Shown here in pieces: positions 1 through 46,157 of a DNA stretch of 46,157 bases. Each line of letters opens with the position of its first letter. Position 1 is the stretch's first letter. Origin of the DNA: a virus; the IMG/VR virus record IMGVR_UViG_3300045242_000123, positions 1-46,157 of that record. One strand, 5' to 3'. Made by a program: the position numbers and the translations under genes. The notes under the pieces are model-generated. The model made no database searches. It had not been told where the DNA came from and saw only the letters and a list, made by a program, of their open reading frames with translations.

Positions 1-531
1 TGGCTGGCCCAGTGCAGCCGAAGTCAATGTCGGGCTGTTGATGGTCGGGCTGGTCAGAGTCGGGTTGTCGGAAAAGACTAAATGGTTTGTGCCGGTCTCG
101 TTCGTGATTGTCCCGGCCAACTGTGCGCTTGTGGTAGCCGCAAACTGGCTGAGCGGCTGGCTAACCAAAGCATCGCCCGTGCCTGAGCCTGCTGCCGTGA
201 TGGCGAAGACTACTTCGGGAAAGTCCGAGGGCGGGTTGGTGTCGTTGTCAACGTTCCTTGTCGTGCAACGGATGGTCAAAGCCGTGGCAAACGGCTGGCT
301 GATGTCGGTGGCTGTCTCGACCAGTGCAGGGCAGGTGACTGTCAGCGTGGGCGTAGTGGAGGTTACGGCGCTGTTCGTAATAACCACGTTCGCCGCAAGG
401 GCGTCGTAGAACTTGACGTAGATGGTGTAGTTGTTCGGGTTATAAATCCGATACCCGTAAATGGAAATAGGGTCAGCACTTAGCTGCTGTTTGTCGGCGT
501 CAAGCCTTCTGACTGTAATCGGGAGGGACAT
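1..531 (-). CDS. Tail fibre A, N-terminal part (cut by window edge)
   Basis: Reads from ATG at 531 leftward to the window edge: 177 codons without a stop. The product begins MSLPITVRRLDADKQQL and ends at the edge in a stretch like NPTLTSPTINSPTL, a repeat style typical of phage tail fibres. It matches the N-terminus of fibre B (45500-46030) base for base without gaps, with about 31 substitutions in 531 bases. The shared N-terminus is probably the part that attaches to the tail. The start shares one base with the stop of the preceding gene (TAATG), which points to translational coupling. The C-terminal receptor-binding part lies outside the window. Fibre identity is inferred from repeat style and context. 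Confidence 0.8.
   Translation of the reverse strand, partial: MSLPITVRRLDADKQQLSADPISIYGYRIYNPNNYTIYVKFYDALAANVVITNSAVTSTTPTLTVTCPALVETATDISQPFATALTIRCTTRNVDNDTNPPSDFPEVVFAITAAGSGTGDALVSQPLSQFAATTSAQLAGTITNETGTNHLVFSDNPTLTSPTINSPTLTSAALGQP
1..531. repeat. 531-bp diverged direct repeat, copy 1
   Basis: Aligns to 45500-46030 with a constant offset of 45499 and no gaps. Hand count gives about 31 mismatches (roughly 94% identity). The first 93 bases at the window edge are identical. Copy 1 begins exactly at the window edge, so the true repeat may be longer. Confidence 0.95.
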
Positions 532-704
532 TAGTGTTTGCCAGCCATCCGCCAGTAAATGCTTCCTGCAACCTTGTCGCCAGCAGCCTTGCTGCCGTAC
601 TCTTTGGCCGCCTTGCTTGCTATCTTGTCAAAGCCGCCAGTCGCTTTGGTTCGGCCAAGACGCTTAACCGCTTTCATGCCTGCTTTTCCTTTTGGTGCTC
701 TCAT
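531..704 (-). CDS. Small basic protein, 57 aa
   Basis: Starts MRAPKGKAGMKAVKRLGRTK and ends GSIYWRMAGKH. Lys/Arg-rich N-terminal half and an Ala/Lys-rich middle. The start overlaps the stop of the 55-aa gene upstream (ATGA) and its stop overlaps the fibre A start (TAATG), so it sits inside a tightly coupled operon. I do not recognise a function. Position between terminase small subunit and fibre suggests a virion or packaging accessory protein, but this is only context. Confidence 0.75.
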   Translation of the reverse strand: MRAPKGKAGMKAVKRLGRTKATGGFDKIASKAAKEYGSKAAGDKVAGSIYWRMAGKH

Positions 705-868
705 TTGGCTAACTGAATGGCTTTTGCCAGCTTGTTGTGCAGGTCGGTGTTCGGGACAAACCTTAGCTGCAAGTCGCGAAGCAGCTTGACTAGCTCGCTC
801 TGGTCAGCCGGGTTGATGTAGTCCGGGTCTTTATCTATGGGTTTGTCGTGTTTAGTCTTGAATGGCAT
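701..868 (-). CDS. Small protein, 55 aa
   Basis: Starts MPFKTKHDKPIDKDPDYINP; the C-terminal half (ELVKLLRDLQLRF...LHNKLAKAIQLAK) is a likely amphipathic helix. Coupled by ATGA to the 57-aa gene downstream. Function unknown. Confidence 0.7.
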   Translation of the reverse strand: MPFKTKHDKPIDKDPDYINPADQSELVKLLRDLQLRFVPNTDLHNKLAKAIQLAK

Positions 869-871
869 AGG

Positions 872-1075
872 TCAGCAGTAGAAGGTTACGCCGGTCGTGG
901 TCGTCATTGGGATTTGCCAGATCGGGTGTGTCGGGATGTATGGCTGCGCAATGCTGCCGCTCCTTCCGCAATGCGGGCAGTAGCCGCAATGAGGGCAGGG
1001 CTGTGTCGGCTGGGTAATCGGCGGCTGAAGCAGCGGGGTGGTGGTTATGGGAACGTATGTGTTATTGTCGTTCAT
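872..1075 (-). CDS. Pro/Thr-rich protein with double CPHCG zinc motif, 67 aa
   Basis: A Pro/Thr-rich N-terminus is followed by CPHCGYCPHCGRSG at about residues 27-40: two CxxC pairs three residues apart, a good candidate for a small zinc knuckle. Overlaps the end of the small terminase gene by 14 nt. Function unknown; a structural or packaging accessory role is possible by position. Confidence 0.65.
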   Translation of the reverse strand: MNDNNTYVPITTTPLLQPPITQPTQPCPHCGYCPHCGRSGSIAQPYIPTHPIWQIPMTTTTGVTFYC

Positions 1076-1646
1076 AGTCGGCGTCTATATCTGTAGGGAC
1101 TCCCTCGCGGAGTTCCTGTACCTGCGGCTGTATGGGGGGTGCTCCAATTTTGTCGCGTAAAGCTATAAGCTGCGCCCTGGTCCTCTCGTCGCACACGACA
1201 GCCACCTGGTTGTGCACATTGATCTGCGTGCCAGCCTTGTCGCCGTAAGTCGCCGGGGCGCACTTCGCTATCCGCCACCTAATCCCGTGCATGACTTCCC
1301 GAATGGCGCTAATCCGCTCGTTCGTCCGCTCGGCCCCTTTCAGGCTCAACAGCAACTCCTCCAACTCCCCAAGCTTCTCCATCAGCGGTTCGGCCAACGT
1401 CGTCCTGGCCTGCCGCACAATAGTCGCTAGCTCAGGGTCGGTGTGCATCCGGCTGAACACAGCCGAATGGTTTAGCCCCATGCTATTAGCCCCTTTCTTA
1501 ATGCTCCCCTGCTCGATAATCGCTAAAGCCAATTGCTGCTTGCCAGCAGGAGTGTCCAGTATCTTTGGGCTGGCTGGCTCAGAAAACGCTGTACAGGGCA
1601 TCCTCGTGCGTTCCAGGCCTGCTGTGGTGTCGAGCTTAGATGGCAT
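1062..1646 (-). CDS. terS: Terminase small subunit-like protein, 194 aa
   Basis: Candidate DNA-recognition subunit of the packaging motor. A helix-turn-helix-like segment lies near residues 44-75 (GSIKKGANSMGLNHSAVFSR), followed by a helical region and a C-terminal RWRIAKCAPATYGDK segment of the kind seen in phage small terminases. The ATG at 1646 is chosen because it overlaps the upstream stop (TAATG); an upstream in-frame start at 1718 would run 24 codons into that gene. The large subunit is about 36 kb away on the same strand, which suggests the window edge divides one late unit on a circular map. Confidence 0.72.
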   Translation of the reverse strand: MPSKLDTTAGLERTRMPCTAFSEPASPKILDTPAGKQQLALAIIEQGSIKKGANSMGLNHSAVFSRMHTDPELATIVRQARTTLAEPLMEKLGELEELLLSLKGAERTNERISAIREVMHGIRWRIAKCAPATYGDKAGTQINVHNQVAVVCDERTRAQLIALRDKIGAPPIQPQVQELREGVPTDIDADYERQ

Positions 1647-1894
1647 TATTGTTCCAGTGTCCACTGGGCCGATGAAGCTGCGTCCATAAGGTTGCGGGCT
1701 TCCAGTTGGGCCAGCCATGCTTTAGCTAGCTGAAACTTAACCAGCGTGTCAGTCGGCGGGGCCATGCGGGTTTCTATCTCATCTGCCAGCCTGGTTAGCT
1801 GCTTGGTTAGCAAGTCCAGGTCAGTTGAGGTCAAAAGCATGGTTTTTAGGGTTGTAATATAAAAGTCAAGGGACTCCGGCGCGGGCTTTGCCAC
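1646..1894 (-). CDS. Helical protein, 82 aa, probable GTG start
   Basis: The longest frame starts at GTG 1894; no ATG is available upstream in frame. An internal ATG at codon 19 is an alternative. The product is mostly helical (LLTSTDLDLLTKQLTRLADE, then LVKFQLAKAWLAQLEARNLM). Stop overlaps the small terminase start. Function unknown; tight coupling to terS suggests a packaging accessory. Confidence 0.65.
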   Translation of the reverse strand: MAKPAPESLDFYITTLKTMLLTSTDLDLLTKQLTRLADEIETRMAPPTDTLVKFQLAKAWLAQLEARNLMDAASSAQWTLEQ

Positions 1895-1914
1895 GCGGCG
1901 GGTGTATGGGGGGC

Positions 1915-2151
1915 CTAGCCTAAAGGCCAGCCATCCATGCCAGCCCGGTAGTCAGTGGCTGGCTCGGGCCTGTCGAACAGCATGGTCAGCGAGCCTAGCA
2001 GGTAGTCGGCGTGCATCAGGAAGGGTATGCAATCGTCACAGACCCTGCCATTTAGCTCTAGGTCAAAGGCTCGGCTGGCCCGCTTGGCATTGCAGACGGT
2101 GCAGTCTTTCTCCCGGCTGGGCACAGCCCTCATTATGCTGGTTTCGGGCAT
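1915..2151 (-). CDS. Small CxxC...CxxC protein, 78 aa
   Basis: Contains CTVC and CDDC separated by about 20 residues, the pattern of a small zinc-binding finger. ATG at 2151 is preferred; a TTG at 2163 in the same frame would add four residues. First gene of the leftward unit seen here. Function unknown; a regulator of late genes is possible but not shown. Confidence 0.6.
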   Translation of the reverse strand: MPETSIMRAVPSREKDCTVCNAKRASRAFDLELNGRVCDDCIPFLMHADYLLGSLTMLFDRPEPATDYRAGMDGWPLG

Positions 2152-2163
2152 AACATCAGACAA

Positions 2164-2366
2164 TGGCTACAATAGAAAGTCCGTGCGTAAGTGGTTGATA
2201 ATCAAGGCTTGTCATAAGGCTGTTCGACTTCTTACGCAGGCTAGCGGCCTTTTTACGTGCTTGGCTAGCCTGCTTTGCCTAGCTTGCCCGGCATGTTTAG
2301 TTAGTCGCGCGGGGTTGGCTGGCCTTGGCTGGGTTGGCTGAGCGTGCAAATAAGCCTAAAATTAAT
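2164..2366. other. Intergenic region between divergent units
   Basis: Holds no convincing gene. It contains an 11-bp near-palindrome TTGATAATCAA at 2195-2205 and a 10-bp perfect inverted repeat at 2236-2273. On the minus strand a TTCTAT hexamer lies about 15 nt before the TTG at 2163, with the 11-bp palindrome roughly where a -35 box would be. This could be the start of the leftward unit, but no clear -35 matches the TTGAAC class. A 19-codon minus-strand frame (2215 down to about 2157) overlaps the next gene start and could be a leader peptide; not called. Confidence 0.5.
2236..2273. repeat. Perfect 10-bp inverted repeat, 18-nt loop
   Basis: GCAGGCTAGC (2236-2245) pairs with GCTAGCCTGC (2264-2273). 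No T-tract follows on either strand, so it is more like an operator, origin or packaging landmark than a terminator. Confidence 0.7.
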
Positions 2367-2395
2367 TTGAACATTAAACCGATCTAGTGTTCTAT
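2367..2395 (+). promoter_or_regulatory. Promoter TTGAAC-N17-TTCTAT
   Basis: TTGAAC at 2367-2372, 17-nt spacer, TTCTAT at 2390-2395. The ATG at 2403 begins 8 bases after the -10 end, giving a leaderless or nearly leaderless mRNA. The same TTGAAC-N12-TAGTGTTCTAT arrangement occurs on the minus strand at 3129-3157. Confidence 0.75.
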
Positions 2396-2402
2396 GTATC
2401 TG

Positions 2403-2618
2403 ATGACATTAACCAGAGCACAACGGCAAGTCATTGATCGGCTAACAAGGGATTCACTCGTGCCCGCCAACCAGCGCAACGCAGGGCATTTCAGGCTTCA
2501 CGGCAGGGGAATGGAAAGGACGCTAGTATCACTTGAGCAACATGGGCTGATAACCTACAGTAAAAGCCCAACAAACAGCTACTTCTACGCTTATCTAAAG
2601 GGGGTGAAAATATCTTGA
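2403..2618 (+). CDS. Small winged-helix-like protein, 71 aa
   Basis: Product MTLTRAQRQVIDRLTRDSLV... with HGRGMERTLVSLEQHGLITY and a closing YFYAYL strand: the helix, recognition-helix and beta-wing order of small winged-helix DNA-binding proteins. ATG 2403 is chosen over ATG 2394 because 2394 lies inside the -10 box of the promoter. Probably an early transcription regulator, given its position next to the divergent promoter region; its target is not known. Confidence 0.65.
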   Translation: MTLTRAQRQVIDRLTRDSLVPANQRNAGHFRLHGRGMERTLVSLEQHGLITYSKSPTNSYFYAYLKGVKIS

Positions 2619-2743
2619 GATTTATCGGAAAACTCATTTCGGTACTATTCAATTTAGCGGCTGATTTCGGCGGCTGGTTAGATCGCAGGCTTTTGTCGCC
2701 TATGTCAGAGGGCTTTAATGAAGCCGAGGGCAAGCGCAAATAA
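2615..2743 (+). CDS. Small protein, 42 aa, TTG start
   Basis: TTG at 2615 overlaps the upstream stop (TTGA). The product begins LRFIGKLISVLFNLAADFGG (first residue Met in vivo) and ends in a charged tail. The hydrophobic N-terminus may associate with membrane. It ends 18 nt before a strong terminator, which supports a two-gene transcript. Confidence 0.45.
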   Translation: MRFIGKLISVLFNLAADFGGWLDRRLLSPMSEGFNEAEGKRK

Positions 2744-2761
2744 CACAAACCCCAACCCAAC

Positions 2762-2796
2762 AAAGCCCCAGCCCACAAAGCTGGGGCTTTCCTTTT
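2762..2796 (+). terminator. Rho-independent terminator
   Basis: AAAGCCCCAGC (2762-2772), 7-nt loop, GCTGGGGCTTT (2780-2790), then CCTTTT. Ends the short rightward transcript 2403-2743. Confidence 0.85.
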
Positions 2797-2851
2797 GCCC
2801 ACAAAGCCTTCCAGCCTATTCTCCTGTAAGCAATGCCAATATACCACAGCA

Positions 2852-2879
2852 ACAAAAAAGCCGCCCGTTAAGGCGGCTT
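2852..2879 (-). terminator. Rho-independent terminator, minus strand
   Basis: Stem AAGCCGCC (2858-2865) with GGCGGCTT (2872-2879). On the minus strand it is followed by a run of T, so it ends the leftward transcript of the genes at 2905-3318. Confidence 0.8.
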
Positions 2880-2904
2880 GATTGCTTTTGGTTTTGGCTG
2901 TGCT

Positions 2905-3120
2905 TTACAGGCTTGTTTCGCGTTTGGCTGGGGCTATTTCGAGAATGCATTCGGGGCAAACCTTAAACGCGGCCGCATCCGAATCTGACAAGTTAATGCC
3001 ATCCCTGTAACTCATGTCCATTATGCCAATGCCTGCTCCGCAAAGCGTTTGGCCGGGACTGCCCCTATCGTTTATTCGCTTGCCTCGTGGGATTATTCCA
3101 AATCTGATATGTGCTGTCAT
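2905..3120 (-). CDS. Small Cys-containing protein, 71 aa
   Basis: Product MTAHIRFGIIPRGKRINDRG..., with LCGAGIGIMDMSY and later FKVCPECILEI, a possible zinc-binding site built from Cys near residue 27 and a CPEC pair near the C-terminus. ATG 3120 is chosen because it lies 8 nt after the -10 box of its own promoter; a GTG at 3126 is nearer the box and less likely. A terminator on the same strand follows. Function unknown; early, leftward expressed. Confidence 0.65.
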   Translation of the reverse strand: MTAHIRFGIIPRGKRINDRGSPGQTLCGAGIGIMDMSYRDGINLSDSDAAAFKVCPECILEIAPAKRETSL

Positions 3121-3128
3121 ATACACCT

Positions 3129-3157
3129 ATAGAACACTAAAGCCTTTGATTGTTCAA
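3129..3157 (-). promoter_or_regulatory. Promoter TTGAAC-N17-TTCTAT (minus strand)
   Basis: TTGAAC (3157-3152), 17-nt spacer, TTCTAT (3134-3129). The ATG at 3120 is 8 nt downstream. The -35 box overlaps the stop codon of the gene at 3154-3318. Confidence 0.75.
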
Positions 3158-3318
3158 ACTTTCTTTTGCAAGCCCCTTTTAGCCCATCTTTCCTCGTCCC
3201 ATCCCTTCCCGTCTGCCAAGTCCCTCAAAAGCTCATTGGCCAACCCTGCTTCACTTTCCTCTGTGTCTGCTATTGCCTGAACTTCCATTTCATGCTCCGA
3301 CTGCTGTAGTTTATTCAT
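3154..3318 (-). CDS. Acidic helical protein, 54 aa
   Basis: Product MNKLQQSEHEMEVQAIADTE..., ending GWDEERWAKRGLQKKV. Rich in Glu and mostly helical. The ATG is preceded by AAGGTGGC, which contains a weak ribosome-binding-like GGTGG, but it also starts 6 nt after the -10 box of a TTGAAC promoter. Function unknown. Confidence 0.65.
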   Translation of the reverse strand: MNKLQQSEHEMEVQAIADTEESEAGLANELLRDLADGKGWDEERWAKRGLQKKV

Positions 3319-3324
3319 GCCACC

Positions 3325-3353
3325 TTAGTAAACCGCTTTAGCTAAATGTTCAA
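3325..3353 (-). promoter_or_regulatory. Promoter TTGAAC-N17-TACTAA (minus strand)
   Basis: TTGAAC (3353-3348), 17-nt spacer, TACTAA (3330-3325); 6 nt separate it from the ATG at 3318. Confidence 0.75.
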
Positions 3354-3458
3354 ACAAATAAGCAAAATACTTTTGCCTTAATAAAAACAGACACACAAAG
3401 CTCCGCAGCACGTACAGGTTGAATTACGGCTGTACTCTACTCAGCACGTTAAGCCAGC

Positions 3459-3483
3459 AAAGTGTATCATTTCTTTACACTTT
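3459..3483. promoter_or_regulatory. 25-bp inverted repeat, likely operator
   Basis: AAAGTGTA (3459-3466), 9-nt spacer, TACACTTT (3476-3483); arms match perfectly. The size suits a dimeric DNA-binding protein; the winged-helix protein at 2403 is a candidate partner. Confidence 0.65.
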
Positions 3484-3540
3484 ACAAGCAAGCAAGCTAG
3501 TTAGCCTTCTAGGCAAGATGAGGCTAGTGAGCAGGGTAGA

Positions 3541-3560
3541 GTAGAGAGAGAGAGAGAGAT
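3541..3560. repeat. AG dinucleotide tract
   Basis: About eight AG units in a row within the control region. Purine-rich; it may aid melting or triplex formation, or have no function. Confidence 0.8.
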
Positions 3561-3606
3561 AGTACACCAAGAGACCCCCTCATTGATGGATATGTCCAGA
3601 CCAGGA

Positions 3607-3669
3607 GGGGCTACAGGGTCAACAAGATCAAGCCAGTTTAGGGGCTACAAGCTCAACGGCGGGGCTACA
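3607..3669. repeat. Three GGGGCTACA direct repeats
   Basis: Copies begin at 3607, 3641 and 3661. The second and third share an extended GGGGCTACAAGC, and the first and second continue into GTCAAC and CTCAAC. Spacings are 34 and 20 nt. Arrangement resembles iterons or a multi-site operator. Confidence 0.75.
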
Positions 3670-3760
3670 AGCCTGATTCCGTAGGACTTATGAATAATCT
3701 CCATAGGAGAGCCATTTTGTTGTTGCAACACTCAACAAGGTCAACATATACTAACATCAT

Positions 3761-4012
3761 ATGAACATACACGAATACGCTCAACAAGCCATGAAGCACA
3801 ATAAGGGAATCATTTCCTCGCTCGAACTAGCCAAAATGGTTAGAGCCAGCAATCCGAGATTCGAGGACTATTCTGATCAGGCAATGCTTAAAATGATCTC
3901 AGCCGCCCTCGAACCCTACGGACTAAAAGCCAAAAACGTCAGGCTGGGCGACAAGGTTACAAGATGCTATCGTAACCCGCCGCCAGACCTTTCCACAATA
4001 GACTTTAAATAA
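3761..4012 (+). CDS. Hypothetical early protein, 83 aa
   Basis: Product MNIHEYAQQAMKHNKGIISS..., with ASNPRFEDYSDQAMLKMISA and VRLGDKVTRCYRNPPP. Predicted helical first two thirds, short beta end. The fold order is compatible with a small winged-helix protein, but I recognise no family. First gene of the long rightward unit, with a TACTAA box 6 nt before its ATG. Confidence 0.7.
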   Translation: MNIHEYAQQAMKHNKGIISSLELAKMVRASNPRFEDYSDQAMLKMISAALEPYGLKAKNVRLGDKVTRCYRNPPPDLSTIDFK

Positions 4013-4025
4013 TTCCAGAAATATA

Positions 4026-4054
4026 TTGAACGCTTTACTGATACAGGCTACTAA
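4026..4054 (+). promoter_or_regulatory. Promoter TTGAAC-N17-TACTAA
   Basis: TTGAAC 4026-4031, spacer 4032-4048, TACTAA 4049-4054; the ATG at 4062 follows after 7 nt. Confidence 0.75.
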
Positions 4055-4061
4055 TAGGCAT

Positions 4062-4316
4062 ATGGAAACAGCTATTCGCAGCAAAATTAAACCAGAGCAT
4101 CTTGCGTTCATGTCTGAACGCTTGGCCACAGTGAAAGACAAATTGCCAGCACACAGAGAAGCCCTAAAGGGCGACCCTCGCGTCAAAGACATTGAAAAGC
4201 GCCTGAGATGGGACGCGCTGAGCGCCAGCATCCCGGTAGCTTGGATTTGCGACAACCTTTATCCATACGTAACAGACGAACATATAGACAACGCACTAAA
4301 AAACATACTAGCCTAA
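4062..4316 (+). CDS. Hypothetical protein, 84 aa
   Basis: Product METAIRSKIKPEHLAFMSER..., helical and charged, with a hydrophobic ASIPVAWICDNLYPYV segment that looks buried rather than transmembrane. The longer frame from TTG 4026 would start inside the -35 box, so ATG 4062 is chosen. Function unknown. Confidence 0.7.
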   Translation: METAIRSKIKPEHLAFMSERLATVKDKLPAHREALKGDPRVKDIEKRLRWDALSASIPVAWICDNLYPYVTDEHIDNALKNILA

Positions 4317-4323
4317 ACCAAAC

Positions 4324-4560
4324 ATGAAAACAGACACACAGACAGAACAGCCATTCTTAGCCGACAAAGTGACCATGCCTCGCGAGCACTACGAGCAGTT
4401 GCGAGCCAAATCAGCCCAAGCCGACAAACTGGCTGAGGCTTTGCGGCTAACCTTGACCCATGTCGAAGAACTAGGCATGGACGGCAACGAGCTAACGGAT
4501 GCGTCCAATGCCATGCGCGAAGCCCTAGCCGAATACGAGGCCGCACAGGGGAAAAGTTGA
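4324..4560 (+). CDS. Coiled-coil protein, 78 aa
   Basis: Product MKTDTQTEQPFLADKVTMPR..., then EHYEQLRAKSAQADKLAEAL with heptad-like spacing and a second helix rich in Ala/Glu. Likely a small oligomer. Follows the previous gene after 7 nt. Function unknown. Confidence 0.7.
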   Translation: MKTDTQTEQPFLADKVTMPREHYEQLRAKSAQADKLAEALRLTLTHVEELGMDGNELTDASNAMREALAEYEAAQGKS

Positions 4561-4586
4561 AAGCAGAAACAAGGAAAGTTGAAACA

Positions 4587-4736
4587 ATGCAAAAATACAA
4601 AATCACCACCGAAACCATTAAGCGATACTATGTCACTATAGCGGGGGACATATACGGAGGCCCGTTCGACACCAAGGAAGAAGCCGTTAATTGCATTAGA
4701 GATGCCCAGCAAATAGACAAGGAAAACCCATTATGA
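4587..4736 (+). CDS. Small protein, 49 aa
   Basis: Product MQKYKITTETIKRYYVTIAG..., then PFDTKEEAVNCIRDAQQID. Beta-beta-helix order with aromatic strands. The stop overlaps the next start (ATGA), which supports it. Function unknown. Confidence 0.65.
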   Translation: MQKYKITTETIKRYYVTIAGDIYGGPFDTKEEAVNCIRDAQQIDKENPL

Positions 4737-4918
4737 GCACACAAGAAAAAGCAGACGCAAGCGCAGCCGCCAGTTACCTTGGCAGCCTTTCCAAAGGCAT
4801 ACCAAAGCGGATTACCCCGGCAGAAAGCCAGAGGCGAAGCGACAGGCTGGCTGAGGCAAGGAAAAAAAGATGGTGCAAGCCTAAATTAACTGAACGAAAC
4901 ACTAAAGCGAATGTCTGA
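4733..4918 (+). CDS. Small basic protein, 61 aa
   Basis: Product MSTQEKADASAAASYLGSLS..., basic C-terminal half (EARKKRWCKPK). Starts by ATGA overlap. Possible nucleic-acid contact through the basic tail; function unknown. A degenerate promoter-like CTGAAC-N17-GTCTGA covers its 3' end (4890-4918). Confidence 0.65.
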   Translation: MSTQEKADASAAASYLGSLSKGIPKRITPAESQRRSDRLAEARKKRWCKPKLTERNTKANV

Positions 4919-4942
4919 TATATATAAACCAACTAACTAGAA

Positions 4943-5167
4943 ATGAAAATCTATCAAGTAAGCACAAGAGCAAACGCAAACCACCCGTGCAATAACGAGC
5001 ATCAAGGCTTCTGCTTTGCGCCAAGCAAATCTGAGGCGTTCAAGATAGCGAAAGACGCTAGAAGCAAGGACTATGATTGCCAAATAACAGCAATACATGT
5101 CACTCCCAACAAGCAGGGAATCATTAAAGCCTTGAACATATACGCGGGCCATCCAGACAACGGATAA
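4943..5167 (+). CDS. Hypothetical protein, 74 aa
   Basis: Product MKIYQVSTRANANHPCNNEH..., then FCFAPSKSEAFKIAKDARSK and YDCQITAIHVTPNKQGIIKA. Beta-helix-beta-type small domain with His and Cys residues. A terminator follows 32 nt after the stop, so it ends the first early transcript. Function unknown. Confidence 0.7.
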   Translation: MKIYQVSTRANANHPCNNEHQGFCFAPSKSEAFKIAKDARSKDYDCQITAIHVTPNKQGIIKALNIYAGHPDNG

Positions 5168-5198
5168 CACGAACTGTTTACATACCGCTACGCTAGGT

Positions 5199-5235
5199 AA
5201 AAGCCGCCTTTGAGTTTATGGCGGCTTTTTCTTTT
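5199..5235 (+). terminator. Rho-independent terminator
   Basis: AAAAGCCGCC (5199-5208), 11-nt loop, GGCGGCTTTTT (5220-5230), then CTTTT. Separates 3761-5167 from the next gene block. A-tract upstream means it may act in both directions. Confidence 0.85.
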
Positions 5236-5268
5236 AGGTAGCCGCCTTACCCATGCTTACCCTAAAGT

Positions 5269-5493
5269 GTGAGCGTGACACAAGCCGGACAGAGCAAGAC
5301 AGCCAGCCTAGCCGAGACAGCCACGCACATAGCCATTGGCTTCGTTGCGGCCTTGCTGCTGACCAGATGGCTTATTCCCGGCCTTGGCTATTCGGATAAT
5401 GTGCGGATTACAGCCATTTTCACGGCTGTTAGCCTTGTCAGGGGCTTTGTCATCCGCAGAGCATTTAACTTTTTCACTACACACACGCAATGA
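5269..5493 (+). CDS. Small membrane protein (DUF7220-like), 74 aa
   Basis: Product begins MSVTQAGQSKTASLAETATH, followed by two hydrophobic segments (IGFVAALLLTRWLIPG at about residues 23-38 and an ITAIFTAVSLVRGFVIRR segment at about 47-64) and an RRAFNFF end. This is the pattern of a common small phage inner-membrane protein with the Ser/Leu/Glu-Thr start and RR-x-FN end, which I recall as DUF7220. GTG start at 5269; a second GTG at 5275 is possible. Stop overlaps the next start (ATGA). Role unknown. Confidence 0.7.
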   Translation: MSVTQAGQSKTASLAETATHIAIGFVAALLLTRWLIPGLGYSDNVRITAIFTAVSLVRGFVIRRAFNFFTTHTQ

Positions 5494-5765
5494 CCGATTG
5501 GCCACTAGAACGCAGAGACCTGATTGACCGCTTCCGCGAAGAACTATGGAAAGCGACATGGGACGGCAGCGCCAAGCGGCAGAACGGCACAAAACCGCCT
5601 TGGTATATAGACACGGCACACGAGGCCGCAATCTTTAGCCATCTGGCCAAATGGAAACGCGGAGAGCTCATAGACGCTGACAGTGGCGCACATCCGCTAG
5701 TGCATGTCGCATGGCGGGCGCTGGCAATAGCCTGCACAGAGAACGGCAATCATCCACTGCCGTAA
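5490..5765 (+). CDS. dATP/dGTP diphosphohydrolase-like protein (DUF5664-like), 91 aa
   Basis: Contains WYIDTAHEAAIFSHLAKWKR, then GELIDADSGAHPLVHVAWRA. The spaced His/Glu/Asp set (H...A...H...GE..D.DSG.HPL.HVAWRALAI) matches small phage proteins annotated as dATP/dGTP diphosphohydrolase-like (DUF5664). Such enzymes may alter purine deoxynucleotide pools during infection. Length is normal for the short phage form. Coupled by ATGA to the membrane protein upstream. Family assignment is from memory of the motif; activity is not shown. Confidence 0.65.
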   Translation: MTDWPLERRDLIDRFREELWKATWDGSAKRQNGTKPPWYIDTAHEAAIFSHLAKWKRGELIDADSGAHPLVHVAWRALAIACTENGNHPLP

Positions 5766-5779
5766 GGGTTCAAGGAATT

Positions 5780-6004
5780 ATGACCCGCTTCAACGACCCG
5801 ACAAGGCTGATCGAAGACAAGCTTAGGCTTGAGCAAGCCATTAAGCTAGTCAAGCAGGTTGACCCCGAAAGCATAAACGAGCACAAGAGCGGCGACCCTG
5901 TTGGCGACAGGCTTGCCACTGAAGGCTTTTACTGGGGGACAATCCAACAGCTAAAGAACTATCTACGGGTAGTGCAAGGGAAGGCTAAGAAGATTTACGT
6001 ATGA
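5780..6004 (+). CDS. Hypothetical protein, 74 aa
   Basis: Product MTRFNDPTRLIEDKLRLEQA..., all-helical, Lys/Glu-rich, ending RVVQGKAKKIYV. ATG 5780 is preceded by AAGGAATT, one of the few ribosome-binding-like sequences in the early region; an upstream frame from 5711 overlaps the previous gene and is rejected. Stop overlaps the next start (ATGA). Function unknown. Confidence 0.7.
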   Translation: MTRFNDPTRLIEDKLRLEQAIKLVKQVDPESINEHKSGDPVGDRLATEGFYWGTIQQLKNYLRVVQGKAKKIYV

Positions 6005-6078
6005 GTTTTGACCACTGTTTGCTAATGTTTATCACTGGCTGCGTGTTCGGCATACTGGTGCACTTGTTCCGCCAATGA
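6001..6078 (+). CDS. 25-aa membrane microprotein
   Basis: Product begins MSFDHCLLMFITGCVFGILV and ends HLFRQ: one hydrophobic helix with a basic end. Its start overlaps the upstream stop (ATGA at 6001) and its stop overlaps the next start (ATGA at 6075), so exactly this frame joins two genes. A single-pass membrane peptide is the likely product; alternatively it only serves to carry ribosomes to the ATPase gene. Confidence 0.55.
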   Translation: MSFDHCLLMFITGCVFGILVHLFRQ

Positions 6079-7346
6079 GCATGCTCGCCAAAATACTAGC
6101 ACGCGGGCCAGACCCGGAAGCTGATGAGATACCCGGCAAGACTTTGAGCGGCGGTGTGCACGCGGCACAGGGCGGTAATGGTGTTGTATCCGTCGTACCC
6201 GGCGAGTCAATCTCGCCCGCTCAAATTACAACCCTGCCGCAAGCCCTGGACGCAACAGCAGCGTTCCTGCTTAAGTATATCCGCTTCCCAGAGGATTGGC
6301 ATGCCAACATGATTGCTATCTGGGTTGCTTATTCGTACGTCTGGAAGGCATTCTACTGCACGCCTTACCTGATGAGCCGTGGGCCGGAGCAGAACTGCGG
6401 CAAGACGCAAGTGTTACGCTGCCTGCTGGCCTTGTGCGACAACGTGCTCGGCGACTCGCTTATTGTAAGCATCAGCGAAGCGGCACTATTCCGAAGCGTC
6501 AGCGCCGACCAGCCCGTGTTGCTCATTGACGAAGTGGACAAGTTCTTTGCGCACGGCGGAGAAGACCCGATAGTTGGCGTACTTAACTCTGGCTATCAGC
6601 ATGGCGCGGTCTGTATCAGGTGCATCGGCCAAAGCGCAAAGCCTGAGAAGTTTGGAACCTTTTGCCCTAAAGCTTTTGCAGGCATCGGTAACATGGTTGA
6701 CGAAACTACAGCTAGTAGGGCCATCCACATCCACATGGCTAGGCAAGACCCCGGCGACAGGGCTGCAATCTTCCGGCCCCGCGAGATACCCGCCGAAGTG
6801 GCACACATCAGAACCTTCCTGGCCATCTGGGCCAAGCAATCATTTGAAGCCTTACACAGAGCCAGGCCGATTGTGCCGGAAGAAATCAAAGACGGCAGAC
6901 AGATCGACATAGTTGAGCCGCTTCTGGCCGTGGCCGACATGGCGGGGCCGGAATGGGCTGATAAAGCGAGAGAAGCTGCCGTGGCCGCGTTCAGTCAGCA
7001 GGTTGAAGATTCAGAGGGCACAAAGCTACTGCGAAGCATCAGGGCCGTGTTTGAAGAAAAGACAGTAAGCAAGATTACCAGCTTTGATCTCATTGGCAGA
7101 CTGATAGCCGAAGAATCCGAAGTGCCGTGGGCGACCAAATGGGAGCGGGACTATGCAAAAGGCAACTGGCATGGTGCGGCTGGCTGGATAGCTAGGACAC
7201 TCAAGCGTTATGGCATCGAGCCTAAGAACATCAGGACAGCCGAGGACGAAGTGCACAAGGGCTACGTGCATGGCGACTTTGCCAAGGCTTGGAAGAAATA
7301 TCTGCCGCAGGAACTTGAGCGCAGCCAATCAGAGTTAAAGCTATGA
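6075..7346 (+). CDS. DUF3631-type replication ATPase, 423 aa
   Basis: Likely a DNA-dependent ATPase of phage replication (helicase or primase-helicase part). P-loop PEQNCGKTQVL at about residues 104-114 (K110, T111), in the form usual for DUF3631, where the first Gly is replaced; Walker B PVLLIDEVDKFF with D152/E153. The C-terminal part (about 350-410) has GAAGWIARTLKRYGIEPKNI, GYVHGDF and an AWKKYL end, typical of the DUF3631 domain. No primase domain precedes it, so it probably works with host primase. Followed by the methyltransferase-like gene with ATGA overlap. Confidence 0.8.
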   Translation: MSMLAKILARGPDPEADEIPGKTLSGGVHAAQGGNGVVSVVPGESISPAQITTLPQALDATAAFLLKYIRFPEDWHANMIAIWVAYSYVWKAFYCTPYLMSRGPEQNCGKTQVLRCLLALCDNVLGDSLIVSISEAALFRSVSADQPVLLIDEVDKFFAHGGEDPIVGVLNSGYQHGAVCIRCIGQSAKPEKFGTFCPKAFAGIGNMVDETTASRAIHIHMARQDPGDRAAIFRPREIPAEVAHIRTFLAIWAKQSFEALHRARPIVPEEIKDGRQIDIVEPLLAVADMAGPEWADKAREAAVAAFSQQVEDSEGTKLLRSIRAVFEEKTVSKITSFDLIGRLIAEESEVPWATKWERDYAKGNWHGAAGWIARTLKRYGIEPKNIRTAEDEVHKGYVHGDFAKAWKKYLPQELERSQSELKL

Positions 7347-7927
7347 GAGTACTTGTTGCTTGCGAGTTCAGCGGAGTTGTACGGGATGCCTTTGCGGCTA
7401 AGGGCCATGACGCATGGTCGTGCGACCTGTTGCCCAGTGAGCGCAACGGCAAGCACGTTCAGGGCAATGTGCTTGATGTGTTTCAGGATGGTTGGGACTT
7501 GATGGTAGCTCACCCGCCCTGCACTTACCTTTGCAACTCAGGCGTTTGCTGGCTGCACACTGACTGTCCTAAACGGTGGATAAGCCTGTTTGAGTCAGCA
7601 AGGTTCTTTAATGAACTCAAGAATGCTGGAATCGAGAAGATAGCCATAGAGAACCCTATCCCGCACGGTTACGCCAAAGACTTGATAGGCAACTACAGCC
7701 AGGTCATTCAGCCATTCCACTTTGGCCACGCCGAGCGGAAGGCAACCTGCTTCTGGCTCAAGGGACTTGAGCCGCTTAAACCGACCAACATGGTTATGCT
7801 TCCCGCAGAGAAATCAAAGGCACAACGGTTGCACTACGCATCACCCGGCCCTGACAGATGGAAAATCAGAAGCAAAACATTCACGGGCATTGCCGAGGCT
7901 ATGGCCGACCAATGGGGAAACTTATGA
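7343..7927 (+). CDS. Cytosine-C5 DNA methyltransferase-like protein, 194 aa
   Basis: SAM-binding-like N-terminus VLVACEFSGVVRDAFAAKGH (motif I-like), then AHPPCTYL at about 56-63 with the PC motif of C5-cytosine methyltransferases (C60), and IENPIPHGY near 102 (ENP motif). It is much shorter than a full enzyme of this class and lacks an obvious target-recognition region; short phage proteins of this type are widespread. It may modify phage DNA against restriction or act on nucleotides; not decided here. Confidence 0.7.
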   Translation: MRVLVACEFSGVVRDAFAAKGHDAWSCDLLPSERNGKHVQGNVLDVFQDGWDLMVAHPPCTYLCNSGVCWLHTDCPKRWISLFESARFFNELKNAGIEKIAIENPIPHGYAKDLIGNYSQVIQPFHFGHAERKATCFWLKGLEPLKPTNMVMLPAEKSKAQRLHYASPGPDRWKIRSKTFTGIAEAMADQWGNL

Positions 7928-8364
7928 CAGAAGACAACTGGACAGACGAACTGGCCGAGCATCTGCCCGCCGACATGATAGACCCGGAAAGGCATAGGCA
8001 GCAAGCCCGCAGGACGCAAGGCGACCCTAGGCCGACAGGCAAAAGGCGCAACCATCCGGCAAGGGCAGAGCAGTTCATTGTGACAGCCGACATGCCGCTA
8101 ATTAAGAAATACCAGACCATAGCTGGCAAGTATTCACAGCTTTCAGCTAACGCCGAGTCCGCCACTAACGATGACGTAATAATGAACGGAAGTAGCAGGC
8201 AGGAGCCGTTGCCAAGCGAGACGCATTACAGGCTGCAATGCGACATGGCTCGCATGGTAGTCAGGGATAGCAAGGAGAGAGATGGCGAGCTTGTCAGGCT
8301 GATTCGCAAGGCACTTGGCACACCAGCGGCGACCATCTTAAGGAAGCTACTGCAAACTGTATGA
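7924..8364 (+). CDS. Hypothetical protein, 146 aa
   Basis: Start ATG 7924 overlaps the upstream stop (ATGA). The N-terminus is acidic (MTEDNWTDELAEHLPADMID), the middle basic and Pro/Arg-rich, the C-terminus helical (LVRLIRKALGTPAATILRKL). Not recognised. Placed between methyltransferase-like and exonuclease genes, so a replication accessory role is plausible by context only. Confidence 0.7.
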   Translation: MTEDNWTDELAEHLPADMIDPERHRQQARRTQGDPRPTGKRRNHPARAEQFIVTADMPLIKKYQTIAGKYSQLSANAESATNDDVIMNGSSRQEPLPSETHYRLQCDMARMVVRDSKERDGELVRLIRKALGTPAATILRKLLQTV

Positions 8365-9101
8365 AACCCAAGGTAATCTTGCTCGATATCGAAACGGCGC
8401 CTAGCCTCGGCTACGTATGGGGCATCTGGGAACAGAATGTGATAGCCGTCAAAGACGACTGGTTCTTGCTCAGTTTCTCCGTAAAGGAGCTTGGCAGGCG
8501 AGGGACACGGACGTTCTGTTTGCCGGATTTCCCCTCGCTGTACGCCAAGAGCAAGCAAGATGACCGCGCCTTAGTCAACCAGCTATGGAAAGAGATTGAG
8601 TCAGCCGATGTCATCATAGCGCATAACGGCGACAGGTTCGACATAGGGAAGTCTAATGCAAGGTTCATCTTCCACGGGCTAAACCCGCCCAGCCCCTACA
8701 AGACCGTTGACACGCTAAAGATAGCCCGCAAACATTTCAAGTTTGACAGCAACAGGCTGGACGATCTGGCCACCTACCTGAACATAGGCCGCAAACTGCC
8801 GACAGAAGGCAAGCATACCTGGCTGGGTTGCATACATGGCGACAAGAAAGCTTGGGCAACAATGCGCCGGTATAATGCCCATGACATAGCCCTGCTTGAA
8901 GGCGTTTACATGAAGCTTAGGGCTTGGTCAACAAGCCATGTCAACCTGGACAGCTTTGATAAGAGGGGCGTTTGCCCAACCTGTCAGGCGGATAAGCTGC
9001 AAAGGCGGGGCTATGTTTACACCAAGACAGGCAAACGTGAACGCTACCAATGCACAGGCTGCGGGGCATGGAGCAGCGGGGTTAAGCATCTAAAGCCATG
9101 A
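8361..9101 (+). CDS. DnaQ-like 3'-5' exonuclease with C-terminal zinc ribbon, 246 aa
   Basis: RNase H-fold exonuclease: LLDIETAP gives D9 and E11, AHNGDRFD gives D94, and YNAHDIALLEGVY gives Y171-D175, the DEDDy set. A C-terminal zinc ribbon has C205/C208 (CPTC) and C231/C234 (CTGC). Predicted to trim DNA 3' ends in replication or recombination. No DNA polymerase gene is visible in the window, so it probably acts alone or with the host polymerase. ATGA overlaps on both sides. Confidence 0.8.
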   Translation: MKPKVILLDIETAPSLGYVWGIWEQNVIAVKDDWFLLSFSVKELGRRGTRTFCLPDFPSLYAKSKQDDRALVNQLWKEIESADVIIAHNGDRFDIGKSNARFIFHGLNPPSPYKTVDTLKIARKHFKFDSNRLDDLATYLNIGRKLPTEGKHTWLGCIHGDKKAWATMRRYNAHDIALLEGVYMKLRAWSTSHVNLDSFDKRGVCPTCQADKLQRRGYVYTKTGKRERYQCTGCGAWSSGVKHLKP

Positions 9102-9373
9102 CCAAAGAGCAAAAGCGCCTGTTCCAAGAGCGCCGACAACGGCGGTCTAACCTTGTTCGCGGGCTTCGCAATACTTGGTCATCCCTGTCTACGCACCTGT
9201 TAGACAGCGTAGACGCTATCCACGATGGCAAACAATGTCATGGCAACCAGGAATGGAATAGCCGATGTGTCCGAGAGTATGGCGAGACCATTTACTTTTT
9301 GTCAGTCGAACTGCATGAGCTAGCCAAGATAGATTTCCCGGCTGACTACTGCGACTACGATGGTAAGCCTTAA
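9098..9373 (+). CDS. Hypothetical protein, 91 aa
   Basis: Starts MTKEQKRLFQERRQRRSNLV (basic helix), then an LSVELHELAKIDFPADYCDY end. Coupled by ATGA to the exonuclease gene. Its stop shares four bases (TTAA) with the stop of the minus-strand gene 9370-9744. Function unknown. Confidence 0.65.
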   Translation: MTKEQKRLFQERRQRRSNLVRGLRNTWSSLSTHLLDSVDAIHDGKQCHGNQEWNSRCVREYGETIYFLSVELHELAKIDFPADYCDYDGKP

Positions 9374-9744
9374 CCCAAAGCAGCATGGCCAATAGTAGAA
9401 GCAGCAAGCAAGATAGCGGCAAACGCGCCAAGGAAAGGCCTTCCATCCCGCTGAAAGCCAAGCTTCGGATGGCCGTCCGGCGCGTCGGTCTCATGCCCAT
9501 GAGCATCCGTTGCAGGGATTTTCCGCTGCCAATCTCGCCTGATAAGGTCGTTGAGGTAGGCACTTGGATTGATATAAGGCCCGTCGCGCATGGCTATCAG
9601 GATTTTCAGGTAAACCTCCTCCAGCATACTGATGGTCAGGCTTCTGTTCTTGCGCTGGTCGTGCGTTTCGACTTCCGCGATTTCTTCGGCCAGCGGCAGG
9701 CGTCGGCGTATCTGTTTTTTCTTCATTTGTTTCTCATTCGGCAT
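9370..9744 (-). CDS. Ribbon-helix-helix-like regulator with C-terminal hydrophobic segment, 124 aa
   Basis: The only minus-strand gene inside the early block. Region 34-71 (NRSLTISMLEEVYLKILIAM, then INPSAYLNDLIRRDWQ) has the beta-helix-helix order of ribbon-helix-helix DNA-binding proteins. The C-terminus AFAAILLAASTIGHAALG is hydrophobic and could be a membrane anchor. Basic N-terminus MPNEKQMKKKQIRRRLP. The divergent region to its right holds three inverted repeats that could be its operators. Overlaps the stop of 9098-9373 tail to tail. Fold assignment is by pattern only. A repressor or antitoxin-type role is inferred. Confidence 0.6.
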   Translation of the reverse strand: MPNEKQMKKKQIRRRLPLAEEIAEVETHDQRKNRSLTISMLEEVYLKILIAMRDGPYINPSAYLNDLIRRDWQRKIPATDAHGHETDAPDGHPKLGFQRDGRPFLGAFAAILLAASTIGHAALG

Positions 9745-9746
9745 TC

Positions 9747-9776
9747 ACAGACAAGAGCGAAAGGGCTTTCGTTCAC
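9747..9776 (-). promoter_or_regulatory. Possible promoter with internal palindrome
   Basis: Minus strand GTGAAC (9776-9771), 18-nt spacer, GTCTGT (9752-9747), a weaker relative of the TTGAAC class. The palindrome CGAAAG-GG-CTTTCG (9758-9771) lies between the boxes, the right place for a self-repressing regulator. Confidence 0.45.
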
Positions 9777-9813
9777 AAGTTTTTTCTTTCGTAAATAGTA
9801 GTAGGACAAAACC

Positions 9814-9826
9814 TTACGTGGCGTAA
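9814..9826. repeat. Inverted repeat TTACG-TGG-CGTAA
   Basis: Perfect 5-bp arms in the divergent region between 9744 and 9908; a related half-site CTTTCGTAAA lies nearby at about 9787-9796. Candidate operator half-sites. Confidence 0.5.
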
Positions 9827-9856
9827 AAAAGAAAGTTGAAAAAACGGCTAGACACA

Positions 9857-9885
9857 TTGAACATCCTTGTTTTACATTGGTCTAA
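9857..9885 (+). promoter_or_regulatory. Promoter TTGAAC-N17-GTCTAA with overlapping inverted repeat
   Basis: TTGAAC 9857-9862, spacer 9863-9879, GTCTAA 9880-9885. The inverted repeat ATTGGT (9876-9881) / ACCAAT (9894-9899) covers the -10 box and the expected start site. The next ATG (9908) is 22 nt after the -10 box, so this transcript would have a short leader. Restarts rightward transcription after the minus-strand regulator. Confidence 0.7.
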
Positions 9886-9907
9886 CAACGAAAACCAATA
9901 AATAGAC

Positions 9908-10147
9908 ATGAGCAAATACACTACCCCTGATAGCAAATCCACCCGCGCCACTCGCGGAGAGATCGTTGAAGAATGGCAAACCCATTGCGGATTTAAAGAG
10001 CCAGCAGACCCCTTTGGCTCCCGGCCATTCGGCGGCGAAGGCGGCATGGCTGACATAAACCGGAAGTGCGACCAGTTCTTTGCCCTCAGGAATATGATCT
10101 GGGTTAGCTGCGCGTTTGGGGCTGGTGATTACGTAAACCGCCAATGA
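9908..10147 (+). CDS. Hypothetical protein, 79 aa
   Basis: Product MSKYTTPDSKSTRATRGEIV..., with FGGEGGMADINRKCDQFF and an aromatic C-terminus. First gene after the promoter at 9857. Stop overlaps the next start (ATGA). Function unknown. Confidence 0.6.
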   Translation: MSKYTTPDSKSTRATRGEIVEEWQTHCGFKEPADPFGSRPFGGEGGMADINRKCDQFFALRNMIWVSCAFGAGDYVNRQ

Positions 10148-10317
10148 GAACGCCAACTATAACCCAAAACCTAAGCCTGTTCCATGCCCACCAACAGCCT
10201 AAGCGTCGGCTAGTAGAACGCTTTTTTGACAGGCGAATCAAGCAAGTCAGGCGCGAGCTTATGCGGCTAAAGGTTAAGCGTGCTTTGTTTGCGCCAACTG
10301 AGGCAAGACTGCCATGA
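10144..10317 (+). CDS. Arg-rich protein, 57 aa
   Basis: Product MRTPTITQNLSLFHAHQQPK..., then RRLVERFFDRRIKQVRRELM: strongly basic helix. ATGA overlaps on both sides support it. Possible nucleic-acid binding; function unknown. Confidence 0.6.
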   Translation: MRTPTITQNLSLFHAHQQPKRRLVERFFDRRIKQVRRELMRLKVKRALFAPTEARLP

Positions 10318-10568
10318 TGCTACAGCTAACTTGCCCGGACACATGCAGTTCTCGCTTTGAACAAAGTGTCACATCTTTCCCCGTGCCTGTGCTGGCCGAG
10401 CTAAGTCAATCCGGCTTACCGGGAAGTGAACTTAGCGAAGCGCGAGAGAGCATAAGACCGTGTGCCATTTGGCCGGACTCTAGCGGCGGGGAATCCTTTT
10501 GGGACATCTCGCCTGACGAAGCAAGGCAGGCTTACGAGAATGACATATACCAGCAGGTGGAGGAATGA
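10314..10568 (+). CDS. Hypothetical protein, 84 aa
   Basis: Starts MMLQLTCPDTCSSRFEQSVT, acidic C-terminus (ISPDEARQAYENDIYQQVEE). Second ATG at 10317 is an alternative. Coupled by ATGA to both neighbours. Function unknown. Confidence 0.55.
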   Translation: MMLQLTCPDTCSSRFEQSVTSFPVPVLAELSQSGLPGSELSEARESIRPCAIWPDSSGGESFWDISPDEARQAYENDIYQQVEE

Positions 10569-10753
10569 ACATGCTAACACGAGCCTTAGAGAAGTTTATC
10601 CAACGCAAGCGCATCTATTGCGAGGCTAACCCATGCTGCATGTCCTATGGCCGACACGCAGGCGAGCGTGCAGACGGCAGCGTCTACTTATTCCGTGACA
10701 AACATTTCCCAAAACCAAACAACCAACCAAAGGAAACCAAATGCCAACAGTAG
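10565..10753 (+). CDS. Hypothetical protein, 62 aa
   Basis: Starts MNMLTRALEKFIQRKRIYCE, then NPCCMSY and a basic polar tail. Its last 13 bases overlap the OB-fold gene. Function unknown. Confidence 0.55.
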   Translation: MNMLTRALEKFIQRKRIYCEANPCCMSYGRHAGERADGSVYLFRDKHFPKPNNQPKETKCQQ

Positions 10754-11181
10754 TATCAAAATCAGTATTCAAACAAGGCCAAGGCCCAAAAGGCCCGTGG
10801 ACAATGTATTCAGTTGACCTGGACAACGGCGGCAAAGCAACAGGCTTTGACGAAGTTGAGGTCGGCTCGCAAGTCAGCTTGGAGCAGAAGGGCAAATACA
10901 CCAACTACAAGCTGGCCGATGGTAGCAAGCCAACCTCAGTCAGCACAAGCAGCAACGGCCACCATGATGCCAGTGCAGCTTTCAGAGGCGGCGATGACAA
11001 GTCAGCCGAGATCAAATGGATGGCCAGCCAGAAGGTAGCCGCCCTGCTCATGGCCGGGGCTGGCAGCGACAAGGTTGATGTGCTCATGCAAGTGGCGCGG
11101 TTCATCTACAACGAGCCAGCCGATGTAGTGGCTGAGGCCAAGCGGCTGTTTAACGCTGAAGAAGTTAAGCCGGTATTCTAA
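10741..11181 (+). CDS. OB-fold single-strand DNA-binding-like protein, 146 aa
   Basis: The N-terminal half has the strand-rich order KGPWTMYSVDLDNGGKATGF, then EVEVGSQVSLEQKGKYTNYK, typical of an OB fold. A flexible Ser/Thr/His linker follows and then a helical C-terminus (EIKWMASQKVAALLMAGAGS). It lies directly before the RecB-like nuclease with a TAATG overlap, so it likely binds single-stranded DNA in recombination or replication. Specific family not certain. Confidence 0.6.
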   Translation: MPTVVSKSVFKQGQGPKGPWTMYSVDLDNGGKATGFDEVEVGSQVSLEQKGKYTNYKLADGSKPTSVSTSSNGHHDASAAFRGGDDKSAEIKWMASQKVAALLMAGAGSDKVDVLMQVARFIYNEPADVVAEAKRLFNAEEVKPVF

Positions 11182-12026
11182 TGGTTTCAATAGCCACAAT
11201 CCCTGTAGCCAGCCAATACAGGTTTGACGCAGAGAAGCATATTCATCTGCTGAACGACCAGCCGCTAATGGGGGCAAGCACGGTAGTTGACGCCCTTGGC
11301 AAGCAACTGACTTACTTCGCATCCGGCAGGGCCGTCATGGAGTTTGGCGTGCCTGACCCGAAGGTGCTGACCAAGCTGAAGAATGGAAAGGCGACCAAGG
11401 ACGAGGAACGATTGCTTAGAGAGTCCGTTGACGCCGCCCTTGACCAGATAAACGAGAGCGGCCTGGATGCGTTCATTAAGCGTTGCACCAAAGCCTACTT
11501 CGCCCACAACACATACAAGAAAGAGACGGCCAAGGAAGGAACTGGAACGCACGGCGTCCTGTCTCATTACATTCAGTCATGCATAAACGACAGCGGGGGA
11601 GAACCGAGCTACGTGTTAAATGGTATGCCCCCCGCTGTCGTTGCATTTGCCGAGTGGGCTGTTGAGAACGTCAAGAAATTCATCTGGACAGAGAAGAATT
11701 GCTACAGCGAAAAGCTGTGGGTAGGCGGCATCAGCGATTGCGGCTGCCTGCAAAGGAATAACCGAACAGCCATCATAGACTTCAAGCGTAAAGGCTGCTA
11801 CTTCTCGCAGCACGTTCAAGTCGGCGGCTATGCCGCGCTAGTGGCCGAGAACGGGCTTTGCGACAGCGAAGGCGGCTTCGTAATGGAGCCGTGGCTGGCC
11901 GACGATCTGATTGTGTTCCCTAACAACGAAGGCAAGACGCGCATAGAGCCAGCCAAGAGGTTCATGCAAAGGTTTGCCGAAGTGGTCAACATCTACAAGC
12001 ACCAGCAGGAGTATGAAAATGACTAA
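11181..12026 (+). CDS. RecB/Cas4-like PD-(D/E)XK nuclease, 281 aa
   Basis: Nuclease core: GTGTHGVLSHYI (H124), then VGGISDCG (D186) and TAIIDFKRK (D200, K202), followed by QVGGYA (Q213, Y217). This is the H...D...DxK...QxxxY order of RecB-family exonucleases. The preceding gene encodes an OB-fold protein, a usual partner. Predicted role: resection of DNA ends for recombination or packaging. No 4Fe-4S cysteine cluster like that of Cas4 is evident. Confidence 0.75.
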   Translation: MVSIATIPVASQYRFDAEKHIHLLNDQPLMGASTVVDALGKQLTYFASGRAVMEFGVPDPKVLTKLKNGKATKDEERLLRESVDAALDQINESGLDAFIKRCTKAYFAHNTYKKETAKEGTGTHGVLSHYIQSCINDSGGEPSYVLNGMPPAVVAFAEWAVENVKKFIWTEKNCYSEKLWVGGISDCGCLQRNNRTAIIDFKRKGCYFSQHVQVGGYAALVAENGLCDSEGGFVMEPWLADDLIVFPNNEGKTRIEPAKRFMQRFAEVVNIYKHQQEYEND

Positions 12027-12522
12027 ACTTTCGGCTTTACATACAGTAGCCGAGCCGGACAGGATGCCATTGGAGATAGTCCCGCCGAGTCGGGTCGACG
12101 ATTCTTCCGGTGGCTCTTTGACATTCAAGGCTTTCGGTAGTGGGGCCACGTCGATCGACACGCCGAAACGTACCTCGGAGGGAACGATATTAGGTCAACC
12201 CTCCACTAATTTGCCTGACCCGTGGCTGTTCAACAGCGAATCGCTAATTCGCGAGATAGACCGCATCAGGGAAACGGCTCTACAGGTTCCGTGCAACGGA
12301 GATTCTAATGCCACGCACTTCGGCTTGCAGCAGGTGATTAACACGGCCTGGACGCTGCGGGAGAACTTGCGATTCATGCTTGGCCTGCATAGGCAGCGGC
12401 AAGATTCTTTCCGGCGCGAAGAGAGTACACAACATCAGACAATATATGACCTAGAAACTTGGGTCAATCTGGCGCGCAATAACTTGTTAATAACCCTATG
12501 GGCAGGCTGTCCAGTGCCCTAA
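12013..12522 (+). CDS. Hypothetical protein, 169 aa
   Basis: ATG at 12013 or 12019 lies inside the end of the nuclease gene. Pro/Ser/Thr-rich N-terminal half, then a helical part SLIREIDRIRETALQVPCNG... and LRENLRFMLGLHRQRQDSFR. Not recognised. Confidence 0.65.
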   Translation: MKMTKLSALHTVAEPDRMPLEIVPPSRVDDSSGGSLTFKAFGSGATSIDTPKRTSEGTILGQPSTNLPDPWLFNSESLIREIDRIRETALQVPCNGDSNATHFGLQQVINTAWTLRENLRFMLGLHRQRQDSFRREESTQHQTIYDLETWVNLARNNLLITLWAGCPVP

Positions 12523-12529
12523 AAACAGC

Positions 12530-12793
12530 ATGAAACCAACCGCCCTGACAGCCCTGCTGATAGTCTCATTCATATACCTTTCGGCTGCCATACCGGGCAG
12601 GCCAAGGCGTCACAGCCCTCCCGCTGGGGGAACGGCTGTGCCGCCGCGCCTGTTCGACAACGGCGAGGTCGCTCGCATCGCAGCAAATGGCTGCAAAGTC
12701 GTAGTCCAATCCGCCGCCTGGGATGCCGGTTGCCGCTGTTGGATTTATACAGTTCTTCCGGCATCAGCAAGTCTGACGCAGGCAGGCAAATAA
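12530..12793 (+). CDS. Small exported or membrane-anchored protein, 87 aa
   Basis: N-terminus MKPTALTALLIVSFIYLSAA looks like a signal peptide or anchor; the remainder is Pro/Arg-rich and then has three Cys (NGCKVVVQSAAWDAGCRCWI). Stop overlaps the next start (TAATG). Function unknown. Confidence 0.6.
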   Translation: MKPTALTALLIVSFIYLSAAIPGRPRRHSPPAGGTAVPPRLFDNGEVARIAANGCKVVVQSAAWDAGCRCWIYTVLPASASLTQAGK

Positions 12794-13734
12794 TGTTCAA
12801 AAATAATATGAAAGAATGGACAGAAGAAAGCGTGCAACGCCTTGTCGCAATGGACAAGCTTGCAGCCAGGCGAATAGCCGACAAGCATAACGCGGCCATA
12901 CCCAAACCCGCGTCGGGCGAAGCTACAGAAAAAAGCTATACCGCTAATCAGATACACCAGCAGATACAGCAGGGAATGTCCGACGCACGTAAAACGCCGG
13001 AGTATGCGGAAGAAAAGGCTAGTGAACCCAAGCCCGCGTCAGGCGAATGGACGGCGGAAAGGCTACGTGAATACCTGGGTGGATATTCCTCTTATGAACT
13101 TCGGCTTCGGGCAATGTCCAAGCTAATCAACGCCGCGCTCGCCGCAGAGCGGGAGAAGTCAGTCAGGGACTTTGCGGCAAAGATTCTGCATGGTGATGAT
13201 GTGCATAAAGCATGGCTTACGGAAGCTGCTGATGCTTACGTCAACGGATTCACCATGCCAGCCCCTAGATCATCCCCGATCACAGACGAAGCGGTAAACG
13301 AGGCATGGTCTGAACTTGAGGCGGAATTGGACATTGGTTATATCACGGACGGAAAAAGTTACGAGTGTGGTCAATGCGGCGGAAAAGGAAAAACCCATGA
13401 GGATGGTTGCATCGTCCCTTCGTGGGAGAAGGTATCAAGCTTAAATCGTAAGATGTTCCAGCAACTCCGCGCACAACTGGCGGCAGCACAGGCGCGATTA
13501 CTTGCAACTGGAAAGCTGTTAGAAGGCGTTGACGAATTAAGCGCAGCCATAGCCGACGCAAAGACAGTGGCATACGCGAAGGGAGCACAAGACCAGCACG
13601 GTGAGGATATGCTGATACAGAAGCCGCTTGTGGATGCGCTGACGCTGGTTCGCAAGACATTGTGTTCCGGTGGCGGACTTCGTGAAGCCACCGACATCAT
13701 AGACGACGCACTCGCAAAGGCGGTGCAGCCTTGA
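12793..13734 (+). CDS. Modular helical protein with WTEE...HNAA modules, 313 aa
   Basis: ATG 12793 overlaps the upstream stop; a longer frame from TTG 12730 is rejected. The N-terminus has MKEWTEESVQRLVAMDKLAA followed by IADKHNAA, then PKPASGE; a second PKPASGEWTAERLREYL unit follows with INAALAAERE. A cysteine cluster ECGQCGGKGKTHEDGC lies near residue 195 and resembles a zinc site. The C-terminal part is a long Ala-rich helix. The WTE...HNAA unit reappears in the protein at 14502. Function unknown; module shuffling is likely. Confidence 0.65.
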   Translation: MFKNNMKEWTEESVQRLVAMDKLAARRIADKHNAAIPKPASGEATEKSYTANQIHQQIQQGMSDARKTPEYAEEKASEPKPASGEWTAERLREYLGGYSSYELRLRAMSKLINAALAAEREKSVRDFAAKILHGDDVHKAWLTEAADAYVNGFTMPAPRSSPITDEAVNEAWSELEAELDIGYITDGKSYECGQCGGKGKTHEDGCIVPSWEKVSSLNRKMFQQLRAQLAAAQARLLATGKLLEGVDELSAAIADAKTVAYAKGAQDQHGEDMLIQKPLVDALTLVRKTLCSGGGLREATDIIDDALAKAVQP

Positions 13735-14108
13735 ACAGCCGCCTGCGAGAAATGTTCCCTCGCGGCAGCAAATCCTTTTATGAAGCTAACCCTGACAGTC
13801 CACTACCGAACCCCAAGCCTCAATGTGACAAGACGCCAGCATTGGCGGGCGCACGTAATCGAAAAGAAAAAAGCGTGGCTCGCACTCGCGTCCGCTTTAC
13901 AGGCTACCGCGTTAGACCCCTCGACCCTGATAACTTTGCAGGCTCGGTTAAAGACCTGCTTGACGGTCTTAGACACGCACATCTTATCGAAGGGGACGAA
14001 CCGTGGCGCATCGACTTTGAAACGGCGCAGAAGAAGGTCAAAAGCTTCTCGCAAGAAAAGACAGTGATAGAAATAGAAACCCCAGACAACAGAGAGAGTG
14101 ACTTATAG
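13731..14108 (+). CDS. RusA-like Holliday junction resolvase, C-terminal frame
   Basis: From about residue 50 the product has ARTRVRFTGYRVRPLDPDNF, then SVKDLLDGLRHAHLIEGDEP: the D-x-DN...K...D.L motif set of RusA resolvases. The first 50 residues (from TTG 13731 or ATG 13752) do not look like RusA; the matching RusA N-terminus is read in the other frame from ATG 13780. The A-rich run at about 13861-13871 lies where the two frames would meet. Confidence 0.6.
   Translation: MNSRLREMFPRGSKSFYEANPDSPLPNPKPQCDKTPALAGARNRKEKSVARTRVRFTGYRVRPLDPDNFAGSVKDLLDGLRHAHLIEGDEPWRIDFETAQKKVKSFSQEKTVIEIETPDNRESDL
13780..14067 (+). CDS. RusA-like resolvase, N-terminal frame (frame-shifted)
   Basis: Begins MKLTLTVHYRTPSLNVTRRQ, then HWRAHVIEKKKAWLALASAL, which is the expected start of a RusA protein (beta strand, S-x-N, W, basic helix). 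Past about residue 45 it becomes a low-complexity basic tail with no RusA active-site motif. The active-site Asp residues are encoded in the -1 frame. Either a natural frameshift makes the full enzyme, or the gene is broken, or one base is wrong in a homopolymer. Confidence 0.55.
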   Translation: MKLTLTVHYRTPSLNVTRRQHWRAHVIEKKKAWLALASALQATALDPSTLITLQARLKTCLTVLDTHILSKGTNRGASTLKRRRRRSKASRKKRQ

Positions 14109-14131
14109 ACGATTACTTTGTTTTCGACCGG

Positions 14132-14338
14132 ATGCTTGCAATCTGCAAAGACCGCAAGATCAGCCCTTCAATTATAGTCCATGCCAGCAAACACAACCGC
14201 AAAGCATGGGACGGCAGCGATAGTATGCAAAGAGCCAAAGTCTTACAACTCCTGCGGGCCGAAGGCGTGCGGGTATGCGAACTGACCAGGCTAACAGCAA
14301 TGACAACAATGGGAGTACTGAAAGCATTAGCAAAATGA
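14132..14338 (+). CDS. Hypothetical protein, 68 aa
   Basis: Product from ATG MLAICKDRKISPSIIVHASK..., helix-turn-helix-like end (VCELTRLTAMTTMGVLKALA). Just upstream the frame reads IDDYFVFDR from an ATA at 14105 that overlaps the RusA stop, in the same way as the ATGA overlaps elsewhere, so an AUA start is conceivable. Possible DNA-binding protein; not certain. Confidence 0.6.
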   Translation: MLAICKDRKISPSIIVHASKHNRKAWDGSDSMQRAKVLQLLRAEGVRVCELTRLTAMTTMGVLKALAK

Positions 14339-14505
14339 CAAAACAACAATGGGCGCAACCAGCATTCAGGGCGGCTTATGCCCGCAAAGTGTATGCAGCA
14401 AAGAAGAAGGCAGGCGTAGCCCGCAAAGAGCGCCTTGGCGTATGGGCTGAGCGCGGCTTTTGCCCGCCAGTTATGCGGCAGGGGGTTTGTTTGCCTAGCG
14501 TATGA
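14335..14505 (+). CDS. Small basic protein, 56 aa
   Basis: Product MTKQQWAQPAFRAAYARKVY..., very basic helix (AAKKKAGVARKERLG), then a Cys-containing tail. ATGA overlaps on both sides. Possible nucleic-acid binding; function unknown. Confidence 0.6.
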   Translation: MTKQQWAQPAFRAAYARKVYAAKKKAGVARKERLGVWAERGFCPPVMRQGVCLPSV

Positions 14506-15047
14506 AAAATACAGGCGAATGGACAGAGGATACAGTTAAGGAAATGTGCCAGTTCACGGCTAGCGACTTCAAGCTAATAGCCGACGCCCACAACGCCGCA
14601 CTCGCTTACGAGAGACAACTAAGGCCAGCATGGGACAAAATAAATCAGCTCAAGGACGAAATTAAAGAGTTAAAGAGTAATAAAATGACAGAGGGCGATT
14701 GCCGGATTGTGATAGGAGCACTCGATTCACTCGGAGTTGCCCTTGCTGACAAGAAGCATCAGTGGACGGAAGGCGAACGAGCGATATACGAGAAAGCTAT
14801 TGAGATAGCTCTTGGAATCGGGAGTAGAGAGCCGCTCACTCAAGCGTTCACAGTAGAGATAAATGGAGAGGACGTATTGTTTGTGAGACTGGACGACCAC
14901 AACGCCGCACTCGCTGCCAAATCACTAGAGTCCTCAAAGGAACTGCTCATGGAGCGCGACGAGTTAAAGCAACAATTGGCCGTAGCGCAAGCAGCACTAA
15001 AAGAAATAGCTGGCCAGATCAGGGCAGCGTCATCGCCTGGCAAATAG
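14502..15047 (+). CDS. Coiled-coil protein with WTE...HNAAL modules, 181 aa
   Basis: Starts MKNTGEWTEDTVKEMCQFTA with LIADAHNAALAYERQL, close in order to the N-terminus of the protein at 12793. A second copy RLDDHNAALAAKSL lies near residue 130 and is followed by a coiled coil (KELLMERDELKQQLAVAQAA). Function unknown; shares modules with the protein at 12793. Confidence 0.65.
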   Translation: MKNTGEWTEDTVKEMCQFTASDFKLIADAHNAALAYERQLRPAWDKINQLKDEIKELKSNKMTEGDCRIVIGALDSLGVALADKKHQWTEGERAIYEKAIEIALGIGSREPLTQAFTVEINGEDVLFVRLDDHNAALAAKSLESSKELLMERDELKQQLAVAQAALKEIAGQIRAASSPGK

Positions 15048-15093
15048 CAGAGAAGGCATTAGCAGGCGGCTTCCTGTAGGCCCAAATAAAAGT

Positions 15094-15261
15094 ATGAAAA
15101 CAACCGACCAAATCGCTACAGAAGCTACCAAGGAAATCTGCAAACATGACGAGAGGGACGATTACAACTTGCTTGGAGAAGACGGCATCAGGAAAGTCAT
15201 TAAAGCCGCCATTGAAAAAGCTATTGAAGCCAAAGAAAAAGGCTCCCAAGAGGGAGCCTAA
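15094..15261 (+). CDS. Small protein, 55 aa, last early gene
   Basis: Product MKTTDQIATEATKEICKHDE..., then LGEDGIRKVIKAAIEKAIEA; ends KEKGSQEGA. Helical, charged. Its last codons form the stem of the late-strand terminator. Function unknown. Confidence 0.65.
   Translation: MKTTDQIATEATKEICKHDERDDYNLLGEDGIRKVIKAAIEKAIEAKEKGSQEGA
15236..15258 (-). terminator. Terminator of the late (minus) transcript
   Basis: On the minus strand: GGCTCCC, loop TCTT, GGGAGCC, then TTTTT CTTT. It lies 70 nt past the last late stop (15330) and inside the coding end of the early gene 15094-15261. On the plus strand no T-run follows the stem. Confidence 0.85.
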
Positions 15262-15329
15262 GCCTAAGCCGCTGACTAGAGAGCAGCTAATTTATATGTG
15301 GAAGGTGGACGGTGGCAATATGAGTTGGG

Positions 15330-17120
15330 CTAGATGGTCGGCTTTGGTTGATGTGCCTTCCGCAAAGCAATCTCAATAGCTGCACGCTGTTCAGGCTTCA
15401 ATTTAGACTTCATGCCGGGTCTAGGCATTACCGCTGCCTGCTGCTGCTTATTCAAAATTAGCTCTCCCGGCGTAAGGGCTGCTGGCACAGTGTCTGTGCC
15501 CATGCCTTGCAACTGCTGCATAGGCGACACTTGGCTTACATCGCCGCCCATTGCATAGCTTTTGCCCATGCGAGCCATGCCGCCGCCGTGAAAGCCAACT
15601 GGCTGTGGCTTGCTTGGCTGAGACTTGTTTCTGGCTGCATACAAGTCAGCCATTGCCTGCGGGCTGACATTGGTGCGATTCAATAGGTCATCTGGCACAT
15701 AGTCATCCGGCCCTTTGTGGGCGGCGTTCTGCGCCTTTTCAAGCTCTGAGTCGGGGGCGAACACGTCTAGTCCCCACTCCATCCGCATCCTGGCGGCGTC
15801 TTCCGCTTCGGCTGGCGTCATGCCTTCGTTCCATAGCGGCACTTCTGTTTCTTTGCCGTCTATATTGACGCCAACCGTGCCAAATACGCCCTTGCGCTGC
15901 TCGTCTGTTGCGGGAGTTGCCTGAGCCGCTGTCTCTGCCTCTAATTCCTTCTCTGCTTCGTCACGGTCATTCAACTGGTCGCGCAATCTCATTCCTTCAT
16001 CCTGTTGCCCTAGAAACTGCTGCTCAATGTCGTTAATCTTGTATGGCGCATTAGGAATAACGCGAGGGTCATCTGTGCCAGCACCAACGCTACGCTGGCT
16101 TTTGACAATGTCATCATCCTGCGCCACCCCGCCATCGGAGAAGTTCTGCTTCATAGGCAAACCGCCCCCGCCAATGCCTTGCCCGCCTGCCATGCCTTTT
16201 GGCATGCCCATGCTGAAATTAGGGTTAAGATAAGGGGCATTAGCTATTGCATCCCTGAACCGGCCGCTGTGCAAAGCTATGTCAGCCCCTAAGTCAGAAT
16301 GCCCGCCAGCCAAGGTCGGCAGGCTGCTTTCGTTGTTCAGGAAGCCTGAGCCTGGGACGATTGGGCTGCCTCTGCCACCAAAGATGCTGTCACCGTGGAA
16401 GGTCGGCCCCTGAAATCCCTGCCAGTCCATGTTCGGAGCGCCGAAGTTTCCCTCTTGATTGTTAATGTGCTGATCTTGCTGAGTGAATCCCGGCGGCAAC
16501 CCGCCAAATGGATTGTAGCTGCCATTGCCGCCCCTTGGCGCATTGCCACTGACATCCTCTAATGGGCCAACGTCAGCCGTGCCGCCATTGCCTTTATTTA
16601 GGTGAGAGTTATGGTACATGTCGCCTAGCCTCTGCACCCCCCTGACAGCCCAGTAAGCTGCTTGTGCCGCAGGCGGCATAAACCGCATCCATGTCGGCAT
16701 TGGCTGGTCATTGTAAACGGCTGGCAGGTCTGGTGGTTGAACCAGGTCGCCAATCCCCTGCGGCGGCGTGCCGTTGCCGATGCTGCCTTGTGAATAGTTG
16801 GTATTATCCGGTGGAGGAGGGCCAGCGGGCGGATAAGAACCCGGGCCGCCTTGACTAGGGGAAAGGTCGGGAGCCGAACTTGTGGGCGTTGGGCCAGTGT
16901 ACGCGGCAGGAGGCAAGTCGCCGCCACCGCCGCCGTCATTAGCAGAGTCATTATACATCTGATACTGGCCTTCATGGGCTACGCCACCGTCCCAATACGG
17001 CTGCCTTGGCATGTCGTTGGCTGGCATCTTGCCCATTGGCGGCAGACCGGCATTATGGCTGAAGTGAAATCTTGGGCTAGGCTTAAAGCCTCTTTGACCT
17101 TTGGGCATTGGTAATTGCAT
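15330..17120 (-). CDS. Gly/Pro-rich internal virion or ejection protein, 596 aa
   Basis: ATG 17120 is preferred; a frame from 17177 overlaps the gene upstream. Low-complexity Gly/Pro/Asn protein with repeated F/W-x-x-GG-x-A/M units (YWDGGVAHEG, NFSDGGVAQD, GFHGGGMARM, YAMGGDV). The C-terminus has GTDTVPAALTPGELILNK, a motif found near the ends of tape-measure and ejection-type phage proteins. Last gene before the late terminator. Predicted to be carried in the virion and released at infection. Confidence 0.6.
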   Translation of the reverse strand: MQLPMPKGQRGFKPSPRFHFSHNAGLPPMGKMPANDMPRQPYWDGGVAHEGQYQMYNDSANDGGGGGDLPPAAYTGPTPTSSAPDLSPSQGGPGSYPPAGPPPPDNTNYSQGSIGNGTPPQGIGDLVQPPDLPAVYNDQPMPTWMRFMPPAAQAAYWAVRGVQRLGDMYHNSHLNKGNGGTADVGPLEDVSGNAPRGGNGSYNPFGGLPPGFTQQDQHINNQEGNFGAPNMDWQGFQGPTFHGDSIFGGRGSPIVPGSGFLNNESSLPTLAGGHSDLGADIALHSGRFRDAIANAPYLNPNFSMGMPKGMAGGQGIGGGGLPMKQNFSDGGVAQDDDIVKSQRSVGAGTDDPRVIPNAPYKINDIEQQFLGQQDEGMRLRDQLNDRDEAEKELEAETAAQATPATDEQRKGVFGTVGVNIDGKETEVPLWNEGMTPAEAEDAARMRMEWGLDVFAPDSELEKAQNAAHKGPDDYVPDDLLNRTNVSPQAMADLYAARNKSQPSKPQPVGFHGGGMARMGKSYAMGGDVSQVSPMQQLQGMGTDTVPAALTPGELILNKQQQAAVMPRPGMKSKLKPEQRAAIEIALRKAHQPKPTI

Positions 17121-17124
17121 AAAA

Positions 17125-17229
17125 TTATTCGTCGTCCTGATTGCGATTGTCGTTGTAGATACAGCCAAGCAGCACAAGCACGGCCATTATGATGGCTATG
17201 CCTAAGGCTATTCCGGGGAGAAGGCTCAT
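17125..17229 (-). CDS. 34-aa single-pass membrane protein
   Basis: Product begins MSLLPGIALGIAIIMAVLVL and ends LGCIYNDNRNQDDE: one hydrophobic helix and a polar acidic tail. Start overlaps the upstream stop (TAATG); 4 nt separate it from the next start. May assist DNA ejection or lie in the membrane during assembly; not recognised. Confidence 0.6.
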   Translation of the reverse strand: MSLLPGIALGIAIIMAVLVLLGCIYNDNRNQDDE

Positions 17230-18935
17230 TAGTTGAATGCCCCGAATAGCTCCTTCGGTGGCGGGCTATTCTGATTCTTTTCCTTTTGCGCCTTAGCCGC
17301 GTCTTTTACCAGCTTATCGGCATACGTGCCTTTATGGTCAGCGTTGTATTCGGCTTCGTGCTGCTTGTATTGCGGGTCGTTCTGTGCCGCGTGCATGGCT
17401 TGATCATGGGAAGATTCGTATTCCGTTGGCGCATGATAGCCGGTCGGGGCCGAACCAAGCGTCTTGGCGGCAGCTTGAATCCACATCTTAGCCGTAGGGT
17501 GGTCAACGCCTTCTGCCCGCATACTGTCGTAAACGTCATGCACGAAACCAGACGCCCAGATGGGTATATGAGCACCAAGCATTTCAGTGTAAGTTAGTTG
17601 GACGTGTGTTCCAGTGGGCTTATTAGGGAAAACCGAAAGCGACCTGTCCGTATAGGGAATCTTAGGCATGACATTTCCCGTTCCCGCTTGCTGCCCTGTC
17701 AGTAATTCAGAAGCGATTGAAACCGTGGGGCTGGCTGCGCTTATCAGGGTTTGCAGCCCTTTTTCGCCGCCTGCCAGCAATCTGTTTTCTCCCGGTCTAG
17801 CGTTATGCGCTGCCGCAAGCATCTGGAATGGAATCTTCCACATTTCCACAGTTGGGCTAACGGGAATACCATGCCCGAACAGCTTCGGCCTGAGCCAGCT
17901 AGTTCCCTGTATCCCTTCCTGCCCCCAGTTAGGCATATTGCGCTTATCACCACTGAAATAGCTGTAGGCAGTTTCAGCCGCCAGAGTGGCCGTGTAAACC
18001 TTGGCCAAAGTGGCAAGCCTGCGGCCTACGTAGTTCATGGCAAGCAACTGACCGGATGTAGCGTTAGCCCTGTTAGTGTAGGTCTTGAATGCGTTTATGG
18101 GGTCAATGTAAGACGCCTTAAACTTGGCTGGCAAAAGTCGTGGAGCGAACAGCAGCCATGATGCAAGCCGCTTGCCGAAAGTGGACTGTATCTTGGCGCT
18201 GCCCTGCTCGTTATTGATTACGTCTGCCAGCGTCCTGAGATTGGTAGCGTTCTTGTCGGACTCAGGCATGTCCTTCATGGCGTCCTTCATTATATTGAAC
18301 CGTTGACGGCCCAGTTCCTCAAAGGCCAAGTCGCTCCTGCCTTTCTTTGCCGTTTTGCCTAGAATCTCAGACTTAGCCCCCTTGAAGCTGCCAACATCCT
18401 GACCAGTGTTAAGGCCCGAACGAACGATTGTGTCGTAATCAGGGTCAGCCTTCATTTCGGATATGCGCTGCTCATGCGCTATCCGGCCTGCTTCGCCAGT
18501 TAGTTTCAAGTTGTTCCTGAATGATTCAAAGTAAGCTTTCGGGTTAGTGAAAAGTAAATCTCCCTGGTGCGTCTTAGAAAAGACCGTCCAGTGCTGGCCC
18601 GTGGCTATGCGGCGAGGTATGTCGGCAATAGTCTTAGCCGTGCTAACCCACTTCGGTGTATTCATTTGCGCCACCATGCTAGAAGCCGCCTGCTCTACGG
18701 AACGCCTTGCCGCCTGATCTCTCCACATCTTGTTGGTAATCGCCTTGCTTATCTTGGGCCGGTCAATAATGGCTTGCGCCACAGCATCCGGCTTAACCCC
18801 CAAGTCGGCTGATATTTGACGTATAATGTCCGATTGGTCGGTCTTGCCTTCATTAACAAGCCCCCTGACTCGCTCCCAGATGGAAGCAACGTCCTTGTCG
18901 TCCCACGGATATTTCTTTGGCAGTTGACAGGGCAT
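17229..18935 (-). CDS. Virion polyvalent-type protein, 568 aa
   Basis: Starts MPCQLPKKYPWDDKDVASIW. Long helical protein with a membrane-seeking segment KVYTATLAAETAYSYFSGDK and a basic, Ala-rich tail. The overall look is that of the large polyvalent or internal proteins phages inject with their DNA. It follows the 724-aa gene with TAATG overlap; the two may be halves of one ancestral polyprotein. No enzyme motif was found. Confidence 0.55.
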   Translation of the reverse strand: MPCQLPKKYPWDDKDVASIWERVRGLVNEGKTDQSDIIRQISADLGVKPDAVAQAIIDRPKISKAITNKMWRDQAARRSVEQAASSMVAQMNTPKWVSTAKTIADIPRRIATGQHWTVFSKTHQGDLLFTNPKAYFESFRNNLKLTGEAGRIAHEQRISEMKADPDYDTIVRSGLNTGQDVGSFKGAKSEILGKTAKKGRSDLAFEELGRQRFNIMKDAMKDMPESDKNATNLRTLADVINNEQGSAKIQSTFGKRLASWLLFAPRLLPAKFKASYIDPINAFKTYTNRANATSGQLLAMNYVGRRLATLAKVYTATLAAETAYSYFSGDKRNMPNWGQEGIQGTSWLRPKLFGHGIPVSPTVEMWKIPFQMLAAAHNARPGENRLLAGGEKGLQTLISAASPTVSIASELLTGQQAGTGNVMPKIPYTDRSLSVFPNKPTGTHVQLTYTEMLGAHIPIWASGFVHDVYDSMRAEGVDHPTAKMWIQAAAKTLGSAPTGYHAPTEYESSHDQAMHAAQNDPQYKQHEAEYNADHKGTYADKLVKDAAKAQKEKNQNSPPPKELFGAFN

Positions 18936-21109
18936 TAGGTCAAGCAGTCCTTGTAGTAATCTTTCATCTTATTGCCTATCTTGTCCCTGAGTTCGTCTAT
19001 GGACATTGGCTTTTCCTTGGTAGCCTTGATAACCTTGTCGGCAACATCGTTGATGCTCTTAGCCGCTGCGTCCTGTGCGGCCTTAACGCCTTTTGAAGCA
19101 TCGCGCATTGCTGCGTCATGCGGGCCTTGGGCTTCTTTGCCGAACTGGTCTAAATACGCCTGCCTCATGCCTGTGTAGGTCTGCGGCGGCGGCTTATTGA
19201 TGTCCTGAAGCTGCCGACCGCGTTCGCCCCATTGCGTCCCGATCTTCTTGGTTACACCTTGCGCGAACTGTTCGGCTGCGTTTCTGGCGTCAACGTATGT
19301 CGGCGAATCTATTCCCTGTGTGCGCTCTAAATCCAGTGCGTGCTGATTAAGCATGTCGCCATACGCAATCGCGTGTCCAAGCTCGCGGGTTGACGTGGGT
19401 AAATCGCGGGAAATCTTGTATCCGGCAGCAGGGCCGAGGCTGGGGTCTTTCTGGATGTCCCTGTACCCTTGATATTGCAACGCTGCGGGCGAATCTACTT
19501 CGCCCCGCTTAATGGCGTCTTCGCCGAACTGCTCTACAAGTCTTCTATGTGAGGCTCCAACCCTAACTGGTTCGCCAGCCGCTTGAGGAGACTCCACCGG
19601 CCCAGCAGGCTGTCCACTCTCAGTGCTGCCTTTTGGTTGTGCGGTTTCTTCCACCCCATTCCCGCCCAGTCCCTCGGCAGGCTGCTGTCCCCGCACATCC
19701 ACGCCTGCTTGGGGTTGAACTTGGGGATTGGCAGGTTCATCGTTCGGTATTTCAAGGTTCAGTGGTTCCCGCAGCGTGTCAAATGCGCCTTCCGGCACAG
19801 CCTGTGTCGTGTCAAGGTGCTGATTGGCTATATTGTCCAGTTCGTCGTTTATTTGGCCGATGCGCTCGTCAACTGCCGGATGCGTGCTGCCCGTGGCGCG
19901 CTTGGCAAGGTCATTTTGCAGTTGCAGGTCGCTGCGCTCCCGCATAAGCCTCAGTTCGTCAAGGGAAATGGCTTCTCGGACAGACGGAGCAGGCTCAGTT
20001 GCTTCCTCTGGCGCGGGGGCTGGTTCCGGCCCAGTGGCATTGGCCGCTTGGACTTCCTGCTCGGTAGGCTCGCTTTGCTGGTAGCGTTGAGTCTGTGGCT
20101 CTACTTTAGCGCGCTCCTGCGGTGCTGACCCTGCCTGGGCATCAGAACCCCACACGGGTTGATGATTTTCGTCTAGGATATTCGTAACAAGCGAAGGGTC
20201 TGCATATCCTCCGTCAGCAAGCACTACATCCCCAGAGGACACTCCGAACATACCTACGCGGTGCTCCGACCCATCAACTAGCCGGACAAACGTGGGCGCG
20301 TTGGCTGACGAACGCAGCTTGAGTACTGTTTCTACTGGCAACTGCGACGTCGGCAACTTCGCTCCGGGCATGACCGATTCCGGCCCACCGAGTTGCGATG
20401 CCGGTGTGGTGGTAGCCGACTGGGCATCAGAACGCGCTACAGGGCTTTCTGGCGCGTTTGCGGACTGTTCTGGCGGCTGTTCCCATGGCTGCTTAGCCTC
20501 GCCGGTAAAGCCCGCCTTTCCTGGCTGAGAGAATGAAGGCTGTTCTGATGGCTTTACGTCCTCTGGTGACAAAGCCTTGCGGATTTCCTCTATCGGGCTG
20601 CCACGCATGGCCCCTGCGGCCATCAATGCCCCAACGCCTGTATTGTAAAAGTTCTGGCTGCCAATTTCTTCTTCGGGGCTAACGGGCATACCGGCAAACC
20701 GCTTGGCTGTCGGGCCAAGGAGGTCTTGCGGCTGATGATACAAATGAGCTAAATCATCCCAGTTCGTGAACATGCTTTCCATGCCCTGAATGGGATGCTC
20801 AAGCATAGGCTGAACATTGGCACGTAAAGCCTCTGCCAATGGCGTAGGCTCTGTCCCTGCCGTGGCGGCATTAGGCTCAAATGCCACTTGGCCTGTGCGC
20901 GATTGCTCCTCTGGCGACATTGGCGCGTACTGGGCGGCTGATACCGGCCCAGCGTCAGGCGTGATTACCTGCGGCTCTAGCGAGGGAACGTCCTGTTGTG
21001 CCTGAGCGGGTTTGCTGCCATCGGGCAGCACAATCTCATCAAACTGGGGCATAGCCGTGGCTTGCGCCTGCGGCTTGCTTCCATCCGGTAATACTACTTC
21101 GTCGAACAT
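18935..21109 (-). CDS. Pro/Glu-rich polyvalent-type virion protein, 724 aa
   Basis: The N-terminus has two copies of FDE(V/I)VLPDGSKP, then a long Pro/Gln/Glu-rich linker to about residue 520. The C-terminal folded part contains DLPTSTRELGHAIAYGDMLN and KKIGTQWGERGRQLQDI, a pattern seen in large phage polyvalent proteins. The start overlaps the upstream stop (TAATG). Likely an ejected protein; enzyme activity cannot be stated. Confidence 0.55.
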   Translation of the reverse strand: MFDEVVLPDGSKPQAQATAMPQFDEIVLPDGSKPAQAQQDVPSLEPQVITPDAGPVSAAQYAPMSPEEQSRTGQVAFEPNAATAGTEPTPLAEALRANVQPMLEHPIQGMESMFTNWDDLAHLYHQPQDLLGPTAKRFAGMPVSPEEEIGSQNFYNTGVGALMAAGAMRGSPIEEIRKALSPEDVKPSEQPSFSQPGKAGFTGEAKQPWEQPPEQSANAPESPVARSDAQSATTTPASQLGGPESVMPGAKLPTSQLPVETVLKLRSSANAPTFVRLVDGSEHRVGMFGVSSGDVVLADGGYADPSLVTNILDENHQPVWGSDAQAGSAPQERAKVEPQTQRYQQSEPTEQEVQAANATGPEPAPAPEEATEPAPSVREAISLDELRLMRERSDLQLQNDLAKRATGSTHPAVDERIGQINDELDNIANQHLDTTQAVPEGAFDTLREPLNLEIPNDEPANPQVQPQAGVDVRGQQPAEGLGGNGVEETAQPKGSTESGQPAGPVESPQAAGEPVRVGASHRRLVEQFGEDAIKRGEVDSPAALQYQGYRDIQKDPSLGPAAGYKISRDLPTSTRELGHAIAYGDMLNQHALDLERTQGIDSPTYVDARNAAEQFAQGVTKKIGTQWGERGRQLQDINKPPPQTYTGMRQAYLDQFGKEAQGPHDAAMRDASKGVKAAQDAAAKSINDVADKVIKATKEKPMSIDELRDKIGNKMKDYYKDCLT

Positions 21110-22077
21110 TATTGACTAAAACTGGGGTCTGCCTGCCATCCTGTAGCAGTTTTCACGTACCATACACTGCCCGCTCTTGCGTGCGTGCCAACTGGATAGT
21201 TGCCTTCCTGCTGTAGAGCCTGACTTGATTGGTCAACATCACCCTGACGAACACCTTGACCTCCAGAGGGATTTGGTGGCGGAAGTTGTGCTGCCGGTGG
21301 ACTGGCGGGGTTGAGTGCTCCGCGATAGGTCTGCTGCGCCTGTCGGTAGGTGTTAGACGCCTGCCGTGCTTGGTCAAGGTAATCTTGGCTTACGTAGTGA
21401 TAAGAGTTGTCTTTCGGGTCAACGTACAGATATTGACCTTGCGGCACTGTCGTTGCTTGTGTTCCTTTGCTATACACTGCGGGTTGGTCGCTTGGGGCGT
21501 GTATGGCATTAGGGTCATTTAAGATTCTGTCCGGCACATCGTACTGGTCGAAAGCATCGCCAGCTGCCGTCTGTGCGTCTTTCAGCGTGTTGATGTTCTG
21601 GCGAGGAGTCATTTGGGAATTGCCGCCCCCGAACGGGTTATTATTGCGCTGAGTGGTTAATGCCTTCTCTGCGTCAATGCGAGCTTGCGTAAGCTGGTCA
21701 TCCAAAGGATTAGTGGTAGCCTTCTGCTGCATCAGGTAAGCCTTGAGGGCATCTGTGCCGCCGTAGTCTGGTACTCTGTTCGGGTCTTGATAGCCGCCCA
21801 TAGGGTCACTGGGATTCTGCATACCATACATGGCAGCATTGGCAGAGTCATTGGCTGCCCCGGCATTCTGGTAATTGGCATAGCCGCTGGCTGCGCTGCC
21901 TATGCCTTTTATCATGTCCTGATATTGCTGTTGCTGTATCTCCTGGTCGTGATATTGCTTTTGCAGGAGAGCAGCCACAATAGGGGCTATGCTGACTGTC
22001 TCAGGCTTGTATTGCGATTGTATCTGGGCGGCTGTGTTTGTTTGCCCTTGGCTTGGATTTGACCAGTTAAATGACAT
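21109..22077 (-). CDS. Gln/Asn-rich candidate ejection protein, 322 aa
   Basis: Starts MSFNWSNPSQGQTNTAAQIQ; low complexity, Gln-rich, with helical stretches and a small beta C-terminus (GSVWYVKTATGWQADPSF). Comparable in style to the neighbouring ejection-type proteins. Function inferred from composition and position only. Confidence 0.6.
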   Translation of the reverse strand: MSFNWSNPSQGQTNTAAQIQSQYKPETVSIAPIVAALLQKQYHDQEIQQQQYQDMIKGIGSAASGYANYQNAGAANDSANAAMYGMQNPSDPMGGYQDPNRVPDYGGTDALKAYLMQQKATTNPLDDQLTQARIDAEKALTTQRNNNPFGGGNSQMTPRQNINTLKDAQTAAGDAFDQYDVPDRILNDPNAIHAPSDQPAVYSKGTQATTVPQGQYLYVDPKDNSYHYVSQDYLDQARQASNTYRQAQQTYRGALNPASPPAAQLPPPNPSGGQGVRQGDVDQSSQALQQEGNYPVGTHARAGSVWYVKTATGWQADPSFSQ

Positions 22078-22192
22078 AAGTTATCCTGTCGCTTTCCTTT
22101 AGATGCTTCCGCATCTGCTTGTAAGCCTGCTTGCGATTCCTGATTGGTTGAGCGAGTCGTATTTGAAGTAGTTTCCGTGGGTCGGTTTCCAT
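22067..22192 (-). CDS. Small basic protein, 41 aa
   Basis: Product METDPRKLLQIRLAQPIRNR..., strongly basic helix. Stop overlaps the next start by 11 nt. TAGG lies about 10 nt before the ATG. Function unknown. Confidence 0.5.
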   Translation of the reverse strand: METDPRKLLQIRLAQPIRNRKQAYKQMRKHLKESDRITYVI

Positions 22193-22216
22193 TATTTTTA
22201 CCTAGCTAAATTATTT

Positions 22217-22245
22217 TTGAACGAATCAGTAATGCGGTTGTCTAA
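22217..22245 (+). promoter_or_regulatory. Antisense promoter TTGAAC-N17-GTCTAA in the late region
   Basis: TTGAAC 22217-22222, spacer 22223-22239, GTCTAA 22240-22245, on the plus strand in a gap of the leftward late operon. The same boxes and spacing as at 9857-9885. A GTG at 22252 begins 6 nt after the -10 box. Confidence 0.65.
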
Positions 22246-22251
22246 GCTAAC

Positions 22252-22356
22252 GTGGAGTATCTTGGAGAAACTCCCTGCTATCAGTCCGGTCATCGCTATC
22301 ATCTAGAGCCATGTGCCATAGAGCAGGGAATGGCTTACAGTCAGGAAATCAAGTAG
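22252..22356 (+). CDS. Possible 34-aa leaderless gene
   Basis: GTG at 22252 to TAG at 22354-22356; product begins MEYLGETPCYQSGHRYHLEP. It fills the only sizeable gap in the late operon, runs against it, and its end overlaps the stop of the S74 protein gene by 8 nt. It may instead be a non-coding antisense RNA: the inverted repeat 22272-22329 lies within it. Confidence 0.4.
   Translation: MEYLGETPCYQSGHRYHLEPCAIEQGMAYSQEIK
22272..22329. repeat. 8-bp inverted repeat in the late-operon gap
   Basis: TCCCTGCT (22272-22279) pairs with AGCAGGGA (22322-22329), loop 42 nt. Could fold either transcript. No T-tract, so not a typical terminator. Confidence 0.5.
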
Positions 22357-23374
22357 ACTGCACCTCTATTGGTGCGTGTTCCGCTGTCACCATCTTGTAG
22401 CCGCTAACAGGGTCAGTGCCTACTGAACCGGGGTCAGTCTGCTCTAGTTCCTGTGCCATTCGGCCTACGAACTTTGGCCCCTTGTATCTGAATGTGTAAA
22501 TGCCGCCTTTATCATCGCTGCCGACTTTCTTAATATCTGTCTTAAGCCGCCTGTCGCTGAACGCCCCAGAGGAAATCAGGCCACCCGCCACGCTGCCAAG
22601 CGCGCCTATCGTGCTCATCCATGGATTGCCGCCGCTCTGGCTATTGGCCCCTGCCGCTGCTACGTTATTGGCATAAGCTTGATTGCCAAGAGTTACCCCT
22701 TGGAAGCCCGCATTAGGATTGACATAAGCAAAGCTGCGGTCAGGCGACACTGGCGGCACAAAGCTTGCCTGTTGGGCTATCGTAGGAGCACCAAGGAAGC
22801 TGCCAGCGTTGTTTATGCCTTGCTGCGCGTATTGCGCCCCTTGGCCTAGCCCTGTCTCGTAATTGCCAAGCCGTTGCTGTTGCAACTGCTGGCCTCTGTC
22901 GCCTAATGCGTAGCCTTCGGCTATGCCTGCACTTGCCCCGCCTATGTTGCCACGGGCAGCTTGGCTTCCGCGTAAGCCTTGCTCTACCTGTGCCTTCTCC
23001 GGGTCGCTAAGGCTAGTGCCAAGGTTGTATTGCCCTTGCAAACTGCTAATCAGCTTGTTGTAATCGCCTGCATACTGGCCGCCGCTGGCAAGGTCGCTGT
23101 TGACTCTGTTTCCTAGAGCTGCGTGCGCCTGGGAGTATTGCGGGTCAAGCTGGTTAAAGGCATCCAGCATTTGCTGGTATTGCGTCGGGCCGAACTCGCT
23201 CTGTAAGCCTTGCTGTTCTGCTATACGGGTGGGGTCTTCCGAGCCACGGAACTGATCTTCGTTCTGTAGGTAAGTGGGTTGGAACCCCAGGTAAGAGTTA
23301 GTGAACTGTTTGTATAAGCTGACCGGATTCGGTGCTGGCGGTATGTTAGCCTGCTTTTGATTCTTATCTCCCAT
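22349..23374 (-). CDS. Gln-rich virion protein with short C-terminal S74-like domain, 341 aa
   Basis: Residues 1-250 are Gln/Gly/Ala-rich and helical, as in ejection or tail-internal proteins. From about 271 the sequence FSDRRLKTDIKKVG, TFRYKG and RMAQELEQTDPGSV matches the start of peptidase S74 intramolecular chaperones, where Ser of the SDxRLK motif (here S273) is the self-cleaving residue. The domain is only about 70 residues, shorter than usual. S74 normally helps fold trimeric fibres, so this protein may trimerise. Confidence 0.7.
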   Translation of the reverse strand: MGDKNQKQANIPPAPNPVSLYKQFTNSYLGFQPTYLQNEDQFRGSEDPTRIAEQQGLQSEFGPTQYQQMLDAFNQLDPQYSQAHAALGNRVNSDLASGGQYAGDYNKLISSLQGQYNLGTSLSDPEKAQVEQGLRGSQAARGNIGGASAGIAEGYALGDRGQQLQQQRLGNYETGLGQGAQYAQQGINNAGSFLGAPTIAQQASFVPPVSPDRSFAYVNPNAGFQGVTLGNQAYANNVAAAGANSQSGGNPWMSTIGALGSVAGGLISSGAFSDRRLKTDIKKVGSDDKGGIYTFRYKGPKFVGRMAQELEQTDPGSVGTDPVSGYKMVTAEHAPIEVQST

Positions 23375-23377
23375 AAA

Positions 23378-23770
23378 TTAACTTCTTAGTATCTTGAGTG
23401 AAAACCTGCGGAAATCGTAGAACTTAGGTTCTTCCGAGCGTCCGTATCGCTTGAATACAATCTTCTTTCTTACTCCGAACCGGTTTACTATTTGCGCCAT
23501 GAGCGGTTTCATGGACTGTTTGTTGCCTATTGTGAGATCGATGTAGATGTTGTCGGCAGGGTCGTGGTATTCTGTCCTGCAATCGGTATAATGCTGTAGC
23601 GGCCTTGCAATCGCCATGCCTGCCGGATATCCATTTCGTCCGACCACGAGGAACAGGAAACGGTGACTAAAGGCCCAGAGCAGCCAGTCTTTGATGCTGC
23701 CTGCTTCCCATGAACGTGAACATTCATAGTTGTCTGCTACAAACTTCTCAAGCTTGTCCAGCGGGGTCAC
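23378..23770 (-). CDS. Hypothetical (possibly GNAT-like) protein, 130 aa
   Basis: GTG start at 23770 overlaps the upstream stop (GTGA). Strand-rich middle FLFLVVGRNGYPAGMAIARP, then NIYIDLTIG, a helix LMAQIVNRFG, and KIVFKRYGR. This order resembles an acetyltransferase (GNAT) fold without a clear acetyl-CoA loop. Placed between tail hub and S74 protein genes; role unknown. Confidence 0.6.
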   Translation of the reverse strand: MTPLDKLEKFVADNYECSRSWEAGSIKDWLLWAFSHRFLFLVVGRNGYPAGMAIARPLQHYTDCRTEYHDPADNIYIDLTIGNKQSMKPLMAQIVNRFGVRKKIVFKRYGRSEEPKFYDFRRFSLKILRS

Positions 23771-25458
23771 GTAGGCAGGATGATGCCGTTGCCATCTGTC
23801 GTGATTGGCGAGGCTGGCTCGACAAAGGCGTTGGCCGTTACTTGCCTTAGCTCTTTCTTGCCTGCGCCGGAAGTGGTAATTAGCAGTTGTAATTCCCTAT
23901 ACCGGCCACGCCTGAACAGGTCTAACCCCTGCCGCTGTATGCCAGTGCCGGGTATGTCAAAAGGGATATTGAAGGGAATAGAGAAGCCGCCTGACAACAT
24001 TACAAGCGTGTCATCTGACGGGTCATTGCTGTCGCGGGCATCGTCCAGCAGCGGCCTTGAAGTAATCACGCCTTTGCTGTTGTTCCATTCAAGCTCGTAG
24101 TCCAAACCGTGCTTGGGCGCTTTCGGGTCGCCAAAGGTCATGGCCCTTGTCTTAATCACCGGGGCCACGTAGTTGCCGTTGTAATCCTGAAATGTAGAGT
24201 CTGTGGCGTCGGCGTCAGTCACGTAGTCAAGGTATTCGATTACCTTGTCGTCGGTCGTGAGGCCCATCATCAGGCTTTGTCTTGCGGATGCCTTGCGAAT
24301 GGCAAAGCAGGCTATTGGCAGGTTTGTCCAGTAACCGTTCCAGGCTGATGTGATGGTATTATAGACAAATACGAAATTGTTGGTCGTGCTGGTGTCCAAT
24401 GGCGCCGCAAGCAGGTATTGGTTGTTCCAGAAGGTTGCGGCTGCGTTCCCTGCGTGCGTCCAGTTAATGCGCCTGATGTAATCCTGAATCGGGTAAGACA
24501 ACGGCACGCTCAAATTCTCCTGGCTGTTGCTGGCAAACGTCTGTTGCAAGCTGCGTACGCCATCCTGAGACAAGAACATGACATCAGCACCAACTTGCAC
24601 GGCACTGCGTTTGGCTATGCAGCCGACTGACGGATGCACCCGGTCAATCTCAAAGGCTGCCGGTGGAATGGTCGGGTCGGCTACTACTACCCAGCAGCTA
24701 TTACGCTTGAACACGGCAAGGTTGACCTGCGTCCACGGAACAATGCCCGTAATCTCAGAGCCATCGCCGCCGCCTACCCTGATCTGAGTAGAATATGTGC
24801 CGCCGCCAAGGGCCGCTCCCCAGTTTGGAGGGTCAAGTATGTCACCGAAATATATGGCATCAGCCACAACAGCAGCGTCACCTGTGCGGGTCTTGATGCT
24901 TGCGCCTGCCGCCACGAGTCTGCCAGTGTGCCAGACCAGTATTGAAGCATTGCGAGGGGCCGAGTTGGTTGTTTCGGGCGAGCTAAGGTTAGTCCATGCC
25001 GAGCCGTCCCATTGGTAGATGTCCGTTGCATCGCCGCAAGCGTGCAGCTTATCTTCGCCTACCGCGCCCAGCACGCTGCCGCCTATGCCGCCTTGCGTAA
25101 GCGTAATCTGACCGCTGCCGAATGTCTGTGAGCCAAGCTGCGACCAGTTTGCGCCACTCAACCTGAATACGCCTGTGCTTGCGCCTGCGACTTCGTATGA
25201 GTTGCTGGCTGTCTGGTAATAGCCAAGGCCAGATACAGACGTTGGATTGCCTATGGGGTCAACGTCGTTGCCTATCAGGCCAGTGCCAAAGCGCGAAAAG
25301 ACTGAGCCAGTAACGCTAACGTCACTGTCCACAATCAGGCTGGCTTGCTCAGGCTTGAGCAGCCGTGCCTTGGCATTGGAATACATGCCGCCGACAAACG
25401 TTAGACAGCCATCTGCCTGCGGCTCTGTGTCAAGCTGCGTGTCGAATTGCTGTGGCAT
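23767..25458 (-). CDS. Tail hub / stabilisation-type protein, 563 aa
   Basis: All-beta protein with repeated strand-turn units such as GVFRLSGANWSQLGSQTF, DKLHACGDATDIYQWDGSAW and LVWHTGRLVAAGASIKTRTG, suggesting a beta-propeller. Phages of this gene order often carry such a protein as a tail hub or tube-plug (P22 gp10-type) component. Lies between the fibre-type genes and the internal proteins. Assignment is by fold style and synteny. Confidence 0.55.
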   Translation of the reverse strand: MPQQFDTQLDTEPQADGCLTFVGGMYSNAKARLLKPEQASLIVDSDVSVTGSVFSRFGTGLIGNDVDPIGNPTSVSGLGYYQTASNSYEVAGASTGVFRLSGANWSQLGSQTFGSGQITLTQGGIGGSVLGAVGEDKLHACGDATDIYQWDGSAWTNLSSPETTNSAPRNASILVWHTGRLVAAGASIKTRTGDAAVVADAIYFGDILDPPNWGAALGGGTYSTQIRVGGGDGSEITGIVPWTQVNLAVFKRNSCWVVVADPTIPPAAFEIDRVHPSVGCIAKRSAVQVGADVMFLSQDGVRSLQQTFASNSQENLSVPLSYPIQDYIRRINWTHAGNAAATFWNNQYLLAAPLDTSTTNNFVFVYNTITSAWNGYWTNLPIACFAIRKASARQSLMMGLTTDDKVIEYLDYVTDADATDSTFQDYNGNYVAPVIKTRAMTFGDPKAPKHGLDYELEWNNSKGVITSRPLLDDARDSNDPSDDTLVMLSGGFSIPFNIPFDIPGTGIQRQGLDLFRRGRYRELQLLITTSGAGKKELRQVTANAFVEPASPITTDGNGIILPT

Positions 25459-25929
25459 TTAGCGAATGCGTCTGGCCCGAATGAATCCGCTCGCCTTGCA
25501 TGAGCCTGCCGAGAACGTGGCTTGAGCTACAAGGAATCGGCTGAGTGTGCCATTGATGTTTGCCCTTTGCGGGGCCAAAGTGATTGTCTGTTTGCAGGTT
25601 GTGGTTGTAAGCCTTAGTACGCTGTAGGCATCGGTCATGTCCGAGTTAAGAGCGCCGGTGCTGCCGCTTATCGCCGCAACAGAGTCTCCGCTTTGCGTTG
25701 CGCTGGTAAACTCAAATATGACTTGGCCCGTAACGTCCCAGTCGCCCGCTGTAAGGCTGATGCTGGTAACATTGGCAGCCGTGGTTGATGTCAGGGATGG
25801 GCCGGTCGTTATTGCTACCGTGGAAATCACCACCTCCCCGATGTTGCCTGCCAACGCGTCATCGGCGGCGACCGTGCCGGTTAGCTGGCTGAAGTTGCTG
25901 TTTGCTGGTACTGAGCCGAATGTTGCCAT
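25459..25929 (-). CDS. Beta-rich virion head-domain protein, 156 aa
   Basis: Ser/Thr-rich protein containing VTSISLTAGDWDVTGQVIFE and an ASGFIRARRIR end, a jelly-roll-like domain recurrent at the tips of phage fibres. As a separate small gene it could be a tail decoration or fibre tip. Confidence 0.65.
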   Translation of the reverse strand: MATFGSVPANSNFSQLTGTVAADDALAGNIGEVVISTVAITTGPSLTSTTAANVTSISLTAGDWDVTGQVIFEFTSATQSGDSVAAISGSTGALNSDMTDAYSVLRLTTTTCKQTITLAPQRANINGTLSRFLVAQATFSAGSCKASGFIRARRIR

Positions 25930-25932
25930 AAA

Positions 25933-28326
25933 TTATAAGTGGAAATTGCCTGTTACGTTGCCGGTGATGTTGCCTTGGCTTACGCCGTTTATCCATCCGG
26001 CGCTTGCTATCGTGTTTTGTTGGGCGGTCAGGTTTGCACCCGTCCATGCGGCGTTCCACGGGAATATTCCGTCCGTGTCAGAATTAAGCAGGCCAACATT
26101 TCCTACCACATCCCACAGCACCCAGATGGCCCCGCTGTTTTGCAGTTCGTATAGCCCGTCATCCCTGCGGTAAACCAGCTTGCGACCAGCCAGAACATTG
26201 TAGATGCCCTGCACGGGCACATAGACGCCGTTGTAGGTGCTGGTAATATCGCCAACCGTGCAACCTGACATAAGGTCAACGGCATTTAGGCCGGTGACTG
26301 AAACTAATGCCCATGTGGCTTGATCTGGGTAAGTCGTGTCGTTAATCGTGCTGTCCCACAGTGCGCTGTCGTCCTTCACTAGCCATTCCGCTCCGCTCCA
26401 TTCAATCCGCTTGTTGTTGGTGCTAGTGCCGACAAGGTAATACCGCCGTTTGCTGTTCAGGTCGGCTCCGCGCAGGTATAAGCCTGCAAAGCCGCTTGTC
26501 GTGCCAAGGTCGGCCACTACCATTGCCGTGTGCGTGTCGGTCAGGGCGTTGTAGGTAAATGCCAGGTTTGGGGCGGTGATGGTTACGGTTACGTTGGAAT
26601 TGGATTCATTCTTCCATTGCACCACGCTCCAAGGATGGGATTCAGTTGCCCCTGAGTGATACAGGTTGCCGCTGGCGTTGCCGATTGTCCAAGTGCTATG
26701 CTCAGTTGACCATCTTACGAAACGGGTGTTGCCTGTCTCGTATTCGTAACCTTGAATCCGGTAAGCCGCGTGGCTATTGAAGTTGGCTACTGGCGTGTAG
26801 ATGCCCTGAACTGTCGTGTCGGGGGCTGCCGTGATATTGAATGCGTCTGTAACATTGGCTACGCTGCCTTCTGCCACTAGCGAAGCCGCCAGTTCAAGCA
26901 TATTTGCGTAAGTCATGCTGGCTGGTATGCCAAGGCTGAATACGCCTTGCGTGATAAGGTCGTTGATAACGCCCATTAGCCTCTGGGCTACCTGCGTAAG
27001 CGTGGCTGTGCCAGTGTCAAAGGTTGTGCGGGCGGGCGTGCCAGTTGCTGTCGCCCAGTTTACGCCAGCGTTGGGGGCAAGCAGCTTGTTGCCGCCAGAG
27101 TTGATCTGCGGCACGTCTATCGTGCCTGTGCCGCCTGTTACGTTGGGCTTTAGGCCGTAAGACAGGGTTGTCAGCCCGCTTGTGGCAAAGTCGCTTTCAA
27201 GGATTGGCGCATCAAGGTAGTTGTCGTCCAGGCTTGAGTGTGAAATCGTCCATTCGCCGCCCCTGAGCAGGTGGACTTCAATATAAGCCAGTCCTACGCC
27301 TGCATCGTGATATACGCGCACGAAGTCGATGGATGGCGAAGCCGTGTTCGGGATTGAGTTGCGAGTGACATTGATAATTCCCTCTGGCGACCCTGCAATA
27401 ATGGTTACATCAAGAACCGTGTCGGACGTTTGCCCATCGCCGTTGTCTGACCTGATAATGTTGAAATTGGTGCTGGCCGGGTATTCGCCTTCCCAGACCC
27501 TATACCAGCCAGCTTCCGTGACGGTGAATGGGGTTGTGGTGGTTCCCGGTGGAGTAGTGGTTGGCGTTGGCGGCGGGTTGCCACTGAAGGGGTTGGTAAT
27601 ATCCGTGAACGGGGCAAGCCTTACAGCCGCCAGTTCGGGCGAGTATTGGTTGGTCTTTAGTATGTCGAGGCTGCCGCCGCTGGTTTGCAGGGCTGTAAGC
27701 TCAACGTAATCGCCTGCCAGCAGCTTGTTGACCGTTGACACGGTTACGTTGGTTGGCAGAGAAGATGTAGCCTGCGACTGCTCGCTGGCAATATCGGTTG
27801 CGCCGTTCTGCCGGATTGCAAGCTTGCGTTGGCCAGTGGCGTTAGAGGCAAAGGATACGCTGCCGCTTATTGAGTAAATGCCGTCAACAAGGGCCGTGAT
27901 TCGGCTTGGGTTAACTGCGCTGTCCCATTCGCCTGAGTTGAACCGTTCGGTGTCAAAGCTAATGGCCGTGACGGTATTGTTGAGCAAACTAACCGTGGAA
28001 GCCGTTGTCACCCTTGCAGCAGCCATCATGGCCGCGCCGAAGCCGCCTACGCGTTGCCAGTGGATACCAGCATTGTCCAGTGGGGCTACAGTGTTCTCTG
28101 TGTCTGCCGTGGCTGCTCCTGATTGGAGTTGCCAGAATTGCAGGTCGCCGTCTATGACGACCTCAATTAGCGTAAGCGTGTTCAGGCTGCCGCTGGCAAT
28201 CTGCTCAATGGAATTAGCCCCGCGAACTGCTGTGACATCGGGCAGAAACAGGAAACCCTGGCCAGTGTCTAAATTCTCGTTTAAGTCTGGCCCGTTATCA
28301 GGTTGCTGAATGATTCTTGATGCCAT
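25933..28326 (-). CDS. Tail fibre / receptor-binding protein with C1q-like domain, 797 aa
   Basis: The N-terminal part has DGDLQFWQLQSG and IHWQRVGGFG, common in fibre attachment domains. Residues about 100-240 form a C1q/TNF-like jelly roll (ARVTTASTVSLLNNTVTAIS, then ALVDGIYSISGSVSF). The rest is a set of beta-rich repeats each carrying W and G-Y motifs (GIYNVLAGRKLVYRRDDGLY). Likely a trimeric fibre that binds the host surface. Second fibre system of the phage, distinct from fibres A/B. Confidence 0.65.
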   Translation of the reverse strand: MASRIIQQPDNGPDLNENLDTGQGFLFLPDVTAVRGANSIEQIASGSLNTLTLIEVVIDGDLQFWQLQSGAATADTENTVAPLDNAGIHWQRVGGFGAAMMAAARVTTASTVSLLNNTVTAISFDTERFNSGEWDSAVNPSRITALVDGIYSISGSVSFASNATGQRKLAIRQNGATDIASEQSQATSSLPTNVTVSTVNKLLAGDYVELTALQTSGGSLDILKTNQYSPELAAVRLAPFTDITNPFSGNPPPTPTTTPPGTTTTPFTVTEAGWYRVWEGEYPASTNFNIIRSDNGDGQTSDTVLDVTIIAGSPEGIINVTRNSIPNTASPSIDFVRVYHDAGVGLAYIEVHLLRGGEWTISHSSLDDNYLDAPILESDFATSGLTTLSYGLKPNVTGGTGTIDVPQINSGGNKLLAPNAGVNWATATGTPARTTFDTGTATLTQVAQRLMGVINDLITQGVFSLGIPASMTYANMLELAASLVAEGSVANVTDAFNITAAPDTTVQGIYTPVANFNSHAAYRIQGYEYETGNTRFVRWSTEHSTWTIGNASGNLYHSGATESHPWSVVQWKNESNSNVTVTITAPNLAFTYNALTDTHTAMVVADLGTTSGFAGLYLRGADLNSKRRYYLVGTSTNNKRIEWSGAEWLVKDDSALWDSTINDTTYPDQATWALVSVTGLNAVDLMSGCTVGDITSTYNGVYVPVQGIYNVLAGRKLVYRRDDGLYELQNSGAIWVLWDVVGNVGLLNSDTDGIFPWNAAWTGANLTAQQNTIASAGWINGVSQGNITGNVTGNFHL

Positions 28327-28330
28327 GATA

Positions 28331-30019
28331 TTAGAAATTGGATTTGGAAAGCGGGCGGTAATCCCAGCCGCAGCTGTCGCCTTCCACGTACGGAATTACC
28401 TGCGGGTTATTGGCGTTCTGGTTGGTTTCGCCGTCTATCATAATTTGCGAGGCTGCCGTAGCCTTTTGCCTGAGCGTAGCCGCCAGGGCTGCATTGCCCA
28501 TCTTGTCGAGCATGTCAGCAGCGGCCCCGTTTATCAGGATGTTCTCAACATTGCGTAACTGGCAGGTATCGGCATCGGCCACTAGCGGGCTAATGGCTCG
28601 TTTGCCAAGGACAAGGTAGCTTTCGGCTGCCGTTACGTCCGTGTTGGCACTGTTGTTGGGCAACAGCCAAAGCCGCATAAACTTGCGCTCACGCTCCTGT
28701 GCCCCTAGCCGTAGTAAGACTCGCTTGCTGCTTGCGCCGTAAACCGTCATGTCATTTCTGGTTATCGGCTTGGCAATGGTAATTGGCGTGTTGTAGGCAA
28801 ATGCGGTGGAAGGCAGCACGGCAAAGGCCGTGTCAAACAATGGCCCCGGCACGCCGCCTGCCACTGATTGCACGTCCACTGTCTCGGATAGCTCCGCGCC
28901 GTCTGTCTCGCCTTTAACGAATACTTCTGCTGTTTCCTGTAGGAAATGAGGATATCGGGTGAGCCGCCCCCCAAAATCACCTGAACCCAGGAAAAACAGC
29001 AGATTCTCGGTGTAAGGCGGCAAAGCTGACACGCCAATGGGCGGCAGCATGGTGTAATCAGTGGGGTTGCCTACACGTTCAAATATGTCTTTGTCAACGT
29101 CGAAGAAGATGGATACTTCCTGGTTGCGTAGTGTGCCTGTCGGGTTCTGGTCGTCCCTGACTTCTATCACCCTGTCGAAATAGTGCGGCAGAATGATCTG
29201 TTCGTTGTCGGTGGCGAATACGCGAGCAACAACGGTTGACTCAGGCCAGAGAGCCATTTCCCATAGGGTCTGGTAATTTCGCCTTACCCGTTCCTTAACC
29301 GAAATGCGGGTATCAAGCTTCCAATCGCCAATAATGTCGCAGACTGAATCGGTAAGCTCCTCAAGGCTGTTGCCGCTTACGGTGAGCACCTTGCTCATGC
29401 GCGGCCTGGTAATCGGCGGCGTGTCGCGGGCTTGCGCGTCGGCCAGCAGCTTGTCGGCCTCCTGCATCTTGGCTTGGGCCTTGGCCACCTGCTTGAATGT
29501 CTCAAGTAAGTCAGCCGTTACGTAGGCAATAAGAAGCTGGTCAATGTGCGGCAGGATTGGCGCAGTAGCCGTAGGGTCAAATGCCTTTTTGCCTAGCACG
29601 GTTACATTGGCCCCGCTTGTGCTTTGCAGCGGGCTGGGGGAGGGGTAAAGGGTTATCGTGCGTTGCTGTGTCGATTGGTCGTATAACTCTACGTAGAATC
29701 GCGGGTCGCCATACGCGCCGTCAGCAAGGTCTATCCCTGTCTCATAAAGGAACTCTACGCTAACCGGGTCAAGGAACTTGGAATTGTCCAATGCATCCTG
29801 GAAATAGCGAACACTAATAACCCTGTCGATGCCGGGTATCTGGATAGGCACGCCAGATGCAACAGGCAGCGTAACCGTGACCTGCGTGCTTCGCCAGTCA
29901 AAGGCATCGTAAACATACTCGTGCCTGGACTGGGCAAACGACTGCGCGGTAGTAACCGCAAAGCTGTCCGTTCTTCCTACCTTGGTCGCTGCTACAGCCG
30001 CTATCTGGGTTAGTGTCAT
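28331..30019 (-). CDS. Head-tail adaptor-like protein with two related halves, 562 aa
   Basis: The N-terminal half (1-205) has the features of phage head-tail adaptors: an alpha/beta start with YVYDAFDWR, ITLYPSPSPL, and a helical end LLIAYVTADLLETFKQVAKA with ALA-like repeats. The C-terminal half (225-562) repeats the order: EMALWPES, KFMRLWLLPN, LGKRAISPLVADADTCQLRN, AADMLDKMGNAALAATLRQK. This looks like an internal duplication of one adaptor domain. Its position after the capsid genes supports the role. Confidence 0.6.
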   Translation of the reverse strand: MTLTQIAAVAATKVGRTDSFAVTTAQSFAQSRHEYVYDAFDWRSTQVTVTLPVASGVPIQIPGIDRVISVRYFQDALDNSKFLDPVSVEFLYETGIDLADGAYGDPRFYVELYDQSTQQRTITLYPSPSPLQSTSGANVTVLGKKAFDPTATAPILPHIDQLLIAYVTADLLETFKQVAKAQAKMQEADKLLADAQARDTPPITRPRMSKVLTVSGNSLEELTDSVCDIIGDWKLDTRISVKERVRRNYQTLWEMALWPESTVVARVFATDNEQIILPHYFDRVIEVRDDQNPTGTLRNQEVSIFFDVDKDIFERVGNPTDYTMLPPIGVSALPPYTENLLFFLGSGDFGGRLTRYPHFLQETAEVFVKGETDGAELSETVDVQSVAGGVPGPLFDTAFAVLPSTAFAYNTPITIAKPITRNDMTVYGASSKRVLLRLGAQERERKFMRLWLLPNNSANTDVTAAESYLVLGKRAISPLVADADTCQLRNVENILINGAAADMLDKMGNAALAATLRQKATAASQIMIDGETNQNANNPQVIPYVEGDSCGWDYRPLSKSNF

Positions 30020-30666
30020 GTAATTAGCGTGCCATTGCCCATTATGCCGAGGGCCGAAGTGGTTAGGGTGATATACCAGTAGTTTATTCCTGTCCCAAGG
30101 GTCGTTATCCTTGGGGAAGGCGAAGATGTTAAGACAGCCGTGTGGCCGTTTAGCTTGAAAATGATTGTGATAGTTCTGCCCACCCTGAAGTTGATCATGG
30201 GGAAGGTCTCGCTTCCCGCCATGTCTCGCGTGAACACATCGGCTGCGTCCCAGTCAATAGTCTGGTTGGCCGTGAGAACTACTGGGGCGAACAGCGTGTC
30301 TTTGGGCACGGCTGCCGTGTCTGCGCCTACTCCGTTGCCTTTGCGGATGCCGGTAACTTGTGCGGGAAATCTGGTGTCATTGCCGGGAGCGGCCTGCGTG
30401 GACAATTGCCCAAGTTGGCGTAGTGATGCCGTGGAGGCTCCTGCGTTTATCGGAATCAGGCCGAGTATGTTTTCTGCCGTGCACTGCTTTAGCCCGTTTG
30501 CGCCAACGAAAAGAAAGCTGTCGGTATAGGTAGGCAACGTAGCCGCCTGCTCCGTGATGACTCCTGGCAGTATGGTGGCTGAATCAACAAAGCTGTTTAG
30601 CGTGGCTGCTGATACAGCCGTGTCGCCATCGTGGAATGTGTGGCCTTTTAGTATTTGTGCTGACAT
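30016..30666 (-). CDS. Beta-rich virion protein, 216 aa
   Basis: Starts MSAQILKGHTFHDGDTAVSA; the N-terminal 60 residues (SAATLNSFVDSATILPGVIT) resemble phage tail collar or fibre N-terminal domains, and the C-terminus is strand-rich (RTITIIFKLNGHTAVL). Coupled to the adaptor gene by ATGA. Probably a minor tail or connector component. Confidence 0.55.
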   Translation of the reverse strand: MSAQILKGHTFHDGDTAVSAATLNSFVDSATILPGVITEQAATLPTYTDSFLFVGANGLKQCTAENILGLIPINAGASTASLRQLGQLSTQAAPGNDTRFPAQVTGIRKGNGVGADTAAVPKDTLFAPVVLTANQTIDWDAADVFTRDMAGSETFPMINFRVGRTITIIFKLNGHTAVLTSSPSPRITTLGTGINYWYITLTTSALGIMGNGTLIT

Positions 30667-30667
30667 G

Positions 30668-30889
30668 TTATCGTCCTTCTGCTAAAGCCGCCATGTGAAT
30701 AGCTTTGACTCTGCTCGCGTTCTTTATGCCTAGCGGCTTCTGCTGGCATTCAAGGCTGTAATAGGCGTCCAGCACTCGCTGGCTCATCGGCTTCTCTGAT
30801 ATGGCGGCGTAGCTCTCCCGTGCCATTTCTGACACGGGAGATTTGACTACTTCACCGCTTACCAGCCGATAGCTGGTTACGGTCTTCAT
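30668..30889 (-). CDS. Hypothetical protein, 73 aa
   Basis: Starts MKTVTSYRLVSGEVVKSPVS; helical C-terminus (RVLDAYYSLECQQKPLGIKN). No family recognised; flanked by 1-2 nt gaps within the capsid-tail operon. Confidence 0.6.
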   Translation of the reverse strand: MKTVTSYRLVSGEVVKSPVSEMARESYAAISEKPMSQRVLDAYYSLECQQKPLGIKNASRVKAIHMAALAEGR

Positions 30890-30891
30890 AC

Positions 30892-31263
30892 TTACAAGTA
30901 GTATGTAATCGAAACGTCGAACACCGCCGTAGCCGGAGCCACGATCTTGAGGCCTGTAAACTGCAACGAGGCGTCTTTGGTGTAACCTGAGCTAATGATT
31001 GTCCCAAGCGCCGTTGAGGCTGCCTGAAACTTAACATTGCCCGCCGTGTCGGTAATCTGGATAGGGTTAGTCCCTACCGTCGAGATCGCGACAACAACGC
31101 TGGCCACGTATGCCGTTGAGGCTGTGACCACAGTTGTTCCTGCGGTGGCGCTGATATGCACCGTGTAATGCCGCACGTAGGTCTGCGCCTGTGCAGGCGT
31201 AGAGAACTGAGCGACACAGCACAGGCACAAAATCGCGCCAATGAACTTGATTGCTTTTGTCAT
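30892..31263 (-). CDS. Beta-rich protein with signal peptide, 123 aa
   Basis: N-terminus MTKAIKFIGAILCLCCVAQF, then STPAQAQTY: n-, h- and c-regions with a likely cleavage after AQA (residue 26). The mature part is Thr/Val/Ala-rich and strand-forming. An export signal in the middle of the capsid operon is unusual; the protein may act in the periplasm, or the hydrophobic part may be a membrane anchor in the virion. Confidence 0.6.
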   Translation of the reverse strand: MTKAIKFIGAILCLCCVAQFSTPAQAQTYVRHYTVHISATAGTTVVTASTAYVASVVVAISTVGTNPIQITDTAGNVKFQAASTALGTIISSGYTKDASLQFTGLKIVAPATAVFDVSITYYL

Positions 31264-31278
31264 TCTGGGGGTCTTTCT

Positions 31279-31533
31279 TTAGTAATCTGAGTTTGGATCG
31301 AGCTTGTCTCTTAGATTGCTCCCATCATCGGTATCGCTGCCTTTGTCATCCATCGAGTTATCGACTTTGACGTAGGCGTTGTCGCCGCTGATGCTTGCGA
31401 CGGTTCCATGCAGGTCAACTTGGTCGCCGACCTCCGGTGGTTGTCCGTCAAGGCTAAGGGAATCCAGGGTGACGCAGACTTGTGCGCCTGCGTCACCGCT
31501 GGGTTGATTGTCCGATTGAATCGAACTATCCAT
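31279..31533 (-). CDS. Small acidic capsid-associated protein, 84 aa
   Basis: Acidic, Asp/Ser-rich ends with a small beta core (VGDQVDLHGTVASISGDNAY). Directly downstream of the major capsid gene; a decoration or capsid-accessory role is likely by position and size. Confidence 0.55.
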   Translation of the reverse strand: MDSSIQSDNQPSGDAGAQVCVTLDSLSLDGQPPEVGDQVDLHGTVASISGDNAYVKVDNSMDDKGSDTDDGSNLRDKLDPNSDY

Positions 31534-31540
31534 TCAATCC

Positions 31541-32554
31541 TTATGCGTAGGTCGTCAGTGACCGAACAATAACCGACCAGTCATCCTTCAGGGTTTTAAC
31601 CTTGAAGAATGATTTCCAACCAACCGATGTGAACTGGTTGAGTGGGTCAGTCTTGTCGCCTTTAGCAAGCACTTGCAAGCTAGGCCGCGTGATATTCTGC
31701 GAGGCAAGGTTAACCATGCCGACTGCTTCGGAGCCAGTGCAAATGGTAGCATAAATGCCGCCAGTCGAACTGAACGTGCCTTCAGCGCCGCCAGTGGCTT
31801 CACGCCAAGGCTGAGTCGCTTCGACAAGCTTCATCCCATACCATGAGCCGAACTCGCCATTGAACAGGCCGTCATTGTTGCCACGGACACCTGCGTCCTG
31901 GAACAATTTATCCTGACGAATGTCGTAACCAGGCTGAGGAGCTACGATTGCCACGTAGTCAGTTCCGCCTTTGGTTCCTGCCGGGGTATGCGTATTGGCC
32001 GTAGCCTTTGGCGCACGGGCAGCCGTCAAGCGCGTAAACGCTTTCAGGAGGTCAGTGATAGCAAGCTTACCGTCAGTCGTGGACAGGGCCGCTAGGGTCG
32101 TCCAGTCGGCTGCGCCGCCTGCATATTGTTTGTTGGTCGCGTTAACTCCGCTCTGATACTCAGTCGTAACTGCGAAATCGTAGTAGAGGGAAGCATTCTG
32201 GCCCATCCATGTCGAAACCAGTTGAAGGGTATCGAACAGGTTGGTTTCACCGAGAATATCGGAGATAGTTGTTTTCTGACCGACTTGCGTGCAGGTCGCG
32301 TCAACAAACGTGAGCGAGTAATCGCTGTCGCTTGAAATCGCGGTTCCTTCTGTCAATGCCGATACAGTCGAGCGATCTGGGGCCATGGGCCGCGTGAATC
32401 GCACTGTCAATGCACCCATTCCTGGGGGCAAATTCCTCGTTTGGGGGAACTGGGACATTACCAGCTTCTGAAGAACTGCGGTAAGCAGTTTCTTGTCGAA
32501 GTACTTCTGGTATTCGCCCGATAACCCACCTGAAGAGGTAAGTAATTGTGCCAT
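31541..32554 (-). CDS. Major capsid protein, N4-gp56 family, 337 aa
   Basis: HK97-fold-type coat protein. Starts MAQLLTSSGGLSGEYQKYFD; then LPPGMGALTVRFTRPMAPDR, the SALTEGTAISSD segment and VGQKTTISDILGETNLFDTL, and a late DYVAIVAPQPGYDIRQDKLF, matching the order in N4-gp56-like major capsid proteins. Length is normal for the family. Preceded by the scaffold gene. Confidence 0.8.
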   Translation of the reverse strand: MAQLLTSSGGLSGEYQKYFDKKLLTAVLQKLVMSQFPQTRNLPPGMGALTVRFTRPMAPDRSTVSALTEGTAISSDSDYSLTFVDATCTQVGQKTTISDILGETNLFDTLQLVSTWMGQNASLYYDFAVTTEYQSGVNATNKQYAGGAADWTTLAALSTTDGKLAITDLLKAFTRLTAARAPKATANTHTPAGTKGGTDYVAIVAPQPGYDIRQDKLFQDAGVRGNNDGLFNGEFGSWYGMKLVEATQPWREATGGAEGTFSSTGGIYATICTGSEAVGMVNLASQNITRPSLQVLAKGDKTDPLNQFTSVGWKSFFKVKTLKDDWSVIVRSLTTYA

Positions 32555-32576
32555 TTAAGTTGTTTCTTCTTTCTTG

Positions 32577-33584
32577 CTATGCGTAAGCGAGGCGGTCTGA
32601 GTCGAGTTGTCGTCTCAGTTGTTCGCCTTGTTCATCTGTTGGTAAGTCACTGATGTTCCTTTCGGAGCGCGGCGTCGGGCCGCTACCAGTGATTGATGTT
32701 CGCTGTTGCAATTCTTTGAGTTGTTTTTCTAAAGAAGCTTTCTCCTCCTTCAGCTTGGAAGCTTCAGCAGCTAACCGCAGGGCTTTCAGATGCTCGTAGG
32801 CGTCCTTGAATCCGTCTGGATACTCTCTCAACACCGGCTTGGCGTTGAGTAGCTGCATCATCTGTTGGCCGATTTCGCTGTTGACGTCCATCAGTTCGGG
32901 GGCTTCCTTGAATACCTCTTTGCAGTTGGTGTCCCATGACTGCTGCTGGGCTTGGTAACCTTTCTGGTATTCTTCCTTTTGCTCCGCGAAATATGATTCC
33001 TGCGCGGCTTGCCTTGCTTTGCGGGCAAGGTCGAAGTTCTTCTGGGCGGATTCTGAGTCGCCTTCGTTAAGCGCCTTCATGGCCGTGGCTTCAAACTCGT
33101 CAACGGCTGCTGCCAGATGTTGCGAGCTAAAGCGTGGGCCTTGAGCTTTCTGCTTGGCCTGATTCTGCTGGACAAGCTGCTGTTGCAACTGTTCCAGTTG
33201 CTGTTGCATTCTTGCCTGCCATTTCAGTTTGCCTTCATCGAGCTTTTTCCAGGTCTCGTTCTGGCGTCTTTCGGCTGCTTCAAGTTCCTTCTTGCGCTTT
33301 TGATAGCTACTTTCGGGTTTCTGATCTTCTGCCGACGCTTCCAAGCTGTCGGACTTGTCTGCTTCTGTCTTTGGTTCCGCATCAGCCGCACGTTGCTGAT
33401 CTTTTTGCGTGCTATCCTCTGGCTTGTCGGCTTTAGGTTCTTCGGCTTGCGAATCTGGGGTTATTACGCCGTAATCGGCTTTTACCGCTTGTTCGCGTAA
33501 CCTGGCGCCTTCTGCGTCTGGCTCAGGGGATGAATCCACCATTGCTGGCAGGGATTCGGCGGAAACGATGTTTCCTTCGTTCAT
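32577..33584 (-). CDS. Scaffolding protein, 335 aa
   Basis: Highly charged, Glu/Lys/Gln-rich protein with extended coiled coil (QQQLEQLQQQLVQQNQAKQK) and a disordered acidic N-terminus. Located directly before the major capsid gene, where phages place the scaffold. Expected to guide procapsid assembly and be lost from the mature head. Confidence 0.75.
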   Translation of the reverse strand: MNEGNIVSAESLPAMVDSSPEPDAEGARLREQAVKADYGVITPDSQAEEPKADKPEDSTQKDQQRAADAEPKTEADKSDSLEASAEDQKPESSYQKRKKELEAAERRQNETWKKLDEGKLKWQARMQQQLEQLQQQLVQQNQAKQKAQGPRFSSQHLAAAVDEFEATAMKALNEGDSESAQKNFDLARKARQAAQESYFAEQKEEYQKGYQAQQQSWDTNCKEVFKEAPELMDVNSEIGQQMMQLLNAKPVLREYPDGFKDAYEHLKALRLAAEASKLKEEKASLEKQLKELQQRTSITGSGPTPRSERNISDLPTDEQGEQLRRQLDSDRLAYA

Positions 33585-33620
33585 GTGTTCTGGGGAGAAC
33601 AGGTCTGCTGTAATGCGGAA

Positions 33621-33956
33621 CTAAAGTATTGCCTGTTCGTCAGTCTCTAGTTCCGAGGGTGCTGAATGCGCTTCAGCAGGCGATAAATGTTTTTCGATTA
33701 CCTGAATGGCAATCATCAGGCCGTTAGCCTTGCCGCGTTCGTAGTCGCCGTTGCTTACGTCATTGCACGCCCGCATGGCCATAGCGAACATGGCATTGCG
33801 AAGGCGAAGCAGCAGGCGTTGGCCGGTATCTTGATGGAAAAAGCTTGTGGCTACCTGAGTGTTGCCGTCTGTCCAGAAGTTAGCTTTGTCGGCAATGTCA
33901 AAGTATTGCTGCGACTCTTTGGCGAGTTTGTAGGCGGCGAGTAAGCGTTTAATCAT
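33621..33956 (-). CDS. Hypothetical protein, 111 aa
   Basis: Starts MIKRLLAAYKLAKESQQYFD; helical with FAMAMRACNDVSNGDYERGK. Not recognised. Start overlaps the stop of the 38-aa gene upstream (ATGA). Confidence 0.65.
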   Translation of the reverse strand: MIKRLLAAYKLAKESQQYFDIADKANFWTDGNTQVATSFFHQDTGQRLLLRLRNAMFAMAMRACNDVSNGDYERGKANGLMIAIQVIEKHLSPAEAHSAPSELETDEQAIL

Positions 33957-34069
33957 TCCTTGCGGTATTTCTTCAGGCGAAGTTCCTCTTTGACTATCTG
34001 GCGTATCTCGGCCAGTAGTTCCTTGCGAAGCTTGCGAATGGCTTCGTAGATCAGGTCAGTGGTGGTCAC
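33953..34069 (-). CDS. 38-aa helical peptide, GTG start
   Basis: GTG at 34069 overlaps the portal stop (GTGA) and its stop overlaps the next start (ATGA). Product MTTTDLIYEAIRKLRKELLA..., an amphipathic basic helix. Could be a small capsid-assembly factor or just a translational link. Confidence 0.55.
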   Translation of the reverse strand: MTTTDLIYEAIRKLRKELLAEIRQIVKEELRLKKYRKE

Positions 34070-36237
34070 GCCTTCGGCGGCATCGCTGGCCTTGCAGGCG
34101 GCTGCGGCCTGTTGGCGTCTGCTATTGCCTTGGCCGTATTTAACGACTGGCTTGGCGGTGCTACTTCCTTGGCTAATGGCGGCAATCCCATCTTGACAAG
34201 GGCGGCATTGACATCAGTCACGTCAACATGCGCCCCGGCCTTCATTAGCGAAGCCAAAGCCTGAGCAACCTGTGGAGCCGTGTTCTGCTGGCCGCCTTGC
34301 GCTGGCGCTGCTGGTGCTGGCGCTCCCATTGGCGGTGCGCCCATTGGCGGCATACCGCCGCCTGCTTGAGCACCCGCCTGCTGCATCACTCCGGGGGAAG
34401 TTGGCTGTGGCTGACCGCCGCCCTGTTGCATCAACATCATCTGGAACTGCTTCTGCATCATGTTCTGCTGCTTCTGATACATGGGCGCGTTCGGGTCGCG
34501 CTGTTGCTTGGCTCCCATGACATGCTGTTGCCTGTGGGTAAGCCATAGTTGGCCTAGCTCTGGCGTAATCGGTTCGCCTGTCTGCATCCGGCGCTGGATA
34601 AAGCCGTCGCCGGTCTGGATATGCACGGCATGATTGTCGTCAGGCTTAACCTGAATAGGATAGCCGTTCAGCATTGTGCCAAGCTCGTTGGCCTGTTTCT
34701 CGCCTTGTAATGAAGATTGTTGCTGGGTATCCTGAAATAGTCTCTTGACAAGCCTTGGCCACTTGCTGTTTTCCAGTAGCCACTTAAGGTTCTCGTCCTG
34801 GTTGACATTCGGTTTGCCGAATAGCTGCTGGTAAAGCAGTTGCGCTTCCTGCCAACGTTGGCTTACGTCCCAGTTGTCGGCGCTTCCGCTTGGCTCGATG
34901 GTGTAAGTGTCCTGCAATGCTTCGGGGGGAAGCTGTTGGGATTCGGAATCGTAAATGAATTGAAGCTGGTCGCCTGCGTACTGGCTAAGGATTGACCATG
35001 CTTGCCGGTATATCTTGGCCATTTGCGACCTGAACATGCGGGAACGCAGATCATTCGACTGGCTGCTAAGGCCAATAACCGCCCTGACCTGTGTGGCCGT
35101 CTTGCTGCCGCTCTGCGGGCCTGCCAGATGTTCGCTGCTGCCAAGGTCGGGTATTGAAATGCGCGCTTCGGCCAATGCCCTGACAAACTGCATCTGTTTC
35201 TCAAAGTCGAGAGGCGCATCTGGGTTTACGTTCGGCTTAATTCCCGGCGGCAAGACGCTGCCGGGGCTTGTGTCAATGTTGCGGGTGTTTCCGGGTGTAA
35301 GGCTGTCGTTGCTGTAAGTTGGCTGTCCGTGGTAGTCGAGGTGCTGCAACTGGGAGTTCCAGTTTTTGCACAGCATGAGTTCGTGCTGTAGGACAATGGC
35401 CGGGATTCCCCTTGAGGAATACCATCCCTTTTGGGTGGAGTCGAAGCGCAACCCGACAAACGGCAACTGGCCATGTGCGAAGGGTAGCCCCATTGGTTCA
35501 CGGATGGGCGTGTCCGGGCCGAGGATTGGCGAGATGGTTTCAATCTGCCATTTGTCGTTCTCTCTTGTATAGACTTCCCATAGGACGATTTGAGACTTTT
35601 CGGGCGCATACGTTAGTCCTTCTCTCTGGTAGCGGTCTTGTTCTTTGGTGTTGGACACCATGCCTTCGCCTTGGCCCCGACCAGAGATTGAGTCTATGTC
35701 GGCGTAGGTGTAGTTTGGGTTACGCTTGTATTCAGACTTGGAAATGACTAGAACGTGAACCAGCCAGTCGGCGTCTTGCAGTTCTTCTGTCCACGGCGGG
35801 ACAATAACGTAAAGCGGGTCAACGGCGTCGAACGCGACCTGGGATTTCTTGGGATTCCAGTAGGTTTTGATCGGGCAGATGCCGTCCTCAAGGTGCGTAT
35901 CAATGCCAACCATAATGGCAGGCTCAAAGTTACTTCTCTGCTTAATCTGGGAGTCAAACCATTGCTCTGCCATCGCGGTGTTTTCACGGGCTTGAGCGTT
36001 TCGGCTGACAAATGTGGCTATTCGCTCCTCTGGAAAGATTTGCTGGGCGTAGAATGGCTTTAGCTTCTCGATTAGCTCATCGGCCAGAGCGTAATGAGTG
36101 TCAGGCGCACCTGGATAGGGTCTTTTGGTGCGACGGATGCCGGTAAAGCGTAGTTTCCCCCACTTGGCGTTGTCCGTTTCCCATGAGGTGCGGTTTTTAA
36201 GCGCGTCAAGGACTTCCGTGTAAGTATCTTTGTCCAT
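34066..36237 (-). CDS. Portal protein, 723 aa
   Basis: Large portal of the podovirus type. The N-terminal core has alternating helices and strands (FAHGQLPFVGLRFDSTQKGW, AIVLQHELMLCKNWNSQLQH), a stem-like middle, and a Gln/Pro/Gly-rich C-terminal tail from about residue 580 (GGMPPMGAPPMGAPAPAAPA). Expected to form the ring through which DNA enters and leaves the head. It follows the large terminase gene (TAATG overlap), the standard order. Confidence 0.8.
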   Translation of the reverse strand: MDKDTYTEVLDALKNRTSWETDNAKWGKLRFTGIRRTKRPYPGAPDTHYALADELIEKLKPFYAQQIFPEERIATFVSRNAQARENTAMAEQWFDSQIKQRSNFEPAIMVGIDTHLEDGICPIKTYWNPKKSQVAFDAVDPLYVIVPPWTEELQDADWLVHVLVISKSEYKRNPNYTYADIDSISGRGQGEGMVSNTKEQDRYQREGLTYAPEKSQIVLWEVYTRENDKWQIETISPILGPDTPIREPMGLPFAHGQLPFVGLRFDSTQKGWYSSRGIPAIVLQHELMLCKNWNSQLQHLDYHGQPTYSNDSLTPGNTRNIDTSPGSVLPPGIKPNVNPDAPLDFEKQMQFVRALAEARISIPDLGSSEHLAGPQSGSKTATQVRAVIGLSSQSNDLRSRMFRSQMAKIYRQAWSILSQYAGDQLQFIYDSESQQLPPEALQDTYTIEPSGSADNWDVSQRWQEAQLLYQQLFGKPNVNQDENLKWLLENSKWPRLVKRLFQDTQQQSSLQGEKQANELGTMLNGYPIQVKPDDNHAVHIQTGDGFIQRRMQTGEPITPELGQLWLTHRQQHVMGAKQQRDPNAPMYQKQQNMMQKQFQMMLMQQGGGQPQPTSPGVMQQAGAQAGGGMPPMGAPPMGAPAPAAPAQGGQQNTAPQVAQALASLMKAGAHVDVTDVNAALVKMGLPPLAKEVAPPSQSLNTAKAIADANRPQPPARPAMPPKA

Positions 36238-37619
36238 TACAATCCTACCGAGATACCGCCGAGTTCTTTGTCTCTGTTAAATTGCTCAATAGAGTCGAAA
36301 AACGAGTGCCTTGACTTCATCATGCTGTTATCAACAGCGCTCATCGCCCCAAACAGGGCATCCACGCGGTCAGGCGATTCAATTCCGTTCTTTTCCATGC
36401 GATATTTTTCTTCAAGGCCAAGGCGGCCATCGACCGTGAACTCTTTCTTGCGGGTAACTAGCTGCTCAAAGAGAATGTCGTCCCTTGGTATGATTACCTC
36501 GCGGTTAATGATCTTTTGCGCCCCTGTTAGCCATGCAAAGGCCGACCAGCTTTTGTATTGCAAGAACTTGTCCAGCCTAGCCCCAAAGTTTTGCCTGTGG
36601 ATGTTGTAGCCAGCCATTGACAGGCCGTCCAAAATGTTCTTGGCGGCTGCGTCACCTGCTACTTCATGCGCCCCAAGGTTGTTTTTACGCATCAGATAGA
36701 TGCAGCGCCCCACAATGGCGTCTTTGTCTTTCTCCCGCCATGCGTCGGCCATCTCGTACTTATTACCGTCACGCACGAAGAACACGTTTTCCGCTCTGCC
36801 CTCGGCAAAGTCGAAGAAGCCGTAGCGGAACCCTGGCGAATGTTTTGGCGGGCTGTCCCAGCAAGCCAGCACTTGCTCGCGGGTAAGCACGTAATGGTCT
36901 TTGTCATCGCTCTCCATGAACTCGCCGTATAGAGTCGAGCGAGTGACAGGGTGAGTCTCGCCATAGGTGGCTAGAACGTGGTTAATGCGCTCAAGCGGTA
37001 TATGCGGGCAGTCGGCCAGCCCTGCGCTTACGCATTTCCATTGCGACCTAAGCTTTGTGTGAGTTTCGTAGAACCTGCCCATCATCAGGCCGGGGGAGCT
37101 AATGAACATGAGCACGTCAGGCGTGCAGCGTCCGTCTATGGCGTCAAAGATGCCTTCGTCAACTTCCTTGGCCTCGTTCACGATCATCAGCAGCGGGCTG
37201 CCTTCCCTGCTGTGCCAGCCTTCCGCCCTACTGGCGTCATTGGTGACAAAGGCTATGGCTTCGCCGCCCTCTGGTGTTTTAAGTGAGAAATGCGGGCTTT
37301 CCACTGGCGTGGCATACCGGAACTTCTGGTAATGCTTCTTAATTGAATCCTGCGTTTGCTCGGTGATCTGCAACTGCGATTTACTGGTAATGACCACTCG
37401 CCCTTTCGGGTGCATGGTCAGCCACCAGAAAACTGCCGTTGGTATTACGTGGCTGTCCTTACCGGACCCGTTCGGAGCCGCTACGGAAATATTCTGTCGT
37501 TTGCCTCCCGGCCCTGCGCTCTCAAGCGGCAGTAAGGCTTCGGCCTGCCACGGGTATAGGTCTAGGCCAAGCATTAGCTTGGCAAAGCCTGTGGTTGTGG
37601 TGGCTAACGGGTCAGTCAT
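36237..37619 (-). CDS. terL: Terminase large subunit, 460 aa
   Basis: Packaging ATPase-nuclease. Walker A APNGSGKDS at about residues 48-56 (K54), Walker B-like LLMIVNEAKEVD at 143-154. The usual Asp of the Walker B DE pair is Asn here (N148), with E149 retained. Nuclease (RNase H-like) acidic residues are visible at GFFDFAEG (D270), EVAGDAAA (D323) and SPDRVDALFGA (D417/D420). Length is typical. Coupled to the portal gene and to a 41-aa gene upstream. Confidence 0.88.
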   Translation of the reverse strand: MTDPLATTTTGFAKLMLGLDLYPWQAEALLPLESAGPGGKRQNISVAAPNGSGKDSHVIPTAVFWWLTMHPKGRVVITSKSQLQITEQTQDSIKKHYQKFRYATPVESPHFSLKTPEGGEAIAFVTNDASRAEGWHSREGSPLLMIVNEAKEVDEGIFDAIDGRCTPDVLMFISSPGLMMGRFYETHTKLRSQWKCVSAGLADCPHIPLERINHVLATYGETHPVTRSTLYGEFMESDDKDHYVLTREQVLACWDSPPKHSPGFRYGFFDFAEGRAENVFFVRDGNKYEMADAWREKDKDAIVGRCIYLMRKNNLGAHEVAGDAAAKNILDGLSMAGYNIHRQNFGARLDKFLQYKSWSAFAWLTGAQKIINREVIIPRDDILFEQLVTRKKEFTVDGRLGLEEKYRMEKNGIESPDRVDALFGAMSAVDNSMMKSRHSFFDSIEQFNRDKELGGISVGL

Positions 37620-37741
37620 GGACGGTATGGACAGTCGTAGCAGTAACAGTCCACTACCCTACCTTGAACTTTGATACCCGCTTCTCGGTGGAAGCGCAGT
37701 AAACAATGAATCCATAGCCTTACGCGCTTCATTCTATCCAT
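37616..37741 (-). CDS. Small Cys-rich basic protein, 41 aa
   Basis: From ATG 37741 (a longer frame to 37843 lies within the upstream gene). Product MDRMKRVRLWIHCLLRFHRE..., ending CYCYDCPYRP: four Cys near the end. Coupled by ATGA to terL. Function unknown. Confidence 0.5.
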   Translation of the reverse strand: MDRMKRVRLWIHCLLRFHREAGIKVQGRVVDCYCYDCPYRP

Positions 37742-38226
37742 TGCCAAATAACTCCTGCTTCGGCGGGAATTGAAATACCAAGCGCCTTGCATGTGTCGGG
37801 ATTCATGTCTAAACCCGCGCCATTGGTGATGTATTTCTTCCACGGCATCCTATCCTTCACCATTGCGGTTACAGTGCCGTTTACCGAAGTTACTTTTACA
37901 AGCTGATGTTTGGCGGCTAAAGTGCTGCCGAACCTTGCTATCATGTCGTCAGGCGTAATGGCCACTATCGGCCCGCTGCCTTCTGAGCAATCGTCGCCCC
38001 AGCAGCCTATTCCGTTGTCGCCTACCCTAAAGCATTCATGGTCAGAATGGCCGTCAATCTTGCAGAGCTTGAACGCCCGCACATCGGCAGGGTCAGCGAA
38101 TGACGTGCCCTTGACGGCGTGCTGGCCGTTCTCAAGGGCAGCCGCTATGGCTCGCCTTGTGTCCGGGCCTTCCATGCCGTCCACTTCTACGCCGAGAAGT
38201 GTCTGTAAATCTCTTATGACGCTCAA
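37729..38226 (-). CDS. Peptidoglycan-binding plus RlpA-like (double-psi barrel) protein, 165 aa
   Basis: N-terminus VIRDLQTLLGVEVDGMEGPD with TRRAIAAA resembles a peptidoglycan-binding domain. The C-terminal half has VKVTSVNGTVTAMVKDRMPW and NGAGLDMNPDTCKALGIS, the D-R...(I/L)D-(L/M)-(S/N)-P pattern of RlpA-like double-psi beta barrels. A candidate cell-wall enzyme or wall-binding lysis factor; it is the nearest thing to an endolysin in the window. TTG start at 38226 overlaps the upstream stop (TTGA). Confidence 0.6.
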   Translation of the reverse strand: MSVIRDLQTLLGVEVDGMEGPDTRRAIAAALENGQHAVKGTSFADPADVRAFKLCKIDGHSDHECFRVGDNGIGCWGDDCSEGSGPIVAITPDDMIARFGSTLAAKHQLVKVTSVNGTVTAMVKDRMPWKKYITNGAGLDMNPDTCKALGISIPAEAGVIWQWIE

Positions 38227-38375
38227 AGCACCTGCGTAATCACGTCGAGCAGCTTCAAGATCATCGGATGATCTTTGAAATGCTCTCTGAGCGCAGTTAT
38301 ATGGCTAAGCATTGACGCTTTTGCCGAAGGCTTGTCGGGGTTTTCTTCCCGCATGTAGTTCTGGGTGGTAATCAT
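38223..38375 (-). CDS. Small protein, 50 aa
   Basis: ATG 38375 overlaps the upstream stop (TGATG). Product MITTQNYMREENPDKPSAKA..., helical end (HFKDHPMILKLLDVITQVL). Function unknown. Confidence 0.6.
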   Translation of the reverse strand: MITTQNYMREENPDKPSAKASMLSHITALREHFKDHPMILKLLDVITQVL

Positions 38376-38512
38376 CAGTGCAGAATCATGCCGAGGGTGA
38401 TAAAGAACAGGCCGCCGCACAGCCAGTTAAAGCGAGGTGCGCCGAAGAAGCCGACTGCAAAGCAAATGCAGGCAAGCAGCAGGCATACGAAGTGGATGTT
38501 TAATGGGTTCAT
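38375..38512 (-). CDS. 45-aa protein with two membrane segments
   Basis: Product begins MNPLNIHFVCLLLACICFAV, then GFFGAPRFNWLCGGLFFITL: two short hydrophobic helices separated by a basic turn. Size and place next to the wall-binding protein fit a small holin or holin accessory; this is inference. Confidence 0.6.
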   Translation of the reverse strand: MNPLNIHFVCLLLACICFAVGFFGAPRFNWLCGGLFFITLGMILH

Positions 38513-38910
38513 GGTTTTAGTCTTGGTTGTTTGTTACCGTGTTCTTTGTTTTCCAATCGCTTGATGAAATTGCAGTTGTGGCAGAGGACTTGGAAGCCGG
38601 TAGGGAAGTTGTGTTTTCGTAACCAGCTTATGATTCCCGTGCCTCTTGCTAGTTTCCTGTGCGCGGCTCCGTCGCCATTAACGTGATCGAATACTAGCGC
38701 CCGTAAATCGTTGTAGCCGCACTTCTGGCAGCACCTAGATGTCGAGTATCTTGCTATTGTTTCTACGCGCTGCTGCCATCTCCGGTTAGATTCCCTGTAC
38801 TTGTGGCAACTCTTGCACTCCCACTCTAGCCCGTTTGCATCTCCGTGATTTGCCTTATAGAAGCCAGATAGAGGTAATCCGACCCTGCACTTGCCGCACC
38901 GCTTTGTCAC
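38509..38910 (-). CDS. HNH endonuclease-like protein, 133 aa
   Basis: Cys pairs C5/C8 and C32/C35 form one zinc ribbon, C61/C64 and C110/C113 another around the catalytic LVFDHVNGDGAAH (H76) and LCHNCNFIK (H111, N112) elements. Typical free-standing phage HNH protein, a possible homing nuclease. Overlaps both neighbours by 4 nt, so it is integrated into the operon rather than inserted as an independent unit. Confidence 0.8.
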   Translation of the reverse strand: MTKRCGKCRVGLPLSGFYKANHGDANGLEWECKSCHKYRESNRRWQQRVETIARYSTSRCCQKCGYNDLRALVFDHVNGDGAAHRKLARGTGIISWLRKHNFPTGFQVLCHNCNFIKRLENKEHGNKQPRLKP

Positions 38911-39650
38911 TTAAGTCTAACTTTTCTCTGCTTCCCTTCCCAGTGCTCTCCTACTACTGGCGGGGTCGGACAGATGTGGTAAACGAACGCTGACGGAAGG
39001 ATTCTCCTGTTCTGCTCAGGCCATGATGCACTAAAAATCATATCGTCGTGAGCAGCCGTGCCCAGCGAGTAAGGGTAGGGTTTCTGGCAACTAGCGTGCC
39101 ACATTTGGAAATAGCCGCACGGCAGATAGCCCCTAAGCGAGCAAACAAGCCTGTGCGCGGGCGTTCCATGATTAGGAGCAAGCAGTAATCGGTAATTATG
39201 TTGCCGTTCTGGTCTGTGTAACTTATCAATGTTCGCTTTGCCGACGACATTGAGCCTGTCGGCCCCGTAGATGGTGTTCCTATCGAGCTTGGAGTGGTTG
39301 AACAGGAGCCGGTAGAAGCTCGGAGGGAGCAGTATGTCGGAGTCCAGGTGTAGTCGCCATCCGTTGTACTGGAAGTAATCGAAGCCTGCGTTGATGGCCG
39401 CGCCTTTGTTGAAGCTGCGGCCGTTTTTGCTGAACAAGTCCGTTTGGACGCAGATTGCCCCGTAGTTCCTTGCGACCGCTTGCGTTTTTTTGTCGGCATG
39501 GGTTGTTACTACAATGTAGGTGTCGCATTCCCCGATGTTACGGGAGAGGTTGAAATCAAGTAGGTCATCAAAGCCGACACAGGTCGTGACAATCTCAAGC
39601 CTTGTGTCTTCATAGGTCGGCGTGGGAGCGCCGCCAACAAACTGACTCAT
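38907..39650 (-). CDS. GT-A-fold glycosyltransferase, 247 aa
   Basis: N-terminal Rossmann-like strand pattern (TRLEIVTTCVGF, TYIVVTTHAD), NKGAAINAGFDYFQYNG and LHLDSDILLPP with the D103-S-D105 (DxD) metal/nucleotide-sugar motif: features of family-2-like glycosyltransferases. No membrane segment. It may modify host surface glycans, phage glycoproteins or DNA; the acceptor cannot be told. ATGA overlaps on both sides. Confidence 0.75.
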   Translation of the reverse strand: MSQFVGGAPTPTYEDTRLEIVTTCVGFDDLLDFNLSRNIGECDTYIVVTTHADKKTQAVARNYGAICVQTDLFSKNGRSFNKGAAINAGFDYFQYNGWRLHLDSDILLPPSFYRLLFNHSKLDRNTIYGADRLNVVGKANIDKLHRPERQHNYRLLLAPNHGTPAHRLVCSLRGYLPCGYFQMWHASCQKPYPYSLGTAAHDDMIFSASWPEQNRRILPSAFVYHICPTPPVVGEHWEGKQRKVRLK

Positions 39651-39826
39651 TTATTTTTGACGATATAGGCGTCGGTGCAGACCCCTTTGTGATCGAGTAC
39701 TATCATTAGGTCAAAGCCATGTTTCGCCAGCGACTTCTCGATGTGGTAGAAAATGTCCTCGTGGTTCTTGATGAACTTGTGCCAGTAGATGCGTTTGGGG
39801 CCGGTAGACGATGTTGCTTGAGTCAT
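39647..39826 (-). CDS. Small protein, 59 aa
   Basis: Product MTQATSSTGPKRIYWHKFIK..., then HIEKSLAKHGFDLMIVLDHK. Helix-strand order, basic first half. Its stop overlaps the glycosyltransferase start. Function unknown; possibly a partner of the glycosyltransferase. Confidence 0.6.
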   Translation of the reverse strand: MTQATSSTGPKRIYWHKFIKNHEDIFYHIEKSLAKHGFDLMIVLDHKGVCTDAYIVKNK

Positions 39827-39827
39827 G

Positions 39828-40049
39828 TTACTTTCCGTTCATAACCGAGGTGACCGTGGTAGCTGCTTTCTTGGAAGCATAAATAACTACTGCGAAAAGT
39901 GATTGGTCGGCCAGGTTTGGCACAATGCCTTTGGTAAAAACTATGTAAGTGTCCCATGTCAACAGGGCCAGCACTATGATGCCGGTGAAGACAAAGGCGA
40001 AAGATGCTCTGTCATTGTCCTCAAATACTTGTCTAAGCCAGCAACTCAT
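39828..40049 (-). CDS. Small membrane protein, possible holin, 73 aa
   Basis: After a charged start (MSCWLRQVFEDNDRASFAFV) comes a hydrophobic helix FVFTGIIVLALLTWDTYIVF, then a weaker one near LFAVVIYASKKA and a polar tail. Placed in the lysis cassette next to a lipoprotein gene; holin role is inferred. Confidence 0.6.
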   Translation of the reverse strand: MSCWLRQVFEDNDRASFAFVFTGIIVLALLTWDTYIVFTKGIVPNLADQSLFAVVIYASKKAATTVTSVMNGK

Positions 40050-40243
40050 GGGCCTTCGTCAATGGTGTGTCTTAGTAGAGGAGCAACTGGCGATAAATCT
40101 GTTTGCCCGCACGGTGCAACATCGGGGGAGCACTGTTGTGTAGTCGCGCGGTGATGCCTGTGGCCGTGGCGGGGCTTATGCTTCGGCACGGTCTGGCAAC
40201 CGAACAGGAGGACAATAAGAACAAGCAAGATGTATGTCGTCAT
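40046..40243 (-). CDS. Small lipoprotein, possible outer-membrane spanin, 65 aa
   Basis: N-terminus MTTYILLVLIVLLFGCQTVP is a lipoprotein signal with lipobox LLFGC (Cys16). The mature part is His/Pro-rich and short, as in Rz1-type outer-membrane spanins. ATGA overlap with the next gene. The preceding gene encodes a TM/coiled-coil protein that could be the inner-membrane partner. Confidence 0.6.
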   Translation of the reverse strand: MTTYILLVLIVLLFGCQTVPKHKPRHGHRHHRATTQQCSPDVAPCGQTDLSPVAPLLRHTIDEGP

Positions 40244-40611
40244 TTCGGCTTCTTCTTGTTGTCCTCAAGCAACGCTGCAATAACATCCAGCTTGGTCTGC
40301 ACGTTTGTAAGTTTCTCACTGACTGATGCGTAATTGGATTCAAGTCTGGTTATCCTTACATCCAGACTATGAATGTCCGTGGAATTTGACTGCATGTTAA
40401 TCCTGCCCCAGACCGGCCCATGTTCGTTTATGTCTTTAACAATTTCTGCCAGTTGACGTATGTTTTCCGCGTTGCGCTGCGGGAGCGAACCGAAGTTTGC
40501 CCACCACGCCAGAAATGCTGCTATCAATCCGATACAGATAAGCAGATGCCCTATGTTGAACTGCCAAAATCCAATCTGCTTCAGTGAACCGTTAACTTCC
40601 CCCATTGTCAT
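40240..40611 (-). CDS. Membrane-anchored coiled-coil protein, possible inner-membrane spanin, 123 aa
   Basis: ATG 40611 overlaps the upstream stop (ATGA). One TM segment near residues 17-35 (HLLICIGLIAAFLAWWANF), then a long periplasmic-type coiled coil (TRLESNYASVSEKLTNVQTK). The TM-plus-coil layout fits an Rz-type inner spanin or a holin regulator. Confidence 0.6.
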   Translation of the reverse strand: MTMGEVNGSLKQIGFWQFNIGHLLICIGLIAAFLAWWANFGSLPQRNAENIRQLAEIVKDINEHGPVWGRINMQSNSTDIHSLDVRITRLESNYASVSEKLTNVQTKLDVIAALLEDNKKKPK

Positions 40612-40754
40612 ATCTTCGGGCGCACGGCCATCTTGTCGGTCTGCATTTCTCGTGCGTAATCTAGTTGTATCTGGATGCTGACAACGTGCATGTAAGATGA
40701 GTAAGCAAAAGTAAGACAAACCATTGCTACGCAGGCCAGAAAGGTTAGCTTCAT
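40608..40754 (-). CDS. 48-aa single-pass membrane protein
   Basis: ATG 40754 overlaps the upstream stop (ATGA); a longer frame to 40817 is not needed. Product MKLTFLACVAMVCLTFAYSS..., one hydrophobic helix then a polar tail (QIQLDYAREMQTDKM). Function unknown; lysis cassette member by position. Confidence 0.55.
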   Translation of the reverse strand: MKLTFLACVAMVCLTFAYSSYMHVVSIQIQLDYAREMQTDKMAVRPKI

Positions 40755-41320
40755 ATGCCTACGCCTGTCAGGGCTAACAAAGGGGCTTTGAATATCCAGA
40801 TGCCTGCGGCCAAGCATAAGCCTGCTGCTATCCAGAACCGCTTAACCCAGCCATGCCTAGAGGCTTGAAGGGCCGTGTTCTGGACGACTTGCTTGTCGTA
40901 ATTCTGAGCCACGGTGTTACATGCGGCAGTTTGTTTATCAAGTTCGTTCGTGAGATCGGTAGCCTGTACCTGTAAATTGTCATTGTAAGTTTTAAGTTCG
41001 TCGTTTGACGCTTGTGCAGCCTCCAATTCTGCGGTAAGGGCGTCCACCTTTGTTTTGTCTTCCGGCAGGGTTAGCGTTAGCGTCTTGACGATTGCTTCTG
41101 CTTTTTTAATGTGTGTTTCTGTCGCTACCTGTTGGACAGCTATCTTGCTCTGCGACTGCGAGATAGGAACAGTGCTTGGAGCAATAAAGTGCGAAACTGT
41201 CGCGGGTTGTGTCGCGCATCCCACCATAAAGAGGGCGGCGATAACGCTGGCTAACCGGGCATTGAACGCCACAGTCAATGTACGCGACCAGCAGAGAATT
41301 ATGTTATCGCCGCAAATCAT
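40751..41320 (-). CDS. Coiled-coil lipoprotein with C-terminal membrane helix, 189 aa
   Basis: Lipobox LFMVGC (Cys35) after a 34-residue signal region, then an Ala/Gln/Thr-rich coiled coil (KVDALTAELEAAQASNDELK) and a C-terminal hydrophobic segment FWIAAGLCLAAGIWIFKAPL. ATG 41320 is coupled to the upstream gene (ATGA); an internal GTG at 41272 would give a shorter signal. Lipid anchor at one end and membrane helix at the other would let one protein span the periplasm, like a unimolecular spanin. Confidence 0.6.
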   Translation of the reverse strand: MICGDNIILCWSRTLTVAFNARLASVIAALFMVGCATQPATVSHFIAPSTVPISQSQSKIAVQQVATETHIKKAEAIVKTLTLTLPEDKTKVDALTAELEAAQASNDELKTYNDNLQVQATDLTNELDKQTAACNTVAQNYDKQVVQNTALQASRHGWVKRFWIAAGLCLAAGIWIFKAPLLALTGVGI

Positions 41321-41448
41321 TTGTTAATTTGTTTTTGTGCTTTACGCAAAGTCTTTTGGGCTATGCGCTCACGCTCAAGCACGGCGGCATACGCCAGCCA
41401 GAGTGCCTTCAGGTTGCCTTGTGGTCTGTGTAATACCTGGCCAATCAT
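41317..41448 (-). CDS. Small basic protein, 43 aa
   Basis: Product MIGQVLHRPQGNLKALWLAY..., basic helix ending LRKAQKQINK. ATGA overlaps on both sides. Function unknown. Confidence 0.6.
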   Translation of the reverse strand: MIGQVLHRPQGNLKALWLAYAAVLERERIAQKTLRKAQKQINK

Positions 41449-42389
41449 GGGGGTGGTATCAGTGCTTGTAGCCATGCAATAGTTTCAGTTGCCACTTCGT
41501 CGGGAAACCCGGGCTGCGCTGTCCAGTATTGGAAGGCGTGCCGCGTTCCGCCGTTGCTTTGGAAAGCTGCTTCGGTCAGCCGTCTGCCGCCGTAGCTGAA
41601 GCCTATCCCGTCAAGGTAGGTTCGCATAAAGTCGCCCTGCCAATACCTGATGGGGTCGTTGTTGGTGTCGAAGATTAAAATTGGAGATGACGTGAGACTC
41701 CATTGCTGGTAAGGCGAGCATAAGTCGCGTGTGCCGCCTACGCCGTCACAAGGAGCGCCAATGGTGCAGCCGCAGTAGTTTCTGAAATCTCCGTTCGGGT
41801 CGTTGCCTATTCCTGGCGGCGAATCAAGCTGGTAGTTGAATGCAGCACTCAGGCAAACAGCGGCGTCGGCTTGGGCTATTGGAACTCCGTTGACCGTCAC
41901 TGATGCGCCCGCGCAATGAGCGGCGTGGCTTGCTCCTGCGCTTCCGCCAACAAGTATAACCTGGTCAGTTGACCATACTGCGGCGACCCCGTTGGTTCCC
42001 AACCTAAGCACATCAACCGCTTCGGCAACATCCTGCACTTGCTCTGGAAAGATGCCGTGGTCGCCGACTGGCTGGTTGGCTGGCGCAGCGTGCATTTCGT
42101 GGCCGGGATCGGCAAGCCTGTATTGCGCGGATACTGCATTGTAGCCAGCGTAGTAAAGGTCAGTAGCAACATTAGACGGGCCGGGTTCTCCGTATTTGTA
42201 TTCTCCGATGTGCAGCACCACGCAGGTTGGACGTGGAACGTCGGTGTGGACATAGTATTGCCAGTACAGGCCTGTTGATCCACCTGGGCCAGCGGGTGAT
42301 CCAAACAGTTCTACCCCCACTAACGGGTCAGGAAACCCGGAGGTGTTGGGGGCTTGTTTCCAGCGGACATTTATTCTGCCTGCTGCCAT
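41445..42389 (-). CDS. Alpha/beta-hydrolase (esterase-like), 314 aa
   Basis: ATG 42389 overlaps the upstream stop (TAATG). Contains LVGGSAGASHA with the nucleophile elbow G-x-S-x-G (S150), LIFDTNNDP with candidate D241/D245, and GGTRHAFQYW with H284: a complete catalytic triad. The oxyanion region TCVVLHIGEYKYGEPG replaces the usual HGGG. No signal peptide. Next to a glycoside-hydrolase-like gene and tail fibre, it may remove acyl groups from a host surface polysaccharide. Confidence 0.7.
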   Translation of the reverse strand: MAAGRINVRWKQAPNTSGFPDPLVGVELFGSPAGPGGSTGLYWQYYVHTDVPRPTCVVLHIGEYKYGEPGPSNVATDLYYAGYNAVSAQYRLADPGHEMHAAPANQPVGDHGIFPEQVQDVAEAVDVLRLGTNGVAAVWSTDQVILVGGSAGASHAAHCAGASVTVNGVPIAQADAAVCLSAAFNYQLDSPPGIGNDPNGDFRNYCGCTIGAPCDGVGGTRDLCSPYQQWSLTSSPILIFDTNNDPIRYWQGDFMRTYLDGIGFSYGGRRLTEAAFQSNGGTRHAFQYWTAQPGFPDEVATETIAWLQALIPPP

Positions 42390-43324
42390 TACATTTGTTT
42401 CATGTCGGCACTGGCGTTGCGCAACGCTGGCCAATGCGGCTGGTAGTCGCAGTCGCCCTGGTACACTTCAATAAAATGCGCTCCAAATCCCATGCCTCTT
42501 GCAAGACTGTTGTTCATGGCCTGCACGTCAGTCTTTTGCGGCAAGCCGAACTGGTAGCCTACGCATGTCTTAGGCGATAAAGCTTGCACTTCAGTAACGC
42601 CAATGGAGCCAACCGGAGGGCCGTTGACGGCTAGCCCGTCTGACTTAACGCCGAATCTGCCGCGATACTTTTGGTCGGCATAGTTACAGACAGCCTGCAA
42701 TGCTGCCCTGCCTTCGTCGGTCGGGGCGGGTGCGCCTAAGTCCAATAGGAACCAGCAATGGCAAAGCTTGGCATACTGGTCGATAATCCACTGGGTTCCA
42801 TCCTGCCATGCAGCCATGCCGTCCACGTAACCGTCTGCACGTGCCTTGGCGTCCAAGGCCGCCTGGTCAATGGCTGAAGTGACAAAGTAACTTTCAGCCC
42901 TGCGGCCATCGCCCATGACGACATACTTAAGGTTGGGGTCGCCGCCGAAGTTGGCAAAGAAAGCTCCAAGGAACGAACTCCACTTGGCCTGGAATACCTT
43001 GTCCCATGGCAGAGGCATGAAGGCTATTGGCTCGCCGGGTGTGTGCAAAGTAAACTTGTAAGCCCCGTGGTCGTAAACCCATTGCGGGGTGGTAACGCCT
43101 GCCGTGACCAGTGCGCTCCACTTTTTGTTGTATTGCGCTGCCAGCCTTTTGCCTGAAGCAAGGAAAGAGAAGTCAACGGTAGGCATTGACGGCTGCACTT
43201 TGGCCCATTGCGTGCGAACGGCTACGCCGTCACAGACAGGGTTAAGGAAGGCGTTGTCCAATGGCTGCGAATGTTTGCCGACCTGATCGGACGGCGTGAG
43301 ATTCATTATTCCTATGCCGAGCAT
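42389..43324 (-). CDS. Glycoside-hydrolase-like TIM-barrel protein, 311 aa
   Basis: Starts MLGIGIMNLTPSDQVGKHSQ; CDGVAVRTQWAKVQPS near 31-46 looks like the first strand-helix unit of clan-A glycosidases (GH5/GH42 type). E144 (RRAESYF) and E286 (HFIEVYQG) are in the places expected for acid/base and nucleophile. Likely acts on capsule or exopolysaccharide. It is soluble and encoded between fibre B and the esterase, a usual place for a tail-borne depolymerase. Confidence 0.6.
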   Translation of the reverse strand: MLGIGIMNLTPSDQVGKHSQPLDNAFLNPVCDGVAVRTQWAKVQPSMPTVDFSFLASGKRLAAQYNKKWSALVTAGVTTPQWVYDHGAYKFTLHTPGEPIAFMPLPWDKVFQAKWSSFLGAFFANFGGDPNLKYVVMGDGRRAESYFVTSAIDQAALDAKARADGYVDGMAAWQDGTQWIIDQYAKLCHCWFLLDLGAPAPTDEGRAALQAVCNYADQKYRGRFGVKSDGLAVNGPPVGSIGVTEVQALSPKTCVGYQFGLPQKTDVQAMNNSLARGMGFGAHFIEVYQGDCDYQPHWPALRNASADMKQM

Positions 43325-43325
43325 G

Positions 43326-43940
43326 TTAGAAAAATTGTAAGAATTGGCCTTTAGTTCCGGTTGCCGTAGTTGTGGCTATGACTTCTGCCGTTACGCCATA
43401 CCATCTGCTTGTAGTCGTGAAGGCTAAGGTTTGTGCTGTCAGGTTGCTCGCCGTAGCGGCTGTGTCGCATCCGTTGATGCTTGTCTGGTTGGTTCGGTTG
43501 GTAAAGTTGGGGGCTGTGCCGCTGGGCGTGCCGTTTAGTCCTGCCGTGGCCGAGCCTGCCGCGCCGAAGCCGACTACTACGCTTGTTCCGTTGCCCACGC
43601 TCAGCGTGAGTGCCGGATAACTAATCGTGGTCGTGTTCCCCGCCGTGTTGTTGCCAGCCCCTACGCTTGTCGCCCCGCTAAAGACCAGACACGCTACTGC
43701 CGTCGCGTTTGTCCATGTGCCTGTCGTTGTCTCGCCGCCCGAAGAAACTTTGTAGCCCGCGATGTAAGATTGGCCAGTGCCGCTGTTGGTTGCGAACTGT
43801 GTGTAACCGCTGCCAATCGTGGGCGTGGCCGCGCTGCCGCCACGATAAGCCATGACCACAATTAAGTCATTCGCGCTAGTGCTGGTCAGCGTTGCGCTGC
43901 TCGAGGTGGCTGAGACAGCTTGTGTTCTGGCAATCGCCAT
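43326..43940 (-). CDS. Beta-rich virion protein, 204 aa
   Basis: Ser/Thr/Gly/Ala-rich strands throughout (NDLIVVMAYRGGSAATPTIG, TSVVVGFGAAGSATAGLNG), a composition seen in tail or capsid decoration proteins. Start overlaps the fibre B stop (TAATG). Function inferred from composition and place. Confidence 0.55.
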   Translation of the reverse strand: MAIARTQAVSATSSSATLTSTSANDLIVVMAYRGGSAATPTIGSGYTQFATNSGTGQSYIAGYKVSSGGETTTGTWTNATAVACLVFSGATSVGAGNNTAGNTTTISYPALTLSVGNGTSVVVGFGAAGSATAGLNGTPSGTAPNFTNRTNQTSINGCDTAATASNLTAQTLAFTTTSRWYGVTAEVIATTTATGTKGQFLQFF

Positions 43941-46030
43941 TAGAAATTATTGAGGAGAGCCACCAAGTCCCACTTGGTATCGGCAGAATTGAAAATGAAA
44001 CCCATGTAAAGGGTCTTACTCAGGATGGTGGTGGTAGGCAGGGCCAGGTCGGACGACGCCCGCCATTGGCTGCCGCTCCAAGTCAGGGCGCGGGCTGTGC
44101 CGTTGTCTTTGACCCGAATCATCAGCTTCTGCATGTCCACTGGCGTCCCTGACGGGTTGCTGATGGTCGTGACCGCTGCGGCTTGTGCCGTGATTTCGTA
44201 AACGTCATCCGTGTCTGCGCTGGGAGCCCAAGTGGCATTGGACGTAATCGCCGTGACCCTTGGCGTAATCCGCTTGTTGCTGAGCGTAGCTGTGCCGTCT
44301 ATGGGGGAATAGCCGCCTGCCGCGTTGTTGTTGACTGCTAAAGCTGTTGCTACGCCAGTGCCAAGGCCACTAATGCCAGTGCTAACCGGCAAGCCTGTGC
44401 AGCTTGTGAGCGTGCCGCTGCTGGGCGTGCCCAAGACTGGCGTGACCAATGTTGGCGAGGTTGACATTACAACCGAGCCTGTGCCGGTAGAGCCGTCGCT
44501 CAGGTTGGCTACGGAAGGCTGCGCCCTGCTGATGACGCCGCCGACTGAAATGGTTGTGACGAACTGGTTGGAGACCGATGACCCGCCGATGACCCCGACA
44601 AAGTTGGCGTCGGGTATCCTGAAGGTGCGGGTATTGGCTGTCGTCAGGTTGGAAGCGTCAACCACGACCTTCTTGGTTGTGTCGGACGGGTCAACTATGA
44701 CAAAGTTGGTTCCGGCCTTTTGCGTGACGATTGTGCCGTCGGTCGTCATGCTGCTGATGCCGCCGAATGAGCCGCTATTGTCCCATTGCACCTGGCTGCT
44801 GCTGCCGCCAGGTGTGCCGCCACCGCCGCCGCCCGCTAAGCTTGAGCATATCCAGCGGGAGATTACTGCGTCGTAAACGATCAGGGCCGATTGGCCTACC
44901 GAAAGGGTGATGTCTGCGCCAGTGTTGTTGAGAAATCTGTTGGCTGCCGTGCTGCTCGCGCTCTGGTGGGCGATGACAAGGCTGTTCAGGACACAGTTGA
45001 TTATGTGAACTTCGCCAGCCTGCCCACCTGCCAGTCCGGTTATCGTGCGTGTGCCGTCTGTGCTATAGCGAAGGTGGTAAGCGTCAGTTGCGTTGGTGTA
45101 ATTATTCTTGTCAGCCGCAAACTGTGTCTCGGTCGATACGTCAGGGTAGCCTACCAGAACCTGGCCTGTGCCGTTAATGGCAGTGACAACCTGGCCTGCC
45201 CCACGCTGGCCGGGAATTACCGTAACGCTTGCGCCATCGGCTATTCTGGTAGCCCTGTCTGCGGTCAGGCCGGTAACGTCAAAGGTCGCCGTGAAATTGC
45301 TGGTCGGGTCGGTAATCCCGGTAATCTGCAAATTATCGGCCAGGCTGGTAAAAGTAATGTCCCTGATGGCGTCAAGGGATTGGGAATAGAAAACAACGGC
45401 ATCAGCCTGGTCTGGGCTAGTGCTGGCCGCCACTGCGCTCCAGCCGTTGACCCCGGTAGTAACCGGCAGGCTGAGGCAGTTGGTCAGGTCGCCGCTTGCT
45501 GGCTGGCCCAGTGCAGCCGAAGTCAATGTCGGGCTGTTGATGGTCGGGCTGGTCAGAGTCGGGTTGTCGGAAAAGACTAAATGGTTTGTGCCTGTCTCGT
45601 TGCTGATGACCCCGGCCAACTGCGCGCTTGTCGTAGCCGCAAACTGGCTGAGCGGCTGGCTAACCAAAGCATCGCCTGTCCCTGAGCCTGCTGCCGTGAT
45701 GGCAAAGACTACTTCGGGAAAGTCCGAAGGCGGGTTGGTGTCGTTGTCAACGTTGCGTGTCGTGCAGCGGATGGTCAAAGCCGTGGCAAACGGCTGGCTG
45801 ATGTCTGTGGCTGTCTCGATCAGGGCAGGGCAGGTTACGGTCAGAGTCGGCGTCGTGGATGTTACGGCGCTGTTCGTAATGACCACGTTCGACGCAAGGG
45901 CGTCGTATAACTTGACGTAGATGGTGTAGTTGTTCGGGTTATAGATTCTATACCCGTAAATGGAAATAGGGTCAGCACTTAACTGCTGTTTGTCGGCGTC
46001 AAGCCTTCTGACTGTAATCGGGAGGGACAT
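43940..46030 (-). CDS. Tail fibre B, 696 aa
   Basis: Fibre with N-terminal attachment region (nearly identical to fibre A) and repeated NPTLTSPTINSP and TPVLGTPSSGTLTSCTGLPV units typical of phage fibre shafts. A beta-helical part follows, then a C-terminal DMQKLMIRVKDNGTARALTW segment, a known fibre end domain. Start directly follows the stop of the Pro-rich gene upstream. Binds the host surface, most likely. Confidence 0.75.
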   Translation of the reverse strand: MSLPITVRRLDADKQQLSADPISIYGYRIYNPNNYTIYVKLYDALASNVVITNSAVTSTTPTLTVTCPALIETATDISQPFATALTIRCTTRNVDNDTNPPSDFPEVVFAITAAGSGTGDALVSQPLSQFAATTSAQLAGVISNETGTNHLVFSDNPTLTSPTINSPTLTSAALGQPASGDLTNCLSLPVTTGVNGWSAVAASTSPDQADAVVFYSQSLDAIRDITFTSLADNLQITGITDPTSNFTATFDVTGLTADRATRIADGASVTVIPGQRGAGQVVTAINGTGQVLVGYPDVSTETQFAADKNNYTNATDAYHLRYSTDGTRTITGLAGGQAGEVHIINCVLNSLVIAHQSASSTAANRFLNNTGADITLSVGQSALIVYDAVISRWICSSLAGGGGGGTPGGSSSQVQWDNSGSFGGISSMTTDGTIVTQKAGTNFVIVDPSDTTKKVVVDASNLTTANTRTFRIPDANFVGVIGGSSVSNQFVTTISVGGVISRAQPSVANLSDGSTGTGSVVMSTSPTLVTPVLGTPSSGTLTSCTGLPVSTGISGLGTGVATALAVNNNAAGGYSPIDGTATLSNKRITPRVTAITSNATWAPSADTDDVYEITAQAAAVTTISNPSGTPVDMQKLMIRVKDNGTARALTWSGSQWRASSDLALPTTTILSKTLYMGFIFNSADTKWDLVALLNNF
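45500..46030. repeat. 531-bp diverged direct repeat, copy 2
   Basis: Matches 1-531 without gaps at about 94% identity. Covers the first 177 codons of fibre B. Confidence 0.95.
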
Positions 46031-46157
46031 TTAGGGGGTTGTGATGCCGTTAGTAGATGTGGCCGACCAAGGCGGTATGGTCGTGTAAATGGGTGGGGGC
46101 GTCGGAGTGTATCCGGGGTCTATGCCTGTTCCTATTGGGACGGGAATTAAGCCAGTG
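46031..46157 (-). CDS. Pro/Thr-rich protein, C-terminal end (cut by window edge)
   Basis: An open minus-strand frame enters at the window edge and stops at 46031-46033, directly before the fibre B ATG (TAAATG). The last 40 or so residues include IGTGIDPGYTPTPPPIYTT, proline-rich. It is probably the end of the gene preceding fibre B. Too little is visible to name it. Confidence 0.5.
   Translation of the reverse strand, partial: TGLIPVPIGTGIDPGYTPTPPPIYTTIPPWSATSTNGITTP

Follow-up and report, generated by a model that had tools for sequence, protein, structure and literature searches.

Transcription of phage early genes normally depends on the housekeeping sigma factor of the host, and leaderless phage transcripts are known from lambda cI, which is transcribed from PRM, and from Thermus phage P23-45. 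ECF sigma factors are normally kept inactive by an anti-sigma factor. The podophages phiEco32 and 7-11 encode a sigma factor of their own, gp36, and have phage-specific middle and late promoters (PMC4331800). Sigma-E promoters carry the boxes GGAACTTTT and GTCAAA (PMC1804206), and RpoE needs a C at -10 (PMC8103513).

The window analysed here is a 46,157-nt stretch of viral DNA (IMGVR_UViG_3300045242_000123). It contains six matches of TTGAAC-N17-NWCTAW, all with the coordinates and strands given in an earlier sequence-only reading (Table 1). Dinucleotide shuffles gave 0.04 expected matches, compared with the approximately 0.1 estimated in that reading; none of the shuffles reached six. Local 60-bp block shuffles gave 0.05 expected matches in the window. 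When spacers of 5 to 59 nt were scanned, six matches were found at N17, single ones at N33 and N43, and none at any other length. A position-matrix scan, which the earlier reading had proposed, gave bimodal scores, with 20–22 bits for the six sites and 13 bits for the next best place in the window. Intergenic DNA makes up 6.7% of the window, and essentially all sites lie in it, the exception being site 2, which overlaps the stop codon of the ORF behind site 3 by a few bases. All sites read GAAC-N18-(A/T)C, with the GAAC, the N18 spacing and the C unchanged throughout. Both GAAC and the C belong to the search motif itself; GAAC is present in 10 of 10 sites of two phages, namely the six sites in the window and four in the relative G001 described below. 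Since the motif was chosen post hoc and arbitrary dyads reach such counts (six is unremarkable for freely chosen hexamer/3-mer dyads, coding repeats reaching 14 and shuffles 7–9), the significance of the family rests on the full motif and the G001 test.

Table 1. Coordinates of the motif sites and associated features in the window.
Feature	Position	Strand	Remark
Site 1	2367–2395	+	TTGAAC-N17-TTCTAT; predicted +1 2402, ATG 2403
71-aa ORF behind site 1	2403–2618	+	Winged-helix-like by eye only
Bidirectional terminator-like hairpin	2858–2879		Separates the units of sites 1 and 2, which converge
71-aa ORF behind site 2	2905–3120	-	
Site 2	3129–3157	-	TTGAAC-N17-TTCTAT; predicted +1 3122, ATG 3120
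54-aa ORF behind site 3	3154–3318	-	
Site 3	3325–3353	-	TTGAAC-N17-TACTAA; predicted +1 is the A of ATG 3318
Direct repeats	3606–3672	+	AGGGGCTACA...TCAAC, upstream of 3723
Housekeeping-type (Verrucomicrobiota sigma-A-like) promoter	3723–3752	+	TTGCAA-N18-TATACT, 8 nt before ATG
83-aa ORF	3761–4012	+	Behind the 3723 promoter; 39% identical to G001 counterpart
Site 4	4026–4054	+	TTGAAC-N17-TACTAA; predicted +1 4061, ATG 4062
Small-ORF operon behind site 4	4062–5167	+	ORFs 4062, 4324, 4557/4587, 4733, 4943
Probable degenerate seventh site of the family	4890–4918	+	CTGAAC-N17-GTCTGA; same sequence in G001, leaderless there with an ATG exactly 6 nt on
Terminator-like hairpin closing the site 4 operon	5201–5235	+	AAGCCGCC...GGCGGCTT-T run, read from the sequence
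Site 5	9857–9885	+	TTGAAC-N17-GTCTAA; predicted +1 9892; leadered
Gene block past site 5	9908–15261	+	Includes exonuclease-like 11181–12026
Site 6	22217–22245	+	TTGAAC-N17-GTCTAA; predicted +1 22252; antisense within the late region

The RNA start was predicted ten bases on from the invariant C, with this C taken as -10. Nine of the ten sites of both phages have a purine at the +1 predicted in this way, and seven have a start codon (six ATG, one GTG) whose first base falls at +1 to +3. For ATG alone, 6 of 9 distinct sites are in register (p ~1e-6), three of the sites being related to each other. The earlier claims that the start codon follows the -10 box by 6–8 nt at five of the six window sites, and that the family is mostly leaderless, are both borne out; one of the five is the GTG of a 34-codon ORF (22252). 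The leadered sites are site 5 in both phages, with a leader of 16 nt in the window and 6 nt in G001, and the G001 copy of site 4. From this geometry, most sites would yield leaderless mRNAs. Leaderlessness is not peculiar to these genes, because Shine-Dalgarno-like sequences are near background throughout the phage (ahead of 11 of 71 starts vs 7.0 in shuffles). The RNA of lambda cI and P23-45 likewise starts at or beside the start codon, whereas in the window phage the predicted leaderlessness extends to an entire promoter family of ECF-like layout.

One near-complete relative, IMGVR_UViG_3300045285_000042 (G001; 46.2 kb), was found in IMG/VR. Its terminase and portal share 97 and 78% identity, respectively, with those of the window phage. 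A second relative (G002) is a 16-kb structural fragment, and a viral scan with the capsid protein gave the two known relatives and no further ones. The pre-defined motif has four matches in G001 vs 0.04 expected. At site 5 the -35 box is kept at 6/6 and the -10 box at 5/6 positions (boxes 11/12), compared with 11/17 for the spacer. Site 4 lies inside a 47-bp block that is 100% identical in G001, while the neighbouring flanks do not align. The kept boxes around a diverged spacer and the identical island between unrelated flanks indicate real promoters, and we consider it highly probable that the sites function as such. Site 3 has two counterparts in G001, each ahead of another small gene. Site 1 with its gene (unit 2354–2796) and a 294-bp stretch holding site 6 (22068–22362) are missing from G001; these two units appear to behave as promoter-plus-gene cassettes that are gained and lost. 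Site 6 is followed by the 34-codon GTG ORF and by no long ORF, and the leaderless reading of this ORF is weak. Downstream of site 6, RNA folding was not significant (z -0.38) and no Rfam match was found.

Among 49 terminase-related records and phages the motif was absent apart from one match in MW202711, and 34 exonuclease-related records gave no excess over chance. A relaxed motif outside G001 gave 22 matches in 1.05 Mb of exonuclease-related loci vs 27 in the control. In a collection scan for TTGAAC-N17-TACTAA with a leaderless ATG, G001 was the only three-site locus among the matches listed, and the two-site loci among the matches listed were AT-rich look-alikes. The description of the set as a phage-specific promoter family is supported, with no significant occurrence in 83 related records, and the set belongs to this small lineage.

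The sites are probably of the ECF type (group 4, sigma-E-like). The -35 element contains AAC, as GAAC in 10 of 10 sites (AAC lies within the search motif), and a -10 cytosine stands at a fixed spacing, with only N17 forming a family and the +1 geometry in agreement (the C lies within the search motif). Sigma-E promoters of Gammaproteobacteria (RpoE/AlgU, ECF02-type; GGAACTT / GTCAAA or TCTRA) have in common with the sites the GAAC -35, the -10 C and the same distance, GAAC-N18-(W)C being compared here with the usual sigma-E spacer length. The -10 box is GTCTAA in sites 5 and 6, which resembles the sigma-E -10, TACTAA in sites 3 and 4, and TTCTAT in sites 1 and 2. Unlike the gammaproteobacterial promoters, the window sites have TT for GG before AAC, allow TACTAA and TTCTAT as -10, and lie in a phage, leaderless and with no sigma gene identified. 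The sequence-only reading had found the boxes more like ECF promoters than like TTGACA/TATAAT; the likeness is closer than it said, as the spacing and the invariant C fit too.

As in phiEco32 and 7-11, a podovirus-like phage here has a small, well conserved, low-copy promoter family unlike host sigma-70 promoters. Pfam and/or PHROGs scans of approximately 70 ORFs of the window gave neither a sigma factor nor a phage RNA polymerase: the proteins had no Sigma70 or phrog_1740 match of the phiEco32 type, and no RNA_pol match as in T7-like single-subunit polymerases; the genome search for PF00940 had no positive control giving a signal. The same scans detected phiEco32 gp36 as a positive control (phrog_1740, E 2e-45; Pfam sub-threshold, 0.002). 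The window phage therefore differs from phiEco32, whose gp36 strongly matches phrog_1740, and the promoter sequence differs as well.

Among isolates, the terminase relatives are Akkermansia phages (30–35% identity). When 84,980 bacterial and archaeal genomes were scanned with the terminase, 35 loci were obtained, 32 of which are Verrucomicrobiota by title. Because the terminase relatives are almost all Verrucomicrobiota, the host probably belongs to this phylum. A literature search found no promoter map of Verrucomicrobiota, in which few promoters appear to have been mapped so far. Upstream of the tmRNA and RNase P genes of Verrucomicrobiota, TATANT was found in 26 of 54 cases vs 8.0 in shuffles, and TTG-N19-22-TAT[AT]NT in 20 of 54 vs 1.3. 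In contrast, WCTAW was rarer than chance upstream of the same genes (6 of 54 vs 14.6), so the phage -10 differs from the housekeeping -10.

These data bear on the strongest alternative, that the sites are plain sigma-A promoters and that the host is unusual in having a housekeeping sigma factor with a preference for TTGAAC and NWCTAW. Phages usually rely on host sigma-A for early genes, and a -35 TTGA with 17-nt spacing would suit sigma-70. However, the Verrucomicrobiota -10 is TATANT, with WCTAW below chance, and none of the six sites has the TATAAT-like -10 of a host sigma-A promoter; the C never varies, at a position for which sigma-A favours T; the 388 Verrucomicrobiota genomes show no enrichment of exact matches; and both phages have a separate housekeeping-type promoter. 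We consider this reading unlikely. Assignment of the sites to host housekeeping promoters was rejected in view of TATANT in the Verrucomicrobiota RNA genes.

The separate promoter lies at 3723, and its G001 counterpart at the same place (TTGCAG-N18-TATATT) is the sole match of the housekeeping pattern in that genome. In the window the pattern matches once more, at 12467 (-). As 2–3 matches per genome are expected by chance, the weight of the 3723 promoter lies on its position common to both phages, not on the count. The 83-aa protein encoded behind it is possibly a winged-helix DNA-binding protein, as weakly predicted from a structure model (pLDDT 68; Foldseek E >0.5 for all matches). A half repeat TCAACAAGGTCAA (3732–3744) lies inside the promoter spacer, and G001 has its own version. 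This half repeat and the direct repeats upstream are possible operators or replication iterons.

Another alternative is that TTGAAC, perhaps together with the inverted half in TGTTCTA, is bound by a non-sigma phage regulator that brings in polymerase or keeps it off, so that the sites would be operators or activator-dependent promoters. Imperfect inverted arms, T(T/A)GAACA...TGTTCTA, were observed in sites 1 and 2 and in the G001 site at 4459–4487, and the possible winged-helix protein encoded at 3761 could supply such a regulator. The arms are, however, present in just 3 of 10 sites and missing from the others, the strictly one-sided arrangement, in which a start codon stands at the predicted +1, is typical of promoters, and a LexA-type palindrome is not in excess. 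We therefore regard a regulator as improbable, somewhat more so than sigma-A. The Verrucomicrobia LexA operator is the palindrome TGTTC-N4-GAACA; as a candidate for the sites it was rejected, with 12 observed vs 16.9 expected. Chance matches selected after the fact have a negligible likelihood: counts of six do arise when dyads are freely chosen, but the pre-fixed motif was found again in G001 in matching places with its boxes kept (4 vs 0.04 expected, which effectively refutes a chance origin), and all sites are intergenic with start codons in register.

For sites of the sigma-E-like type, the factor reading them may tentatively be a host ECF sigma; a phage factor not recognisable as a sigma homologue is less likely, though still a realistic candidate. 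Searches of 388 Verrucomicrobiota genomes for the leaderless motif gave 68 sites among the matches listed, not clearly above a backwards-pattern control, and the KWCTAA form, with 52 matches in 115 genomes, was not enriched. A stricter motif gave 10 matches in Verrucomicrobiota vs 9 in the backwards control, with 8 of the 10 belonging to one look-alike type and at least 7 to one locus in related genomes. Some Verrucomicrobiota (L255, L256, L418–L422) have a conserved TTGAACTTTTTCC..AAAACGGTCTAA with kept boxes and a diverged spacer, adjoining a ferritin-like gene in L255/L256 (named by eye from the translation), a candidate host sigma-E-type element. At approximately position 1733 of L423 (G094:C38:18900-22400), on the minus strand, TTGAACCTTTTTCCGGGAAACCGGTCTAA precedes the ATG of a signal-peptidase-I-like gene (by eye) by 7 bases, a leaderless sigma-E-like arrangement in the candidate host phylum. 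As evidence for host sigma-E, both the ferritin-like-gene look-alikes and the TTGAACCTTTTTCCGGGAAACCGGTCTAA site are anecdotal.

We propose that polymerase with a sigma-E-like factor would bind GAAC at -35 and flip out the invariant -10 cytosine. RNA would then begin ten bases past this C, mostly at the start codon or 1–2 nt before it, and the resulting mRNAs would be leaderless, which fits the scarce use of Shine-Dalgarno sites by this phage. Under the control of the sites would be small accessory genes at a divergent hub (2.4–4.1 kb), the operon that runs rightward from 4.06 kb, and a second block from 9.9 kb. The housekeeping-type promoter shared by both phages, together with the sigma-E-like set, suggests a two-step scheme in which host sigma-A polymerase would act first, at 3723, giving the 83-aa protein, and the sigma-E-like set would follow or act alongside. 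The whole explanation, in which we infer the sigma type, its source and the timing, is moderately favoured. The set may be early; the proposal that it switches on the early genes together is not supported, because site 6, which G001 lacks, is placed within the late region but on the other strand, and the 3723 promoter could act earlier. An ECF sigma for early genes would also need a trigger, since an anti-sigma factor normally holds it inactive. It is a tentative idea, with the odds somewhat against it, that the takeover genes of a lytic phage are under a stress-type (ECF) sigma, either hijacked from the host or a phage factor, triggered by the gene behind the housekeeping promoter and expressed as leaderless mRNAs. 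If the hub genes use ECF-type promoters, infection would be tied to the host stress response; this may reveal an ECF sigma that works in Verrucomicrobiota in the absence of stress, or a phage transcription switch of a new kind. For the phylum, the analysis also provides a defined group of promoters whose +1 positions are predicted.

Some further features were observed near the sites. Family and PDB searches with the 71-aa ORF behind site 1 gave no match. The 84-aa product of 4062–4316 matches Pfam LCM (leucine carboxyl methyltransferase) with 27.3 bits vs a cut-off of 22.3, which is odd for such a short protein. A conserved block CCTTACGTGGCGTAAAAAAGAAAGTTGAAAAAA upstream of site 5 (9745–9856) and A/T tracts upstream of site 3 are possible UP elements or a regulator site. 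The window ends (1–532 and 45500–46031) are 94% identical over 532 bp, which, given that the order in G001 is permuted, points to a genome that is circular or permuted, with ends from two strain variants.
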